Assembly (NCBI RefSeq): GCF_003859795.1
Contig: NZ_RQYI01000019.1
Span: 1-43,797 of the forward strand
Length of the DNA stretch: 43,797 nt
From: Alloprevotella sp. OH1205_COT-284
Lineage (GTDB): Bacteria > Bacteroidota > Bacteroidia > Bacteroidales > Bacteroidaceae
Direction of reading: 5' to 3'
Position 1 is the stretch's first letter; every line of letters begins with the position of its first letter. The position numbers were made by a program, and so were the translations under genes. The notes beneath the pieces were generated by a model. The model did not search any database and was not told where the DNA came from. It saw nothing but the letters and a program-made list of their open reading frames with translations. Shown here piece after piece: positions 1 through 43,797 of the stretch.

Positions 1-210
1 TGCTTAGAATTTTCTACTCGTTGCTTAGAATTTTCTACTCGTTGCTTAGAATTTTCTACTCGTTGCTTAGAATTTTCTACTCGTTACTTAGAATTCTCTA
101 CTCGTTGCTTAGAATTTTCTACTCGTTACTTAGAATTTTCTACTCGTTACTTGGAATATTCTACTCGTTGCTTAGAATTTTCTACTCGTTACTTAGAAAT
201 TTCTATCTCT
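1..210. repeat. 21-bp tandem repeat array, about ten units
   Basis: Ten consecutive 21-bp units, the first starting TGCTTAGAATTTTCTACTCG. Variants replace TGC by TAC at the unit start, and the last unit (190-210) is degenerate. The array touches the window edge, so its true length is unknown. Because 21 is divisible by three, one forward frame stays open and would give an LRIFYSL heptapeptide repeat, but there is no ribosome binding site or family resemblance and I treat it as noncoding. There are no spacers, so it is not CRISPR. It is probably a variable-number repeat. Confidence 0.9.
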
Positions 211-352
211 TAGGTAGGTTTTTTCGCAAGGGAGGTGGAGTTGAACGCCGTTTCCGTGCTTGTCGGTCATCGGCATATCGTGTTTCCGGGTATTTCTTCC
301 GATCAAGGTTCGCCTCATGCTGTCGATAGGGGAACACGGTGTGCGCATGTTT

Positions 353-646
353 TCACGCCATGAGGAGAATGACAACTGAGGTGATGCTCACGGCAAGTCC
401 GAACACTCCGGTGGCAATGGCGGCTTTTTCGCGTATCCAGCCCCAGAGAAACAAAGCGACAAAGAAGCTGAGCACGGGAACAATCCAAAAAAGTTGCGTC
501 AGCAGGTAGAGCAGGATGTCTGCCAACCAATGGGGAGAAGAACCAAAGGGGCGGACTCCGCCAAAAAGGTAGAAAATCATCGTGAAGATCGGGATGATGA
601 CACTGGGGAAGAGGAGGGCTAAAAGCCATTTGGGATATTGATTCAT
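353..646 (-). CDS. small integral membrane protein, unknown function
   Basis: Ninety-seven residues starting MNQYPKWLLALLFPSV. Three hydrophobic segments are visible, at about residues 6-26, 42-65 and 72-96, so it should be a small inner-membrane protein with almost no soluble part. A longer in-frame start at 928 would add 94 residues of arginine/proline-rich sequence typical of an out-of-frame extension, so I prefer the internal Met, which directly precedes the first membrane helix. It is divergent from the two-component genes to its right. I do not recognise a family and infer no function. Confidence 0.6.
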   Translation of the reverse strand: MNQYPKWLLALLFPSVIIPIFTMIFYLFGGVRPFGSSPHWLADILLYLLTQLFWIVPVLSFFVALFLWGWIREKAAIATGVFGLAVSITSVVILLMA

Positions 647-975
647 GGGGCGTATGGAAATTAACACGTGAAATGCGAAACGATACCCGCAAAGAGTGTT
701 TGGCCGTCGGAGAGATGAGGGGCGACCGTTGCGGGAGAAGGGGGCGGCGGCGAGAGGGCGGAAAAACGACTGTCTCGGCCTATCTGCTGCAAAGGTCATG
801 ATTTTCGATGAAAGGGGAAAGGCTTTTGCCCGGAGTTTTGCCCGTGACACACAAAACAGCTCCACGGCTTCATCAAAAAGTAACGACTTGCCGGGTGTGC
901 ATCCGAGAAGAATGATGTATATTTGCACAAGCCCCGACGTTTGTCGGGCGTTTGTTGTTGATTACTTCCCTGTTT
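647..975. other. divergent intergenic region
   Basis: This 329-bp gap lies between the leftward membrane protein and the rightward response regulator. A TATATTTG at 918-925 fits the Bacteroidetes -7 box for the response regulator, but I see no TTG element at the expected 19-21 bp upstream, so the promoter is only suggestive. No convincing gene or strong hairpin is visible. Confidence 0.35.
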
Positions 976-1653
976 ATGGAACGCATACTTGTCGTAGACG
1001 ACGAAAACGACCTTCGCGAAATTTTGCAGTTCAATCTCCAAACCGCCGGTTTTGAGGTGGATGTTGCCGATTCGGCCGAAAAAGCCCTTGAAATACTCAC
1101 CCCTCGTCATTCCCTGATTTTGCTGGATGTGATGATGGGCGGCATGTCGGGGTGGCAAATGGCGCGTGTGGTGAGAGAGGAGCGAAAACTCGACACCCCC
1201 ATTGTGTTTCTCACGGCCAAAACGACCCAGCCCGATGTGTTGCACGGTTTTTCGGTCGGAGCCGACGATTACATCACCAAGCCTTTTTCCTTTCAAGAGG
1301 TGTTGGCGCGCGTCAATGCCATTTTGCGCCGCAGCAATGCTCCTCATTGTGCCGTGTCGGCCAAAACGGAGCTTGTGTTCGGGCATCTTGTGATCGACTT
1401 CGTGCGAAAGGCCGTTCGTGTGGACGGGCAAGAGGTGCGCCTCTCTCCCAAGGAGTTTGGCATTTTGTCCACCTTGGCTTCCCACCCCGGCAGGGTCTTT
1501 TCGCGAGAAGAGATTTTGGCCGAAGTGTGGAATGGCGAGGCCTTTGTGCTCGATCGCACCATTGACGTACACATCGCACGCGTGCGTCGAAAACTCGGAC
1601 ACTATGGCGCGCGCATCACCAACCGGCAGGGATATGGTTATAGTTTTGAGTAG
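976..1653 (+). CDS. OmpR-family response regulator
   Basis: A 225-residue DNA-binding response regulator. The receiver domain has the acidic pair D8-D9, the phosphoacceptor D51 in LILLDVMM, T80 and K102 in ITKPF. It is followed by an OmpR/PhoB winged helix (about 125-225) ending in the RTIDVHIARVRRKLG signature and a GYGYSF wing. I start at the Met of MERILVV rather than eight codons upstream, because receiver domains normally begin immediately before the first beta strand. The histidine kinase follows after 26 bp, so the two form a two-component operon. It resembles the RprY/PhoB-like regulators of Bacteroidales, but the signal is unknown. Confidence 0.93.
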   Translation: MERILVVDDENDLREILQFNLQTAGFEVDVADSAEKALEILTPRHSLILLDVMMGGMSGWQMARVVREERKLDTPIVFLTAKTTQPDVLHGFSVGADDYITKPFSFQEVLARVNAILRRSNAPHCAVSAKTELVFGHLVIDFVRKAVRVDGQEVRLSPKEFGILSTLASHPGRVFSREEILAEVWNGEAFVLDRTIDVHIARVRRKLGHYGARITNRQGYGYSFE

Positions 1654-1679
1654 CCAATCGGCTTTTTAAGGCGAAGCGT

Positions 1680-3089
1680 ATGAGCTACAAGGTTAAACTG
1701 CTACTTTATTTCTCCGTTCTGTTTGCCGTTTTTGCCGCCGTGTTGGTGGGGTTTCAGTGGCAACGCGAGAAACAGTTTCGTCGCGAGCGTTTGGAGAGCC
1801 GTTTGCAGGTCTATGCCGATATGTCGGCCGAACTGCATGCCACCGAATCTCCCGATTCGCTCGCCGCGGCTTTTCGCCGTTTGCGACGCATGATGCCCGA
1901 AGATTTGCGCATCACCGTCATCGACTACGAGGGTAAGGTGCAGCTGGACTATCCCACACATCGGCTTCACCCCTTGACCAATCATCGCGAGCGGCCGGAG
2001 GTCAGGGCTGCTTTCTCGAAAGGGGAAGGGAGCGACGTTCGGCTTTCGGCTACGGCCGGCATACAATATTTCTATTATGCCAAACGCTATCGCGACAGCG
2101 TGGTGCGCGTTGCCTTCCCCTACGATCGGGTGGCGCAATCGCTGCTCCAACCCGACAGTGTGTTGCTTTGGTTCGTGTTGTTGGTGTTTCCGTTTGCCAC
2201 GGTCGCCTTGGTCTACACCGCCGATCGCTTCGGGCAAAGCGTGGAAACGCTTCGGCAGTTTGTCGATAGCGCGGAGCGCGGGCTGGTCGATTATGCACAC
2301 ATCCGATTTCCCAAAACGGAGCTTGGGCTGATGGCTCGTAAGGTCGTCGAAACCTATCGGCGTGCCGAAGAGGGGCGTTTGGCCGTGGAGCGCGAACGGG
2401 AGAAGAAGCGGATTTTCAAACAACAGATGACCAACAACATCACCCACGAGTTGCGCACGCCCGTGGCGGCCATTCAGGGTTTTCTCGAAACCCTCGTGCG
2501 CATGCCCGACCTCCCCATCGAGCAACGCACGTTTTTCCTCTCCCGTGCCTTTGCCCAATGTCGGCGGCTGTCGGAACTGATTCGCGATGCGTCGCTCATC
2601 AGCAAAATGGAAGAGGCCGCCGACACCATTCCGAGCGAGTTGCTCAATCTTTTCGACATCGTCGAAGAGGTCAGGCTCGACATCGCCGCAACGGCATCTG
2701 CTCAGAGCTTCGCGCTCGATAATCGCATTTCCGAGAGAACGGAAATCTGCGGAAACCACTCGCTCATCTACGCCGTTTTTCGTAACCTCATGGAAAACAG
2801 CGTTAAATATGCCATTCCCTGCCATTGCGTCGTGGAGTGTGTCGGTGAAGACGACACACATATCTTCTTGCGCTATTACGACAAGGGTAGCGGTGTATCG
2901 GAGGAACACCTGCCCCGAATTTTCGAGCGTTTCTATCGTGCGGACGAAGGGCGAACGCGCCACGAGGGTGGCACGGGACTGGGTTTGTCGATTGTGAGAA
3001 ATGCCATCGCCATTCATGGCGGCACGATACGCGCCGAACGCCACGAAGAAGGCGGTTTGCAACTGTCGTTTTCTTTGGCCAAAGGCTGA
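1680..3089 (+). CDS. sensor histidine kinase (PhoR/RprX-like)
   Basis: A 469-residue membrane kinase paired with the upstream regulator. It has a membrane helix at about 7-26, an extracytoplasmic sensor of some 130 residues and a second helix at about 160-182. A linker follows, then the dimerisation/phosphoacceptor helix with H256 in NITHELRTP. The ATPase domain has an N box (N369, N373), a G1 box DKGSGV (D401, G403, G405), an F box (IFERFYR) and a G2 box GTGLGLSIV (431-439). All catalytic motifs are intact. The ligand sensed by the periplasmic domain cannot be told from sequence. Confidence 0.93.
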   Translation: MSYKVKLLLYFSVLFAVFAAVLVGFQWQREKQFRRERLESRLQVYADMSAELHATESPDSLAAAFRRLRRMMPEDLRITVIDYEGKVQLDYPTHRLHPLTNHRERPEVRAAFSKGEGSDVRLSATAGIQYFYYAKRYRDSVVRVAFPYDRVAQSLLQPDSVLLWFVLLVFPFATVALVYTADRFGQSVETLRQFVDSAERGLVDYAHIRFPKTELGLMARKVVETYRRAEEGRLAVEREREKKRIFKQQMTNNITHELRTPVAAIQGFLETLVRMPDLPIEQRTFFLSRAFAQCRRLSELIRDASLISKMEEAADTIPSELLNLFDIVEEVRLDIAATASAQSFALDNRISERTEICGNHSLIYAVFRNLMENSVKYAIPCHCVVECVGEDDTHIFLRYYDKGSGVSEEHLPRIFERFYRADEGRTRHEGGTGLGLSIVRNAIAIHGGTIRAERHEEGGLQLSFSLAKG

Positions 3090-3110
3090 GGCGATGAGTT
3101 TGCACCGATG

Positions 3111-3152
3111 AAAAAAACATCCGCTCCGAAGTTCATTAACCTCGGAGCGGAT
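3111..3152 (-). terminator. Rho-independent terminator of the DUF2461 gene
   Basis: Arms ATCCGCTCCGA (3119-3129) and TCGGAGCGGAT (3142-3152) form an 11-bp stem with a 12-nt loop. Read leftward, the stem is followed by seven T (3111-3117). It lies a few bases past the stop of the leftward DUF2461 gene, and by position it also blocks readthrough from the kinase gene. Confidence 0.85.
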
Positions 3153-3157
3153 GGCGT

Positions 3158-3865
3158 TTATGTTCCTCCTTCGCGCACATAATCCACGGCGCGATTGACA
3201 TAGTCGAGTAGCGGCTTGGCCGTTTGCAGCAATCGGGCGATGCGTTCGGGAGCATCGGCCGCCGTGATTTCCGTTTCGTCAAGACTGCATGCCAAACAAT
3301 ACATCTTCAATCGCAGGTATTCCGACCAAGGTGCCTCTTTGTCGAAACCTTTCGGGTTGCGTTTGAGCGCCCCGTCGGTGACGAGCCCGAAACGTGGGTC
3401 GGCCTCTTGTTTCACGATGCGGTCGAAGTCGCCCCCTCCGCCGGCGATGTCCTCGCGCACGATTTGCAACACCTTGGGCGGAAGGCAATAGTCGCCCACT
3501 GCCAAGATGTTTTGAGTGTTCCAGCGGATGTCGCCGAAATGAGCCGCCTCGGCCTCCACACCGACCTGCACATAGTAGCCGGAGTAGCCCGATTTCTTGC
3601 CGCCTCGGCAGATGTAGGCACCCATGTGGGTTTTGTAGGGAGTTTTGTCGGTCGAAAAGCGCGTGTCGCGGTAGATGCGATAGGTGATGTCTTTGGCCGT
3701 AAGCCCGGCCACGGAGGGGTCAAAACGCGCAATGTGTTGCACGAGGGTTTCGGCAAATGAGTTGAAGCGAGCCTGTGCGGCTTGATAGTCGGCTTTGTGG
3801 TTGGCAAACCATGGTCGGTCGTTGTTGGCGTGGAGCCGACGGAGAAAATGTATGACTTGTTGCAT
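3158..3865 (-). CDS. DUF2461 family protein
   Basis: A 235-residue protein with the typical features of the DUF2461 (TIGR02453) family: an N-terminal FLRRLHANNDRPWFANHKADY segment, a central ITYRIYRDTRFSTDKTPYKTHMG motif, GYYVQVG, and a C-terminal helical part with a conserved W-S-E-Y. Length matches the family, and the biochemical role is not established. It lies 86 bp downstream of the tyrosine phosphatase gene on the same strand, so co-transcription is likely. A strong terminator follows its stop. Confidence 0.88.
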   Translation of the reverse strand: MQQVIHFLRRLHANNDRPWFANHKADYQAAQARFNSFAETLVQHIARFDPSVAGLTAKDITYRIYRDTRFSTDKTPYKTHMGAYICRGGKKSGYSGYYVQVGVEAEAAHFGDIRWNTQNILAVGDYCLPPKVLQIVREDIAGGGGDFDRIVKQEADPRFGLVTDGALKRNPKGFDKEAPWSEYLRLKMYCLACSLDETEITAADAPERIARLLQTAKPLLDYVNRAVDYVREGGT

Positions 3866-3951
3866 AGAGAAGTTTCAAATGGAGGAAAACGTTTGGCAAA
3901 TGCTCGCCGGAATGCTCGGAAAACGGCCGGCGAAAAAAGAAAAGGAGGGCG

Positions 3952-4425
3952 TCAGCCCTTGTCGGTCAAGGCGTCGAGCAACCTTTGACAAGCATCTTCA
4001 CACAAGTCGATGACCAAACGGAAGTCTTCGGCCTGACCGTAGTAGGGGTCGGGAATGTGGCGATGGGAGGGAAAGCGCGTGAGATAGTCGGCCAGCAAAA
4101 CCACCTTCTTCATCAGTTCGGGGCGTGGAGCTTTTTGGCGCAGACGTCGCAGGTTGTCCTCGTCCATGGCAACGATGACATCGAACAGCTCGAAGTCTTT
4201 CGCGGTCATCGGGCGGGAGCGATGCGTGAGATGCAGTCCGCGCTCGGCGGCATGTGTCCGCATTCGTGCGTCGGCAAGTTCGCCTTCGTGGTAGCCGATC
4301 ATGCCGGCCGAGTCGATGAGTGAGAAGCGGTGATCGGCACGGGCTTCTTTCACCTTTTGGCGAAACATTTCTTCGGCCAGTGGAGAGCGACAGATATTGC
4401 CGAGGCAGATAAAGAGTATTTTCAT
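3952..4425 (-). CDS. low-molecular-weight protein tyrosine phosphatase
   Basis: A 157-residue cytosolic phosphatase. The P-loop CLGNICRS at the extreme N-terminus supplies the nucleophile C7 and the phosphate-binding R13 (C-x5-R). The general acid is D126 in the DPYYG motif. Order and spacing match the LMW-PTP (Wzb/YfkJ) family. Bacterial members dephosphorylate tyrosine or arginine residues, often on kinases of surface polysaccharide synthesis, but no such kinase gene is adjacent here. It is probably first gene of an operon with the DUF2461 gene. A TACCTTTG on this strand at 4572-4579 may be its -7 box, without a recognisable -33 partner. Confidence 0.93.
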   Translation of the reverse strand: MKILFICLGNICRSPLAEEMFRQKVKEARADHRFSLIDSAGMIGYHEGELADARMRTHAAERGLHLTHRSRPMTAKDFELFDVIVAMDEDNLRRLRQKAPRPELMKKVVLLADYLTRFPSHRHIPDPYYGQAEDFRLVIDLCEDACQRLLDALTDKG

Positions 4426-4614
4426 GAAGAGGAAGTTGTAAAAATGAATGATGTCGGAAAAGGCGCGTCAATGCCGCCTTGGCGAAAGAGAACGGCGGAA
4501 TGCGGACGACCGAAGCCGGGCGGGAGCGACTGCCGATGAGCAACGTTCGTCTTTTGCCGCCGATCGTAAGACAAAGGTACGAGCTTTTTCAGATTAAAAT
4601 CGTATCTTCGCCCC

Positions 4615-5229
4615 ATGAATATCTTTCGTTTGCGCTTTTTCTTGCTTTTTTTGTGGTCTTCGCTCTGTTTCGGGCATCCTTTGCCCTTTTCGTCTTCTTC
4701 TCCTTTTTCTCATCGAGGCGATGATGTGCTGCAATTCGTGCCGCTCTTGGGCGGGGTGGGCTTGTCGGCGGCCGGAGTGGAAGGGCGTCATTCGTTGCGC
4801 GATCGGGCACTGATCGGTGCCACGGCTTTTGTGGCTGCCGAGAGCACCACGCGTCTGTTGAAATCGTTGCGTCTTTCGCGTCGTCCCGATGACACCGACC
4901 GCTTTTCGTTTCCTTCCGGCCACGCCACACGTGCTTTTCTCGGAGCCGAATGGGTGCGGCGCGAATACGGTTGGCAATACGGAGTTCCGGCCTATGCCGT
5001 GGCCTGCGGCGTGGCAGCGTTGCGTGTTCACCACCGCCGCCACCGTTGGAGCGATGTGTTGGCCGGTGCAGGCATCGGGGTGCTGAGCGTAGAGTTGGCG
5101 CATCGTTTGCTGCCGTGGCAGCGGCGTTTGCTCAACCGCGCCCGACAGCAACAGGTGCAGATGGCTTTTGTGCCCGCTTACGATGTTTCTTCGCATTCCG
5201 CCGGATTGAGTTGTGTGATGTGTTTTTAA
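4615..5229 (+). CDS. PAP2-family phosphatase, exported
   Basis: A 204-residue protein with an N-terminal signal sequence (about 1-20) and the three PAP2 phosphatase motifs: KSLRLSRRP, the central PSGH (FSFPSGHAT), and RVHHRRHRWSDVLAG with the catalytic His and Asp. Members hydrolyse phosphate from lipid phosphates such as phosphatidate or undecaprenyl pyrophosphate. The hydrophobic content here is modest, which suggests a periplasmic or membrane-peripheral form. A TATCTTCG at 4603-4610 ends only four bases before the start codon, so the mRNA may be nearly leaderless, but no -33 box is visible. It is divergent from the tyrosine phosphatase. Confidence 0.88.
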   Translation: MNIFRLRFFLLFLWSSLCFGHPLPFSSSSPFSHRGDDVLQFVPLLGGVGLSAAGVEGRHSLRDRALIGATAFVAAESTTRLLKSLRLSRRPDDTDRFSFPSGHATRAFLGAEWVRREYGWQYGVPAYAVACGVAALRVHHRRHRWSDVLAGAGIGVLSVELAHRLLPWQRRLLNRARQQQVQMAFVPAYDVSSHSAGLSCVMCF

Positions 5230-5373
5230 TCCTTTTGCAAGAACAACCGATTCTGAAAGAACTGATATGTAGAAAGAAAGCTGTCAATAATGGTGCGCAA
5301 AAACTAAAAACGACAAAGAAGCGGCTTCGCTCTTTGTTGATTTCTAAAAAAATACTTTTTATCGAGGCGGATA

Positions 5374-5405
5374 TTTGCGCAAATCGGAAAAAATAGATAC
5401 TTTTG
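5374..5405 (+). promoter_or_regulatory. Bacteroidetes-type promoter for the Cys-rich protein
   Basis: TTTG at 5374-5377, a 20-bp spacer, and TACTTTTG at 5398-5405 match the sigma-ABfr consensus TTTG-N19..21-TAnnTTTG. Transcription would begin near 5411, giving a leader of about 50 nt. Confidence 0.75.
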
Positions 5406-5460
5406 TCGACAAGAAGACAAATAGAAAAGTCTTAGTATCCATTTAGTATTTCACGAAGTT

Positions 5461-5814
5461 ATGAAAATTTTCCAACTCAATTCTATCTTCAAAGGCTTGG
5501 CACTCGTAGCCATGCTTTCTTTCGCCGGAAATGTTGCTGCCCAAGACGTGGTGGAAACGCAAAAGAGCGAACAAAAAACCTGCTGCAAGGCCGGTAAAAC
5601 TGCTTGCGACAAAGCCAAAGAGGCTTGCAAGAAAGACAAAAAAGCCTGCAAGAAAATGGAAGACGTTTGCAAGAAAGAGCAGAAAAACTGCATGAAGACT
5701 TGCGACCAAAAGAAAAAGGAATGCAAGAAGGCTTGCGACAAGAAAGACAAGGAATGCAAAAAGGCTTGCGAACAAAAAGCAAAGGTAGAAAAGAAAGCCT
5801 GCTGCAAACACTAA
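5461..5814 (+). CDS. secreted Cys/Lys-rich repeat protein
   Basis: A 117-residue protein with a signal peptide cleaved near AAQ-DVV (about residue 28) and a mature part of roughly 90 residues made almost only of Lys, Cys, Ala, Glu and Asp. Fourteen cysteines lie at 41, 42, 49, 56, 63, 70, 77, 81, 88, 92, 99, 103, 114 and 115. The spacing is almost strictly 7, then alternates 4 and 7. On an alpha helix this puts them on one face, as in a coiled coil with Cys at core positions. The repeat unit is roughly C-K-K-x-x-K-x. Plausible roles are metal binding or a disulfide-linked fibre or oligomer outside the cytoplasm, both inferred from composition. It has its own promoter and terminator, so it is probably monocistronic and well expressed. 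I know no named family. Confidence 0.85.
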   Translation: MKIFQLNSIFKGLALVAMLSFAGNVAAQDVVETQKSEQKTCCKAGKTACDKAKEACKKDKKACKKMEDVCKKEQKNCMKTCDQKKKECKKACDKKDKECKKACEQKAKVEKKACCKH

Positions 5815-5847
5815 ACTACCCGGTTTCTTAAACCGCACAACCCCCTC

Positions 5848-5897
5848 ATCGAGGCTGCGCGCACAACCATGGCACGTTGCCTCGATTTCTTTTTTAC
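5848..5897 (+). terminator. Rho-independent terminator
   Basis: Arms ATCGAGGC (5848-5855) and GCCTCGAT (5879-5886) are followed by a T-rich tract through 5897, 34 bp after the stop of the Cys-rich gene. A smaller hairpin, CGGTTT/AAACCG at 5821-5834, precedes it. Confidence 0.75.
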
Positions 5898-5956
5898 CTC
5901 CTCCGGGGTTGCACTTTCATTTCCTTTCGATTTCGTTTTCATCTCATTTGACTGCT

Positions 5957-6331
5957 ATGAACATAGAAAGCATAAGAGAATACTGCCTTTCCAAAAAAGA
6001 AGCGAATGAGGGCTTCCCTTTCGACGAGGACACACTCGTTTTCAAAGTCTTCGACAAGATGTTTGCCATTCTTGATTTGAAGGAAGGCAAACGTGTGCTG
6101 GTGAAGTGCGATGCCGATCGTGCCGTCGAACTGCGCGAACAATATGCCGCCGTCGAACCGGCGTATCATTGTAACAAGCGTTATTGGAACCAGTTGTGGT
6201 TTGAGCAACTCGACGAGAAGTTGGTGAAGGAACTCATAGACCATTCGTATGACGAGGTGCTCAAAAAAATGACCCGAAAACAACGTCGGGCGTTGGAGGA
6301 AATGCCTGATGAAAACGAAGCAAAATCTTGA
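5957..6331 (+). CDS. MmcQ/YjbR family protein
   Basis: A 124-residue protein of the MmcQ/YjbR family, a CyaY-like fold proposed to bind DNA. Visible features are the N-terminal helix NIESIREYCLSKK, the GFPFDEDTLVFKV segment, the strand AILDLKE, the V-K-C-D motif, YHCNKRYWNQLWF, and the closing helix ELIDHSYDEVLKKM. Length is normal for the family. An in-frame Met 16 codons upstream would add an atypical hydrophobic/His extension, so I use the Met of MNIESIR. No operon partner is evident, and Dps downstream has its own promoter. Confidence 0.88.
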   Translation: MNIESIREYCLSKKEANEGFPFDEDTLVFKVFDKMFAILDLKEGKRVLVKCDADRAVELREQYAAVEPAYHCNKRYWNQLWFEQLDEKLVKELIDHSYDEVLKKMTRKQRRALEEMPDENEAKS

Positions 6332-6381
6332 TGTCCGCCCCAAATATAGGTTTTATCTATTCTTGTATTGTCTTTTGTCTG

Positions 6382-6412
6382 TTGGAGAGTAGAAAAAAAC
6401 TCCCTACCTTTG
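6382..6412 (+). promoter_or_regulatory. Bacteroidetes-type promoter of dps
   Basis: TTG at 6382-6384, a 20-bp spacer and TACCTTTG at 6405-6412. The predicted start near 6418 gives a leader of about 40 nt before the Dps start codon at 6459. I see no obvious OxyR-like palindrome. Confidence 0.8.
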
Positions 6413-6458
6413 CAGCGTAAAACAATAAAACATATTCACTCATTAATGAAATCTCATC

Positions 6459-6944
6459 ATGAAGAACTTAGACTACCTCAATCTCGATCCCAAACAAACC
6501 GCTCCCATCGTAGAAGGCCTTTCCAAACTTTTGGCTGATTTCCAAATCTACTACACCAACCTCCGCGGTTTCCATTGGAACATCAAAGGACGCGGTTTCT
6601 TCACTCTCCACGAAAAGTTTGAACACCTCTACGACGAAGTGGCCGAAAAGGTCGATGAAATCGCCGAGCGCATTCTTCAACTCGATGGCACGCCCGAAAA
6701 CAAGTTCAGCGAATACATCAAGCAATCTTCTATTCGTGAAGTCGGCGTTGTGTCGTGTGGCAATGATGCCATTGTAAACATTCTCGAAACCCTCAAGCTC
6801 CTCATTGCTCGCGAACGAGAAATCCTCGCAGCTGCCGCCGAAGCCGGCGACGATGTGACAGCGGCTCTCATGGGCGATTATCTCCGCTCTCAGGAAAAGC
6901 AGATTTGGATGTTCGTGGCTTTTCAAACTTCCAATTGCAAATAA
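6459..6944 (+). CDS. dps: Dps-family ferritin-like DNA protection protein
   Basis: A 161-residue protein that should form a dodecameric iron-storing shell, protecting DNA by oxidising Fe(II) with hydrogen peroxide. The family signature FHWNIKGRGFFTLHEKFEHLYDE is present. Predicted ferroxidase ligands are H39 and H51 with E55 from one subunit, and D66 and E70 from its neighbour, using the usual Dps spacing. The C-terminus is short and not strongly basic, so DNA binding may be weak. It is monocistronic, with a dedicated promoter and terminator. In Bacteroidales, dps is typically induced by oxygen or peroxide. Confidence 0.95.
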   Translation: MKNLDYLNLDPKQTAPIVEGLSKLLADFQIYYTNLRGFHWNIKGRGFFTLHEKFEHLYDEVAEKVDEIAERILQLDGTPENKFSEYIKQSSIREVGVVSCGNDAIVNILETLKLLIAREREILAAAAEAGDDVTAALMGDYLRSQEKQIWMFVAFQTSNCK

Positions 6945-6979
6945 ATTTCGGATCAAATCACTTATGTGATTTTCAGATC

Positions 6980-7010
6980 GAGGGTGTATCGAAAGATATA
7001 CCCTCTTTTT
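6980..7010 (+). terminator. terminator of dps
   Basis: A stem GAGGGTGTATC (6980-6990) with GATATACCCTC (6995-7005), one wobble pair, and a GAAA tetraloop is followed by TTTTT. It sits 36 bp past the Dps stop codon. Confidence 0.85.
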
Positions 7011-7114
7011 GTCACAACCCTTTTGTTGCTTAGCGATTTCGCCACATATCTTACCGGTAGAAACAGATTACAGTTTTCTGATTTTTGGGCGATAGAGGCG
7101 AATTTTCTTTGAAT

Positions 7115-7152
7115 AAAAACGTGTGTAAAACAAAAGTCTTACACACGTTTTT
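7115..7152. terminator. bidirectional terminator between convergent genes
   Basis: Arms AAAAACGTGTGTAA (7115-7128) and TTACACACGTTTTT (7139-7152) form a perfect 14-bp stem with a 10-nt loop, giving a T tract in either direction. It separates dps from the leftward secreted protein gene. Confidence 0.8.
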
Positions 7153-7244
7153 TATGTAGATGGAATAGCATTCGATGGGATTATGTTCTTATGAAAGAAG
7201 CAGATACACACAGCTTGTGTGCGAATCTCATTGTTGTTGGAAGT

Positions 7245-9650
7245 TTATCGAATGACTTTCTTCACACCGTTCACGATGTAGATACCCGGTTGTGTCTTGC
7301 GCACGCGACGTCCTTGTAAATCATGGATTTCTTGTTGAGCAGAGTCTGTTTGGGCGACATTGATGCCGGTAGGGTCTGTGAAGGTTAAAGGCAGATAGGT
7401 CACACCTTCTTCCGCATTGACAATATAAGCGGTGAAACCGACAAAGTTGTCTGCGTTGTAAGGATAGAATCCGGTGCGCGACTCTACGTTTTGCAGTGTG
7501 TAGGCATTGTTCGATTTTGTGGCAACGGCGATGGCAGGTTGCAGTACGTTGTCTGTAATTTGGGTGCCATTGGTGGCCGACTTCAAAAAGTTGAAAGTAC
7601 CGGCATTTTCGCTTTGTATAACAACACCGGTGTTGGCGGGAATGATGTCGTTGATTTCTTTCAAAATGACTTTTTGGTCTCTGATCGTGCCTTTATAAGC
7701 TTTCACGCCGGCAGGAATCATTGTGGCAAAAGGTGCGGAGAAGGTGGTGAACTTTTGGGTTTCGTCGGTGATGGTGACGGAGATTTTCTCGATGGGTTGC
7801 AATTTCCACATGCTGGCATTTGCCGATATTTCCCAACCCACGATGTTTCCGGGGGCATCGCAGTGAAGTTTTTCATATTGTCCGGCTCCTCCGAAAGTCA
7901 CTTTGCCTTCATCGTTTTTGTAGAAAGAAAGTGCAACGGGCGTGTCAGACATGGCCACGGGGGTAGATTGTGAAGGCTTGCTCAGGTATTTTCCGGAGGA
8001 GATGTTTTTCACGGCATATCCTCCTTCGTGAGCGGTGATGCTCCACAATTTGTTGGCACCGTCGAAGTTTACAGATCCGGTGAAAGCGTTGCCTGCGGCG
8101 TTCACGCCCATGTAGCGCAGTTGGTCGCTTTGGGTGGTTTCGAGAGTGAAAATACCGTCGAACATGATCGTCACTTGGCTCAGAGCTTTGTAGATAGCTT
8201 CGGTGGCTGCCAAGAGCTGAGCGGCCTCGGTGGGCGTTGCGGCAGGAAGGGAGTTTACGACGCGGTCGTAGGATTCCTTTGTGGGATAGGTCGTTGTGTT
8301 GAGGTGATCTTTGTTTGCTGCAATGAAAGCATCGGCTTTGGCTTTGGCTTCATTGTAGCCTATTGTGTAAGCGGCGGCCAGCTCTTCCGGAGTGGCTTCC
8401 ACAAATCTAATGGTGCTTCCGGCATCGGTGGCGGCATTGGGTCTTGTCCAATACCCCAGTTGGCTTTTAACATCGTTGATGAAACCCAAGATGCTTTCTG
8501 ATTTCCGGAATACAAAACCTTCTCCGTTTCTCTGTAAATCGTAGGAGCCGAGATCGGTTACGGCTGAAACTTCGGTGAAAGGAATTACTTGGTCATTTTG
8601 AGGAGTGGCATTCCAAAGAATTTTGTTGGCTCCGGCTCCCATGTTGTAGATTCTATACCCTTTGGCAACATCGCCCACGAAAGCAAACAGTGCATTTGGG
8701 GAGATGGGAGAGGTTTCTGTGGTGTTGGCAATGGTGTTGGTTAGTGGGTTGTAAACGGAATTCTTTTTGGGAGTACGCAGAATTTCCAATTTGTACCATT
8801 TGCTGGCAGCCAAATCAAACTTGCCTTCTTTCGGTTCGGGAGAAATGGCAAAAGGGGCACTGTTGTAGTCCAAACCATAATAGACACAATCCAATGTTTC
8901 ATCCTTTGTGACCAAGTCGGTAGGTATGATTGAGCTATTGCAGGCAGACGTTCCCAGAATGGGCAGAGGATTCACGAAAGAAATGAGTTGTGTTTCTTTG
9001 GGAACGTTCTTATAGATAATGGTTCTTTTGACATCATTAATAATGTGTTCGACTGTGATGGTGTAGAATTCCGTCACCTCGCGACAGATCTGCCAATTGG
9101 AGTTGGCGTCATTGGCATTCCATAAGTCTAAATGATTGTCTACTCCGTTGTTTCCGTTGAAACCTCCATGTACGTTGAGGGCCGGTGCCTGATCTGTGTA
9201 GGTTGCAGATGCGGAAACGGGAATAATGTCAATTTGTCCACGTTCGGCGGTACTCTTATTGTTGTTTTTAACTATCAGCCATTCGCTACCCTCATCGGAA
9301 AGATTTACGCAATTGGCGGCATTATCGGTGGCATCACAAGTCATGTATTTTTGTGCCGAAACGCTCCAAATCTTGTAATGTTTTTCTTTACTTCCACGAA
9401 GTAGCCGAAACCTTTCTGCAGTTTGGGGAGATCTTCTGGAATAGACTTTATCTGCTCCCACGCCTAAAAAGTATTGGTTGTGAATGGAATGGCGGATGCA
9501 AAAATCTTTGGAGGCATCATTGATGTCGGTAGCGATCATTTCAGACAAATCGCGCGGCACATAGGCTTTGGATTGGGCTACGGCTTCACTCGTCCCCCAA
9601 AAGGCCGAAAAGGCAAGAAGGGACATGAAAGCGGAGTAAACTTTTTTCAT
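7245..9650 (-). CDS. large secreted protein with C-terminal sorting-like tail
   Basis: An 801-residue exported protein. I start at MKKVYSAFMSLLAF, which begins a clear signal peptide ending near AVAQ (about residue 26). A further upstream in-frame Met would bury this signal behind 30 residues. Two stretches, about 45-200 and 530-640, resemble beta-trefoil/ricin-like or carbohydrate-binding modules (WSVSAQKYM, NISSGKYLSK, LWSITAHEGGYAVKN). Between them is an Ala-rich helical segment (about 435-505). The C-terminus DLQGRRVRKTQPGIYIVNG resembles the type A sorting tail read by the type IX secretion system. I propose a surface or secreted glycan-binding protein. The enzymatic role, if any, is not visible. 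Confidence 0.75.
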   Translation of the reverse strand: MKKVYSAFMSLLAFSAFWGTSEAVAQSKAYVPRDLSEMIATDINDASKDFCIRHSIHNQYFLGVGADKVYSRRSPQTAERFRLLRGSKEKHYKIWSVSAQKYMTCDATDNAANCVNLSDEGSEWLIVKNNNKSTAERGQIDIIPVSASATYTDQAPALNVHGGFNGNNGVDNHLDLWNANDANSNWQICREVTEFYTITVEHIINDVKRTIIYKNVPKETQLISFVNPLPILGTSACNSSIIPTDLVTKDETLDCVYYGLDYNSAPFAISPEPKEGKFDLAASKWYKLEILRTPKKNSVYNPLTNTIANTTETSPISPNALFAFVGDVAKGYRIYNMGAGANKILWNATPQNDQVIPFTEVSAVTDLGSYDLQRNGEGFVFRKSESILGFINDVKSQLGYWTRPNAATDAGSTIRFVEATPEELAAAYTIGYNEAKAKADAFIAANKDHLNTTTYPTKESYDRVVNSLPAATPTEAAQLLAATEAIYKALSQVTIMFDGIFTLETTQSDQLRYMGVNAAGNAFTGSVNFDGANKLWSITAHEGGYAVKNISSGKYLSKPSQSTPVAMSDTPVALSFYKNDEGKVTFGGAGQYEKLHCDAPGNIVGWEISANASMWKLQPIEKISVTITDETQKFTTFSAPFATMIPAGVKAYKGTIRDQKVILKEINDIIPANTGVVIQSENAGTFNFLKSATNGTQITDNVLQPAIAVATKSNNAYTLQNVESRTGFYPYNADNFVGFTAYIVNAEEGVTYLPLTFTDPTGINVAQTDSAQQEIHDLQGRRVRKTQPGIYIVNGVKKVIR

Positions 9651-9865
9651 AAATGAATAAATAGAGAATATAAAAAAATAATGGTTGTTTGCGGTAAAGA
9701 TAAACGCTCGTCGGAAGGAAGACTCAAAAAGGCTTTTCAAGTCTCGGCAAAGGTATAAAAAAAGTGGAAATTACAGGTATTCGGTAACACGAAAATATCC
9801 GACCGATCGAAATCTGAAATAAATGGTGAAACAAAAGGTGGGCTTCGTCGTTTTTGAGCGCGTAT
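9651..9865. other. upstream region of the secreted protein gene
   Basis: This AT-rich leader has a leftward TACCTTTG -7 box at 9748-9755, about 100 bp before the start codon at 9650. No good -33 TTTG is seen 19-21 bp away. The rest is unremarkable up to the repeat element starting at 9866. Confidence 0.4.
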
Positions 9866-10250
9866 TCCCCTTGTTTTTTTGTTTTTGCCGTTTTGCTTCC
9901 GCTAAAACGCCTTTCTCGTTGATTTCCAGTTTGTTTCGTGCGAAGGCAAGTGAAGGCAAGAGGTGGAGGGGGATTGCTAATGTCTTGATTTCCAATAATG
10001 TCCGGTGAAGGCAAATAGGGCTGTTTGCTTTCACTTGCTTCCGCAATTTTCGGAGAAAAAACGGCGTAACAGAGGTGGTGAAGGCAAAAAGTCGTTTCAT
10101 CGGCTTGATTGTCAGTGTGTTATGATTTGTGTTTTCGCTTTGCCTTCACTTGCCTTCACCGGTTTTTGTTGATTATCAATTGGTTATCTTGTTTTGCGGA
10201 GGCAGTGAAAGCAAAAACACTACATAAGGGATACGCGCGCGTGCGCGCGA
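9866..10250 (+). repeat. palindromic intergenic element, copy A (about 385 bp)
   Basis: First of three copies. Ordered arms: R1 GTTTTGCTTCCGCTAAAACG (9890-9909), F1 GCGAAGGCAAGTGAAGGCAA (9940-9959), F2 GGTGAAGGCAAA (about 10004-10016), R2 TTTGCTTTCACTTGCTTCCG (about 10024-10043), F3 GGTGAAGGCAAAAA (about 10077-10090), R3 TTTGCCTTCACTTGCCTTCA (about 10139-10158), F4 GCGGAGGCAGTGAAAGCAAA (about 10196-10215), then the tail ACGCGCGCGTGCGCGCGA (about 10233-10250). R1 is complementary to F4, F1 to R3 and R2 to F3 around one centre near 10052, so the whole block can fold back on itself. It lies between the 3' end of pabC and the 5' end of the leftward secreted protein gene. I see no credible gene in it. 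Confidence 0.85.
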
Positions 10251-10296
10251 AGGAATGTTCTTGGGAGGAGTTTTCAAGGCTCGAAAAAACAACTGC

Positions 10297-10959
10297 CTAA
10301 GAGGGCGTTTTTTTTAGCTCTGAGGTAGTTTGATCTACAAGGCTTGTAGGGGAATGGAACCGTATGCAATCGGTGGGCAGGTCGATTTCTCCCCAACGAA
10401 TCATGGAGTTGAAAAGTCGGAGGCGGGAGAAACGGGACAGGCCATTGGCGGGAATATCGCTTTCGACCAACACGCCGCCGGCGAGCAGGGCGGCGCGGTG
10501 CGTGCCGGCGAGGAGGGGAAGAGAGGGCGTGTGCCACGCGCGGCCGTCGAAAAGAGCGAGATTGGCAATGGTGGTGTCGGTGAGCAGCCCGTTGCGCACG
10601 ATGATGACGTCGTCGGCCGTGCTGCGGAGGGCGAACAGGGCGTTGAGCACGGAACGGTCGGCGGATTTGCGAGGATAGGCTGCGTGGTCGGCTTCGATGC
10701 AACGCAAGCGAGAGATGGGGCGGAGGGTGTAGGGCGAAAACGTGACGTCTGCGATGCTCGAAGCGTCGTAGATCACACGACAGCGCACGCGATCGAGATA
10801 ACGAAGATCGGCCGGGAGGAGAGAGAGGCAGGCGGAGAGGTCGAACTCGGAATGGGGCGACTGTTCGTGGGCGAGGGTGGCGCGCAGGCGTGCTCGGTGA
10901 TAGTCGAGGCGGAGAGGGTGTCCGCGTTCGATGCAGATGGTTTCAACGTAGCGGTGCAT
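10297..10959 (-). CDS. pabC: aminotransferase class IV, probable 4-amino-4-deoxychorismate lyase
   Basis: A 220-residue fold-type IV PLP enzyme. The likely Schiff-base lysine is K98 in YPRKSADR, and the region IIVRNGLLTDTTIANLALF with PLLAGTHRAALL carries the cofactor-binding pattern of the family. PabC converts aminodeoxychorismate to 4-aminobenzoate and pyruvate for folate synthesis. Sequence alone does not separate it from D-amino-acid or branched-chain aminotransferases. The deciding evidence is context: its start overlaps the end of pabB by 17 bp, implying translational coupling. The protein is shorter than E. coli PabC (269 aa), as in many Bacteroidota. Confidence 0.85.
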   Translation of the reverse strand: MHRYVETICIERGHPLRLDYHRARLRATLAHEQSPHSEFDLSACLSLLPADLRYLDRVRCRVIYDASSIADVTFSPYTLRPISRLRCIEADHAAYPRKSADRSVLNALFALRSTADDVIIVRNGLLTDTTIANLALFDGRAWHTPSLPLLAGTHRAALLAGGVLVESDIPANGLSRFSRLRLFNSMIRWGEIDLPTDCIRFHSPTSLVDQTTSELKKTPS

Positions 10960-11929
10960 AGACTTTTTGTTTCATCTCTTCGTATTCGGCCTCCATGCGG
11001 CTGTTGATCGTGATGCCGCCGCCGGTTTTGAACACAAGGGTGCCGTCGGCCTCTTGTTCGACGAAGCGGATCATCACCGCACTGTCGAGGGTGGCACCGT
11101 CGAACACGCCCATTATGCCGGTGTAGAAACCGCGTTCGTAGGTTTCGGCCTCGGCAATGATTTGCATCGTTTTGACTTTGGGCGCGCCGGTGATGCTGCC
11201 GGCAGGAAGCAGTTGGAAAAGGAGGCTGCCCAAACGGCGAAGATGGTCGGTGGGGAGACGGCCGACAATCTCGGAGCTGGTTTGGAGGAGCTTTCCGCGG
11301 TGGGTTTCGATGCTTTCGAGATAGCGATAGCGGCGCACTGCGACTTCGGAGGCCACGATGCTGAGGTCGTTGCGGATGAGGTCGACAATGGTGGCGTGTT
11401 CGGCCGCTTCTTTCGGGTCGTCGAGCAGTCGCCGTGCGGCTTGGGCATCGGTGGCGGCAATGGTGCCTTTCATCGGGTAGGCACTGATGAGGCCGTCGGC
11501 GATGCGCACAAAAATTTCGGGAGAGAAACAGACGAAATGCTCTTTCCACCACAGCCGATAGCGCGCTTGTGTGTGAGTGTAGAGGTCGGCCAAAGAGAGC
11601 GAGGTGGTCAGGGGGACGCGGCAGGTGAGGTTGGTCAGAAAACTGTTGCCTTCTTGCAATTCCGCCGTCACTTTGTTGAAAGAACGGCGATAGTCGTCGA
11701 GAGAGGGCGGTTGTGGTTGCCAAAGAGGCGGCTCGGTAAGTGGAGTGGGGGAAGTGCGACCGTTGTGCACGCGGCCGAAATCGAAGCGCAATTCTTCTTC
11801 ATTCACTTCGTCGAGCGGAAGAAGGAGAATGTTTTCCTGCCGATAGTCGATGACAAAAAGAAAAGGTCGTCCCTCACCGCCCCATTGGTTGATGAGGTGC
11901 TCGGCTTGGGTTTGTGAATAGCGTTTCAT
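10943..11929 (-). CDS. pabB: aminodeoxychorismate synthase component I
   Basis: A 328-residue chorismate-binding enzyme. The conserved core is complete: AYPMKGTI, DPKEAAEHATIVDLIRNDL, SSEIVGRL, PAGSITGAPKVKTMQII and ERGFYTGIMGVFDG, with the final KTGGGITINSRMEAEYEE. It adds ammonia to chorismate, normally with glutaminase PabA, which is not in this window. It is shorter than E. coli PabB because the N-terminal TrpE-like region is reduced, as is common in this phylum. A longer in-frame start at 12295 runs antisense through the rhodanese gene and is rejected in favour of MKRYSQTQAEHL. It is coupled to pabC. Confidence 0.9.
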   Translation of the reverse strand: MKRYSQTQAEHLINQWGGEGRPFLFVIDYRQENILLLPLDEVNEEELRFDFGRVHNGRTSPTPLTEPPLWQPQPPSLDDYRRSFNKVTAELQEGNSFLTNLTCRVPLTTSLSLADLYTHTQARYRLWWKEHFVCFSPEIFVRIADGLISAYPMKGTIAATDAQAARRLLDDPKEAAEHATIVDLIRNDLSIVASEVAVRRYRYLESIETHRGKLLQTSSEIVGRLPTDHLRRLGSLLFQLLPAGSITGAPKVKTMQIIAEAETYERGFYTGIMGVFDGATLDSAVMIRFVEQEADGTLVFKTGGGITINSRMEAEYEEMKQKVYAPLR

Positions 11930-11952
11930 CGAAAGTGGGTTGCTTGTTGAAG

Positions 11953-11989
11953 CACATCGCCGAACAATCGGCGACTGTTCGGCGGTGTG
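11953..11989. repeat. intergenic inverted repeat before pabB
   Basis: Arms CGCCGAACA (11958-11966) and TGTTCGGCG (11976-11984) extend outward through CACAT/GTGTG with one imperfect pair. It lies between the rhodanese stop (12003) and the pabB start. There is no T tract on the leftward strand, so it may be an mRNA processing or attenuating hairpin rather than a terminator. Confidence 0.5.
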
Positions 11990-12002
11990 TGGGGGGAGAG
12001 AT

Positions 12003-12392
12003 TTATTTTCTGACAAGCGGAAGCCGTGCAGACATCCAGCCGAGTATGCCGTTTTGGAGTTCGACAACTTTATAGCCGTTGCGAGCGAGGATGCGAACGG
12101 CCTGTTTGCTGCGGTTGCCGCTGCGGCAGTAGAGGGCGATGGTTTTGTTTTTGGGGAGTGTGGCGAGCGATTGTTGTTCGAAACCGCTGCCCAACACGTC
12201 GATGTTGATGCTTCCTTGTATGTGCCCTTCGGCATATTCTTGGGCGGTGCGCACATCAAGACGGACAACATTGTCTTGGGTGATGATCTTGGCAAAGGCT
12301 TCGGCCGAAACGGACTCGGTGCCTTCGGGAGATTGGCAGGAGAAAAGAGAGGAGAGAAACATGGGAATGTGTATGAGAAGTTGTTTAATCAT
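12003..12392 (-). CDS. rhodanese-like domain lipoprotein
   Basis: A 129-residue protein with a short lipoprotein signal (C19 in SLFSC) followed by one rhodanese domain. The active-site loop CRSGNRS places the catalytic cysteine at C89, and the domain opens with VVRLDVRTAQEYAEGHIQGSINID. Such exported single-domain rhodaneses transfer sulfane sulfur or act in periplasmic thiol chemistry, and the substrate is unknown. It lies 73 bp upstream of pabB and 91 bp downstream of the fimbrillin-like gene on the same strand, so it may belong to a longer transcript. Confidence 0.88.
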   Translation of the reverse strand: MIKQLLIHIPMFLSSLFSCQSPEGTESVSAEAFAKIITQDNVVRLDVRTAQEYAEGHIQGSINIDVLGSGFEQQSLATLPKNKTIALYCRSGNRSKQAVRILARNGYKVVELQNGILGWMSARLPLVRK

Positions 12393-12483
12393 GAATTGAA
12401 AGGTTTAAGTGTCGGTCGGAAAGACTCGGCGTTTGAAAAAGTGGGAAAAAGACGTGGTAAGAGAAGCGGCGGCGGGCGGTGGT

Positions 12484-13839
12484 TCAAGAAAACTTGATGT
12501 GTACGCGTTTGACCAAACGAAGATGATAGTTTTTCACCGTTTTGCCTGCGGCAAGGATACCGCCGCCGAGACGAAAGGCGTAGCTCATCGTTGCCGCTTC
12601 GCAAAGATAGCGGGCGTTTTTCTGATTGTAAGTGGTGTAAACCGGTTCTCCGCCGAGGGAAGAGAGGGTTTGGTTGAGTTGCGCGAGCTGTTCGCCCGAA
12701 TAGAGTTCGGACAAACGGCGTGCCGTCTCTTGCGAGGGAATGCTCCAACCCGTCAGCGTGCCTTCGGTGTAGGTCTGTGCAAGGCCTTGGGCTTCGTCGG
12801 GAGAGAGGGTGGAGAGCGCAGAGGGCAGATTGCTCCAACCTTGGGTCGAAAGCAAAATGAGATCGGCGGCTTCCGCGGTTTCGTTTTCCACGAATGCCAC
12901 GACATGGTGACCTTTCCAAACAGATCCGGCACGAGGGCGTTCGTTTGGCGAGGTCGGAGTGTCGTCGGGCGAAGAGGGAGGTTCGAGAGGCAAAGGCTGG
13001 CCGGCACCGAATGAGAAAGTACTTTCAAAAGGTGCATTCCAGCCGATTGACAAGATCTCGCCGTCGATGAGCATGTCTCCCGTTGTGGAATAGCTGCCTT
13101 TGAGGCGATAGGGAGTGGCGGCTTTGAGACCGGAATTGAGTGTGAAACCGTATTGTCGGGTTTGAGAGGCTTCGGTGAGAGAAATGCTCAACACGGTGGA
13201 CGAACGGTCATTGGGGAAGACGTATTTCGTGCCGGTGCTCCATGTGCCGTCGGAGTTTTTCCGGCAAGGCAGAAGGGTGGCGGATGGAGAGGAGTAGGCG
13301 TTGTTCCATGTCAATTGTCGGGGCAGGTCGTTGAGTTTCACGCTGACGGCTTCGACTGCCGAGGGGATATTGGAGAGCGTGATTTCCATGCCGGCCACGG
13401 CATAGGCGAGGGTGAGAGTGACGCTTGTCTTGGACGTGCCGACGGTGAGTGCTGCCTCACCACGCATCAAAGGTTGTTCGGCCTGATTGTTTTCGGTACT
13501 CATCGACAAGGCTGCGGCATTGACGTCGGTCGGCTCTTCGAGGCGATAGGCCGTGTGGCCGCTCAGTGCCACGATGCGATAGTTGCCGGAGGGCAGCGAG
13601 AGGGCAAGCGGCGTGGCGACACTCTCAATTGTTTGTCGGGCGCGACATCGACCGGTGTCGTCGAATGCATAGACGGCAATGGGGTAGAGAGGCTGTGTGC
13701 CCACTGCGGTGCGTGTGCGGATGTTTACTTTGTGTTGCTTGTGGGTTATGCTTCCTTTATCGTCGGGAAGTTCGATAGTATCGCAGGCACTGACCAACAG
13801 AACTGCGGCCATGAGGAATGATGAAATGTGAAATTTCAT
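12484..13839 (-). CDS. FimB/Mfa2-like fimbrillin-associated lipoprotein
   Basis: A 451-residue lipoprotein starting MKFHISSFLMAAVLLVSAC, lipobox cysteine C19. The pattern is that of FimB/Mfa2 or fimbrillin-like anchors of Bacteroidales: an early VNIRTRTAVG strand, an Ig-like sandwich with YPIAVYAFDDTG, LPSGNYRIVALSG and VTLTLAYAVAGMEITL, then a Pro-rich linker (about 333-350) and a C-terminal globular region from GSVWKGHHVVAF. The end KNYHLRLVKRVHIK is typical of family members. It should be exported and lipidated, possibly surface-exposed, and may anchor or be part of a fimbria. The start 150 bp upstream is rejected because it hides the lipobox. It sits 82 bp behind the metalloprotease gene. 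Confidence 0.72.
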   Translation of the reverse strand: MKFHISSFLMAAVLLVSACDTIELPDDKGSITHKQHKVNIRTRTAVGTQPLYPIAVYAFDDTGRCRARQTIESVATPLALSLPSGNYRIVALSGHTAYRLEEPTDVNAAALSMSTENNQAEQPLMRGEAALTVGTSKTSVTLTLAYAVAGMEITLSNIPSAVEAVSVKLNDLPRQLTWNNAYSSPSATLLPCRKNSDGTWSTGTKYVFPNDRSSTVLSISLTEASQTRQYGFTLNSGLKAATPYRLKGSYSTTGDMLIDGEILSIGWNAPFESTFSFGAGQPLPLEPPSSPDDTPTSPNERPRAGSVWKGHHVVAFVENETAEAADLILLSTQGWSNLPSALSTLSPDEAQGLAQTYTEGTLTGWSIPSQETARRLSELYSGEQLAQLNQTLSSLGGEPVYTTYNQKNARYLCEAATMSYAFRLGGGILAAGKTVKNYHLRLVKRVHIKFS

Positions 13840-13921
13840 GAGAATTGGAATAAACGCATAATGCCATTTCTCCGGGAGTGAGAGAGCATGGTGGTGATGG
13901 AGAGGAAGAAAGGATGGCGGT

Positions 13922-15310
13922 TTAGTGCAAAACCCTTTTCGTCGTTCTTTTGCCATTGGACGTGATGACAACGAGTAGAACCCCGGCATGATTTTGTAGG
14001 GCGAAGCGTTCTTGCCGATGGATGGAGATGCGTTGGTGCAGGTGTCGGCCGTCGAGAGTGGTAATCGCTATGTTGCTGTGAAGAGGGGCGGTCACGGTGA
14101 GTGTGCCGTCGGTCATCTCTATGGAACTTTCGGAAGCGGAGGAGGGAGGCAGATTCGTGATATGATTTCCTTGTGTCACGGTGATGACGGCATCGGGGAA
14201 GAACTCCTCGTCGGACGATTGAAGCGAGCCGTTTTTATCGTCATCTTTCTCCTCGGAGGGCTGTTTGGCGTCTTGGGGATTGTTGCGCGAGATGGTGATT
14301 TTTCCGATTCTGGTGTTTTCCGTCGGGTTGGCTTTCACTTTGATGGTCAGAATCATGTCATCGTATCCGTTGGGATGAGAGATTGTGAGCCAGTCTGCAT
14401 CGCTTGTGGCAAAAAACACTCCGTTGGTGCGTAAGAGCAGTTGTCGGGTCTGTGCTTCGTTGTCGGGAGCCCACTCCGTAAACTCCGGATAGTATCGGTC
14501 TTCGAGGAAGTCACCAAATAGGGAAGTCGCCGGAATGGTTTCGCGGATGCGCCGCACGCTGTTTTCCGTTTCACTTCCCATCGTGACTCCTTTCCAGATG
14601 GTCTTAGGACTTGAATAAAGGGGGATGGCGTCCACGGTGGTACACATAATTGTGCCGATGTCGCCTCTCACAGCCCCTACCGCATAAGGATGTATGCCGC
14701 CATTGCCACGTTCGTGTTCACAGCCGAGGATATGTCCGATTTCGTGTGCCGTTGTAAGAAAGTGTTTTGCTGCACGTATGGAACAAAAGGCAGCCATACG
14801 ATCACTGTTTAATGGGGCTAAACCATGATGCCCGTCATTGAATGGATTGGTGTAGAAAATAACAATGTCGGCTTTGGTTTCTTTTCTTCTTGCTTTTACA
14901 TCTTGATGATTGCTGACGATGTTCATTCCATCGGTGATGCTTTGAGCGGTTGATTGGATGCTTAGGCTGCCAACACAACGAAAGCGTGCATTGATGCCTG
15001 AATTGTGGTAAATTTGATTGAGGTTTTGGATAACGTTATTCGACATGGTTTCGATGGTCTCGAAATGTTCTTGGGCATAGGCCTGTCCCGTGGGGTCGAA
15101 AACAAAGAGCAAGTCGATTTCGTAAGCATTATCAATATTGTTTTGGGGAAGAGGGAAGTCTTTCTTACTAAAAGTCTTGACGCCACGTGTGGTTACTCCA
15201 TCCCGACATGTTATACAGCAGATGCGATCGAGTGATTGGGCGTAAATGCAAGAATTACCGCAACCGCATAATAGCAGCAAAGATAGTAAAAGATATTGTC
15301 CGTATTTCAT
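13922..15310 (-). CDS. secreted zinc metalloprotease with BACON domain and sorting tail
   Basis: A 462-residue exported protease. The signal peptide ends near residue 25 (IYAQ). The catalytic domain (about 60-275) has the metzincin motif HEIGHILGCEHE (H189, E190, H193, H199) and a Met-turn at IMC (M222), matching reprolysin/M12-like families. It is followed by a BACON-type domain (about 290-350: ATSDADWLTIS then TRIGKITIS), an acidic linker, and a C-terminal segment with TTLDGRHLHQR that resembles a type IX secretion sorting signal. It probably acts at the cell surface or outside the cell. The fimbrillin-like gene follows on the same strand, and a processing relationship is possible but unproven. 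Confidence 0.87.
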   Translation of the reverse strand: MKYGQYLLLSLLLLCGCGNSCIYAQSLDRICCITCRDGVTTRGVKTFSKKDFPLPQNNIDNAYEIDLLFVFDPTGQAYAQEHFETIETMSNNVIQNLNQIYHNSGINARFRCVGSLSIQSTAQSITDGMNIVSNHQDVKARRKETKADIVIFYTNPFNDGHHGLAPLNSDRMAAFCSIRAAKHFLTTAHEIGHILGCEHERGNGGIHPYAVGAVRGDIGTIMCTTVDAIPLYSSPKTIWKGVTMGSETENSVRRIRETIPATSLFGDFLEDRYYPEFTEWAPDNEAQTRQLLLRTNGVFFATSDADWLTISHPNGYDDMILTIKVKANPTENTRIGKITISRNNPQDAKQPSEEKDDDKNGSLQSSDEEFFPDAVITVTQGNHITNLPPSSASESSIEMTDGTLTVTAPLHSNIAITTLDGRHLHQRISIHRQERFALQNHAGVLLVVITSNGKRTTKRVLH

Positions 15311-15370
15311 AATTCTTTTAAACGAGAATGAGCTTGAAAAATGTGTGAGATATTGTCGGACTCGGAGTTA

Positions 15371-17560
15371 TCAGCGAATGAAAAGTAATTCTCTATATTT
15401 GGGAAGTGTCCACATTTGATCTTCCACAATGAGTTCGAGTTTGTCAATGTGTTTGCGAATGGCATTCAAAAATGGTTCAACCTCATCGTGATAAGCTATG
15501 GCCAAATCACGAATGTTTTCGAGTTTGTTGACTATTTTTCGCTTTTCGACCATTTCCTCTACGGCATTGACGATGAAATCGGTGTGGAGGTTGATCTTTT
15601 CGATCAGCGTCACGTTGTAGGCACTCAGCTGAGCTGCCTTTTCGGGAGGGAAGGCTTTGAGAATTTTGCTCACGTTGTCGACCAATACGCTTTGATATTT
15701 CGTTGCCACGGGAATAATGTGGTTCATGCAGAGATCTCCGAGCACGCGGCTTTCGATCTGCACCTTTTTGTAGTAGGTTTCCCATTTGATCTCGTTGCGT
15801 GCTTTGAGTTCGTTGCGGTTCATCACCTTGGTCGATTCAAACATCTTTATCGTGGCTTCGTCCAAATATCTGTCGAAGACGATCGGACAACTGGTTTCGC
15901 AGTCCAATCCTCTTCGTGCGGCTTCGGCTTTCCACTCGTCGCTGTATCCGTTGCCGTCGAAATGTATGGGGCGACACGTCTTGATGTCTTCTCGCAACAC
16001 TTCGAGAATGGCACTGATTTTGTTTTGTCCCGCTGCGATGTGTTCGTCCACTCGTGCCCGGAAATTGTTGAGTGCTTCGGCGGCTGCGGCGTTGAGGGCG
16101 ATCATCGCGCTGGCACAGTTGGCCGACGAACCAATGGCGCGAAACTCAAACCGATTGCCCGTGAAGGCGAAAGGAGAGGTGCGGTTGCGGTCGGTGTTGT
16201 CGATCATCAGTTCGGGAATCTGCGGAATGTCGAGTTTGATGCCGTGTTTACCTTCGAGAGTGAACAGCTCGTCGGTCGTCGAGTTTTCGACTTTGTCGAG
16301 CAGTTCACTCAGTTGCCGGCCGAGGAAGGTCGAAATGATGGCCGGCGGTGCTTCGTGTCCGCCGAGCCGGTGGGCGTTGGTCGCGCTCATGATGCTGGCT
16401 TTCAGCAGTCCGTTGTGGCGATGCACGGCCATGAGTGCCGACACCACGAAGGTGAGAAACCGCAGGTTCTCTTCCGGTGTTTTTCCGGGAGCGTGGAGAA
16501 TGACGCCCGTGTCGGTCGTCAGCGACCAGTTGTTGTGTTTGCCACTGCCGTTTACGCCGGCAAATGGTTTTTCGTGGAGCAGGCAACGGAAACCGTGTTT
16601 GCGTGCGATTTTGCGCATGAGTGAAACGAGCAACATGTTGTGGTCCACGGCGAGGTTGCATTCCTCGTAGATCGGCGCAAACTCAAATTGGTTGGGTGCC
16701 ACTTCGTTGTGTCGGGTCTTGCAGGGGATGCCGAGTTCGAGTGCCTGAATTTCGAGGTCTTTCATAAACTCCGTCACGCGTTCGGGAATGGCGCCGAAAT
16801 AGTGGTCTTCCATTTGCTGGTTTTTTGCACTGTCGTGGCCCATGAGGGTGCGCCCGGTGAGCAAGAGGTCGGGGCGTGCGGCATAAAGCCCTTCATCGAC
16901 GAGGAAGTATTCTTGTTCCCAACCGAGATTGGCCGTCACCTTCTTAACGTCCGGATAGAACAGCTGTGCCACCGATGTGGCCGCCTTGTCGACGGCGGCG
17001 ATGGCTTTTTTCAGCGGTGCTTTGTAGTCGAGTGCCTCTCCCGTGTAGGAGATGAAGACGGTGGGGATCATCAGCGTGTCTCCGACGATGAACACGGGGC
17101 TTGTGGGATCCCACGCCGAGTATCCGCGCGCTTCGAAAGTGGAGCGTATGCCGCCGTTGGGGAAAGAGGAGGCGTCGGGCTCTTGTTGCACGAGCAGTTT
17201 GCCCGTAAACTCTTCGATCATCCCCCCCTTGCCGTCGTGTTCGACAAAGGCGTCGTGTTTTTCGGCCGTGCCTTCGGTGAGCGGCTGAAACCAGTGGGTG
17301 CAATGCGTCACCCCCATTTCGATTGCCCATTGCTTCATGCCTTGTGCGATTTCGTCGGCCGTAGCCCGATCGAGCGGCGTGCCGCTGTCGATGGCGGCGC
17401 AATACTTGTTGTAGGTCTTCAACGGCAGATACTTGCGCATCTTGTCTTGGTTGAACACATACTTTGCGTAATACTCGGAGGGGCGTTCCGTGGGGGTGGC
17501 TGCGGGAATGGGGCGTTTTTTGAACGCTTCTTCCACCACTTTGAATCTCAAACTGCTCAT
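15371..17560 (-). CDS. glnN: glutamine synthetase type III
   Basis: A 729-residue GSIII enzyme, which condenses glutamate and ammonia using ATP. Type III is identified by length and by GVTHCTHWFQPLTEGTAEKH, GWEQEYFLVDEGLY, NEVAPNQFEFAPIYEECN, HEKPFAGVNGSGKHNNWSL and NRTSPFAFTGNRFEFRAIGSS, motifs absent in that form from GSI and GSII. It is the usual nitrogen-assimilating enzyme of Bacteroidales. A leftward TACCTTTG at 17645-17652 suggests a promoter about 85 bp before the start codon, although the -33 box is weak. The terminator of the upstream flotillin gene isolates it. The metalloprotease gene starts 60 bp after its stop with no clear terminator between. Confidence 0.97.
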   Translation of the reverse strand: MSSLRFKVVEEAFKKRPIPAATPTERPSEYYAKYVFNQDKMRKYLPLKTYNKYCAAIDSGTPLDRATADEIAQGMKQWAIEMGVTHCTHWFQPLTEGTAEKHDAFVEHDGKGGMIEEFTGKLLVQQEPDASSFPNGGIRSTFEARGYSAWDPTSPVFIVGDTLMIPTVFISYTGEALDYKAPLKKAIAAVDKAATSVAQLFYPDVKKVTANLGWEQEYFLVDEGLYAARPDLLLTGRTLMGHDSAKNQQMEDHYFGAIPERVTEFMKDLEIQALELGIPCKTRHNEVAPNQFEFAPIYEECNLAVDHNMLLVSLMRKIARKHGFRCLLHEKPFAGVNGSGKHNNWSLTTDTGVILHAPGKTPEENLRFLTFVVSALMAVHRHNGLLKASIMSATNAHRLGGHEAPPAIISTFLGRQLSELLDKVENSTTDELFTLEGKHGIKLDIPQIPELMIDNTDRNRTSPFAFTGNRFEFRAIGSSANCASAMIALNAAAAEALNNFRARVDEHIAAGQNKISAILEVLREDIKTCRPIHFDGNGYSDEWKAEAARRGLDCETSCPIVFDRYLDEATIKMFESTKVMNRNELKARNEIKWETYYKKVQIESRVLGDLCMNHIIPVATKYQSVLVDNVSKILKAFPPEKAAQLSAYNVTLIEKINLHTDFIVNAVEEMVEKRKIVNKLENIRDLAIAYHDEVEPFLNAIRKHIDKLELIVEDQMWTLPKYRELLFIR

Positions 17561-17783
17561 ACGTTTGCAAAGATTTCGATCCGTCGGGCTTTCGCTGTCG
17601 AGGCTCTGTCGGATTGGGTTGTGAAGGCTTTATGGAATTTGGCGCAAAGGTACAAAAAAATAGAAAAAAAGAAGCACTTCGCGACCAACTTCTCCCTCAT
17701 CTCTCGAAACTTCTTCAAAAGCGTTTTCTCTTCTCTGCCCGTATCGGACTTTGGGGAGGAACGCCCATTGCGGGGAGTGGAAG

Positions 17784-17824
17784 AAAACAGCATCTCGTTG
17801 GCACACGGCGTGCAAACGAGATGC
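17784..17824 (-). terminator. terminator of the flotillin gene
   Basis: Arms GCATCTCGTT (17790-17799) and AACGAGATGC (17815-17824) pair perfectly, with an inner GCAC/GTGC extension. Read leftward the stem is followed by a T-rich stretch (17784-17787). It lies 70 bp past the flotillin stop and before the glnN promoter. Confidence 0.75.
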
Positions 17825-17892
17825 TTGAAAATAGAATCTGCCCAAGAGGAAGTGGAGCAGCAGGTAGAGGCAGGTGTCGGCAGATCGGCCGC

Positions 17893-19278
17893 TTATTTTA
17901 CGTCCTTGTTTTCAACGATTTCTTCCACCTCGCCTTGCTCTTTCCGCTTACCCAGATAGTCGGGCAGGCTCATGCCGGCTTGATCGAACAGATCGGACAG
18001 GGGCGGAACGGATTTTATCAGTCCGCTGACGAAACCTGCGGTCGAGCTTTTGCCTTCCGCACCGTTGGCTCCGTTGTCCCACACGGTCACCTTGTCGATG
18101 TTGATGCCCTTTATGGCTTCCACTTGTGTCTTGACTAGTTCGGGAAGTTTTTCGAGCAGCAACAAGGTGTAGGCTTTTGTGGCGTCGCCACCGGCGGCTT
18201 GTATCATTTGGTCGTATCCTTGTGCCTGCTTGGTGAGGATTTCGTAAAGACCTTTACCCTCGGCCTCCATTTTTGCGAAGATGGCGTCGGCTTCACCTTT
18301 GGCTTTGACGCGTTTTTGTTCGGCTTCGGCTTCGGCTTCGATGACGAGGCGTTGTTTTTCCACCTCTTGAACAACGATCACATTGGCCTGTTGCGAAGCT
18401 CTCTCTCTTTCGGCACGCGCCAATTCCGCTTGTCTTTCGGCCGAGTAGGCTTCTTCCAAGGCTTTGGCCTGCGCCACTTTTTCGGCGGCCACGGCACGGC
18501 GTTGTGCTTCGGCTTCTTTTTCTCGTCGTTCGGCGTCGGAGTTGGCGATGTCTACTTTTGCATGGTTTTCTCCGGCAATGGCTTTTGCGTTGGCTTCCGA
18601 GGTGCGGATGCGCGTTTCTTTCATGGCTTCCGCCCGTCCGATTTCTCCGATTTTGTCTTGTACGGCCACGCTGACTTTTGCCTCGTTGATGGCTTTTGCG
18701 GCGGCCTCTTTTCCGAGAGCTTCGATGTATCCGCTCTCGTCTTTGATGTCGGTGACATTGACGTTGATGAGTTTCAAACCGATTTTTTTCAACTCGATTT
18801 CAACGTTTTTCATGATGTTTTCTTGGAATTTGTCGCGGTCGCTGTTGAGCTCTTCGATCGACATGGAGGCGATCACCAAGCGGAGCTGTCCGAAGAGGAT
18901 GTCGCGCGCCATTTCTTGGATGTCGTTGGGCGATAGTCCGAGCAGGCGTTCGGCAGCGTTGTTCATCGAGTCGCCTTCGGTGGAAATACCCACGGTGAAA
19001 CGGCAGGGCACATCAACGCGAATGTTTTGACGCGAGAGGGCATTGGTCAGGTTGGCCTCGATCGAAATCGGCGTAAGACTCAGATAAGCGTAGTCTTGCA
19101 CAACCGGCCACACAAAAGCGCCGCCGCCGTGAATACACTTGGCCGATCCGCCGTTGGAGGTGGTGCCGTAGATCACAAGGATTTTGTCGGAGGGGCAGCG
19201 ACGATAGCGATTGAGCAATGCCGCAAGGATCACAAAGGCCACAATGGCTACGATGATCGGAAGAAGAATAAAGTCCAT
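17893..19278 (-). CDS. flotillin-like SPFH-domain membrane scaffold protein
   Basis: A 461-residue protein with an N-terminal membrane segment (about 3-24), an SPFH/band-7 domain (about 30-190) and a long Ala/Glu-rich coiled coil (about 190-370) with repeated AEAEAE and KAKGEAD blocks. A C-terminal flotillin region (YDQMIQAAGGDATKAYTLLLLEKLPELVKTQVEAIKGI) follows. Flotillins assemble on the cytoplasmic membrane and organise protein clusters in ordered lipid domains. The NfeD-like gene is 112 bp upstream on the same strand, the usual YuaF-YuaG arrangement, so the two products probably act together. Confidence 0.93.
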   Translation of the reverse strand: MDFILLPIIVAIVAFVILAALLNRYRRCPSDKILVIYGTTSNGGSAKCIHGGGAFVWPVVQDYAYLSLTPISIEANLTNALSRQNIRVDVPCRFTVGISTEGDSMNNAAERLLGLSPNDIQEMARDILFGQLRLVIASMSIEELNSDRDKFQENIMKNVEIELKKIGLKLINVNVTDIKDESGYIEALGKEAAAKAINEAKVSVAVQDKIGEIGRAEAMKETRIRTSEANAKAIAGENHAKVDIANSDAERREKEAEAQRRAVAAEKVAQAKALEEAYSAERQAELARAERERASQQANVIVVQEVEKQRLVIEAEAEAEQKRVKAKGEADAIFAKMEAEGKGLYEILTKQAQGYDQMIQAAGGDATKAYTLLLLEKLPELVKTQVEAIKGINIDKVTVWDNGANGAEGKSSTAGFVSGLIKSVPPLSDLFDQAGMSLPDYLGKRKEQGEVEEIVENKDVK

Positions 19279-19390
19279 ATCTTACAGGTTGATGAGTGAA
19301 TAGTTTATGTTTGGGTCCGATGAGCTGCGAGCGGTGTGGTTTCGGTTGCTCGTTTCGCCCTCTCGTCTGCATCGGCAAGGTGTTGGGCGT

Positions 19391-19966
19391 TCAGAGTTGC
19401 TCCACCAGCACCGTGTCTTCATCAACGGCAGACACGATGCGCACCTTTGCGCCGGTGGCAATGCTTTCTTCGCCCGACGAAACGGCCGCCAGCTCGTGTA
19501 TGGAACCATTGACGCTGACGGTGATCTTTCCGCCGGTGGTGCCGGACGAGGGGATGCGCAGATAGACCTCGCCCACCAATCCCACGCACTTGTTGACGTG
19601 GAAAGTGTTGTCTTGCGAAAGGCGCAACACTTGTTTAAGCAAGAATGCGATGAGCAGCATGAACGCCACTCCCATTATCAAAGCCCAAACGGCCAGCAAC
19701 CAAGCATCTTCTATCACATTGTGGAAGAGGACGCCCGTCCACCCGAAACCGAGCAGAAAGCAGACCACCGTCTTGACGGAAACCAAATGGAGGCCGTCGA
19801 TGTCGAAAGACAAATCGCTGCCGCTTAAATCGATGTCGGTGTCGAAGCCGATGAAAAGGGAGATTGTTTGAAAGACAAACACGATAGTTGACACGATGGC
19901 TATGAACCAATAGATAGAGATCATCGGGTCTGAAAGGAATTTTTCCCAAAAAGATAACATGAGCAT
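19391..19966 (-). CDS. NfeD-like membrane protein, flotillin partner
   Basis: A 191-residue protein with membrane segments near 16-40, 62-84 and 88-112, followed by a small beta-rich C-terminal domain (about 125-191) of the OB-fold type (VGLVGEVYLRIPSSGTTGGKITVSV, then GAKVRIVSAVDEDTVLVEQL). This layout matches short NfeD/YuaF proteins encoded beside flotillins. An alternative start two codons later (MLSFWEKF) is equally possible. Function: assists flotillin assembly or membrane-domain integrity, by family analogy. Confidence 0.85.
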   Translation of the reverse strand: MLMLSFWEKFLSDPMISIYWFIAIVSTIVFVFQTISLFIGFDTDIDLSGSDLSFDIDGLHLVSVKTVVCFLLGFGWTGVLFHNVIEDAWLLAVWALIMGVAFMLLIAFLLKQVLRLSQDNTFHVNKCVGLVGEVYLRIPSSGTTGGKITVSVNGSIHELAAVSSGEESIATGAKVRIVSAVDEDTVLVEQL

Positions 19967-20210
19967 AGGCGTGGTGGATATAAACGATTGGAACAGGTTG
20001 CTAATTTACATATAATTTCGAATACTTCCGCAAAAACTCAAAAAAAAACGAACGACTTTCCGTTTTTTTCGATAGCGAACCTTCGACAACGGCTGCCAAC
20101 AATTTCTTTCGTGAGGACAAGTTCCTACTTCTCATCTCCGTTTTCGTGAGGGGAAGAGTGGAGGATTTTCGCAATCTCCCTCCGCTCGATGAAACCGCTG
20201 TTTTTGCGCA
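19967..20210. other. upstream region of the NfeD-like gene
   Basis: This AT-rich stretch separates the leftward gene start at 19966 from repeat copy B. I see no well-formed TAnnTTTG on the leftward strand and no gene. Confidence 0.4.
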
Positions 20211-20600
20211 TTTATACCCCTAATGTTTTGTTTTTTCGGTTTTGCCTTCGCAAAATGAATTAACCGTTTGATAATCCGAACGTTATTAGCGAAGGCAAGT
20301 GAAGGCAAACTGTTTTTTTTGTTTTTCAATATTTTGAAAATCAGTCTGTTGCTGTGAAGGCAAACCGGGGCGTTTGCCTTCACCTCCTTCCGCCTCTTCC
20401 GCGCTAAAACCGCCCCTTTCGAGGGTTGTGAAGGCAAAAAATCGGTGCAATGGGTTGTATTTCAGTTGGTTGTAAAATGGGTTTTCGTTTTGCCTTCACT
20501 TGCCTTCGCTAATATCGTGTTGGCATACAGCTTGTTACCGCTTTTTGCGGAGGCAGTGAAGGCAAAATACAATCAATAGGTATACGCGCGTGCGCGCGAG
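20211..20600 (+). repeat. palindromic intergenic element, copy B (about 390 bp)
   Basis: Second copy, same orientation and arm order as copy A: R1 TTTTGCCTTCGCAAAATG (about 20240-20257), F1 GCGAAGGCAAGTGAAGGCAA (20289-20308), F2 GTGAAGGCAAAC (about 20355-20366), R2 GTTTGCCTTCACCTCCTTCC (20372-20391), F3 GTTGTGAAGGCAAAAAATCG (about 20425-20444), R3 TTTGCCTTCACTTGCCTTCG (about 20489-20508), F4 GCGGAGGCAGTGAAGGCAAA (about 20547-20566), and the tail TACGCGCGTGCGCGCGAG (20583-20600). F1 and R3 are perfect reverse complements. Outer ends TATACCCCTA and TAGGTATA are also near-complementary. Between the arms the sequence differs strongly from copies A and C, yet total length is within a few bases. 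Confidence 0.85.
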
Positions 20601-20897
20601 AGGGGGAGGATTGTATGCCTTTTGAGGTTGCGGGTAAAACGGGATGGGAGGTGTGTAAAATTAGATTGGAGGTAGAATGTTTTAGATTGGAGGTAGAATG
20701 TTTTAGATTGGAGGCAGATTTGTTTGGGACGGAGGCAGATCGGGGCGTGAACAAAAATGGGGAGCGATCGTTGTCGAAACGAAAGCTCCCTGAAAATATA
20801 CCGCTGACAATCAAGGACGGATTTGAATGATCGGTGGATGTTGCCGTGTGGTGCGGAGGAAGGAGAGAGGCGGCTGCGGCCGTTTTTCCCGGTGTGT
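20601..20897. repeat. degenerate 21-bp tandem repeat (20659-20742) in a noncoding stretch
   Basis: Four consecutive 21-bp units, the second being TTTTAGATTGGAGGTAGAAT plus G at 20680-20700. The first and third units are near matches and the fourth is degenerate. The unit differs from the array at the left window edge although the period is the same. The rest of the interval up to the dipeptidyl peptidase stop at 20898 shows no gene. Confidence 0.7.
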
Positions 20898-23132
20898 TTA
20901 TTTCATGTGATGATTGAAGAAACGCAGCAGGTGTGCGAAAAGATGTTCGCGTGTTTTTCCTCCGTAGATGCCGTGGTTGCGATTGGTGTAGACCTGCATG
21001 TCAAACGGTTTTTCGGCCTGCACGAGTGCTTCGGCCATTTCGGTGCAGTTGCGATAGTGTACGTTGTCGTCGGCCGTGCCGTGAACAAGGAGCAGATCGC
21101 CATGCAGACGTGAGGCGCGCGCAATGGGATTGACGAGGTCGTAGTTGGCGTTTTCCTGAGGCGTTTTCATGTATCGCTCGGTGTAGACGGTGTCGTAGTA
21201 TTTCCAGTTGGAAGGTGCGGCCACGGCCACTCCGCAGCGAAAAACAGGACGGCCGTCGGTCATGGCCATGAGCGTGTTGAATCCTCCGAAGCTCCACCCC
21301 CACAGCGCGATGCGCGAGGCATCGACATAGGGCAGGGTGGCGAGGTGAAGGGCGGTTTCGACTTGATCTTTCGATTCGAGATCGCCAAGGCGCAGATAGG
21401 TACACTTTTCAAAGTCTGCACCGCGAGCACCCGTGCCGCGACCATCGACGATGACGGAGATGTAGCCTTGCTCGGCGAGGCAGCTTTCCCAAACGCCGCC
21501 ACCGAAAAATCCGGTGTCCCAAGCGTCTTTCACTTCTTGGCTGCCGGGGCCGCTATATTGATACATCACGACGGGATAGCGGCGCGAGGGGTCGAAGTGG
21601 CGGGGTTTGAGCATCCAGCCGTTGAGCGTGATGCCGTCGGTGGTGGTAAATTGGAAAAACTCCTGTCGGGTGCCGAGGCGTTCCACCTTTTGTTTGAGCT
21701 CGGCGTTGTCGATGAGGGTGGCAAGTTTTTTTCCGTCTGCATTGCGCAGGGTGGTGGCGGGAGGGCTGGCAAGGGCGGAGTGGACGTTGATGAAGTAGCG
21801 GTAGTTTTTGGAAAAGGTGGGGGTGTGGGTGCCTTTTTCGGGGGTGAGGCGACGGATGTTGCCGTGCTTGTCGGCACTGTACACTGCGGTTTGGAGCGGA
21901 CTGTCTCGGTGTGCCGAGAAAAAGAATCGACCGCTTTGGGCATCGTAGCCGTGGAAATGGCTCACTTCATGGTTGCCTTTGGTGACGGTGGCTTCGAGGT
22001 TGCCGTTGAGGGTGTACCAATAGAGGTGTTGGAAACCGCTTCGCTCGGAGAGCATGGCAAAGTGTCCGTCGTAGAAACGGAGAGAAGTGTAGGCCGTTTC
22101 GCGGAGATATTTTTCGTTGGTTTCGCGCAGGGCGAGTTTGGCCACTCCGCTTCTCGGATTGACCATGTAGAGATCCATGCGGTTTTGGTGGCGGTTGAGG
22201 GTGACTACGGCCAAGCGTGCGGGATCGGAGGTGGCGGCAATGCGGGGAATGTAGCCATCGGCATCGAGCGGCACGTTGAGGCGGCGTGTGGCACGGCTTT
22301 TGAGGTCGTAGCTGTGGAGGGTGACGGTGGAGTTGGTTTGTCCGGCAATGGGGTATTTGTAGTCGTAAGTGCCGGGGTATTGGGCGTGGGTTTGGCGTTC
22401 GGGAGACAGCCCTTTGAACATCTGCATGCGATAGACGGGCACTTGCGTTTCGTCGTAGCGAATCCAGCAAAGCATTTCGCCGTCGGCTGAAAATTCAAAG
22501 GAGCGGTCGGTCGAAAATTCTTCTTCATTGACCCAGTCGGGGATGCCGTTGATGACGGCGTTGCGTTTGCCGTCTTTGGTGACTTGGGTTTCGGCGTTGT
22601 TGTAGAGGAGTTTGACGACGAAGAGGTTGTTGTCGCGGGCGAAGGCCACGACATTGCCGTCGGGCGAGAAAAGGGGCGACATCTGAGCGCCTCCTTCGGA
22701 AAGCGGAGAGAAGGTGGCGTTGCGGGTGTCGTAGATGTAGTATATGGCCGTTGAGGTGCGGCGATAGACGGGGCGCGTTTGTGTGCGAAGAAGTATTTTC
22801 TTTTCGTCCGGGCTCATGATGTAGCCGTCGATGCTGTTGAGCTTGACGTTGCCGCGTGCTTTGTCGGCATCGAAGAGGACACCGGTTTCTTTGCCCGTTT
22901 TGAAAGAGGAGCGGACAATGCGTTTGCCGTCGGAAGAGAGGCGGGTGTAGCTTTCGCCGTCGTTCATGGGGCGGACGCCGTGGAGGTAGCGTGGAAAGAA
23001 ACTGCCGTTGGTCACTTCTTTGATCGTAATGGCCGGATCGGAGGTTTGGTCGGCTTGGGCAACGGCTTGGGGAGTGCCGCAAAGGGCGTGTCCGAAGAGG
23101 AGCGACAGAGCAATGGAGAGTATGCGGTTCAT
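20898..23132 (-). CDS. dipeptidyl peptidase IV, S9B family
   Basis: A 744-residue exported serine peptidase with a signal peptide (about 1-26), an eight-bladed propeller domain (about 45-480) and an alpha/beta-hydrolase domain (about 490-744). The catalytic triad is S614 in GWSFGG, D688 in HGTADDN and H720 in NHG. The DWVNEEEF motif supplies the paired glutamates (E204-E205) that hold the free N-terminus of the substrate, which is diagnostic of DPP IV and separates it from prolyl oligopeptidase. It releases X-Pro or X-Ala dipeptides and feeds peptide-using metabolism. It follows folB by 36 bp, so the two are probably co-transcribed. Confidence 0.95.
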   Translation of the reverse strand: MNRILSIALSLLFGHALCGTPQAVAQADQTSDPAITIKEVTNGSFFPRYLHGVRPMNDGESYTRLSSDGKRIVRSSFKTGKETGVLFDADKARGNVKLNSIDGYIMSPDEKKILLRTQTRPVYRRTSTAIYYIYDTRNATFSPLSEGGAQMSPLFSPDGNVVAFARDNNLFVVKLLYNNAETQVTKDGKRNAVINGIPDWVNEEEFSTDRSFEFSADGEMLCWIRYDETQVPVYRMQMFKGLSPERQTHAQYPGTYDYKYPIAGQTNSTVTLHSYDLKSRATRRLNVPLDADGYIPRIAATSDPARLAVVTLNRHQNRMDLYMVNPRSGVAKLALRETNEKYLRETAYTSLRFYDGHFAMLSERSGFQHLYWYTLNGNLEATVTKGNHEVSHFHGYDAQSGRFFFSAHRDSPLQTAVYSADKHGNIRRLTPEKGTHTPTFSKNYRYFINVHSALASPPATTLRNADGKKLATLIDNAELKQKVERLGTRQEFFQFTTTDGITLNGWMLKPRHFDPSRRYPVVMYQYSGPGSQEVKDAWDTGFFGGGVWESCLAEQGYISVIVDGRGTGARGADFEKCTYLRLGDLESKDQVETALHLATLPYVDASRIALWGWSFGGFNTLMAMTDGRPVFRCGVAVAAPSNWKYYDTVYTERYMKTPQENANYDLVNPIARASRLHGDLLLVHGTADDNVHYRNCTEMAEALVQAEKPFDMQVYTNRNHGIYGGKTREHLFAHLLRFFNHHMK

Positions 23133-23168
23133 GGGCTGGTGTTCAAAGGGTTTGACGTGTGTCGTCGG

Positions 23169-23540
23169 CTAACGTGTGGCTTGGAAACGAACGCTGCAAC
23201 CTGCGCAGTCGGCTCCGATAGGCGGATTGTCTTTGCGCAGGTCGATGACGAGAGATAAGATCTTGGGAAAGTTGTCGAACAGGGCTTGGGCGATGCGTGC
23301 GGCGGCGTGTTCGAGCAAGGCGGAGGGAATGCTCATCTCCCGCCGGGCGATTTCGTAGACATCGGCGTAGGAAACGGTGCCTTCCAAGCGGTCGTAGAGC
23401 ATGGCCGGATGAGTGTCGGAAATTTGCAGTCGGAGGTTGAGGGTGAAGTCGGCACCGATTTTGCGTTCTTGCGGAAGCACGCCGTGGCGGGCGTGAAATC
23501 GGAGATCGTGGAGAGCGACTTCGGTGTTGAGTATTTGCAT
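23169..23540 (-). CDS. folB: dihydroneopterin aldolase
   Basis: A 123-residue FolB converting 7,8-dihydroneopterin to 6-hydroxymethyl-7,8-dihydropterin and glycolaldehyde in folate synthesis. The motifs HARHGVLPQER (E25), VSYADVYE (Y58), LLEHAAARIA and the strand VIDLRKDNPP with catalytic K103 are all present. I reject the longer in-frame start at 23942 because it adds an Arg/His-rich out-of-frame-looking extension. Together with pabB/pabC elsewhere in the window it shows a complete interest in de novo folate, though the genes are not clustered. It is likely in one transcript with the dipeptidyl peptidase. Confidence 0.93.
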   Translation of the reverse strand: MQILNTEVALHDLRFHARHGVLPQERKIGADFTLNLRLQISDTHPAMLYDRLEGTVSYADVYEIARREMSIPSALLEHAAARIAQALFDNFPKILSLVIDLRKDNPPIGADCAGCSVRFQATR

Positions 23541-23632
23541 GAGGTGGTAAATAGGGGAGTGTGGAGATGCGACAGCGTTGTCGGCGTGGGGCGTGTTGTG
23601 GGGGGGGCGGCGGCGAACGAGGTGGCGAAAGC

Positions 23633-24322
23633 TCAGTTTTCTTCGTTTGCCGATTCGTCGGCTTCGATGTCTCCTGCGGTGTATTTCTTCAAGGCTCTCA
23701 CCACTCCCGACTTCCACGTGTTGATGGTGTCGCTTTCGAGTTGGAGCGAGTCGATGAGTCGAATGACGTTTTCGACGGGCATGCGGTAGCGCAAAACGCC
23801 CGAAATGAGTTTGGCGTAGTTCCAATATTCTTTGTTGAACTTCTCGGACAGCCCTTCGACGGTGGTTTTGTAGCCGCGGCGGTTTTGAAAGGAAAAATCG
23901 TAGCGCGTCGAACCGTCGAAATTGAGGTTTTTGATGATCCAACCCGTATTGACGCTCTTGGGCAACACGATGCCCTCGTCGTCGTCTTGCAAACCGGTGA
24001 AGATTTCATAGGGACGACCGTCGAGCAGTCCGACAAAGGCGACCCATTTTTCTTTCTTGTTTTGAAATCGCCACACGTCGCACTCCAATATTTGCGGTCG
24101 GCGATGGGTTACGTTTTGAAGTTTTCCGAGTGCCAAGGCGTAGATTGCGCCGGTGATGCGTGCCGTCTTTTCTTGGGACGATGTGTCGAACGAAAAGGTG
24201 TTGTTGTCGCGCTGCATGGCTTTCACCAAACCGTCGAAGGCTTCTTCGTCGTTGAGGGAAGGGTCGGTTTGTGCCACTTCGTGCGCCAACCGCTGCATGT
24301 CTTCAAGGGAAAAGGTGTTCAT
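23633..24322 (-). CDS. stand-alone protein resembling the C-terminus of class II ribonucleotide reductase
   Basis: A 229-residue protein. From about residue 45 onward (ARITGAIYALALGKLQNVTHRRPQILECDVWRF, KEKWVAFVGLLDGRPYEIFTG, RGYKTTVEGLSEKFNKEYWNYAKLISGVLRYRMP, INTWKSGVVRALKKY) it strongly resembles the region near the C-terminus of Bacteroidota adenosylcobalamin-dependent ribonucleotide reductases. The catalytic barrel is absent, and so is the final Cys-rich GCLTCKxCGSSKC-type tail that re-reduces the active site. The ending here is acidic (GDIEADESANEEN). It could be a regulator, a decoy or a domain-level paralogue, and it is not a functional reductase alone. Start MNTFSLEDMQRL chosen over an upstream Met in Arg/Pro-rich sequence. 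Confidence 0.65.
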   Translation of the reverse strand: MNTFSLEDMQRLAHEVAQTDPSLNDEEAFDGLVKAMQRDNNTFSFDTSSQEKTARITGAIYALALGKLQNVTHRRPQILECDVWRFQNKKEKWVAFVGLLDGRPYEIFTGLQDDDEGIVLPKSVNTGWIIKNLNFDGSTRYDFSFQNRRGYKTTVEGLSEKFNKEYWNYAKLISGVLRYRMPVENVIRLIDSLQLESDTINTWKSGVVRALKKYTAGDIEADESANEEN

Positions 24323-24441
24323 GGTTTTTGTGTTACAAGCATTTTTCCACTTTGTCGCGGTGACAAAGCGGATGGAGCGGGGAGAGCGTGTGGGGGGATG
24401 GATCGGCGTCGGAGCGCCGGATCGGACAGCCGAACGGCAAA

Positions 24442-24882
24442 CTATTCGGCGGCCAGCTTTTTCCAAAATTCGTCAAGATCTTCCGACAGCCCTTCCATCA
24501 ACTCCTGACTGATAATGATGTTGTTGTCGTCCACCAGATAAAGCTCGGCGACGGTTTCGTGGTCTTCGCCCGTGAGCACGAGCGAGAAAGGGCGGAGCAG
24601 ATTGATCGAATCGATCAGTTCTTTGTTGTTTTGAATGATCGATTGCAACAGCGGTTGTATTTTCTCGTAGAAATCCTCGTCGTTGTTGCCCATCCATTCT
24701 TCGACCACGCAGCGTGTGAGTTCCTGTTCGTCGTCATCGAAGATCAAGAGTTCTCCGCTGTCTTGTTTCACCTGCAAGTAGAGATCGGTGAGAATGGGGT
24801 CGTCGTCTTGCGTGGGACATTTGGCGGCCGCTTTGCGCAACGCGCGCTCAATTTGGTGAAAGGTTTGTTCCGAAGCGTTCAT
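24442..24882 (-). CDS. conserved acidic protein of unknown function
   Basis: A 146-residue, strongly acidic cytosolic protein without signal or membrane segments. It is predicted mainly helical with a central beta portion (GELLIFDDDEQELTRCVVEEW and FSLVLTGEDHETVAELYLVDDNNIII). I do not recognise a named family. It is the first gene of a likely leftward cluster with the reductase-like gene (119 bp downstream), folB and the dipeptidyl peptidase, and has a good promoter at 25010-25040. Confidence 0.75.
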   Translation of the reverse strand: MNASEQTFHQIERALRKAAAKCPTQDDDPILTDLYLQVKQDSGELLIFDDDEQELTRCVVEEWMGNNDEDFYEKIQPLLQSIIQNNKELIDSINLLRPFSLVLTGEDHETVAELYLVDDNNIIISQELMEGLSEDLDEFWKKLAAE

Positions 24883-25009
24883 AAGGCTGTCTGCAAAAAA
24901 ATAAACGTGATCGTTCGTAAGGCGAGGCGGACACGAGAAGAGGGGGGAGAGTTGGTGGCGGATAGCACCAAGCCTTCCCGCACGCCCGACAAATCATGCA
25001 AATGATAGG

Positions 25010-25040
25010 CAAAGTTAAGGGCTGTCGGGCGAAAAGCAAA
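25010..25040 (-). promoter_or_regulatory. leftward Bacteroidetes-type promoter
   Basis: On the minus strand TTTG (25037-25040), a 19-bp spacer, then TAACTTTG (25010-25017). It drives the acidic unknown gene starting at 24882, with a leader of about 120 nt. It is back to back with the rightward hexosaminidase promoter. Confidence 0.75.
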
Positions 25041-25047
25041 ATAAAAC

Positions 25048-25078
25048 TTGTTTTTTTTCGTCTTAGAGTGTAACTTTG
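25048..25078 (+). promoter_or_regulatory. Bacteroidetes-type promoter of the hexosaminidase gene
   Basis: TTG (25048-25050), a 20-bp spacer, TAACTTTG (25071-25078). The predicted start near 25084 gives a leader of about 20 nt before the ATG at 25103. The -33 boxes of the two divergent promoters are 7 bp apart. Confidence 0.78.
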
Positions 25079-25102
25079 CCGCAAAACCTTTAATCTTCTT
25101 CC

Positions 25103-27157
25103 ATGTTTATCGCTACTTTGCTCTTGGCCTTTTCCGCATTTTCGTCGGGCGATGTGCTTCCGGCTCCTTTTCGCATGGAGTTGGGAGAGAGCGGCAAGGC
25201 GTTTCGTGTTGCAGGAGCGCGCATCAAATGCGATGTTCCGCTTCATGCCGAAACTCATCGGTTGTTGCACCAAATGGTGGCTGTTTCAAAGCATGAACAA
25301 GGCACTTCCGGAGGCGTAATGGTCTTCACCGAACGCCCTTTGTTCGATGCTTCTTTTCGTTCGTTTGAGGCCTACGAGTTGCACATCTCTCCCGACAGCC
25401 TCCACGTTGTTGCCGCCACCCCCACGGGCTTCTTGCGTGCAACACAGACTTTGGTGCAGATGTGCGACAAGAAAGGGCGTGTTCCCTGCGGCCGCATTGC
25501 CGACGCACCGGCTTATGAATGGCGGGGGCTGATGATCGATGTGAGCCGCCACTTCTTCCCCGTCGAGTTCTTGAAGAAACAAATCGACATCATGGCCGCT
25601 CATAAGCTCAATCGGTTGCATTTGCATCTTACCGATGCCGCCGGCTGGCGAATGGAGATCAAACGCTATCCGCGTCTTACCACCTTGGCGGCATGGCGCG
25701 ATGCGGCATTGTGGAAAGACTGGTGGCACGGCACGCGAAAATATGCGGAGCAGGGCACGCCTCAGGCTTATGGCGGATATTACACGCAGCGGGAATTGCG
25801 AGAACTGGTGGCCTATGCCTCAGAGCGTGGCATCGACATCGTGCCCGAAATCGAAATGCCGGCGCATTCCGAAGAGGTGCTGGCGGCCTATCCCGAACTC
25901 TCGTGTACGAGTGCTTCGTCTTGTCCGTCAGACTTCTGTGCCGGCAACGAGGCGGTCTATGATTTTCTGCAAAACGTGCTCGACGAGGTGATGGACGTGT
26001 TTCCCTCTCGCTACATACACCTCGGCGGCGATGAAGCGGGGAAAGAGAGTTGGAAAACCTGTTTGCGCTGTCGTCGCACGATGATTGAAAACGATATGAC
26101 CGCCCCCGACAGTATGCCCGACCCCTCGGCCTTGGAGCGTTTGCAAGCCCATTTTATGCGACGGATGGGGCGCTACCTTTCGGCGCACGGCCGTCGAATG
26201 ATCGGGTGGGACGAGGTGATAGACGCCACTTTGCCCGAAGACGCGGCGGTCATGGTGTGGCGCGACCTCCGACATGCCCGCCGCGCCGCCGCGCTGGGGC
26301 GTGAAGTCATTCTTTCGCCCGCTGCCTATTGCTACCTCGATGCCTATCAGGACGCTCCCCCCTCGCAGCCCGAAGCCATCGGGGGATATTTGCCTTTCGA
26401 GCAAGTGGCCGCTTTCTCTCCCGAAACTTTTGCGGATGAGGCGCACCGCCGACGGATCAAAGGAGTGCAGGGCAATCTTTGGACGGAATACGTTTCCACG
26501 CCCGACCACGCCGAATACATGCTTTATCCCCGTATGCTTGCCTTGGCCGAAATAGGGTGGAGCGGTGCGTCGCGCCGTTCGGCGTCCGACTTGCGTCGTG
26601 CCGTCATCAATCGCGTCGCGCAGTTGCGTGAGAACGGCGTGCGTGCCTTTGATCTGCGCACCGCCGTGGGGCAACGTGCTCTCTCTCACCCTCTCTCCCA
26701 TAAAGCTCTGGGTGCAACGGTGGTTTATCATCGCCCTTTCTCCGCCTCTTATGCCGCCTCCGGAGTTGCCGCTTTGACCGACGGACGTTGCGGCGGTTGG
26801 AGCTATCACGACGGAGCTTGGCAGGGATTTCTTGCCGATGCGCAAGCGTCGTGTCCCTCGCTCGACGTCACCCTCGACCTCGGAGCCGAACGCCGCATTT
26901 CGTGGGTGGGTGCCGACTTCATGCAGGTGTGCAATCCCGAAATATTCTATCCCTCCGCGTTTCGTGTGAGCGTTTCTCGCGACGGACAAAACTACACGCT
27001 TTTGGGAGAACAGTCCGTTCCCTCTCAAAAGACAATCCTCCCCGACATACGCACCTTTTTCATAAAACGAAAGGCTCGTGCCCGTTACATTCGTGTTCAA
27101 GCCTCGCCGTCGGCATTCGGCGGTTGGCTGTTTACCGATGAAATAATCGTAAAATGA
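25103..27157 (+). CDS. exported beta-N-acetylhexosaminidase, GH20
   Basis: A 684-residue exported glycosidase with a short signal sequence (about 1-15), a GH20b N-terminal domain (about 18-135), a GH20 catalytic barrel (about 138-490) and a C-terminal F5/8-type carbohydrate-binding domain (about 555-684). The catalytic pair D310-E311 lies in HLGGDEAGK, where the aspartate positions the substrate acetamido group and the glutamate is the acid/base. Other family marks are RGLMIDVSRHFFPVEFLK, HLHLTDAAGWR and EIEMPAHS. It trims terminal GlcNAc or GalNAc from host or dietary glycans. Its stop overlaps the coaX start by four bases (ATGA). Confidence 0.95.
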   Translation: MFIATLLLAFSAFSSGDVLPAPFRMELGESGKAFRVAGARIKCDVPLHAETHRLLHQMVAVSKHEQGTSGGVMVFTERPLFDASFRSFEAYELHISPDSLHVVAATPTGFLRATQTLVQMCDKKGRVPCGRIADAPAYEWRGLMIDVSRHFFPVEFLKKQIDIMAAHKLNRLHLHLTDAAGWRMEIKRYPRLTTLAAWRDAALWKDWWHGTRKYAEQGTPQAYGGYYTQRELRELVAYASERGIDIVPEIEMPAHSEEVLAAYPELSCTSASSCPSDFCAGNEAVYDFLQNVLDEVMDVFPSRYIHLGGDEAGKESWKTCLRCRRTMIENDMTAPDSMPDPSALERLQAHFMRRMGRYLSAHGRRMIGWDEVIDATLPEDAAVMVWRDLRHARRAAALGREVILSPAAYCYLDAYQDAPPSQPEAIGGYLPFEQVAAFSPETFADEAHRRRIKGVQGNLWTEYVSTPDHAEYMLYPRMLALAEIGWSGASRRSASDLRRAVINRVAQLRENGVRAFDLRTAVGQRALSHPLSHKALGATVVYHRPFSASYAASGVAALTDGRCGGWSYHDGAWQGFLADAQASCPSLDVTLDLGAERRISWVGADFMQVCNPEIFYPSAFRVSVSRDGQNYTLLGEQSVPSQKTILPDIRTFFIKRKARARYIRVQASPSAFGGWLFTDEIIVK

Positions 27158-27873
27158 TTCTGACTCTCGATATTGGCAACACACGTTCAAAATTCGCCCT
27201 CTTCGACGGCTCCGACATTGTGTGTCATCTCCCCGTTTCCCACGAACGCACGCTTTCGACGCTGTCCGACTTTTTTTCTCGTCATCGTACCATTTCTGCC
27301 GTTCATTGGTGTAGCGTCGGCGTGGAAATCGAGGGGTTCGAATCGGCCTTGGCCGCCATGTCTGTGCCGGTTCGCCGCTTGCTGCCCGCTTCTCCTCCGT
27401 CGGGCATCACGGTGGCTTATCTCACGCCCGACACTCTCGGTGCCGATCGTCTTGCCGCCGTGCTCGGTGCTCGCTCGCTTTGTCCCGATCGTCATTTGCT
27501 CGTGATCGATGCCGGAACGTGCATCACGTTCGACCTCTTGTTGGCCGATGGTCGATATATGGGCGGAAACATCAGTCCCGGTCTGGCGATGAGGCTCGAA
27601 GCCATGCATCGTCTGACGGCGCGTTTGCCCTTGGTCAATGCCGACGGCGAAACCCCTCTCATGGGGCAAACCACCGAGACGGCTTTGCGTAGCGGAGCCA
27701 CTCTCGGCATTGTCTACGAAATCGAAGGCTACATCCGTAGACTCCAAGCGGAATACGGAGATATTTGCGTTTTTTTAACGGGAGGAAATCGTTTTGATTT
27801 TCGTATCTCATCAGAAAGTTGCATCTTTGCAGACGATTTTTTGGTGCTTCGAGGGCTGGCCGCTCTCGGTTGA
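27154..27873 (+). CDS. coaX: type III pantothenate kinase
   Basis: A 239-residue CoaX, which phosphorylates pantothenate in the first committed step of coenzyme A synthesis. The ASKHA-fold signatures are present: DIGNT with D6, TLGADRLAA (D99), VIDAGTCITFD (D119, the likely catalytic base) and GGNISPG. Type III enzymes are not feedback-inhibited by CoA, as known for the family. Translation is probably coupled to the hexosaminidase gene through the four-base overlap. An outer membrane protein gene follows after 21 bp, the usual order in Bacteroidales. Confidence 0.95.
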   Translation: MILTLDIGNTRSKFALFDGSDIVCHLPVSHERTLSTLSDFFSRHRTISAVHWCSVGVEIEGFESALAAMSVPVRRLLPASPPSGITVAYLTPDTLGADRLAAVLGARSLCPDRHLLVIDAGTCITFDLLLADGRYMGGNISPGLAMRLEAMHRLTARLPLVNADGETPLMGQTTETALRSGATLGIVYEIEGYIRRLQAEYGDICVFLTGGNRFDFRISSESCIFADDFLVLRGLAALG

Positions 27874-27894
27874 GCACTTCAAACCGAACGTTTC

Positions 27895-29214
27895 ATGAAG
27901 AAGACATTTCTCCTCGCCGCAATGGCCGTATCCTCCCTCGTAGCCACCGCGCAAGAAAGTGCCGTGTCCTCGGCCTACTCGCGCTATGGCGTCGGCCTGT
28001 TGGACAATCGTGCATCGGGTTTCAGCAAAGGCATGGCCGGCACTGCCGTCGGCATGTATGACGGTCGCGTGCTCAATGTCGGAAATCCGGCCTCCTATGC
28101 CCGTATCGATTCTCTTTCGTTTTTGTTCGACGTCGGAATGTCTTTGCAAAGCGCCAATCTCAGTGCCAATGGCGTGAAAGCCAATGCCCACTCCGCCCGA
28201 TTCGACCATTTGTCCGTGGGGTTTCGTCTGAAACGCAATTTGGGCGTCAGTTTTGGTGTGCAGCCATATAGCAACGTCGGCTACGAAATCACCGCTCAGG
28301 GTGCTCCCATTCCCAACGGAGCTTCGGAAGTCGTCACTCCCACCACCACCTATCTTGGCGACGGCGGCTTATATTTGCTCCATGGCGGTGTGGGCTATGC
28401 GCCCCTCGACGCACTCTCGTTGGGAGCGAATGTCAGCTATTTGTGGGGAACGCTCAATCATTCGGCCACCACATCTTACGATCATCCGTCGATACACAGC
28501 CTGCGTCGTGCCTACGATGCCGAAGTGCGCTCTTACGCACTCGACCTCGGCGCGCAATACACCCAACGCCTCGGTCGCAAACATCGCTTCGTGCTCGGAG
28601 CCACCTACGGATACGGCCATCAGCTCAACGGCACATCAAACTTCTACAACCAGCGACTGGACAAACGTTCCGTATCGGCCGCCGACACCCTGTCCGTACG
28701 CAATGCCTACGGCCTTCCCCACAGCTTTGCGGTCGGCTTGACTTGGCAGTGGCAAAACAGTCTTCGTGTCGGTCTCGACTACACCCGCCTCCAATGGGGC
28801 GAGGTCACCTCTCCCATGTTGAAGACGGCTGCCGACGGCACCTTGTCGTATGTCAAAGAGAAAGGAGCCTACACCGATCAAAACAAAATCGCTTTGGGGG
28901 CAGAATACATTCGCGACCCCAACGGCTTCACTTGGAGCAGTCGTGTGCGCTACCGCATGGGGGTGAGCTATGCCTCTCCCTATGCCCTCATTGACGGGCG
29001 AAAAGGGCCGCAAGTCTATACCGCCGCCCTCGGAGTCGCGCTCCCCATTATCACCGCCCACAACGCTCGTGACAATTACAGCTATCTCAATCTTTCCGCG
29101 CAATACGAGCACGTCAAACCTCAAATGCCGGGGCAGATCACCGAACGCTACTTCCGCCTTTCCATCGGCCTCTCGTTCAATCAAAGGTGGTTCACCAAGT
29201 GGAAAGTCGATTGA
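27895..29214 (+). CDS. outer membrane beta-barrel protein
   Basis: A 439-residue protein with a signal peptide (about 1-19, cleaved near ATAQ). The alternating polar/aromatic strand pattern and a C-terminal segment rich in aromatic strands (YFRLSIGLSFNQRWF) mark an outer membrane barrel. The N-terminal SAYSRYGVGLLDNRASGFSKGMAGTAVGMYDG and NVGNPASYARIDSLSF resemble FadL-like/PorV-like hatch regions of Bacteroidota. The position between coaX and lptC is widely conserved in the order, which hints at an envelope role, but the transported substrate is unknown. Confidence 0.82.
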   Translation: MKKTFLLAAMAVSSLVATAQESAVSSAYSRYGVGLLDNRASGFSKGMAGTAVGMYDGRVLNVGNPASYARIDSLSFLFDVGMSLQSANLSANGVKANAHSARFDHLSVGFRLKRNLGVSFGVQPYSNVGYEITAQGAPIPNGASEVVTPTTTYLGDGGLYLLHGGVGYAPLDALSLGANVSYLWGTLNHSATTSYDHPSIHSLRRAYDAEVRSYALDLGAQYTQRLGRKHRFVLGATYGYGHQLNGTSNFYNQRLDKRSVSAADTLSVRNAYGLPHSFAVGLTWQWQNSLRVGLDYTRLQWGEVTSPMLKTAADGTLSYVKEKGAYTDQNKIALGAEYIRDPNGFTWSSRVRYRMGVSYASPYALIDGRKGPQVYTAALGVALPIITAHNARDNYSYLNLSAQYEHVKPQMPGQITERYFRLSIGLSFNQRWFTKWKVD

Positions 29215-29259
29215 CCCCTGCCTCCTCTTCGGCAGACGATTGTGCTGCAACAAACCGAA

Positions 29260-29312
29260 CAAAATCACGAAAACCACGGATCGTTGTCGATCTTGTGTCT
29301 TTCGTGATTTTG
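29260..29312. repeat. perfect inverted repeat between the outer membrane protein gene and lptC
   Basis: Arms CAAAATCACGAAA (29260-29272) and TTTCGTGATTTTG (29300-29312) form a perfect 13-bp stem. Inside it is a second potential helix GATCG/CGATC. It lies 46 bp past the outer membrane protein stop. There is no clear T tract beyond it, so it may be an intrinsic terminator of weak form or an mRNA stability hairpin that separates lptC expression from the upstream genes. Confidence 0.7.
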
Positions 29313-29404
29313 TCCATAGATTTGCCCCTGTGGCGGTGTGTCTTTCCTTCCTCGTCGTTCATCTGTCCGTTTTCCTCTCTTTCTTCTGTTATTTCCTAAT
29401 CCCT

Positions 29405-30016
29405 ATGCGCCAGCTTCTTCACAGCTTTCTCCTTGTTTGTCTTGTCGGTTTCGGAGCGGCTTGCAGCAACGACGCTCCCCCTCAGGGTGCCGCCGTTCGC
29501 AATCGCGATTCCCTCCCGGTCATGGTGACCTACGGCGTTTCCAAACTCATCAGCGATTCGGGGGTGACTCGTTACAAAATCATCTCCGAGGAGTGGCGTG
29601 TGTTCGACCGCACCCGTCCGCAACGTCAGGAGTTTGTGAAGGGAGTGTTTTTGGAGCGATACGACGACAAGTTCAACGTCAATCTTTTCATCACCGCCGA
29701 CACCGCCTATTGGTACGACCAAAACCTTTGGGAGTTGCGCGGACGCGTTCGTGTGCGCAACGAGGAAAACGGCACTCTCTATCGCAGCGAACAACTCTAT
29801 TGGGACATGGGAAGGCATGAATTCTATTCCAACGTATATATGCGCATCGTCACTCCCGATCGCGACATACAGGGAGATCGTTTTCGTTCCGACGAACAAA
29901 TGACGCGCTACGAAGTTTCTCGCTCTCGCGGCTTTCTGCCCGTACCCAAAGGCATGGGCGACAGCCCCTCTTCCGCCGTTTCCGCAGCCGGGTCTGCCGA
30001 CAGTTTGGGAGGCTGA
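29405..30016 (+). CDS. lptC: LPS export protein LptC
   Basis: A 203-residue lipoprotein-type LptC of the LPS transport bridge. It has a signal with lipobox C20 (GFGAAC) and a beta-jellyroll with repeated paired strands (GVSKLISDSGVTRYKIISEEWRVFDRT, FVKGVFLERYDDKFNVNLFITADTAYWYDQNLWELRGRV, GDRFRSDEQMTRYEV), the organisation expected of LptC/OstA-fold proteins. It would pass lipopolysaccharide from LptBFG to LptA. A Ser/Ala-rich tail follows the fold. The start was placed at MRQLLHSFLL. The coaX-OMP-lptC order supports the call. Confidence 0.88.
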   Translation: MRQLLHSFLLVCLVGFGAACSNDAPPQGAAVRNRDSLPVMVTYGVSKLISDSGVTRYKIISEEWRVFDRTRPQRQEFVKGVFLERYDDKFNVNLFITADTAYWYDQNLWELRGRVRVRNEENGTLYRSEQLYWDMGRHEFYSNVYMRIVTPDRDIQGDRFRSDEQMTRYEVSRSRGFLPVPKGMGDSPSSAVSAAGSADSLGG

Positions 30017-30111
30017 GGCCGTCTGTTGCAAACGACGACGGCGCATTTTGTGTCGTGTCGGTCAAGGCGGTGTTCTGTCCGATCGTAGAGCGACCGTACA
30101 ACGACAAACAG

Positions 30112-30165
30112 CGATCGATCCGTTTCTCGCCGAGGGCGAACAGACGGATCGATCGTTTCTTTTTT
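30112..30165 (+). terminator. terminator of lptC
   Basis: Arms CGATCGATCCGT (30112-30123) and ACGGATCGATCG (30144-30155) pair perfectly over 12 bp, with an inner TCGCC/GGCGA helix, followed by TTTCTTTTTT. Confidence 0.88.
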
Positions 30166-30190
30166 GAGCGGCAGGCGGTGCGCTTGTCGG

Positions 30191-30910
30191 TCAGTCGCGC
30201 GTTTTGATTTTCAACTCTTTCAGTCTTTGTTTCGTCGCACTGTCCACGCGAAGAGATTCGCAGATTTTCCGAATGGCTTTGTTGTGTGTCCATTTCGGGA
30301 GGCGCATGTCCTGCAAGACGGAAAGAGTGGCTTCGGGCTGTTTGATGAAACACTCGGCCACCGCCCATGCCACTGCCATTTGGGCGTAGTATCCCTCGTG
30401 TCGAATGGCCGTGTAGTCATCGAGGAGCGACAAAATATGTTGTTCGTCGATGAAATGTTTCATCGACATCACCACGCCGAAGCGCACTTCATATTCGGCA
30501 TCGCTTCTCATTCGTTCGCGGAGGTAGCTCCACAAGCGGTCTGCGTGGCGTTTGGCAAAGGTGTGGTTGCCCGAAAAGGAAAACACGTCGCACACCGACC
30601 ATGAGTTGATCACCGCTACGAAGCGCGAAACGCGATGCAGATATTCCTCAATGTCTGTCACGGGAATGAAACCCAACACCAAGCCGTGGAGCATGCGTTC
30701 TTCCATGTAGTGTGTGCCCGGAGCGGCGAGATATTCCTGCCATGTTCGGCTTTTGACGATGCGCCGTGCCAAATCGCGCACATCGGGCACGCGCAACCCC
30801 AACATGTTTTCCACGTCGGGGTGTAGCGACTGTGCAAACGAAGGGTTTGCTCCGGGGAGCAGGGCGAGCAGGTGTTGTTCTATGGTGAGTTGATCGAGCA
30901 GATAGGCCAT
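30191..30910 (-). CDS. AlkD-like DNA alkylation repair protein
   Basis: A 239-residue all-helical HEAT-like repeat protein of the DNA alkylation repair (AlkC/AlkD) superfamily. Typical stretches are LGLRVPDVRDLARRI, INSWSVCDVFSFSGNHTFAKR, EYEVRFGVVMSMKHFID and YYAQMAVAWAVAECFIKQP. AlkD glycosylases excise positively charged alkylated bases, but many Bacteroidota paralogues are untested. The Met of MAYLLDQLTIEQHL is chosen. The reading frame continues upstream to 31402 through the repeat element, but that part has no family similarity and lies beyond the promoter at 30968-30998. Confidence 0.87.
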   Translation of the reverse strand: MAYLLDQLTIEQHLLALLPGANPSFAQSLHPDVENMLGLRVPDVRDLARRIVKSRTWQEYLAAPGTHYMEERMLHGLVLGFIPVTDIEEYLHRVSRFVAVINSWSVCDVFSFSGNHTFAKRHADRLWSYLRERMRSDAEYEVRFGVVMSMKHFIDEQHILSLLDDYTAIRHEGYYAQMAVAWAVAECFIKQPEATLSVLQDMRLPKWTHNKAIRKICESLRVDSATKQRLKELKIKTRD

Positions 30911-30967
30911 GGTGCGATGATTGTAAAACTGCCGGTGAAGGGCTGGGCGACTTGAAACTTTCGGCTT

Positions 30968-30998
30968 CAAAGATACGAAATGTTGCAGAATGAGCAAA
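30968..30998 (-). promoter_or_regulatory. leftward Bacteroidetes-type promoter of the AlkD-like gene
   Basis: On the minus strand TTTG (30995-30998), a 19-bp spacer and TATCTTTG (30968-30975), 57 bp before the start codon at 30910. It fixes the start choice for the gene. Confidence 0.75.
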
Positions 30999-31167
30999 AA
31001 CATTTCTCGCCATACGCCCATTGCCCGAATGGGGAGCTTCGTGCAAGCCGTCGGCAAGTGTGGCGTTGTACACGCCGAGGGAAGACCGCGGCGGAAGCGG
31101 GCGCACAACTCTCTTTCCGCCCAATCCTCTCCGAAACGTCTTCCGAAAGCCTTGCGCGTGGCAAAAT

Positions 31168-31553
31168 ATCCCCTGTTTTTTTGTTTTTGCCGTTTTGCTT
31201 CCGCTAAAACGATTATCTCTCTGACTTTTAGCGCGTTTCTTGCGAAGGCAAGTGAAGGCAAACGATTTTTTAGGATTTTCAACGTGTTGGAAATCAGCTT
31301 GTTTTGGTGAAGGCAAAAATCCCTTCTCCTTTCACTTACTTCCGCTAAACAGCGCGTGAAAACCGCAATGTTCGAGGTTGTGAAAGGAGAAAATCGATGC
31401 AACCCGTTGTTTGTCAGGTTGTTGAAAAACTCGTTTCCGTTTTGCCTTCACTTGCCTTCGCATGGAATGGTTTGATAATCATTTGATTATGTCGTTTTGC
31501 GAAGGCAGTGAAAGCAAAAAACAATTACAAGGGAACGCGCGCGTGCGCGCGAG
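31168..31553 (+). repeat. palindromic intergenic element, copy C (about 386 bp)
   Basis: Third copy, same orientation. R1 GTTTTGCTTCCGCTAAAACG (about 31192-31211), F1 GCGAAGGCAAGTGAAGGCAA (31242-31261), F2 GGTGAAGGCAAAA (about 31306-31318), R2 CCTTTCACTTACTTCCGCTA (about 31328-31347), F3 GTTGTGAAAGGAGAAAATCG (about 31377-31396), R3 TTTGCCTTCACTTGCCTTCG (31441-31460), F4 GCGAAGGCAGTGAAAGCAAA (about 31499-31518), and the tail ACGCGCGCGTGCGCGCGAG (31535-31553). The first 43 or so bases match copy A almost perfectly, with one inserted base. In F3 and R2 base changes occur on both arms (GTGAAAGGAG opposite CTCCTTTCAC), which preserves complementarity and suggests selection on the fold or a copying process. 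Confidence 0.85.
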
Positions 31554-32030
31554 GGAAAAGGCTTTTGTCGCATCGGCAAGCTCCGAAAGTGGCATTTCCT
31601 CCAAGGTGGAAATTTTTAGCTCAGAGCTAAAAATTTTTTTCTCCAAGGTAGAGTGCTCCGGATGCTCTCGACCGAAAAAAAACGATGTGCCGTCATCGGC
31701 AACGAGTGCTTCCCGATGAGGGGAAAGCTTCGGCAAAATTGCCGGCAGCGGTTTTTCCGAATGAAGGAGAGTGGGGAAAAAGGCAGGCCGCACGGAGAAA
31801 CCGCCGGTGGTGCGGCATGGCTGAGGGCATGGCAGAAAGGAAAGCATGCCGCCCTTTCCGATAAATTAAATGTATTTTCTGTAAAGAGGCACTATGGAGA
31901 GTGGAGTTATCAAAAAACGTAATTTAATATGTGAATAATTTGTTTTTTTAGATTTTATGAGGTCGAAATGAACGAAAAAGCCCATATTTGCATCATCATA
32001 TTTTTCAAAGATCCAAATAATTAAAGAATT
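31554..32030. other. noncoding stretch with a perfect AT-rich palindrome
   Basis: AAATTTTTAGCTC (31610-31622) and GAGCTAAAAATTT (31624-31636) form a perfect palindrome around one base, followed by a T run. It is flanked by near-identical CTCCAAGGT copies (31599-31607 region and 31642-31650 region). Further right, AT content rises. A CATATTTG at 31983-31990 is a near-match -7 box for the winged-helix gene. I see no gene. Confidence 0.5.
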
Positions 32031-32234
32031 ATGCTTACAATCAAAGCCGGAGAAGTGGCCGGAAAAATCTGGCACGCCCTCAACGAAAACGGAACCCTTA
32101 CGGGAAAAGACTTGAAAAAGGCTTGCGGAAAACTGACCGACAAGGAGTTGTACTTAGGTTTGGGCTGGTTGCTGCGCGAAGAGAAAATCGAAACCGTGGA
32201 AGTCGAAAAAGACATCACGGTAAGGTTGAAATAA
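32031..32234 (+). CDS. small winged-helix protein (DUF2582-like)
   Basis: A 67-residue protein consisting of one winged helix: three helices (KAGEVAGKIWHALNEN, TGKDLKKACGK, DKELYLGLGWLLREEK) and a two-stranded wing (IETVEVEKDITVRLK). The sequence pattern matches the DUF2582 family common in Bacteroidota. DNA binding is expected from the fold but the positive recognition helix is modest and no target is known. It precedes the metal permease gene, with its own hairpin in between, so regulation of that neighbour is only a guess. Confidence 0.85.
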   Translation: MLTIKAGEVAGKIWHALNENGTLTGKDLKKACGKLTDKELYLGLGWLLREEKIETVEVEKDITVRLK

Positions 32235-32433
32235 AACCCCTCCCGACACGGAGAGCGCATGTTGTCGAAAGCGCATGTTTTCGCCGTTCTCCGTCGGAGC
32301 TTTCCATGCACGGCAAGCATCACGCGATTGTGTCGATATTATCCCTGAAAATTGACACAGTCGCGTGATGCTTGCCGGCGTTTTGGGAAGTGGAAAAAGT
32401 CGGCGAAAGCAAAACAAAAAGAGGGGTACGCTG
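32235..32433. repeat. 24-bp-stem hairpin downstream of the winged-helix gene
   Basis: Left arm 32311-32334 (CGGCAAGCATCACGCGATTG and four more bases) pairs with right arm 32354-32377 over 24 positions with one wobble, around a 19-nt loop. The right arm is followed by GCGTTTT. A second imperfect stem (CCGAC...GTCGG) lies at about 32242-32297. The long stem is much longer than a normal terminator. Confidence 0.75.
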
Positions 32434-32464
32434 TTGGGCGAAACGGAATAAAGTCGTATCTTTG
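32434..32464 (+). promoter_or_regulatory. Bacteroidetes-type promoter of the metal permease gene
   Basis: TTG (32434-32436), a 20-bp spacer, TATCTTTG (32457-32464). The predicted start near 32470 gives a leader of about 70 nt before the ATG at 32542. Confidence 0.78.
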
Positions 32465-32541
32465 CAGGGAGGGGGAAATCGCCGGAAAACCGCCTCCTTT
32501 CAAAGATGCTCCGTGTTGGAATGGAGCAAAAACAGCATGTT

Positions 32542-33789
32542 ATGAATGATTTTTTGAATTTGATCCACGAAATGTCGCCCTATCTGTTGCTCGGCTTTCT
32601 CATCGCCGGGTTGATGCACGCTTTTGTGCCGGGGCAACTATACAGCCGTTATTTCTCGGCGCGCAATGTGCGCTCTGTTTTGTTGGCCGCCCTTTTCGGC
32701 ATTCCGTTGCCTTTGTGTTCTTGCGGCGTTATTCCCACGGCCATGTCTTTGCGTCGCGAGGGGGCGTCGCGAGGGGCGACCACGTCGTTTCTCATCGCCA
32801 CCCCGCAAACCGGCGTCGATTCCGTCATCGCCACGTTTTCGCTGCTCGGACTGCCTTTTGCCATTTTACGCCCCGTGGCGGCATTGATCACCGCCCTGAT
32901 CGGCGGAACGCTGGTCAATGTCTTCGACGATGCTGCCGATGCGCCCGATGCTTCGACGTCGGCAACGTGTGACGGTGTCTGTGCGCCCGACGAGCAACGT
33001 CCGCACTCGTTGGCAGGAAAAATGAAAGTGGCCTTGCGCTACGGCTTTGTAGACATGATGGCCGACATCGGTCGCAGGCTCGTGATCGGTTTGCTCGTGG
33101 CCGGAGTGATCACCGTTTTTGTGCCCGACGACTTTTTTGCACGCTTTGCCGAACACTCGTTGTTGAGCATGGCGGCTGTGTTGTTGCTCGCCGTGCCGAT
33201 GTATGTTTGTGCCACCGGCAGCATTCCCATTGCCGTGGCCTTGTTGCTCAAAGGGCTTTCGCCCGGCACGGCTCTCGTTTTGCTCATGGCCGGCCCTGCC
33301 GTGAATGTGGCTTCGATGTTGGTGGTGGGCAAGGTGTTGGGGCGGCGCACATTGGTGGTCTACACGGCTTCGATAGTGGGAGGAGCCATGCTCTTCGGGT
33401 TGGCGATGGACGCTTTTCTGCCGCGTGAGTGGTTTGTGCCGACCATTGCCCCCACGCCCGAATGCTGTCGTCCCGAAACGCCCTTGCTGCAATGGATCTC
33501 CACGCTCGGTTTGGGCGCACTGCTGATCAATGCACTCCTTGTGCAACCGTTGCGCAAACGCACCGCCGCCGTGTCGCACGAGGCACACGAAAGAGTGTTT
33601 GTCGTTCGCGGCATGTCGTGCAATCACTGTCGCACGAACGTCGAACGGGTGCTTCGCTCCTTGGAAGAGGTGGACGAAGCCACGGTGAGCTTGGAACGTG
33701 GAGAAGCCGTGGTGAAAGGTGCGGCTTCGCTCGAAACGCTGCAAAAGGCCGTTTCGACCATTGGGTTTGAATTGCTGCCGCCGTCGTGA
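32542..33789 (+). CDS. permease fused to a C-terminal HMA domain, probable Cu/Zn efflux (SO_0444 type)
   Basis: A 415-residue membrane protein of the COG0701/DUF318 permease family. The N-terminal half has four or more membrane helices with the conserved CSCGVIP motif (C59, C61) and the second half repeats the pattern around CATGSIPIAVALL and MAGPAVNVASM. The final 63 residues form a heavy-metal-associated domain with the metal-binding GMSCNHC pair (C360, C363). This matches the SO_0444-type copper/zinc efflux proteins, the HMA domain presumably loading metal to the channel. Three start codons are available; I choose MNDFLNLIHEM because family members begin there. Confidence 0.88.
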   Translation: MNDFLNLIHEMSPYLLLGFLIAGLMHAFVPGQLYSRYFSARNVRSVLLAALFGIPLPLCSCGVIPTAMSLRREGASRGATTSFLIATPQTGVDSVIATFSLLGLPFAILRPVAALITALIGGTLVNVFDDAADAPDASTSATCDGVCAPDEQRPHSLAGKMKVALRYGFVDMMADIGRRLVIGLLVAGVITVFVPDDFFARFAEHSLLSMAAVLLLAVPMYVCATGSIPIAVALLLKGLSPGTALVLLMAGPAVNVASMLVVGKVLGRRTLVVYTASIVGGAMLFGLAMDAFLPREWFVPTIAPTPECCRPETPLLQWISTLGLGALLINALLVQPLRKRTAAVSHEAHERVFVVRGMSCNHCRTNVERVLRSLEEVDEATVSLERGEAVVKGAASLETLQKAVSTIGFELLPPS

Positions 33790-33954
33790 CGGCAAACTGC
33801 GTCCGCCGCTTGCCACTCGCCGCCTCTGCCCCTGCCGCCCTTGTCGTGTTTCGCCTGCCGTTTCGGCGGTTGCGGAGCCGGCAGGGGCGGCGGGTGTGCA
33901 TAGAGGGAGAAAGGAGGAGAGGGGAGCAGATGAAAGTTGTTTTAACACCGACGA
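33790..33954. other. GC-rich hairpin region downstream of the permease gene
   Basis: A long GC-rich inverted repeat pairs about 33819-33837 (GCCGCCTCTGCCCCTGCCG) with about 33879-33893 (CGGCAGGGGCGGCGG), interrupted by three unpaired bases. It probably ends permease transcription, although no strong T tract follows. Confidence 0.5.
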
Positions 33955-33986
33955 TTTGCTGAGTCGGCGGAGTTTGTGTATTTTTG
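33955..33986 (+). promoter_or_regulatory. Bacteroidetes-type promoter of yhhQ
   Basis: TTTG (33955-33958), a 20-bp spacer, TATTTTTG (33979-33986): a full consensus match. The predicted start near 33992 gives a leader of about 90 nt, unusually long compared with the hexosaminidase leader, and it contains the riboswitch candidate. Confidence 0.82.
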
Positions 33987-34046
33987 CAGCCGTTTGCGCC
34001 GTTTCGGCCATGTTGGGCAGGAACAGCGCGACATCGCGCTCTTCAA

Positions 34047-34076
34047 CAGTGTAGCAGCTACCACTCTAAAAACAAG
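34047..34076 (+). promoter_or_regulatory. preQ1-I riboswitch candidate overlapping the yhhQ ribosome binding region
   Basis: Stem P1 AGTG (34048-34051) with CACT (34062-34065), loop TAGCAGCTAC (34052-34061), and A-rich tail TAAAAACAAG (34067-34076), five bases before the ATG. This matches the short preQ1-I (type II) aptamer known from Thermoanaerobacter, in which C61 here would read preQ1 and the pseudoknot pairs C55-G76 and G57-C73. Occupancy would sequester the tail, so preQ1 should shut off translation of the precursor transporter. An additional hairpin GCGCG/CGCGC (about 34026-34039) lies upstream. Identified by eye. Confidence 0.75.
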
Positions 34077-34081
34077 ATTTC

Positions 34082-34768
34082 ATGAATTCCGAAAAAAACG
34101 TAAGCCTGTCGTTCATGTTGATGGGCGTTTTGTTTTGTGTGTGCCTTGTGGCCTCCAACCTTTTGGAAACCAAAATCATACAGATCGGCCCCTTTGCGCT
34201 GACGGCAGGTTTCCTCGTTTTCCCCGTTTCTTACATCATCAACGACTGCATCGCCGAGGTGTGGGGCTTTCGCAAAGTGCGCCTCGTCATCTGGTTGGGT
34301 TTTCTGATGAATTTTTTTGTCGTCCTTTTGGGCAATATCGCCGTGGCCTTGCCGGCCGCTCCTTTTTGGAAAGGCGAAGAGCATTTCAACTTCGTTTTCG
34401 GGCTTGCACCGCGCATTGCCTTTGCCAGTCTGTTGGCTTTTATCGTGGGCTCCTTTCTCAACGCGTGGGTGATGAGCCGCATGAAGGTCATCAGCAAAGG
34501 GCGCAACTTCTCGCTGAGGGCGGTGGTTTCGACGCTGGTAGGCGAAACGGCCGACTCGCTCATCTTTTTTCCCATTGCCTTTTTCGGTTTGATCGGCGGC
34601 AGTGAGATGCTCATGCTCATGCTCATACAGATTGCCGCCAAAACGCTCTACGAAATCATCATTCTGCCGCTCACGGTGCAGGTGGTGAAATATGTGAAGC
34701 GACACGAGCACACCGACGTGTTCGACCAAAATATTTCTTACAACATCCTCAAAATTAAAGATCTCTAA
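34082..34768 (+). CDS. yhhQ: queuosine precursor transporter YhhQ
   Basis: A 228-residue integral membrane protein of the COG1738/YhhQ (VUT) family, importing queuosine precursors (preQ0, preQ1 or queuine) for tRNA modification. About six membrane helices are visible. Signature regions are ASNLLETKI, YIINDCIAEVWGFRKVRLVIWLGF, GSFLNAWVMSRMKV, STLVGETADSLIFFPIAFFG and KTLYEIIILPLTVQVVKYVKRHE. The preQ1-I riboswitch candidate over its ribosome binding region supports the substrate assignment independently. Confidence 0.94.
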   Translation: MNSEKNVSLSFMLMGVLFCVCLVASNLLETKIIQIGPFALTAGFLVFPVSYIINDCIAEVWGFRKVRLVIWLGFLMNFFVVLLGNIAVALPAAPFWKGEEHFNFVFGLAPRIAFASLLAFIVGSFLNAWVMSRMKVISKGRNFSLRAVVSTLVGETADSLIFFPIAFFGLIGGSEMLMLMLIQIAAKTLYEIIILPLTVQVVKYVKRHEHTDVFDQNISYNILKIKDL

Positions 34769-34786
34769 AACTGACTTGTGAGCGCG

Positions 34787-34827
34787 AAAAACGCCGCCGG
34801 GTGCATGATTGTTGCACTCGGCGGCGT
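34787..34827. terminator. strong GC hairpin after yhhQ
   Basis: ACGCCGCCGGGTGCA (34791-34805) pairs with TGCACTCGGCGGCGT (34813-34827) over 15 bp with one wobble. The T tract is on the leftward side (AAAA at 34787-34790), so it suits the leftward SIMPL gene best, but it may also end yhhQ transcripts. Confidence 0.65.
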
Positions 34828-34952
34828 GTGGTTTCGGAGAGGGGGAAACCTTGTGTCGGGAATGGGCGTCCGATCCCCCGAAAATGCGGCAGGTTTTCCA
34901 AAGGTGTTGTCGGGAGTTCCGCTAAATGGCTCATCTCTCCGACCGGTATGGA

Positions 34953-35087
34953 TCAGTCTTCCAAAAAATATTCCACCGTGGTGACAACCCTCACCTTTTT
35001 GATGTGAGCGGTGTTGGCATCGCGGTCTTCGATAGAAAACTGGCCTTGCGATGCGGTTTTGATTTTGCCCAATCGGCTGTCGGAATC
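34953..35087 (-). pseudogene. 3' remnant of the SIMPL gene after a premature stop
   Basis: Directly after the TAA at 35088-35090, the same frame continues for 44 sense codons to TGA at 34953-34955: it begins DSDSRLGKIKTASQGQFS and ends RVVTTVEYFLED. That is the normal C-terminal end of SIMPL (DUF541) proteins, so this stretch was coding until a single nonsense change (for example GAA or AAA to TAA). It is now probably untranslated unless there is readthrough. There is no start codon giving a plausible separate gene. Confidence 0.85.
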
Positions 35088-35657
35088 TTAGGCAAACTTC
35101 TCGGCGGCGGAGCGTGCGTTTTTGGTGGCTTCTTCGATCATTTGCGGCTTGATGTCGTTGAGGCCGGTGTAGAGGTAGTTCAGCGAGTTGCTGCCATATT
35201 CCACCGCTTCGACGGCAATGCCGTGTTTCAGCAGTTCCGTTTGCCGCTGCATCAGTTTGCGGACGGTATCGACATTGGCGGAGGTGACGATAATCGCACT
35301 CGACGCGATGTAGCGTTCTTCTCCTTTGAAATCGCTGTAAGCATTGGCTTTCCGATCATCTACGGTGGGAGGATTGATGCTGATTTCGGAAGCCCGAATG
35401 CCGTTTTGGGTGAGAAATCTCACGATGTCGGCATTTTTCTGTTTGATGTTGTCATACATTTGCGAGGGCGACGCGCCCAGCTCTTTGTAGACGATCGGCC
35501 AGATCACTTTGTCGGCCTTGACTTCCGTTTCGGCCAGACCTTTCACCGTGACCACGCGGTCTTTGTTGATAAAATCGCCGACGGCGGCGCGAAAAAGCAA
35601 ACCGATGCCCAGCAGAGCCGTGGCGATGATGAGGGATTCGATGCGCAGGTGTTTCAT
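35088..35657 (-). CDS. SIMPL-domain (DUF541) protein, truncated by a premature stop
   Basis: 189 residues, beginning with an N-terminal membrane anchor or signal (about 8-26) and the SIMPL signature VVTVKGLAETEVKADKVIWPIVYKELG. The fold continues through SEISINPPTVDD, ERYIASSAIIVTSANVDTVRKL and ends AEKFA with TAA. Intact relatives carry about 45 more residues, and those are present in frame just downstream. SIMPL proteins are periplasmic or membrane-anchored, of uncertain function. Losing the last strands probably destabilises the fold. The gene follows the carboxylesterase by 60 bp. Confidence 0.85.
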   Translation of the reverse strand: MKHLRIESLIIATALLGIGLLFRAAVGDFINKDRVVTVKGLAETEVKADKVIWPIVYKELGASPSQMYDNIKQKNADIVRFLTQNGIRASEISINPPTVDDRKANAYSDFKGEERYIASSAIIVTSANVDTVRKLMQRQTELLKHGIAVEAVEYGSNSLNYLYTGLNDIKPQMIEEATKNARSAAEKFA

Positions 35658-35717
35658 GGGGTTGATGTGTTTTTAAGGGGTTGATGAGATGATGTTGCGA
35701 AGTGTCGGAAAAGCGGT

Positions 35718-37376
35718 TCATCGGCCGATGTGCCCAATGTGATATTTCAGTAGGGGAGTGAGCAGGCGTCGTGCCAAAGGGCGTGGGTCGTTTTCGATTT
35801 CCAATGTGGAGTCGAGGCGCATGGTGGCGCGCGTTTCCGGATCATAAGGCGGCCATTCGCATTCGGTGGTCGAGGGGTTGCCGGTGCGTGCAAAATTGAC
35901 CCACATCTGTTGCACGCGTTCGGCCAAACGGTGGTCGATGTTGTCGCCGGTGAAGAGCGTTTCGTGCAGATTGCCGAAAACGTAGGCCAGTTCGACGGCG
36001 TGGCAGGCTTTGAGGTGGGGCAGACCGGAGGGATACGTCCAGCGATACATGAAAGAGCGTCCGCCGCCGAGGGCGTGGCATTCGGCCTGAGCAATGGCCG
36101 GAAGGCGAAAAACCACTTCGTTGTAGTATTCCGTTTTCTTCCAAACGTCTTCCATTGGGAGCGAATCGAAAAAGGCACGGACGCGACGGCGGTCGGCGGT
36201 TGAGAGCGGCTCGAAACTGCGGCGACAGACCAACGGCAGCATGAAACGATACACCTGATAGCCACCCACCTCCTGCATCCAAAGGCGTGCCTCGTCTTCG
36301 TTGGTGCCGATGAGCAGGTCGAGGTGTGCCGCATCGCCGCGGCGATAGGCTTGGTAGAGGTCGTGGGGGATGCGCCGGCCGTCGCGTTGAGGGAATGCGT
36401 TGTAGAGCATGAGGTGCTCGTTGGCGCGGATCAAGGCGTGTGTTGGTAGGCGCGAGAGTTGCTCCATGTTGTTGCAACCGGTGTGGCGGAGGAATTTGCG
36501 TGCGAAAATTTTGCAGTCCTCCCGATCGTAGCTCAATGCGACGCTGCCGCTTTGGGCGATGACGCGTTGAAACAGACCTTTGGCTTCGGGCATGACGGCC
36601 AAGAGCGAAACACTGCCGCCGCCGGCCGATTCGCCGAATATCGTGACGCGGTCGGGATTTCCGCCGAACGCATGGATGTTTTCGCGCACCCACCGCAGGG
36701 CTTGAACCTGATCGAGCAAACCGAGGTTGGGGGCGTCGGGATAGGCTTCGCCGCCCGGCACGTCGGAGAAATCAATGAAGCCCAGCATACCGAGGCGGTA
36801 GCCGATGGTGACTAAGACGATGTCGGGATGTTGTTCGACAAGGCGCTGACCGTCATACAGAGGGTTGGACGTGCCGCCCCAAGCATAGGATCCGCCGTGA
36901 ATGAAGACCATTACGGTCTTATCGGTCGAGCGACAAGTGTGGCTCGTCCAAATGTTGAGATACAGACATGCCTCGCTTTGGCGATGAAAGGAGGCCGGCT
37001 CTTGTTCGCGTTCCGATTGAAGGGAGGAGGGGGCAAAGTGAAAGGCCGAAAACACCCGACGGTCGGGGTGGGGCGGCAGAGGGGCTTTCCAGCGCAGAGA
37101 GCCGATGGGTTGGCGGGCGTAGGGGATGCCTTTGAAAGCGATGACTTCGCCATTGAGCTGTCCGACGAATGTGCCGTTTTCGCAGGTGGCAGACAGTGCC
37201 TTGTCGTAGGGCAGGCGGATGCTGTCGTCTTCGAGCACCCGATTGCGACGACCGTCTGTTTTGTGGCGCAAAGTGCGACGGCGATTTTCTCGTCGGCCCC
37301 AAAACGCGGAGAATGCACCGGCGGTGACGACCAAACCGGTGCTCAGAAGAGCAAGCGAAAGTCGAAACTTATTCAT
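35718..37376 (-). CDS. type B carboxylesterase, exported
   Basis: A 552-residue alpha/beta hydrolase of the carboxylesterase/lipase type B family. N-terminal hydrophobic segment about 5-25 (signal or anchor) and then an Arg-rich stretch (28-46). The oxyanion loop HGGSYAWGG, nucleophile S250 in GESAGGG, acid E362 in GTNEDEA and H459 in KACHAVELAYVFGN complete the triad. FKGIPYARQPIGSLRWKAP and SEACLYLNIW are family marks. It hydrolyses carboxyl esters, of unknown natural substrate. The chosen start is MNKFRLSLALLSTG. A further upstream Met reads through the terminator and is rejected. Confidence 0.92.
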   Translation of the reverse strand: MNKFRLSLALLSTGLVVTAGAFSAFWGRRENRRRTLRHKTDGRRNRVLEDDSIRLPYDKALSATCENGTFVGQLNGEVIAFKGIPYARQPIGSLRWKAPLPPHPDRRVFSAFHFAPSSLQSEREQEPASFHRQSEACLYLNIWTSHTCRSTDKTVMVFIHGGSYAWGGTSNPLYDGQRLVEQHPDIVLVTIGYRLGMLGFIDFSDVPGGEAYPDAPNLGLLDQVQALRWVRENIHAFGGNPDRVTIFGESAGGGSVSLLAVMPEAKGLFQRVIAQSGSVALSYDREDCKIFARKFLRHTGCNNMEQLSRLPTHALIRANEHLMLYNAFPQRDGRRIPHDLYQAYRRGDAAHLDLLIGTNEDEARLWMQEVGGYQVYRFMLPLVCRRSFEPLSTADRRRVRAFFDSLPMEDVWKKTEYYNEVVFRLPAIAQAECHALGGGRSFMYRWTYPSGLPHLKACHAVELAYVFGNLHETLFTGDNIDHRLAERVQQMWVNFARTGNPSTTECEWPPYDPETRATMRLDSTLEIENDPRPLARRLLTPLLKYHIGHIGR

Positions 37377-37442
37377 GATCGGAGAGAATTTGAAAAGAGG
37401 CCGGCGGCAGCCGTGGCAACCGTTGAACGAGAAGAATAGAGG

Positions 37443-37504
37443 AAAAAATATTGCCTCACCTCTTTCCTCACATCTTGCAGACATGATGTAGGGAAGAGGC
37501 GAGG
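37443..37504 (-). terminator. terminator of the LRR/small-protein transcript
   Basis: Imperfect 20-bp stem between about 37454-37475 and 37485-37504, followed on the leftward strand by six T (37443-37448). It lies about 70 bp past the small-protein stop. Confidence 0.7.
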
Positions 37505-37574
37505 CTATGCTCAGAAAGTTGAGGTGCGGATTGGCGTCATGCCGCAAGTTGCGGCGACGTCTGTCGAGCGAGGA

Positions 37575-37730
37575 TTATTCGCTGTCACCCCAAATGGAAG
37601 ATTTGCGTTGTGAGTATTGTCCGGCATCTCCCGCTTCGTTTGTGATGCCTATATTTGATTGCTGAAGAATAGGCTGTTCCAATCTGAGGGCAATGCTCGT
37701 CATTGTGGGAACGATATATTGTTTTTTCAT
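37575..37730 (-). CDS. 51-residue small protein, Bacteroidales MKKQYIVP type
   Basis: MKKQYIVPTMTSIALRLEQPILQQS, then a Gly/Asn/acidic second half ending SSIWGDSE. This is the layout of the many short proteins of Prevotella-like genomes that start MKKxYIxP, have a hydrophobic LE-type strand and an acidic/aromatic end. There is no signal peptide and no cysteine. It lies 28 bp downstream of the LRR gene on the same strand and shares its promoter and terminator. Role unknown. A start 17 codons upstream would overlap the LRR gene and is less likely. Confidence 0.7.
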   Translation of the reverse strand: MKKQYIVPTMTSIALRLEQPILQQSNIGITNEAGDAGQYSQRKSSIWGDSE

Positions 37731-37758
37731 AATGGTCGGTGTTAGTTGGAAAGGTGGA

Positions 37759-39048
37759 TTAACGAATAATTCTTTTGCCATTTACGATATAAATTCCTCT
37801 TTGTTTGGAAGTCGTGCGACGTCCGGAGAGGTCATAAACGGGAGCGGTCGGGTCGGCTTCTATGTCGTTTTTGATCTCACTGATGCCCGTCAGGTTGTCG
37901 TCGAGCGAGAAACCTTGCACTGGCGATGAGGTGTTCACTTCCAAGAAGCAACGATTTGGAGCGTTGTTCACGCTTGTGCCGTCGGTGCCGTTTTGGTAAT
38001 AGAAACCGAATTTTCCGTTTTTCTTGGTCAATACATAGTATCGGGTGGATCCGGTGGATTGTGTCAATCCCTCTGTGCCGCGCAACAGATTTCCACTTAC
38101 GTCTGTGGTGTTGTCGAGGAGAAGTTTGGATTCAACGACCTCATAAGTCCCGGGAGCGCCTTTCAATAGAAGAGGTGTGTTGGCTTTGATCGCGCCGTTT
38201 CCGGAATTGAAAACATAGTCGACCGTGGCTTTTCTTCCGGATACCGTCACCGTTCCGGCAACTACTCCTTTGGGGAGGCAATATTTTTTGTCCCAATTAA
38301 ATGTGGCATGGCCGAAGTCTGGAATGGTCAGCTTGAATACGGATAATACTTTTTGGGGGAGCTCGCCAAATCCATTAGACCATCTGTTATCATATCCGGT
38401 TGCATCTTGAGGAACATAAATATCGTAGACATTGGAGGGAAAAGAAAAATCTGTTTCCGTATTCGGAGCGACTTTACTCCGACATTCTATTTTTTTTAAT
38501 TTATTGCAATAATTAAAAACGAATCTACCTAGATATTTTAAGCTCGCGGGTAGGGATATTTTGTAAAGTCCCGTACAGCCAGCAAAGACACTTGCATTAA
38601 GATTTGTCAGTCCTTCATTTGGAAAATAGACATCTTGCAGATTTATGCATCCGGAAAAAGCTGCTTCTTCAATGGTAGTCAATGTTGAAGGAAAAGAAAT
38701 CTTTGTAAGTCCCCAACATTTGTCGAATGCATTTTTACCGATTGTTTCCAAACCTTCGGGAAGGGAGAAACCTATGGCTTTATACCTTTGGAATGCTTCG
38801 TTTTCAATGGATGTAACTTTGTAGTTCTTTCCGTTGTGTTGGATGGTGGCAGGAATGGTCTCTTCTCCATTGAATGTTGGATCTCCACTTTTTACAGCTG
38901 CCGTTTTGGTGGCTTCATTGAGTTTATAGGTGATTCTGCCTATTTGGGTTTCTGTCTGTGCAACCGCGGTTTGCGGTATGAGTACGCATAATCCGAAACT
39001 TACGATCAAAACAGAGAGTGATCGCGAGAATAATGTATAAATGTTCAT
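37759..39048 (-). CDS. BspA-like leucine-rich repeat surface protein
   Basis: A 429-residue exported protein. The signal peptide ends near AVAQ (about 30). An LRR_5/BspA-type repeat block (about 75-200) has recurring units such as SIENEAFQRYKAIGFSLPEGLETIGKNAF. A beta-rich middle region (about 235-390) resembles accessory domains of such proteins. The C-terminus GISEIKND and YDLSGRRTTSKQRGIYIVNGKRIIR resembles type IX secretion sorting tails. BspA proteins bind host matrix proteins or other bacteria, by family analogy. The gene has a promoter with a 200-nt leader containing a hairpin. Confidence 0.88.
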   Translation of the reverse strand: MNIYTLFSRSLSVLIVSFGLCVLIPQTAVAQTETQIGRITYKLNEATKTAAVKSGDPTFNGEETIPATIQHNGKNYKVTSIENEAFQRYKAIGFSLPEGLETIGKNAFDKCWGLTKISFPSTLTTIEEAAFSGCINLQDVYFPNEGLTNLNASVFAGCTGLYKISLPASLKYLGRFVFNYCNKLKKIECRSKVAPNTETDFSFPSNVYDIYVPQDATGYDNRWSNGFGELPQKVLSVFKLTIPDFGHATFNWDKKYCLPKGVVAGTVTVSGRKATVDYVFNSGNGAIKANTPLLLKGAPGTYEVVESKLLLDNTTDVSGNLLRGTEGLTQSTGSTRYYVLTKKNGKFGFYYQNGTDGTSVNNAPNRCFLEVNTSSPVQGFSLDDNLTGISEIKNDIEADPTAPVYDLSGRRTTSKQRGIYIVNGKRIIR

Positions 39049-39254
39049 AAAGTATTGAGAAATAAATTTGATTGATATAAAATCTGATAAGTAAAGAGTA
39101 TCGCATTTGGCGATACAATTTGTAGTATAGTTTCGTCTTGCTTTAAATTAAAAGCCGGAAGAAAATCATGGGATCGTTAAAATATTACAGCAATTTTATT
39201 AACAACAAAAACGAAATCTTACTCAAAAATAGAGAGGGAGATTTTCTAACACTG
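39049..39254 (-). other. long leader of the LRR gene
   Basis: About 200 nt of AT-rich leader, read leftward. A perfect hairpin GTATCGC/GCGATAC occupies 39098-39116, close to the start codon. It could shape translation or stability, and no known riboswitch class is evident to me. Its length is unusual beside other leaders in this window. Confidence 0.45.
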
Positions 39255-39286
39255 CAAAAGTAGGATTTATTATTGACTTAAACAAA
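39255..39286 (-). promoter_or_regulatory. leftward Bacteroidetes-type promoter of the LRR gene
   Basis: On the minus strand TTTG (39283-39286), a 20-bp spacer and TACTTTTG (39255-39262). Confidence 0.75.
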
Positions 39287-39439
39287 ATAAAAGAAAAGAT
39301 TTCTGGAATGAATCTAAAAAAAGGAGAAATCTATGTTTCGTGCTATTAAAAAAGAGGTGATGACTAATGGAGTAGACAAGTCGCGGACGATGGCAAAAAA
39401 ACGTCGTCGAGAGATTCGAGAACGAGTGATAATGGAGGA

Positions 39440-39994
39440 TCAGATCATGGGCTCAAATTTGTAGCCGAGGCGTTTCAGTTCGACGGCCACACCGATGCGA
39501 AACAGCGCATGGATGCTGCGAACGTAGACGTGAAAGGCCATGGGGCTTTGCGGTTCGATGCCTTCGTGGCGTATTTTGTCGAGTGCGGTGCGGGCGCATT
39601 GCCGCACGAGGTCTTCGGTGGCGGCATAATGCGCGGATGAGGGCGGAAAACCCAAAACCTCCTCGCGCACATATTCGTCCAGACAATCGAAACCGCGGGG
39701 ATCTCTCACGGCGGCGTAGAGGCAGGCGCGGCGACTGTGGCGCGCCCAGTCTTCGTCCCAAAAGTGTGCCACGGCCATGCCTACATACATCATCCAGCCC
39801 AAGGCCGCATCGGGATATTGGGCAATTTCCTTGACAGCATCGGCCATGTAGGCGGAGGCAATGTCGCGCCAACGCTCTTCGAGGTCGGGTGTTTCGAGGA
39901 GTTGCCGGTCGAGTGCTCCCTTTTGGGTGCAAAGTCTGAGGAGTTGTTCGGTGAGTTGTTGTTGATAAGTGTCGAGATATTCTTGTTGTTCCAT
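39440..39994 (-). CDS. conserved protein of unknown function
   Basis: A 184-residue protein, mostly helical: an N-terminal Gln/Leu-rich helix (QEYLDTYQQQLTEQLLRLCTQ), a region with ALGWMMYVGMAVAHFWDEDWARHS, and a C-terminal FHVYVRSIHALFRIGVAVELKRLGYKFEPMI. There is no signal peptide; the central hydrophobic patch is short. I do not recognise the family. A TATCTTTG at 40131-40138 on this strand may be the -7 box, with a poor -33. It borders the AT-rich Doc module, and its own base composition is normal for the window. Confidence 0.75.
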   Translation of the reverse strand: MEQQEYLDTYQQQLTEQLLRLCTQKGALDRQLLETPDLEERWRDIASAYMADAVKEIAQYPDAALGWMMYVGMAVAHFWDEDWARHSRRACLYAAVRDPRGFDCLDEYVREEVLGFPPSSAHYAATEDLVRQCARTALDKIRHEGIEPQSPMAFHVYVRSIHALFRIGVAVELKRLGYKFEPMI

Positions 39995-40243
39995 TGAGGG
40001 GAGAAAAGTGAATGATGAAAACCGTGCATCTCATCGGACGGGGATAGCGGCGGATGCAACGCGAGAGGGAAGAAAGAGCGTCGGTAGGGAGAACGGTCTG
40101 CCGGAACGGATGCCGAAGGTCTGCGTTTTGCAAAGATAATGCTTTGTTTCGACAACGACACCATGAGATGCCTTATTGGTTAGGATAGTATAAAGCTCAC
40201 CGTTAGAGAAACTGGTTTCCGACAATCTCAATCTTTACAATTC

Positions 40244-40702
40244 TTAGTATTGTTCTTCTATTTTCAACCTTTTAGATCTGGCATTTTCGATACCGAGCAA
40301 GACGGACTCCGGATAATCCTCTTCATTTACAAGGCAATGCATTATTTCTGTAAGCAACTCTTTTTCCATGCAACCCGCAGCTAAATCAAGTGCTATCTCT
40401 TCCATATTTTTCATGAAGTTTTGCGCAACGAAGAGATATCCGTTTTGCAAGAATAAGTACATCGTAAGTGTTATGGAAATTCGTTTGTTACAATCATTAA
40501 AGTAATGCCCACGACACAAACTGTACATCATATAAGCTGCTTTATCCGCAATTTCCGGATAATACATGTCCTGTCGGATGTTCTCTAACATGAGTCTTAT
40601 ACCACCTTCGTCACGTACTCCTGCCATACCACCGCCACTCTTTTCTACGGTCTTATGATATATCTCTAAGGCTTGTTCGTAATCAATATAGTCTATTCCC
40701 AT
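40244..40702 (-). CDS. Doc-type Fic-fold toxin
   Basis: A 152-residue Fic-fold protein with the Doc variant of the active-site motif, HYFNDCNKR (H66, F68, D70, N72, K73, R74). Phage P1 Doc has the same pattern HxFxDANKR, which converts the fold from AMPylation to kinase activity on elongation factor Tu. The Ala of the motif is Cys here. Family members are about 125-135 residues; this one has a longer C-terminus. It begins 12 bp behind the DNA-binding gene, so the two form an operon. AT-rich compared with flanking genes. If it is a kinase toxin it acts in the cytosol on translation. Confidence 0.85.
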   Translation of the reverse strand: MGIDYIDYEQALEIYHKTVEKSGGGMAGVRDEGGIRLMLENIRQDMYYPEIADKAAYMMYSLCRGHYFNDCNKRISITLTMYLFLQNGYLFVAQNFMKNMEEIALDLAAGCMEKELLTEIMHCLVNEEDYPESVLLGIENARSKRLKIEEQY

Positions 40703-40714
40703 ACTTCTATTCTG

Positions 40715-41716
40715 TTACTGTTTTAGATGATCGAGAACATCTTTGTTATCCTCAAGAAGTTTATCAAAGTCAATAGAAAGATTTCCTATAAATTTTTGAT
40801 ACTCCTCAGGCATTACTGCACGAACGTATGCCGCAAGATTTCCATGATAAACATTTCTAAGAGCATTATCTCTTGATGCCATTTTTATACGCGCATCTTC
40901 TATTACAGGTCTGACAAGTGGATTCTGTGATAAGTCTGTTATTATCATATTTACATCCTTAACCGACAATATGCCATTGGTATTAGCCTGTTTCTTTATT
41001 TCCTCTGCTGTGGCATTTTCAAATGACGAAACAGCAACTAAAACTTCTGCATATAGCGTATGTCGTAGACTATCTTTTTTACTAAGTTCCAAAAGTTTTT
41101 TATATTCAGAAGCCTTTTCACAGAATACAACCTTATAAATTGTGTCCATGATTTGGGAATACTTAAATTTATTGTTTTTATCGACATAGTCTCTTATTGC
41201 ATCTGTCAATTTCTCATAGTAATTTTCTTCCGATAATGCAGAGGTCACATAGTTCTGATCTCGTCGATTGATAAACTTGGTTGATCCTCCACTTCTTTCA
41301 TTCAATATTGATATTACAATATCCAAAATATGACTTCTCACTTCCTTTGCTTTTTCACTGGTAGTGAGTAACATTCCAAGATTAAGGAATGATCTAAAAT
41401 CAAAGACTCCAAGTACGGTCGTTTTGGTAGGGAAATCAATTTCCTTACCAAGGATAGATTTAAATTCTTTCAGAGTATCACCTTGTAGTACCCTATATCC
41501 ATTTGAAACAAGTTCTTGTTCGTAATGGTTTAAGCAGTTAGTCAATGTTCTTATATCAACGCCATAATACTCCGCCGCCTTTTGTCTTGTGATAACATAT
41601 TGACCTTGGAACTGTATGAAATCCACATCTAATGATGCTCTTATTTTAGGTAGAGCCACTGGATTATTCAATATGTTTTGTCTATCTATTTCAGATGTTG
41701 TTAAATCCTTTGCCAT
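40715..41716 (-). CDS. large putative DNA-binding partner of the Doc-like toxin
   Basis: A 333-residue cytosolic protein. Its N-terminal part (about 40-90) has YVITRQKAAEYYGVDIRTLTNCLNHYEQEL, the look of a helix-turn-helix with AAEYYGVDIRTL as core. The middle (about 105-140: FDFRSFLNLGMLLTTSEKAKEVRSHILDI) resembles Bro-N/Rha/KilA-type phage antirepressor segments. A helical C-terminal half follows. Such proteins are found beside Fic/Doc genes in Bacteroidales, where they may act as antitoxin and autorepressor. That role is inferred from operon position. A TACTTTTG at 41769-41776 on this strand may be its -7 box, although the -33 is poor. AT-rich, suggesting transfer. Confidence 0.7.
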   Translation of the reverse strand: MAKDLTTSEIDRQNILNNPVALPKIRASLDVDFIQFQGQYVITRQKAAEYYGVDIRTLTNCLNHYEQELVSNGYRVLQGDTLKEFKSILGKEIDFPTKTTVLGVFDFRSFLNLGMLLTTSEKAKEVRSHILDIVISILNERSGGSTKFINRRDQNYVTSALSEENYYEKLTDAIRDYVDKNNKFKYSQIMDTIYKVVFCEKASEYKKLLELSKKDSLRHTLYAEVLVAVSSFENATAEEIKKQANTNGILSVKDVNMIITDLSQNPLVRPVIEDARIKMASRDNALRNVYHGNLAAYVRAVMPEEYQKFIGNLSIDFDKLLEDNKDVLDHLKQ

Positions 41717-42032
41717 ATATTGCTGATTTTGAATAAACTATTATAAATGATAGGCTCGTTGTTATCTGCAAAAGTACTGAAAAAAGATGTCTTTCAGTAT
41801 GATATGCTCTTCTTTTTTGCTTAATGGAATCTTGTATGTTTAGATTTAGCTAAGTAATTTCACAGGATACCCATATTGTCGTCCCTTAAAAAGCCTTGAT
41901 AAGCGAGAAGTCATTCATGTCCTCTCGCTCAGAAACTTCCGCAGAGGTCTCCGTTGTGTTCCGCAAGCCGGCGGCTTTGTTTTTTGAGGGAGAGAGGATG
42001 TTTTCGTTTGATTTTATTAAGTACCGAAAGTG
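41717..42032. other. intergenic boundary of the AT-rich module
   Basis: This holds the partial leftward -7 box TACTTTTG at 41769-41776. Base composition rises to normal by about 41880. No gene or direct repeat marking an integration is visible. Confidence 0.4.
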
Positions 42033-42062
42033 TTTGAGAGCCGATGAAAACACGTATCTTTG
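42033..42062 (+). promoter_or_regulatory. Bacteroidetes-type promoter of the HD-domain gene
   Basis: TTTG (42033-42036), an 18-bp spacer, slightly short, and TATCTTTG (42055-42062). The ATG is at 42087. Confidence 0.65.
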
Positions 42063-42086
42063 TAAAAACAACACAATCGTTTTTTT

Positions 42087-42755
42087 ATGAATACTCCTAT
42101 CACTTATCCCCTGATCAAGGGCACGCCCGAAGTCGTGACCTATATTAAACGCGCCGATCGCTCGCTCGAAGCCATCGGCTACACCGAACACGGCTTGGCA
42201 CACGTGACGCGTGTGGCCGTCGTGGCCGGACAATTGCTTGAAGATCTCGGATATTCGGAGCGCGATGCCGAGCTGGCACGCATTGCCGGCTTTATGCACG
42301 ACATTGGCAACGTGGTCAATCGTGTGGATCATGCACAAAGCGGTGCGATCATGGCTTTTCGGATTCTCGACAAAATGGGGATGTCGGCCGAGGAGGTATC
42401 GATGGTCATTTCGGCAATCGGTCATCACGACGACCACACGGCTTTTCCCGTCAATGAAGTGGCGGCAGCGGTCATCTTGGCCGACAAGAGCGATGTGCGC
42501 CGCAGCCGTGTGCGAAAAAAGAGCGAAGTGGCTCACGACATACACGATCGTGTGAACTACGCCGTGACCGACAATCGGACAATGCTCCTGTCGGATGAAA
42601 AGAAGTTTGTGCTCGATCTCACGATCGACACGCTCATCAGTCCGGCGATAGAATATTTTGAAATCTTCTTGCAGCGCATGACCCTCTGCCGCAGTGCCGC
42701 CGCTGCCCTCGGACTGCATTTCGAACTGCGCATCAACGGAGCGGTGCTGAGTTGA
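42087..42755 (+). CDS. HD-domain phosphohydrolase
   Basis: A 222-residue cytosolic HD-superfamily protein. Metal-binding residues are H39 (EHGLAHVTRV), the HD pair H71-D72 (FMHDIGN) and H113-H117 in IGHHDDH. It is followed by ADKSDVRRSR, as in predicted nucleotide or cyclic-nucleotide phosphohydrolases with HDIGN motifs. It lacks the GYP motif, so cyclic-di-GMP hydrolysis is not supported. The natural substrate is unknown. It has its own promoter and no evident operon partner. Confidence 0.87.
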   Translation: MNTPITYPLIKGTPEVVTYIKRADRSLEAIGYTEHGLAHVTRVAVVAGQLLEDLGYSERDAELARIAGFMHDIGNVVNRVDHAQSGAIMAFRILDKMGMSAEEVSMVISAIGHHDDHTAFPVNEVAAAVILADKSDVRRSRVRKKSEVAHDIHDRVNYAVTDNRTMLLSDEKKFVLDLTIDTLISPAIEYFEIFLQRMTLCRSAAAALGLHFELRINGAVLS

Positions 42756-42950
42756 TGAGGTTCGGCGCGCTGCCCTCGTCTTTGAGGAGAGGGGATGCTT
42801 GATTTTTCGGGTCTGTTGTTCTGCTTTGCTGCCGTTTGCCTTTTGGCTCTTCGTCGAGAAGCTAAAAAACGTATAAAAGAGTAGAAATTGTGGGATTTGA
42901 ATTCTTACCGACATCTCAAACTCTAAACATCTTTAATCCTTGACGTGTTT
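42756..42950. other. intergenic region after the HD-domain gene
   Basis: No gene or clear terminator is visible between the HD-domain stop and the promoter of the last gene; the sequence turns AT-rich from about 42860. Confidence 0.3.
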
Positions 42951-42983
42951 TTTGGGAGTTTGGCTCTTTCCTCAATATATTTG
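42951..42983 (+). promoter_or_regulatory. Bacteroidetes-type promoter of the PepSY-like gene
   Basis: TTTG (42951-42954), a 21-bp spacer, TATATTTG (42976-42983). The leader is about 95 nt to the ATG at 43086. Confidence 0.72.
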
Positions 42984-43085
42984 CAATACGTTCAATTTCC
43001 AAACATGGTGTTTCGCCTCGCAACGGGCAAAGAAACAGACACCAGTACAGAACATTCTAAACCCTCTAAACACACAACCAACATC

Positions 43086-43532
43086 ATGAAAAAGAAAATT
43101 CTTTTGGCACTGATTGCCATTGCCGGCCTTTTCTCCACCACTGCCGTTGCCGACAACAGTCTTCCGATCAATTTTGAACAGTTGCCCATCGCTGCACAAA
43201 ATTTCATTAAAAAGCATTTCAAAGCCGCAGACGTGGCTACTATCCTCAAAGACAAAGAGTTGCTATCGGTTTCCTATGATGTCATCATGGAAGACGGCAC
43301 GACCGTCGAATTTGACAAAAAAGGGAATTGGAACGATGTGGACGGTAAGCATAAAGCTATTCCCACTGCCATTGTTCCGGCTGCCATTCTGCAGTATGTT
43401 CAAAAGAACTATCCCAAACAATACATTGTGCAACTCGAACGCAACTCCAACGGACGCTACGAGGTGGAACTCAACAACGATTTGAGCTTGAAGTTCAACT
43501 CTAAATTCCGTCTTGTTTCCGTGGATCATTGA
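43086..43532 (+). CDS. secreted PepSY-like (DUF2874) protein
   Basis: A 148-residue exported protein. Signal peptide MKKKILLALIAIAGLFSTTAVA, then two tandem PepSY-like units: FEQLPIAAQNFIKKHFKAADVATILKD with YDVIMEDGTTVEFDKKGNWNDVDGK, and IVPAAILQYVQKNYPKQYIVQLERN with RYEVELNNDLSLKFNSKFRLVSVDH. This two-unit arrangement is the usual periplasmic PepSY-like family of Bacteroidota, related in fold to beta-lactamase inhibitor proteins. Specific function unknown. The start 47 codons upstream is rejected since it precedes the signal and overlaps the promoter. Confidence 0.88.
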   Translation: MKKKILLALIAIAGLFSTTAVADNSLPINFEQLPIAAQNFIKKHFKAADVATILKDKELLSVSYDVIMEDGTTVEFDKKGNWNDVDGKHKAIPTAIVPAAILQYVQKNYPKQYIVQLERNSNGRYEVELNNDLSLKFNSKFRLVSVDH

Positions 43533-43573
43533 TGGGGAGAACATCGGAGCTAATTCTTCTTCAACATACACTT

Positions 43574-43613
43574 TGTGCCAAAAAACGAAAGCAATCATTC
43601 GTTTTTTGGCACA
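43574..43613. terminator. perfect 16-bp hairpin after the PepSY-like gene
   Basis: TGTGCCAAAAAACGAA (43574-43589) and TTCGTTTTTTGGCACA (43598-43613) form a perfect stem with an 8-nt loop, 41 bp past the stop. A/T runs within the arms give a weak distal stem in either direction. It probably acts as a terminator. Confidence 0.75.
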
Positions 43614-43651
43614 ATCTCTTTTCTCGGTGTCCGACTAAGTCTGTGATAGAT

Positions 43652-43700
43652 TTTTCTACTCGTTACTCCGTTTACTCTACTCCTTGGGTAAGATACGTTT
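43652..43700. repeat. short trace of the left-edge 21-bp repeat
   Basis: TTTTCTACTCGTTAC at 43652-43666 is identical to the junction between units of the array at 1-210. The following bases (TCCGTTTACTCTACTCC) look like a degenerate second unit. The repeat sequence therefore occurs at more than one locus. Confidence 0.55.
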
Positions 43701-43797
43701 CGACGCATTAAAAAGGGTCTTCCGGAATTTGGAGTGATGGACTTAATTGTCTGAAATTCTTATATGTACATGTGTACCTGCTTTCGTAACTCCCTAT

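What the first reader, a model, noticed from the sequence alone, without database searches (positions are those of the whole stretch)
9866..31553. Three-copy, length-conserved palindromic intergenic element of about 386 bp
Copies at 9866-10250, 20211-20600 and 31168-31553 share orientation, arm order (R1-F1-F2-R2-F3-R3-F4) and total length (385-390 bp), while inter-arm sequence has diverged widely. F1 (GCGAAGGCAAGTGAAGGCAA) is identical in all three copies, and a CG-alternating tail closes each one. I see no transposase and no known named family that it fits. It could be a nonautonomous mobile element, a structured RNA family or a protein-binding array.
Basis: seen in the sequence. Interest (0 to 1): 0.85.

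Follow-up and report, generated by a model that had tools for sequence, protein, structure and literature searches.

The report
Spaced palindromic elements around replication origin
The three repeats belong to a family of about sixty palindromic DNA elements in one bacterial genome; in a close relative most of them lie around the replication origin, never close together, and keep mainly their short repeated words, which suggests chromosome landmarks bound by an unknown protein rather than ordinary junk repeats.

Summary
The three copies belong to a family of about 60 elements in this 2.3-Mb genome. Tens of copies with different arm words occur in four congeners; the other 53 of 58 held genomes of the genus have 0 or 1 word, and 392 other genomes drawn from the order at most 3. 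In near-complete relative G033, 37 of 43 elements lie within about 0.65 Mb of the GC-skew origin. The smallest gap there is 11.46 kb (10.7 gaps under 11 kb expected, none seen); here it is 9.07 kb (11.4 under 9 kb expected, none seen). At 14 positions matched between two sister species the 22-bp arms differ by 2.8%, the inner spacer by 33%, the outer flanks by 38%. The outer arms do not covary as base pairs. I found no Rfam family, transposase-bearing copy, target duplication, or phage or plasmid match. Best reading: a vertically kept, protein-bound set of landmarks in the origin half; binder and function are unproven. Main rival: a relic transposon family with target immunity. Elements also coincide with synteny breaks (0 of 8 junctions kept, controls 25 of 31), but length-matched controls are few.

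The parts
9866..10250 (+). element copy W1 (core, left T-rich end to CG tail)
9891..9902 (-). W1 arm R1 TTTTGCTTCCGC
9940..9959 (+). W1 arm F1, two direct GAAGGCA words 10 bp apart
10005..10034 (.). W1 F2/R2 inverted pair
10078..10088 (+). W1 arm F3
10139..10159 (-). W1 arm R3, complement of F1 except near its end
10192..10216 (+). W1 arm F4
10233..10249 (.). W1 CG-alternating tail
10290..10349 (.). degenerate 21-bp array units next to W1 (by eye, approximate limits; not called by Tandem Repeats Finder)
20211..20600 (+). element copy W2
20289..20308 (+). W2 arm F1
20489..20509 (-). W2 arm R3
20543..20567 (+). W2 arm F4
20584..20598 (.). W2 CG-alternating tail
20661..20739 (.). 21-bp tandem array next to W2
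31168..31553 (+). element copy W3
31242..31261 (+). W3 arm F1
31441..31461 (-). W3 arm R3
31495..31519 (+). W3 arm F4
31536..31551 (.). W3 CG-alternating tail
31597..31652 (.). degenerate 21-bp array next to W3 (by eye, approximate limits; not called by Tandem Repeats Finder)
1..213 (.). 21-bp tandem array at the contig start (9.8 copies), of the kind found beside elements; suggests an element just off the contig (inference)

Best explanation
A clade-specific set of DNA landmarks in the origin half of the chromosome. Each element is a 0.2-0.4 kb platform (up to 0.7 kb) of inverted arms built from direct 8-10-bp words, flanked by CG-alternating tracts and 21-bp palindromic arrays. A host protein, or several, binds the arm words, and the bound sites act together over long distance to mark or organise the origin-proximal domain (macrodomain, nucleoid-occlusion or topological-boundary role). 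Shown: copy number, intergenic place, origin-centred distribution in one relative, minimum spacing, constraint on arms, kept positions between sister species, change of words between species. Inferred: that a protein binds, and the role.
For: About 60 copies here. 37 of 43 G033 elements lie in 0.95-2.06 Mb, with the skew origin at 1.40-1.47 Mb; Kuiper statistic reached by 0 of 20000 simulations. Smallest gaps 11.46 kb (G033) and 9.07 kb (G000, 40 gaps), with 10.7 gaps under 11 kb and 11.4 under 9 kb expected and none seen; G062 9.7 kb among 32 gaps (positions, gaps). 36 of 36 sampled G033 elements (of 43) lie between called genes. Arms differ 17/614, inner spacer 1147/3488, outer flanks 2000/5245 at 14 G033/G062 position pairs; 79 of 89 G033 word hits have no mismatch. 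Nearest genes of G062 elements: 22 of 34 orthologues adjoin a G033 element, all 22 on the same side, against 0 of 68 genes further out. Words differ in G000, G064, G005 and G033 while the architecture stays.
Against: No binding protein identified; the one family tested, ParB, has a single copy in each element-bearing genome, as in most others. Origin-centred placement was mapped in one relative only; the window's own genome is 93 contigs. Positional conservation between distant species is modest: 6 of 30 nearest genes against 1 of 45 others, where 72 of all 771 sampled G033 genes adjoin an element. Detection required near-intact arms, so decayed copies are undercounted, and the spacer and flank figures come from global alignments that include poorly alignable stretches. 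Gains or losses occur, and spacers of nearby copies are more alike, as for a spreading element.
Confidence: 0.48

Rival explanations
1. Relic or active non-autonomous transposon family (MITE-like). The direct words in inverted arms are transposase-binding sites, target immunity keeps copies at least 9 kb apart, and insertion favoured the origin half.
For: Minimum spacing; spacers of same-contig copies 0.458 alike (32 pairs) against 0.384 for others (748 pairs), and 0 of 5000 permutations reach the value for pairs under 25 kb; a G033 copy at 1153 kb is 82% identical over 409 bp to the one at 707 kb; tens of copies in only 5 of 58 genomes of the genus; other loci hold palindromes with direct words in their arms, one enclosing a 23S_rRNA_IVP gene.
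Against: Arms differ more than tenfold less than the DNA beside and between them at matching positions, not expected of neutral copies; all 42 paired elements in G033 have arms within 0.7 kb, too short for a usual transposase gene, and no gene was called inside the 36 sampled, though a protein of about 120 aa would fit the longest; no target-duplication signal; no match in phages or plasmids (W1, blastn) or viral contigs (F1 20-mer, exact).
Confidence: 0.27
2. Recombination sites or boundaries of movable chromosome blocks: blocks of at least 9 kb between elements are shuffled or receive insertions at the elements.
For: Genes flanking elements are non-adjacent in G033 for 8 of 8 G000 junctions, against 6 of 31 non-element junctions, P=5e-5; for G062 6 of 14 against 2 of 70, P=2e-4; for G064 3 of 3 against 0 of 2; for G005 2 of 2, no controls.
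Against: With controls of 200 bp or longer P is 0.015 (G000, 6 controls) and 0.027 (G062, 18 controls); with 400 bp or longer P is 0.20 and 0.18; a 10-kb adjacency cut gives 0.07 in G062 with all controls. Long intergenic stretches may simply tolerate breaks. Selection on every copy is hard to explain by recombination alone.
Confidence: 0.13
3. Structured RNA or cis-regulatory/terminator repeat acting on neighbouring genes.
For: Inverted arms could form a long hairpin; F2/R2 and F1/R3 stay pairable at the column tested in 34 of 35 and 35 of 35 copies, G-T counted; convergent junctions are somewhat enriched (9 of 36 against 53 of 571).
Against: The outer F4/R1 pair is A-C in 15 of 40 copies, with no compensation; no Rfam match at gathering, and only three sub-threshold hits with E 0.13 to 0.94; elements sit in tandem, convergent and divergent junctions.
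Confidence: 0.07
4. Canonical ParB-parS or a Noc-type ParB paralogue binding the GTGAARG words.
For: GTGAAA resembles a parS half-site (recalled); the distribution resembles Noc/SlmA sites, under-represented near Ter (PMC4726725, passages).
Against: One ParB in each of the 5 carriers and in most non-carriers; no parS with up to 4 mismatches in 40 aligned copies, while an exact parS (16-mer recalled) occurs elsewhere in the sampled part of G033 at 1620923.
Confidence: 0.05

Closest known systems
MatP/matS and MaoP/maoS (E. coli macrodomain sites)
   Same: Repeated DNA sites confined to one chromosomal domain; matS is repeated 23 times in 800 kb (PMC3330122, start of abstract in listing); MaoP/maoS organises Ori (PMC5023128, start of abstract in listing).
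   Different: matS is 13 bp and Ter-located; here composite palindromes of 0.2-0.4 kb and more round the origin; no binder known.
Noc-binding and SlmA-binding sites (nucleoid occlusion)
   Same: About 70 and 24-52 sites per chromosome, under-represented near Ter (PMC4726725, passages); similar number and distribution.
   Different: Short palindromes (14 bp for Noc); no minimum spacing known to me; no extra ParB here.
BrickBuilt MITE of Porphyromonas gingivalis
   Same: Intergenic Bacteroidales element with tandem repeats (23 nt) and leader/tail; 19 copies in one strain (PMC4596501, passages).
   Different: BrickBuilt has terminal repeats like those of IS elements; two of these sequences were sought here and are in at most 2 of 40 copies with up to 2 mismatches. 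Ours has 21-bp arrays outside a palindromic core.
REP/BIME/REPIN palindromic repeats (recalled)
   Same: Dispersed intergenic palindromic repeats under sequence constraint.
   Different: Larger, fewer, spaced, domain-restricted in one relative; no RAYT test made.

Membership tests
Macrodomain site family (matS-like) | sites restricted to one chromosomal domain | tested here: met
   one relative only (G033)
Macrodomain site family (matS-like) | dedicated binding protein that organises the domain | not testable with these tools
   needs ChIP or pull-down and Hi-C
Nucleoid-occlusion sites (Noc) | ParB-family paralogue in carrier genomes | tested here: not met
   one ParB per carrier
Nucleoid-occlusion sites (any factor) | sites depleted near the terminus | tested here: met
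   no element from 0 to 436 kb of G033, skew maximum (terminus) at 0.21-0.28 Mb
MITE / IS-derived element | autonomous relative with the same ends | tested here: not met
   all 42 arm pairs in G033 within 0.7 kb (one more element has one recognised arm); the genome is about 96% complete; the other carriers were not examined whole
MITE / IS-derived element | target-site duplication or empty site | tested here: inconclusive
   outer flanks share words of at most 4 nt in the 32 of 40 copies where both ends could be set, but true ends are uncertain; G062 elements missing between the orthologous genes of G033 sit at non-adjacent genes
BrickBuilt | terminal repeats CCGAAAGGTCTC / AAGACCTTTGCA | tested here: not met
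   0-2 of 40 copies with up to 2 mismatches
Rfam RNA families | match above gathering score | tested here: not met
   whole window; W1, permissive
Canonical parS | 16-bp TGTTTCACGTGAAACA palindrome (recalled) | tested here: not met
   0 of 40 copies with up to 4 mismatches

The most novel reading that the evidence does not exclude
A new kind of chromosome-architecture system: large composite palindromic landmarks that tile the origin half of the chromosome at intervals of at least about 10 kb, kept by selection on their binding words, whose words have changed genome-wide in step with an unknown binder while copies stayed in place, and that double as joints between conserved gene blocks.
Probability: 0.3. 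Interest if true: 0.92.

Novelty: new variant of a known kind. Interest (0 to 1): 0.72.

Why it matters
No chromosome-domain site system is known to me in Bacteroidales, and the listings of my paper searches show none; I read none of those papers. If the reading holds, five related species offer a natural series in which arm words changed across dozens of copies, so the binder could be sought by co-variation and one could ask how a genome-wide recognition code changes. The spacing rule and the coincidence with synteny breaks would also bear on the size of independent chromosome domains.

Tried and rejected
Rejected: known RNA; phage or plasmid origin, tested with this genome's words only; BrickBuilt; extra ParB; canonical parS; hairpin pairing of the outer arms. 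Not discriminating: the CG-tail pattern across the genus. A 23S_rRNA_IVP gene (Pfam PF05635, E 3e-39) inside a similar palindrome in L151 looked like a lead to an autonomous form, but tblastn found nothing similar (E 1e-4) elsewhere in the 3.86 Mb held. Naming the genus: the best named hit for a window protein was Alloprevotella oral taxon 473 at 60% identity, too weak to settle it. Paper searches on MITEs with immunity and on four-helix-bundle proteins listed nothing that I followed.

Selections before counts. In one search I left out four unpaired 3-mismatch word hits of G033 (631555, 1155169, 1238978, 2245735) and all single-element contigs of G000; three G000 places (C1:229589, C7:21076, C9:13519) were added to those. 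The listing ends at C29, so on later contigs a copy lacking F4 would be missed and a shorter gap cannot be excluded there. One search used the 14 position pairs I could match; one pair (L252) is poorly aligned and gives 11 of the 17 arm differences. Gene calls come from my own codon-usage caller, not a standard annotator. The sampled part of G033 (1.26 of 2.76 Mb) was chosen partly round elements.
Full report
Check of the observation. A blastn search of the window's own genome (2.31 Mb, 93 contigs) with W1 lists 69 matches; I read these as 40 distinct element places, the call having scored only 40 of its 84 candidates. The F4 pattern with up to 3 mismatches has 61 hits against 0 for the reversed control, at 60 places. 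An alignment of 40 copies (37 fetched plus the window's three) shows words such as GCGAAGGCAAGTGAAGGCAA conserved and much of the DNA between them variable (its print was cut in the middle). Beyond the CG tail many copies carry a 21-bp near-palindromic array, typically GGTAGAAATTTCTACCTCAGA: 18 of 41 sites reach 15 of 21 matches at a shift of 21, against 0 of 328 tests at other shifts; in the window Tandem Repeats Finder calls it beside W2 and at the contig start only.

Who has it. In the genus, 5 of 58 held genomes carry tens of the general word GTGRARGNNGTGRARGYAAAA with up to 1 mismatch (G000, G005, G033, G062, G064: 24-44 per strand, controls 0-1); 5 have one and 48 none. In 393 genomes drawn from the order, no genome other than G000 has more than 3. 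A congener with quite different words would not be seen by this pattern. The species' words differ: G000 GCGRAGGCAGTGAARGC, G064 GTGAAGGNNGTGAAGG, G005 GTGGAAGCAGTGGAAG, G033/G062 GTGAAGGTTGTGAAAGCAAAAA, while inverted arms, CG-rich ends and, by eye, 21-bp arrays recur. There was no match to W1 in phages or plasmids, nor to its F1 20-mer in viral contigs.

Where it lies. In G033 (one 2,762,878-bp contig of a six-contig assembly) 43 elements were placed, 42 as inverted pairs and one by a single recognised arm. The GC-skew minimum, sampled every 70 kb in 20-kb stretches, is at 1.40-1.47 Mb and the maximum at 0.21-0.28 Mb; an exact parS lies at 1.62 Mb, dnaA at 1.08 Mb, parB at 2.07 Mb. 37 of 43 elements are between 0.95 and 2.06 Mb. 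The largest empty arc, taking the contig as a circle, is 650 kb (P=3e-4) and the Kuiper statistic was reached by 0 of 20000 simulations. The skew also flips between 2.2 and 2.6 Mb, so an inversion or a misjoin is possible. In G062 the listing shows 19 elements on C14 (447 kb) and no perfect word in the first 556 kb of C17, in line with domain restriction.

Spacing. G033 dense region: 37 elements, smallest gap 11.46 kb, 10.7 gaps under 11 kb expected, none seen. G000: 40 within-contig gaps, smallest 9.07 kb, 11.4 under 9 kb expected, none seen. G062: 32 gaps from the positions listed, smallest 9.7 kb.

Gene context. 36 of 36 sampled G033 elements fall between called genes, in stretches of median 1.43 kb against 0.21 kb for other gaps over 50 bp; junction types are 23 tandem, 9 convergent, 4 divergent, against 452, 53 and 66. 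In G000 small low-scoring ORFs overlap three elements, W2 among them. Element strands are mixed (31 and 30 hits), so no polarity is evident.

Selection. At 14 positions matched between G033 and G062 the 22-bp arms differ at 17 of 614 sites (11 of them in one poorly aligned pair), the inner spacer at 1147 of 3488 and the 200-bp flanks at 2000 of 5245. Elements were found by their arms, so decayed copies would be missed, and global alignment inflates the spacer and flank figures somewhat. Against bias as the whole story: 79 of 89 word hits in G033 have no mismatch although up to three were allowed, and where the genes flanking a G062 element are adjacent in G033 an element lies between them there too (8 of 8). 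Conversion of whole elements cannot easily explain words that stay identical while the spacers between them diverge.

Position and rearrangement. Nearest genes of G062 elements have orthologues beside a G033 element in 22 of 34 cases, all on the same side; genes further out 0 of 68. For G000 the figures are 6 of 30 (5 on the same side) and 1 of 45; for G064 2 of 9 and 1 of 5; for G005 1 of 6; 72 of all 771 sampled G033 genes adjoin an element. Gene pairs flanking a G000 element are adjacent in G033 in 0 of 8 cases, against 25 of 31 for other pairs (P=5e-5); for G062, 8 of 14 against 68 of 70 (P=2e-4); G064 0 of 3 against 2 of 2, one of these with an element in G033 but not in G064; G005 0 of 2. 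With length-matched controls the effect weakens or loses significance. Nearby copies within G000 have more similar spacers.

Mechanism. Lack of pairing between F4 and R1 (A-C in 15 of 40) and absence from Rfam speak against RNA; the inner and middle pairs, however, stay pairable. Constraint concentrated on words arranged as direct repeats in inverted arms is what protein sites would show. Distribution resembles domain sites such as matS (abstract in listing) and nucleoid-occlusion sites, which are under-represented near Ter (PMC4726725 passages). A second ParB was not found. I therefore prefer a landmark or domain-organising role with an unknown binder (0.48), followed by an ancient MITE family with target immunity (0.27). 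These are not exclusive: an old mobile palindrome may have been taken over.

Wider context. A congener outside the five, G004, has its own palindromes with direct GAAGTTANC words in inverted arms, 10 clusters in 400 kb, two of them 2.2 kb and two 5.7 kb apart, so without the spacing rule. A detector for direct 8-10-bp repeats inside inverted arms finds 10 clusters in 1.30 Mb of 80 named loci, mostly Bacteroidales, and 0 in one shuffle of each; it finds the three window copies, 8 in G004, but only 1 in a 424-kb stretch of G033. The family studied here may be a specialised branch of a wider, poorly described class.

Noticed in passing
G004 C1:1150477-1478300 (L331-L347): A congener outside the five has a different interspersed palindrome with direct 9-bp words (GAAGTTANC) in each arm, 10 clusters in 400 kb.
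   Followed up: partly
L151:6341-6960: A palindrome with direct AGTAGTCA words encloses an intact 121-aa gene of the 23S_rRNA_IVP family (Pfam PF05635, E 3e-39).
   Followed up: partly
L094, L115, L118, L124, L129, L160: Named loci with inverted arms made of direct 8-10-bp words (CAGATTACGCAGATTA, AACGAATGGAACGAAT, AGGAGTTAAAGGAGTT and others).
   Followed up: partly
L091 about 9900-9970; G033 near 1371.8 and 1373.5 kb: TAGACGTTAGA / TCTAACGTCTAA short-repeat runs shared by G033 and Alloprevotella oral taxon 473, some beside an element.
   Followed up: no
window 1-213 and 43645-43690: 21-bp array units at both ends of the contig; the assembly probably breaks at such arrays.
   Followed up: no
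window 5461-5814: Tandem repeats (27-33 bp) in a short + strand ORF rich in lysine and cysteine codons, if that ORF is real.
   Followed up: no
window 32311-32377: 30-bp inverted repeat (90% complementary) with 7-bp loop just upstream of the SO_0444-type Cu/Zn exporter gene.
   Followed up: no
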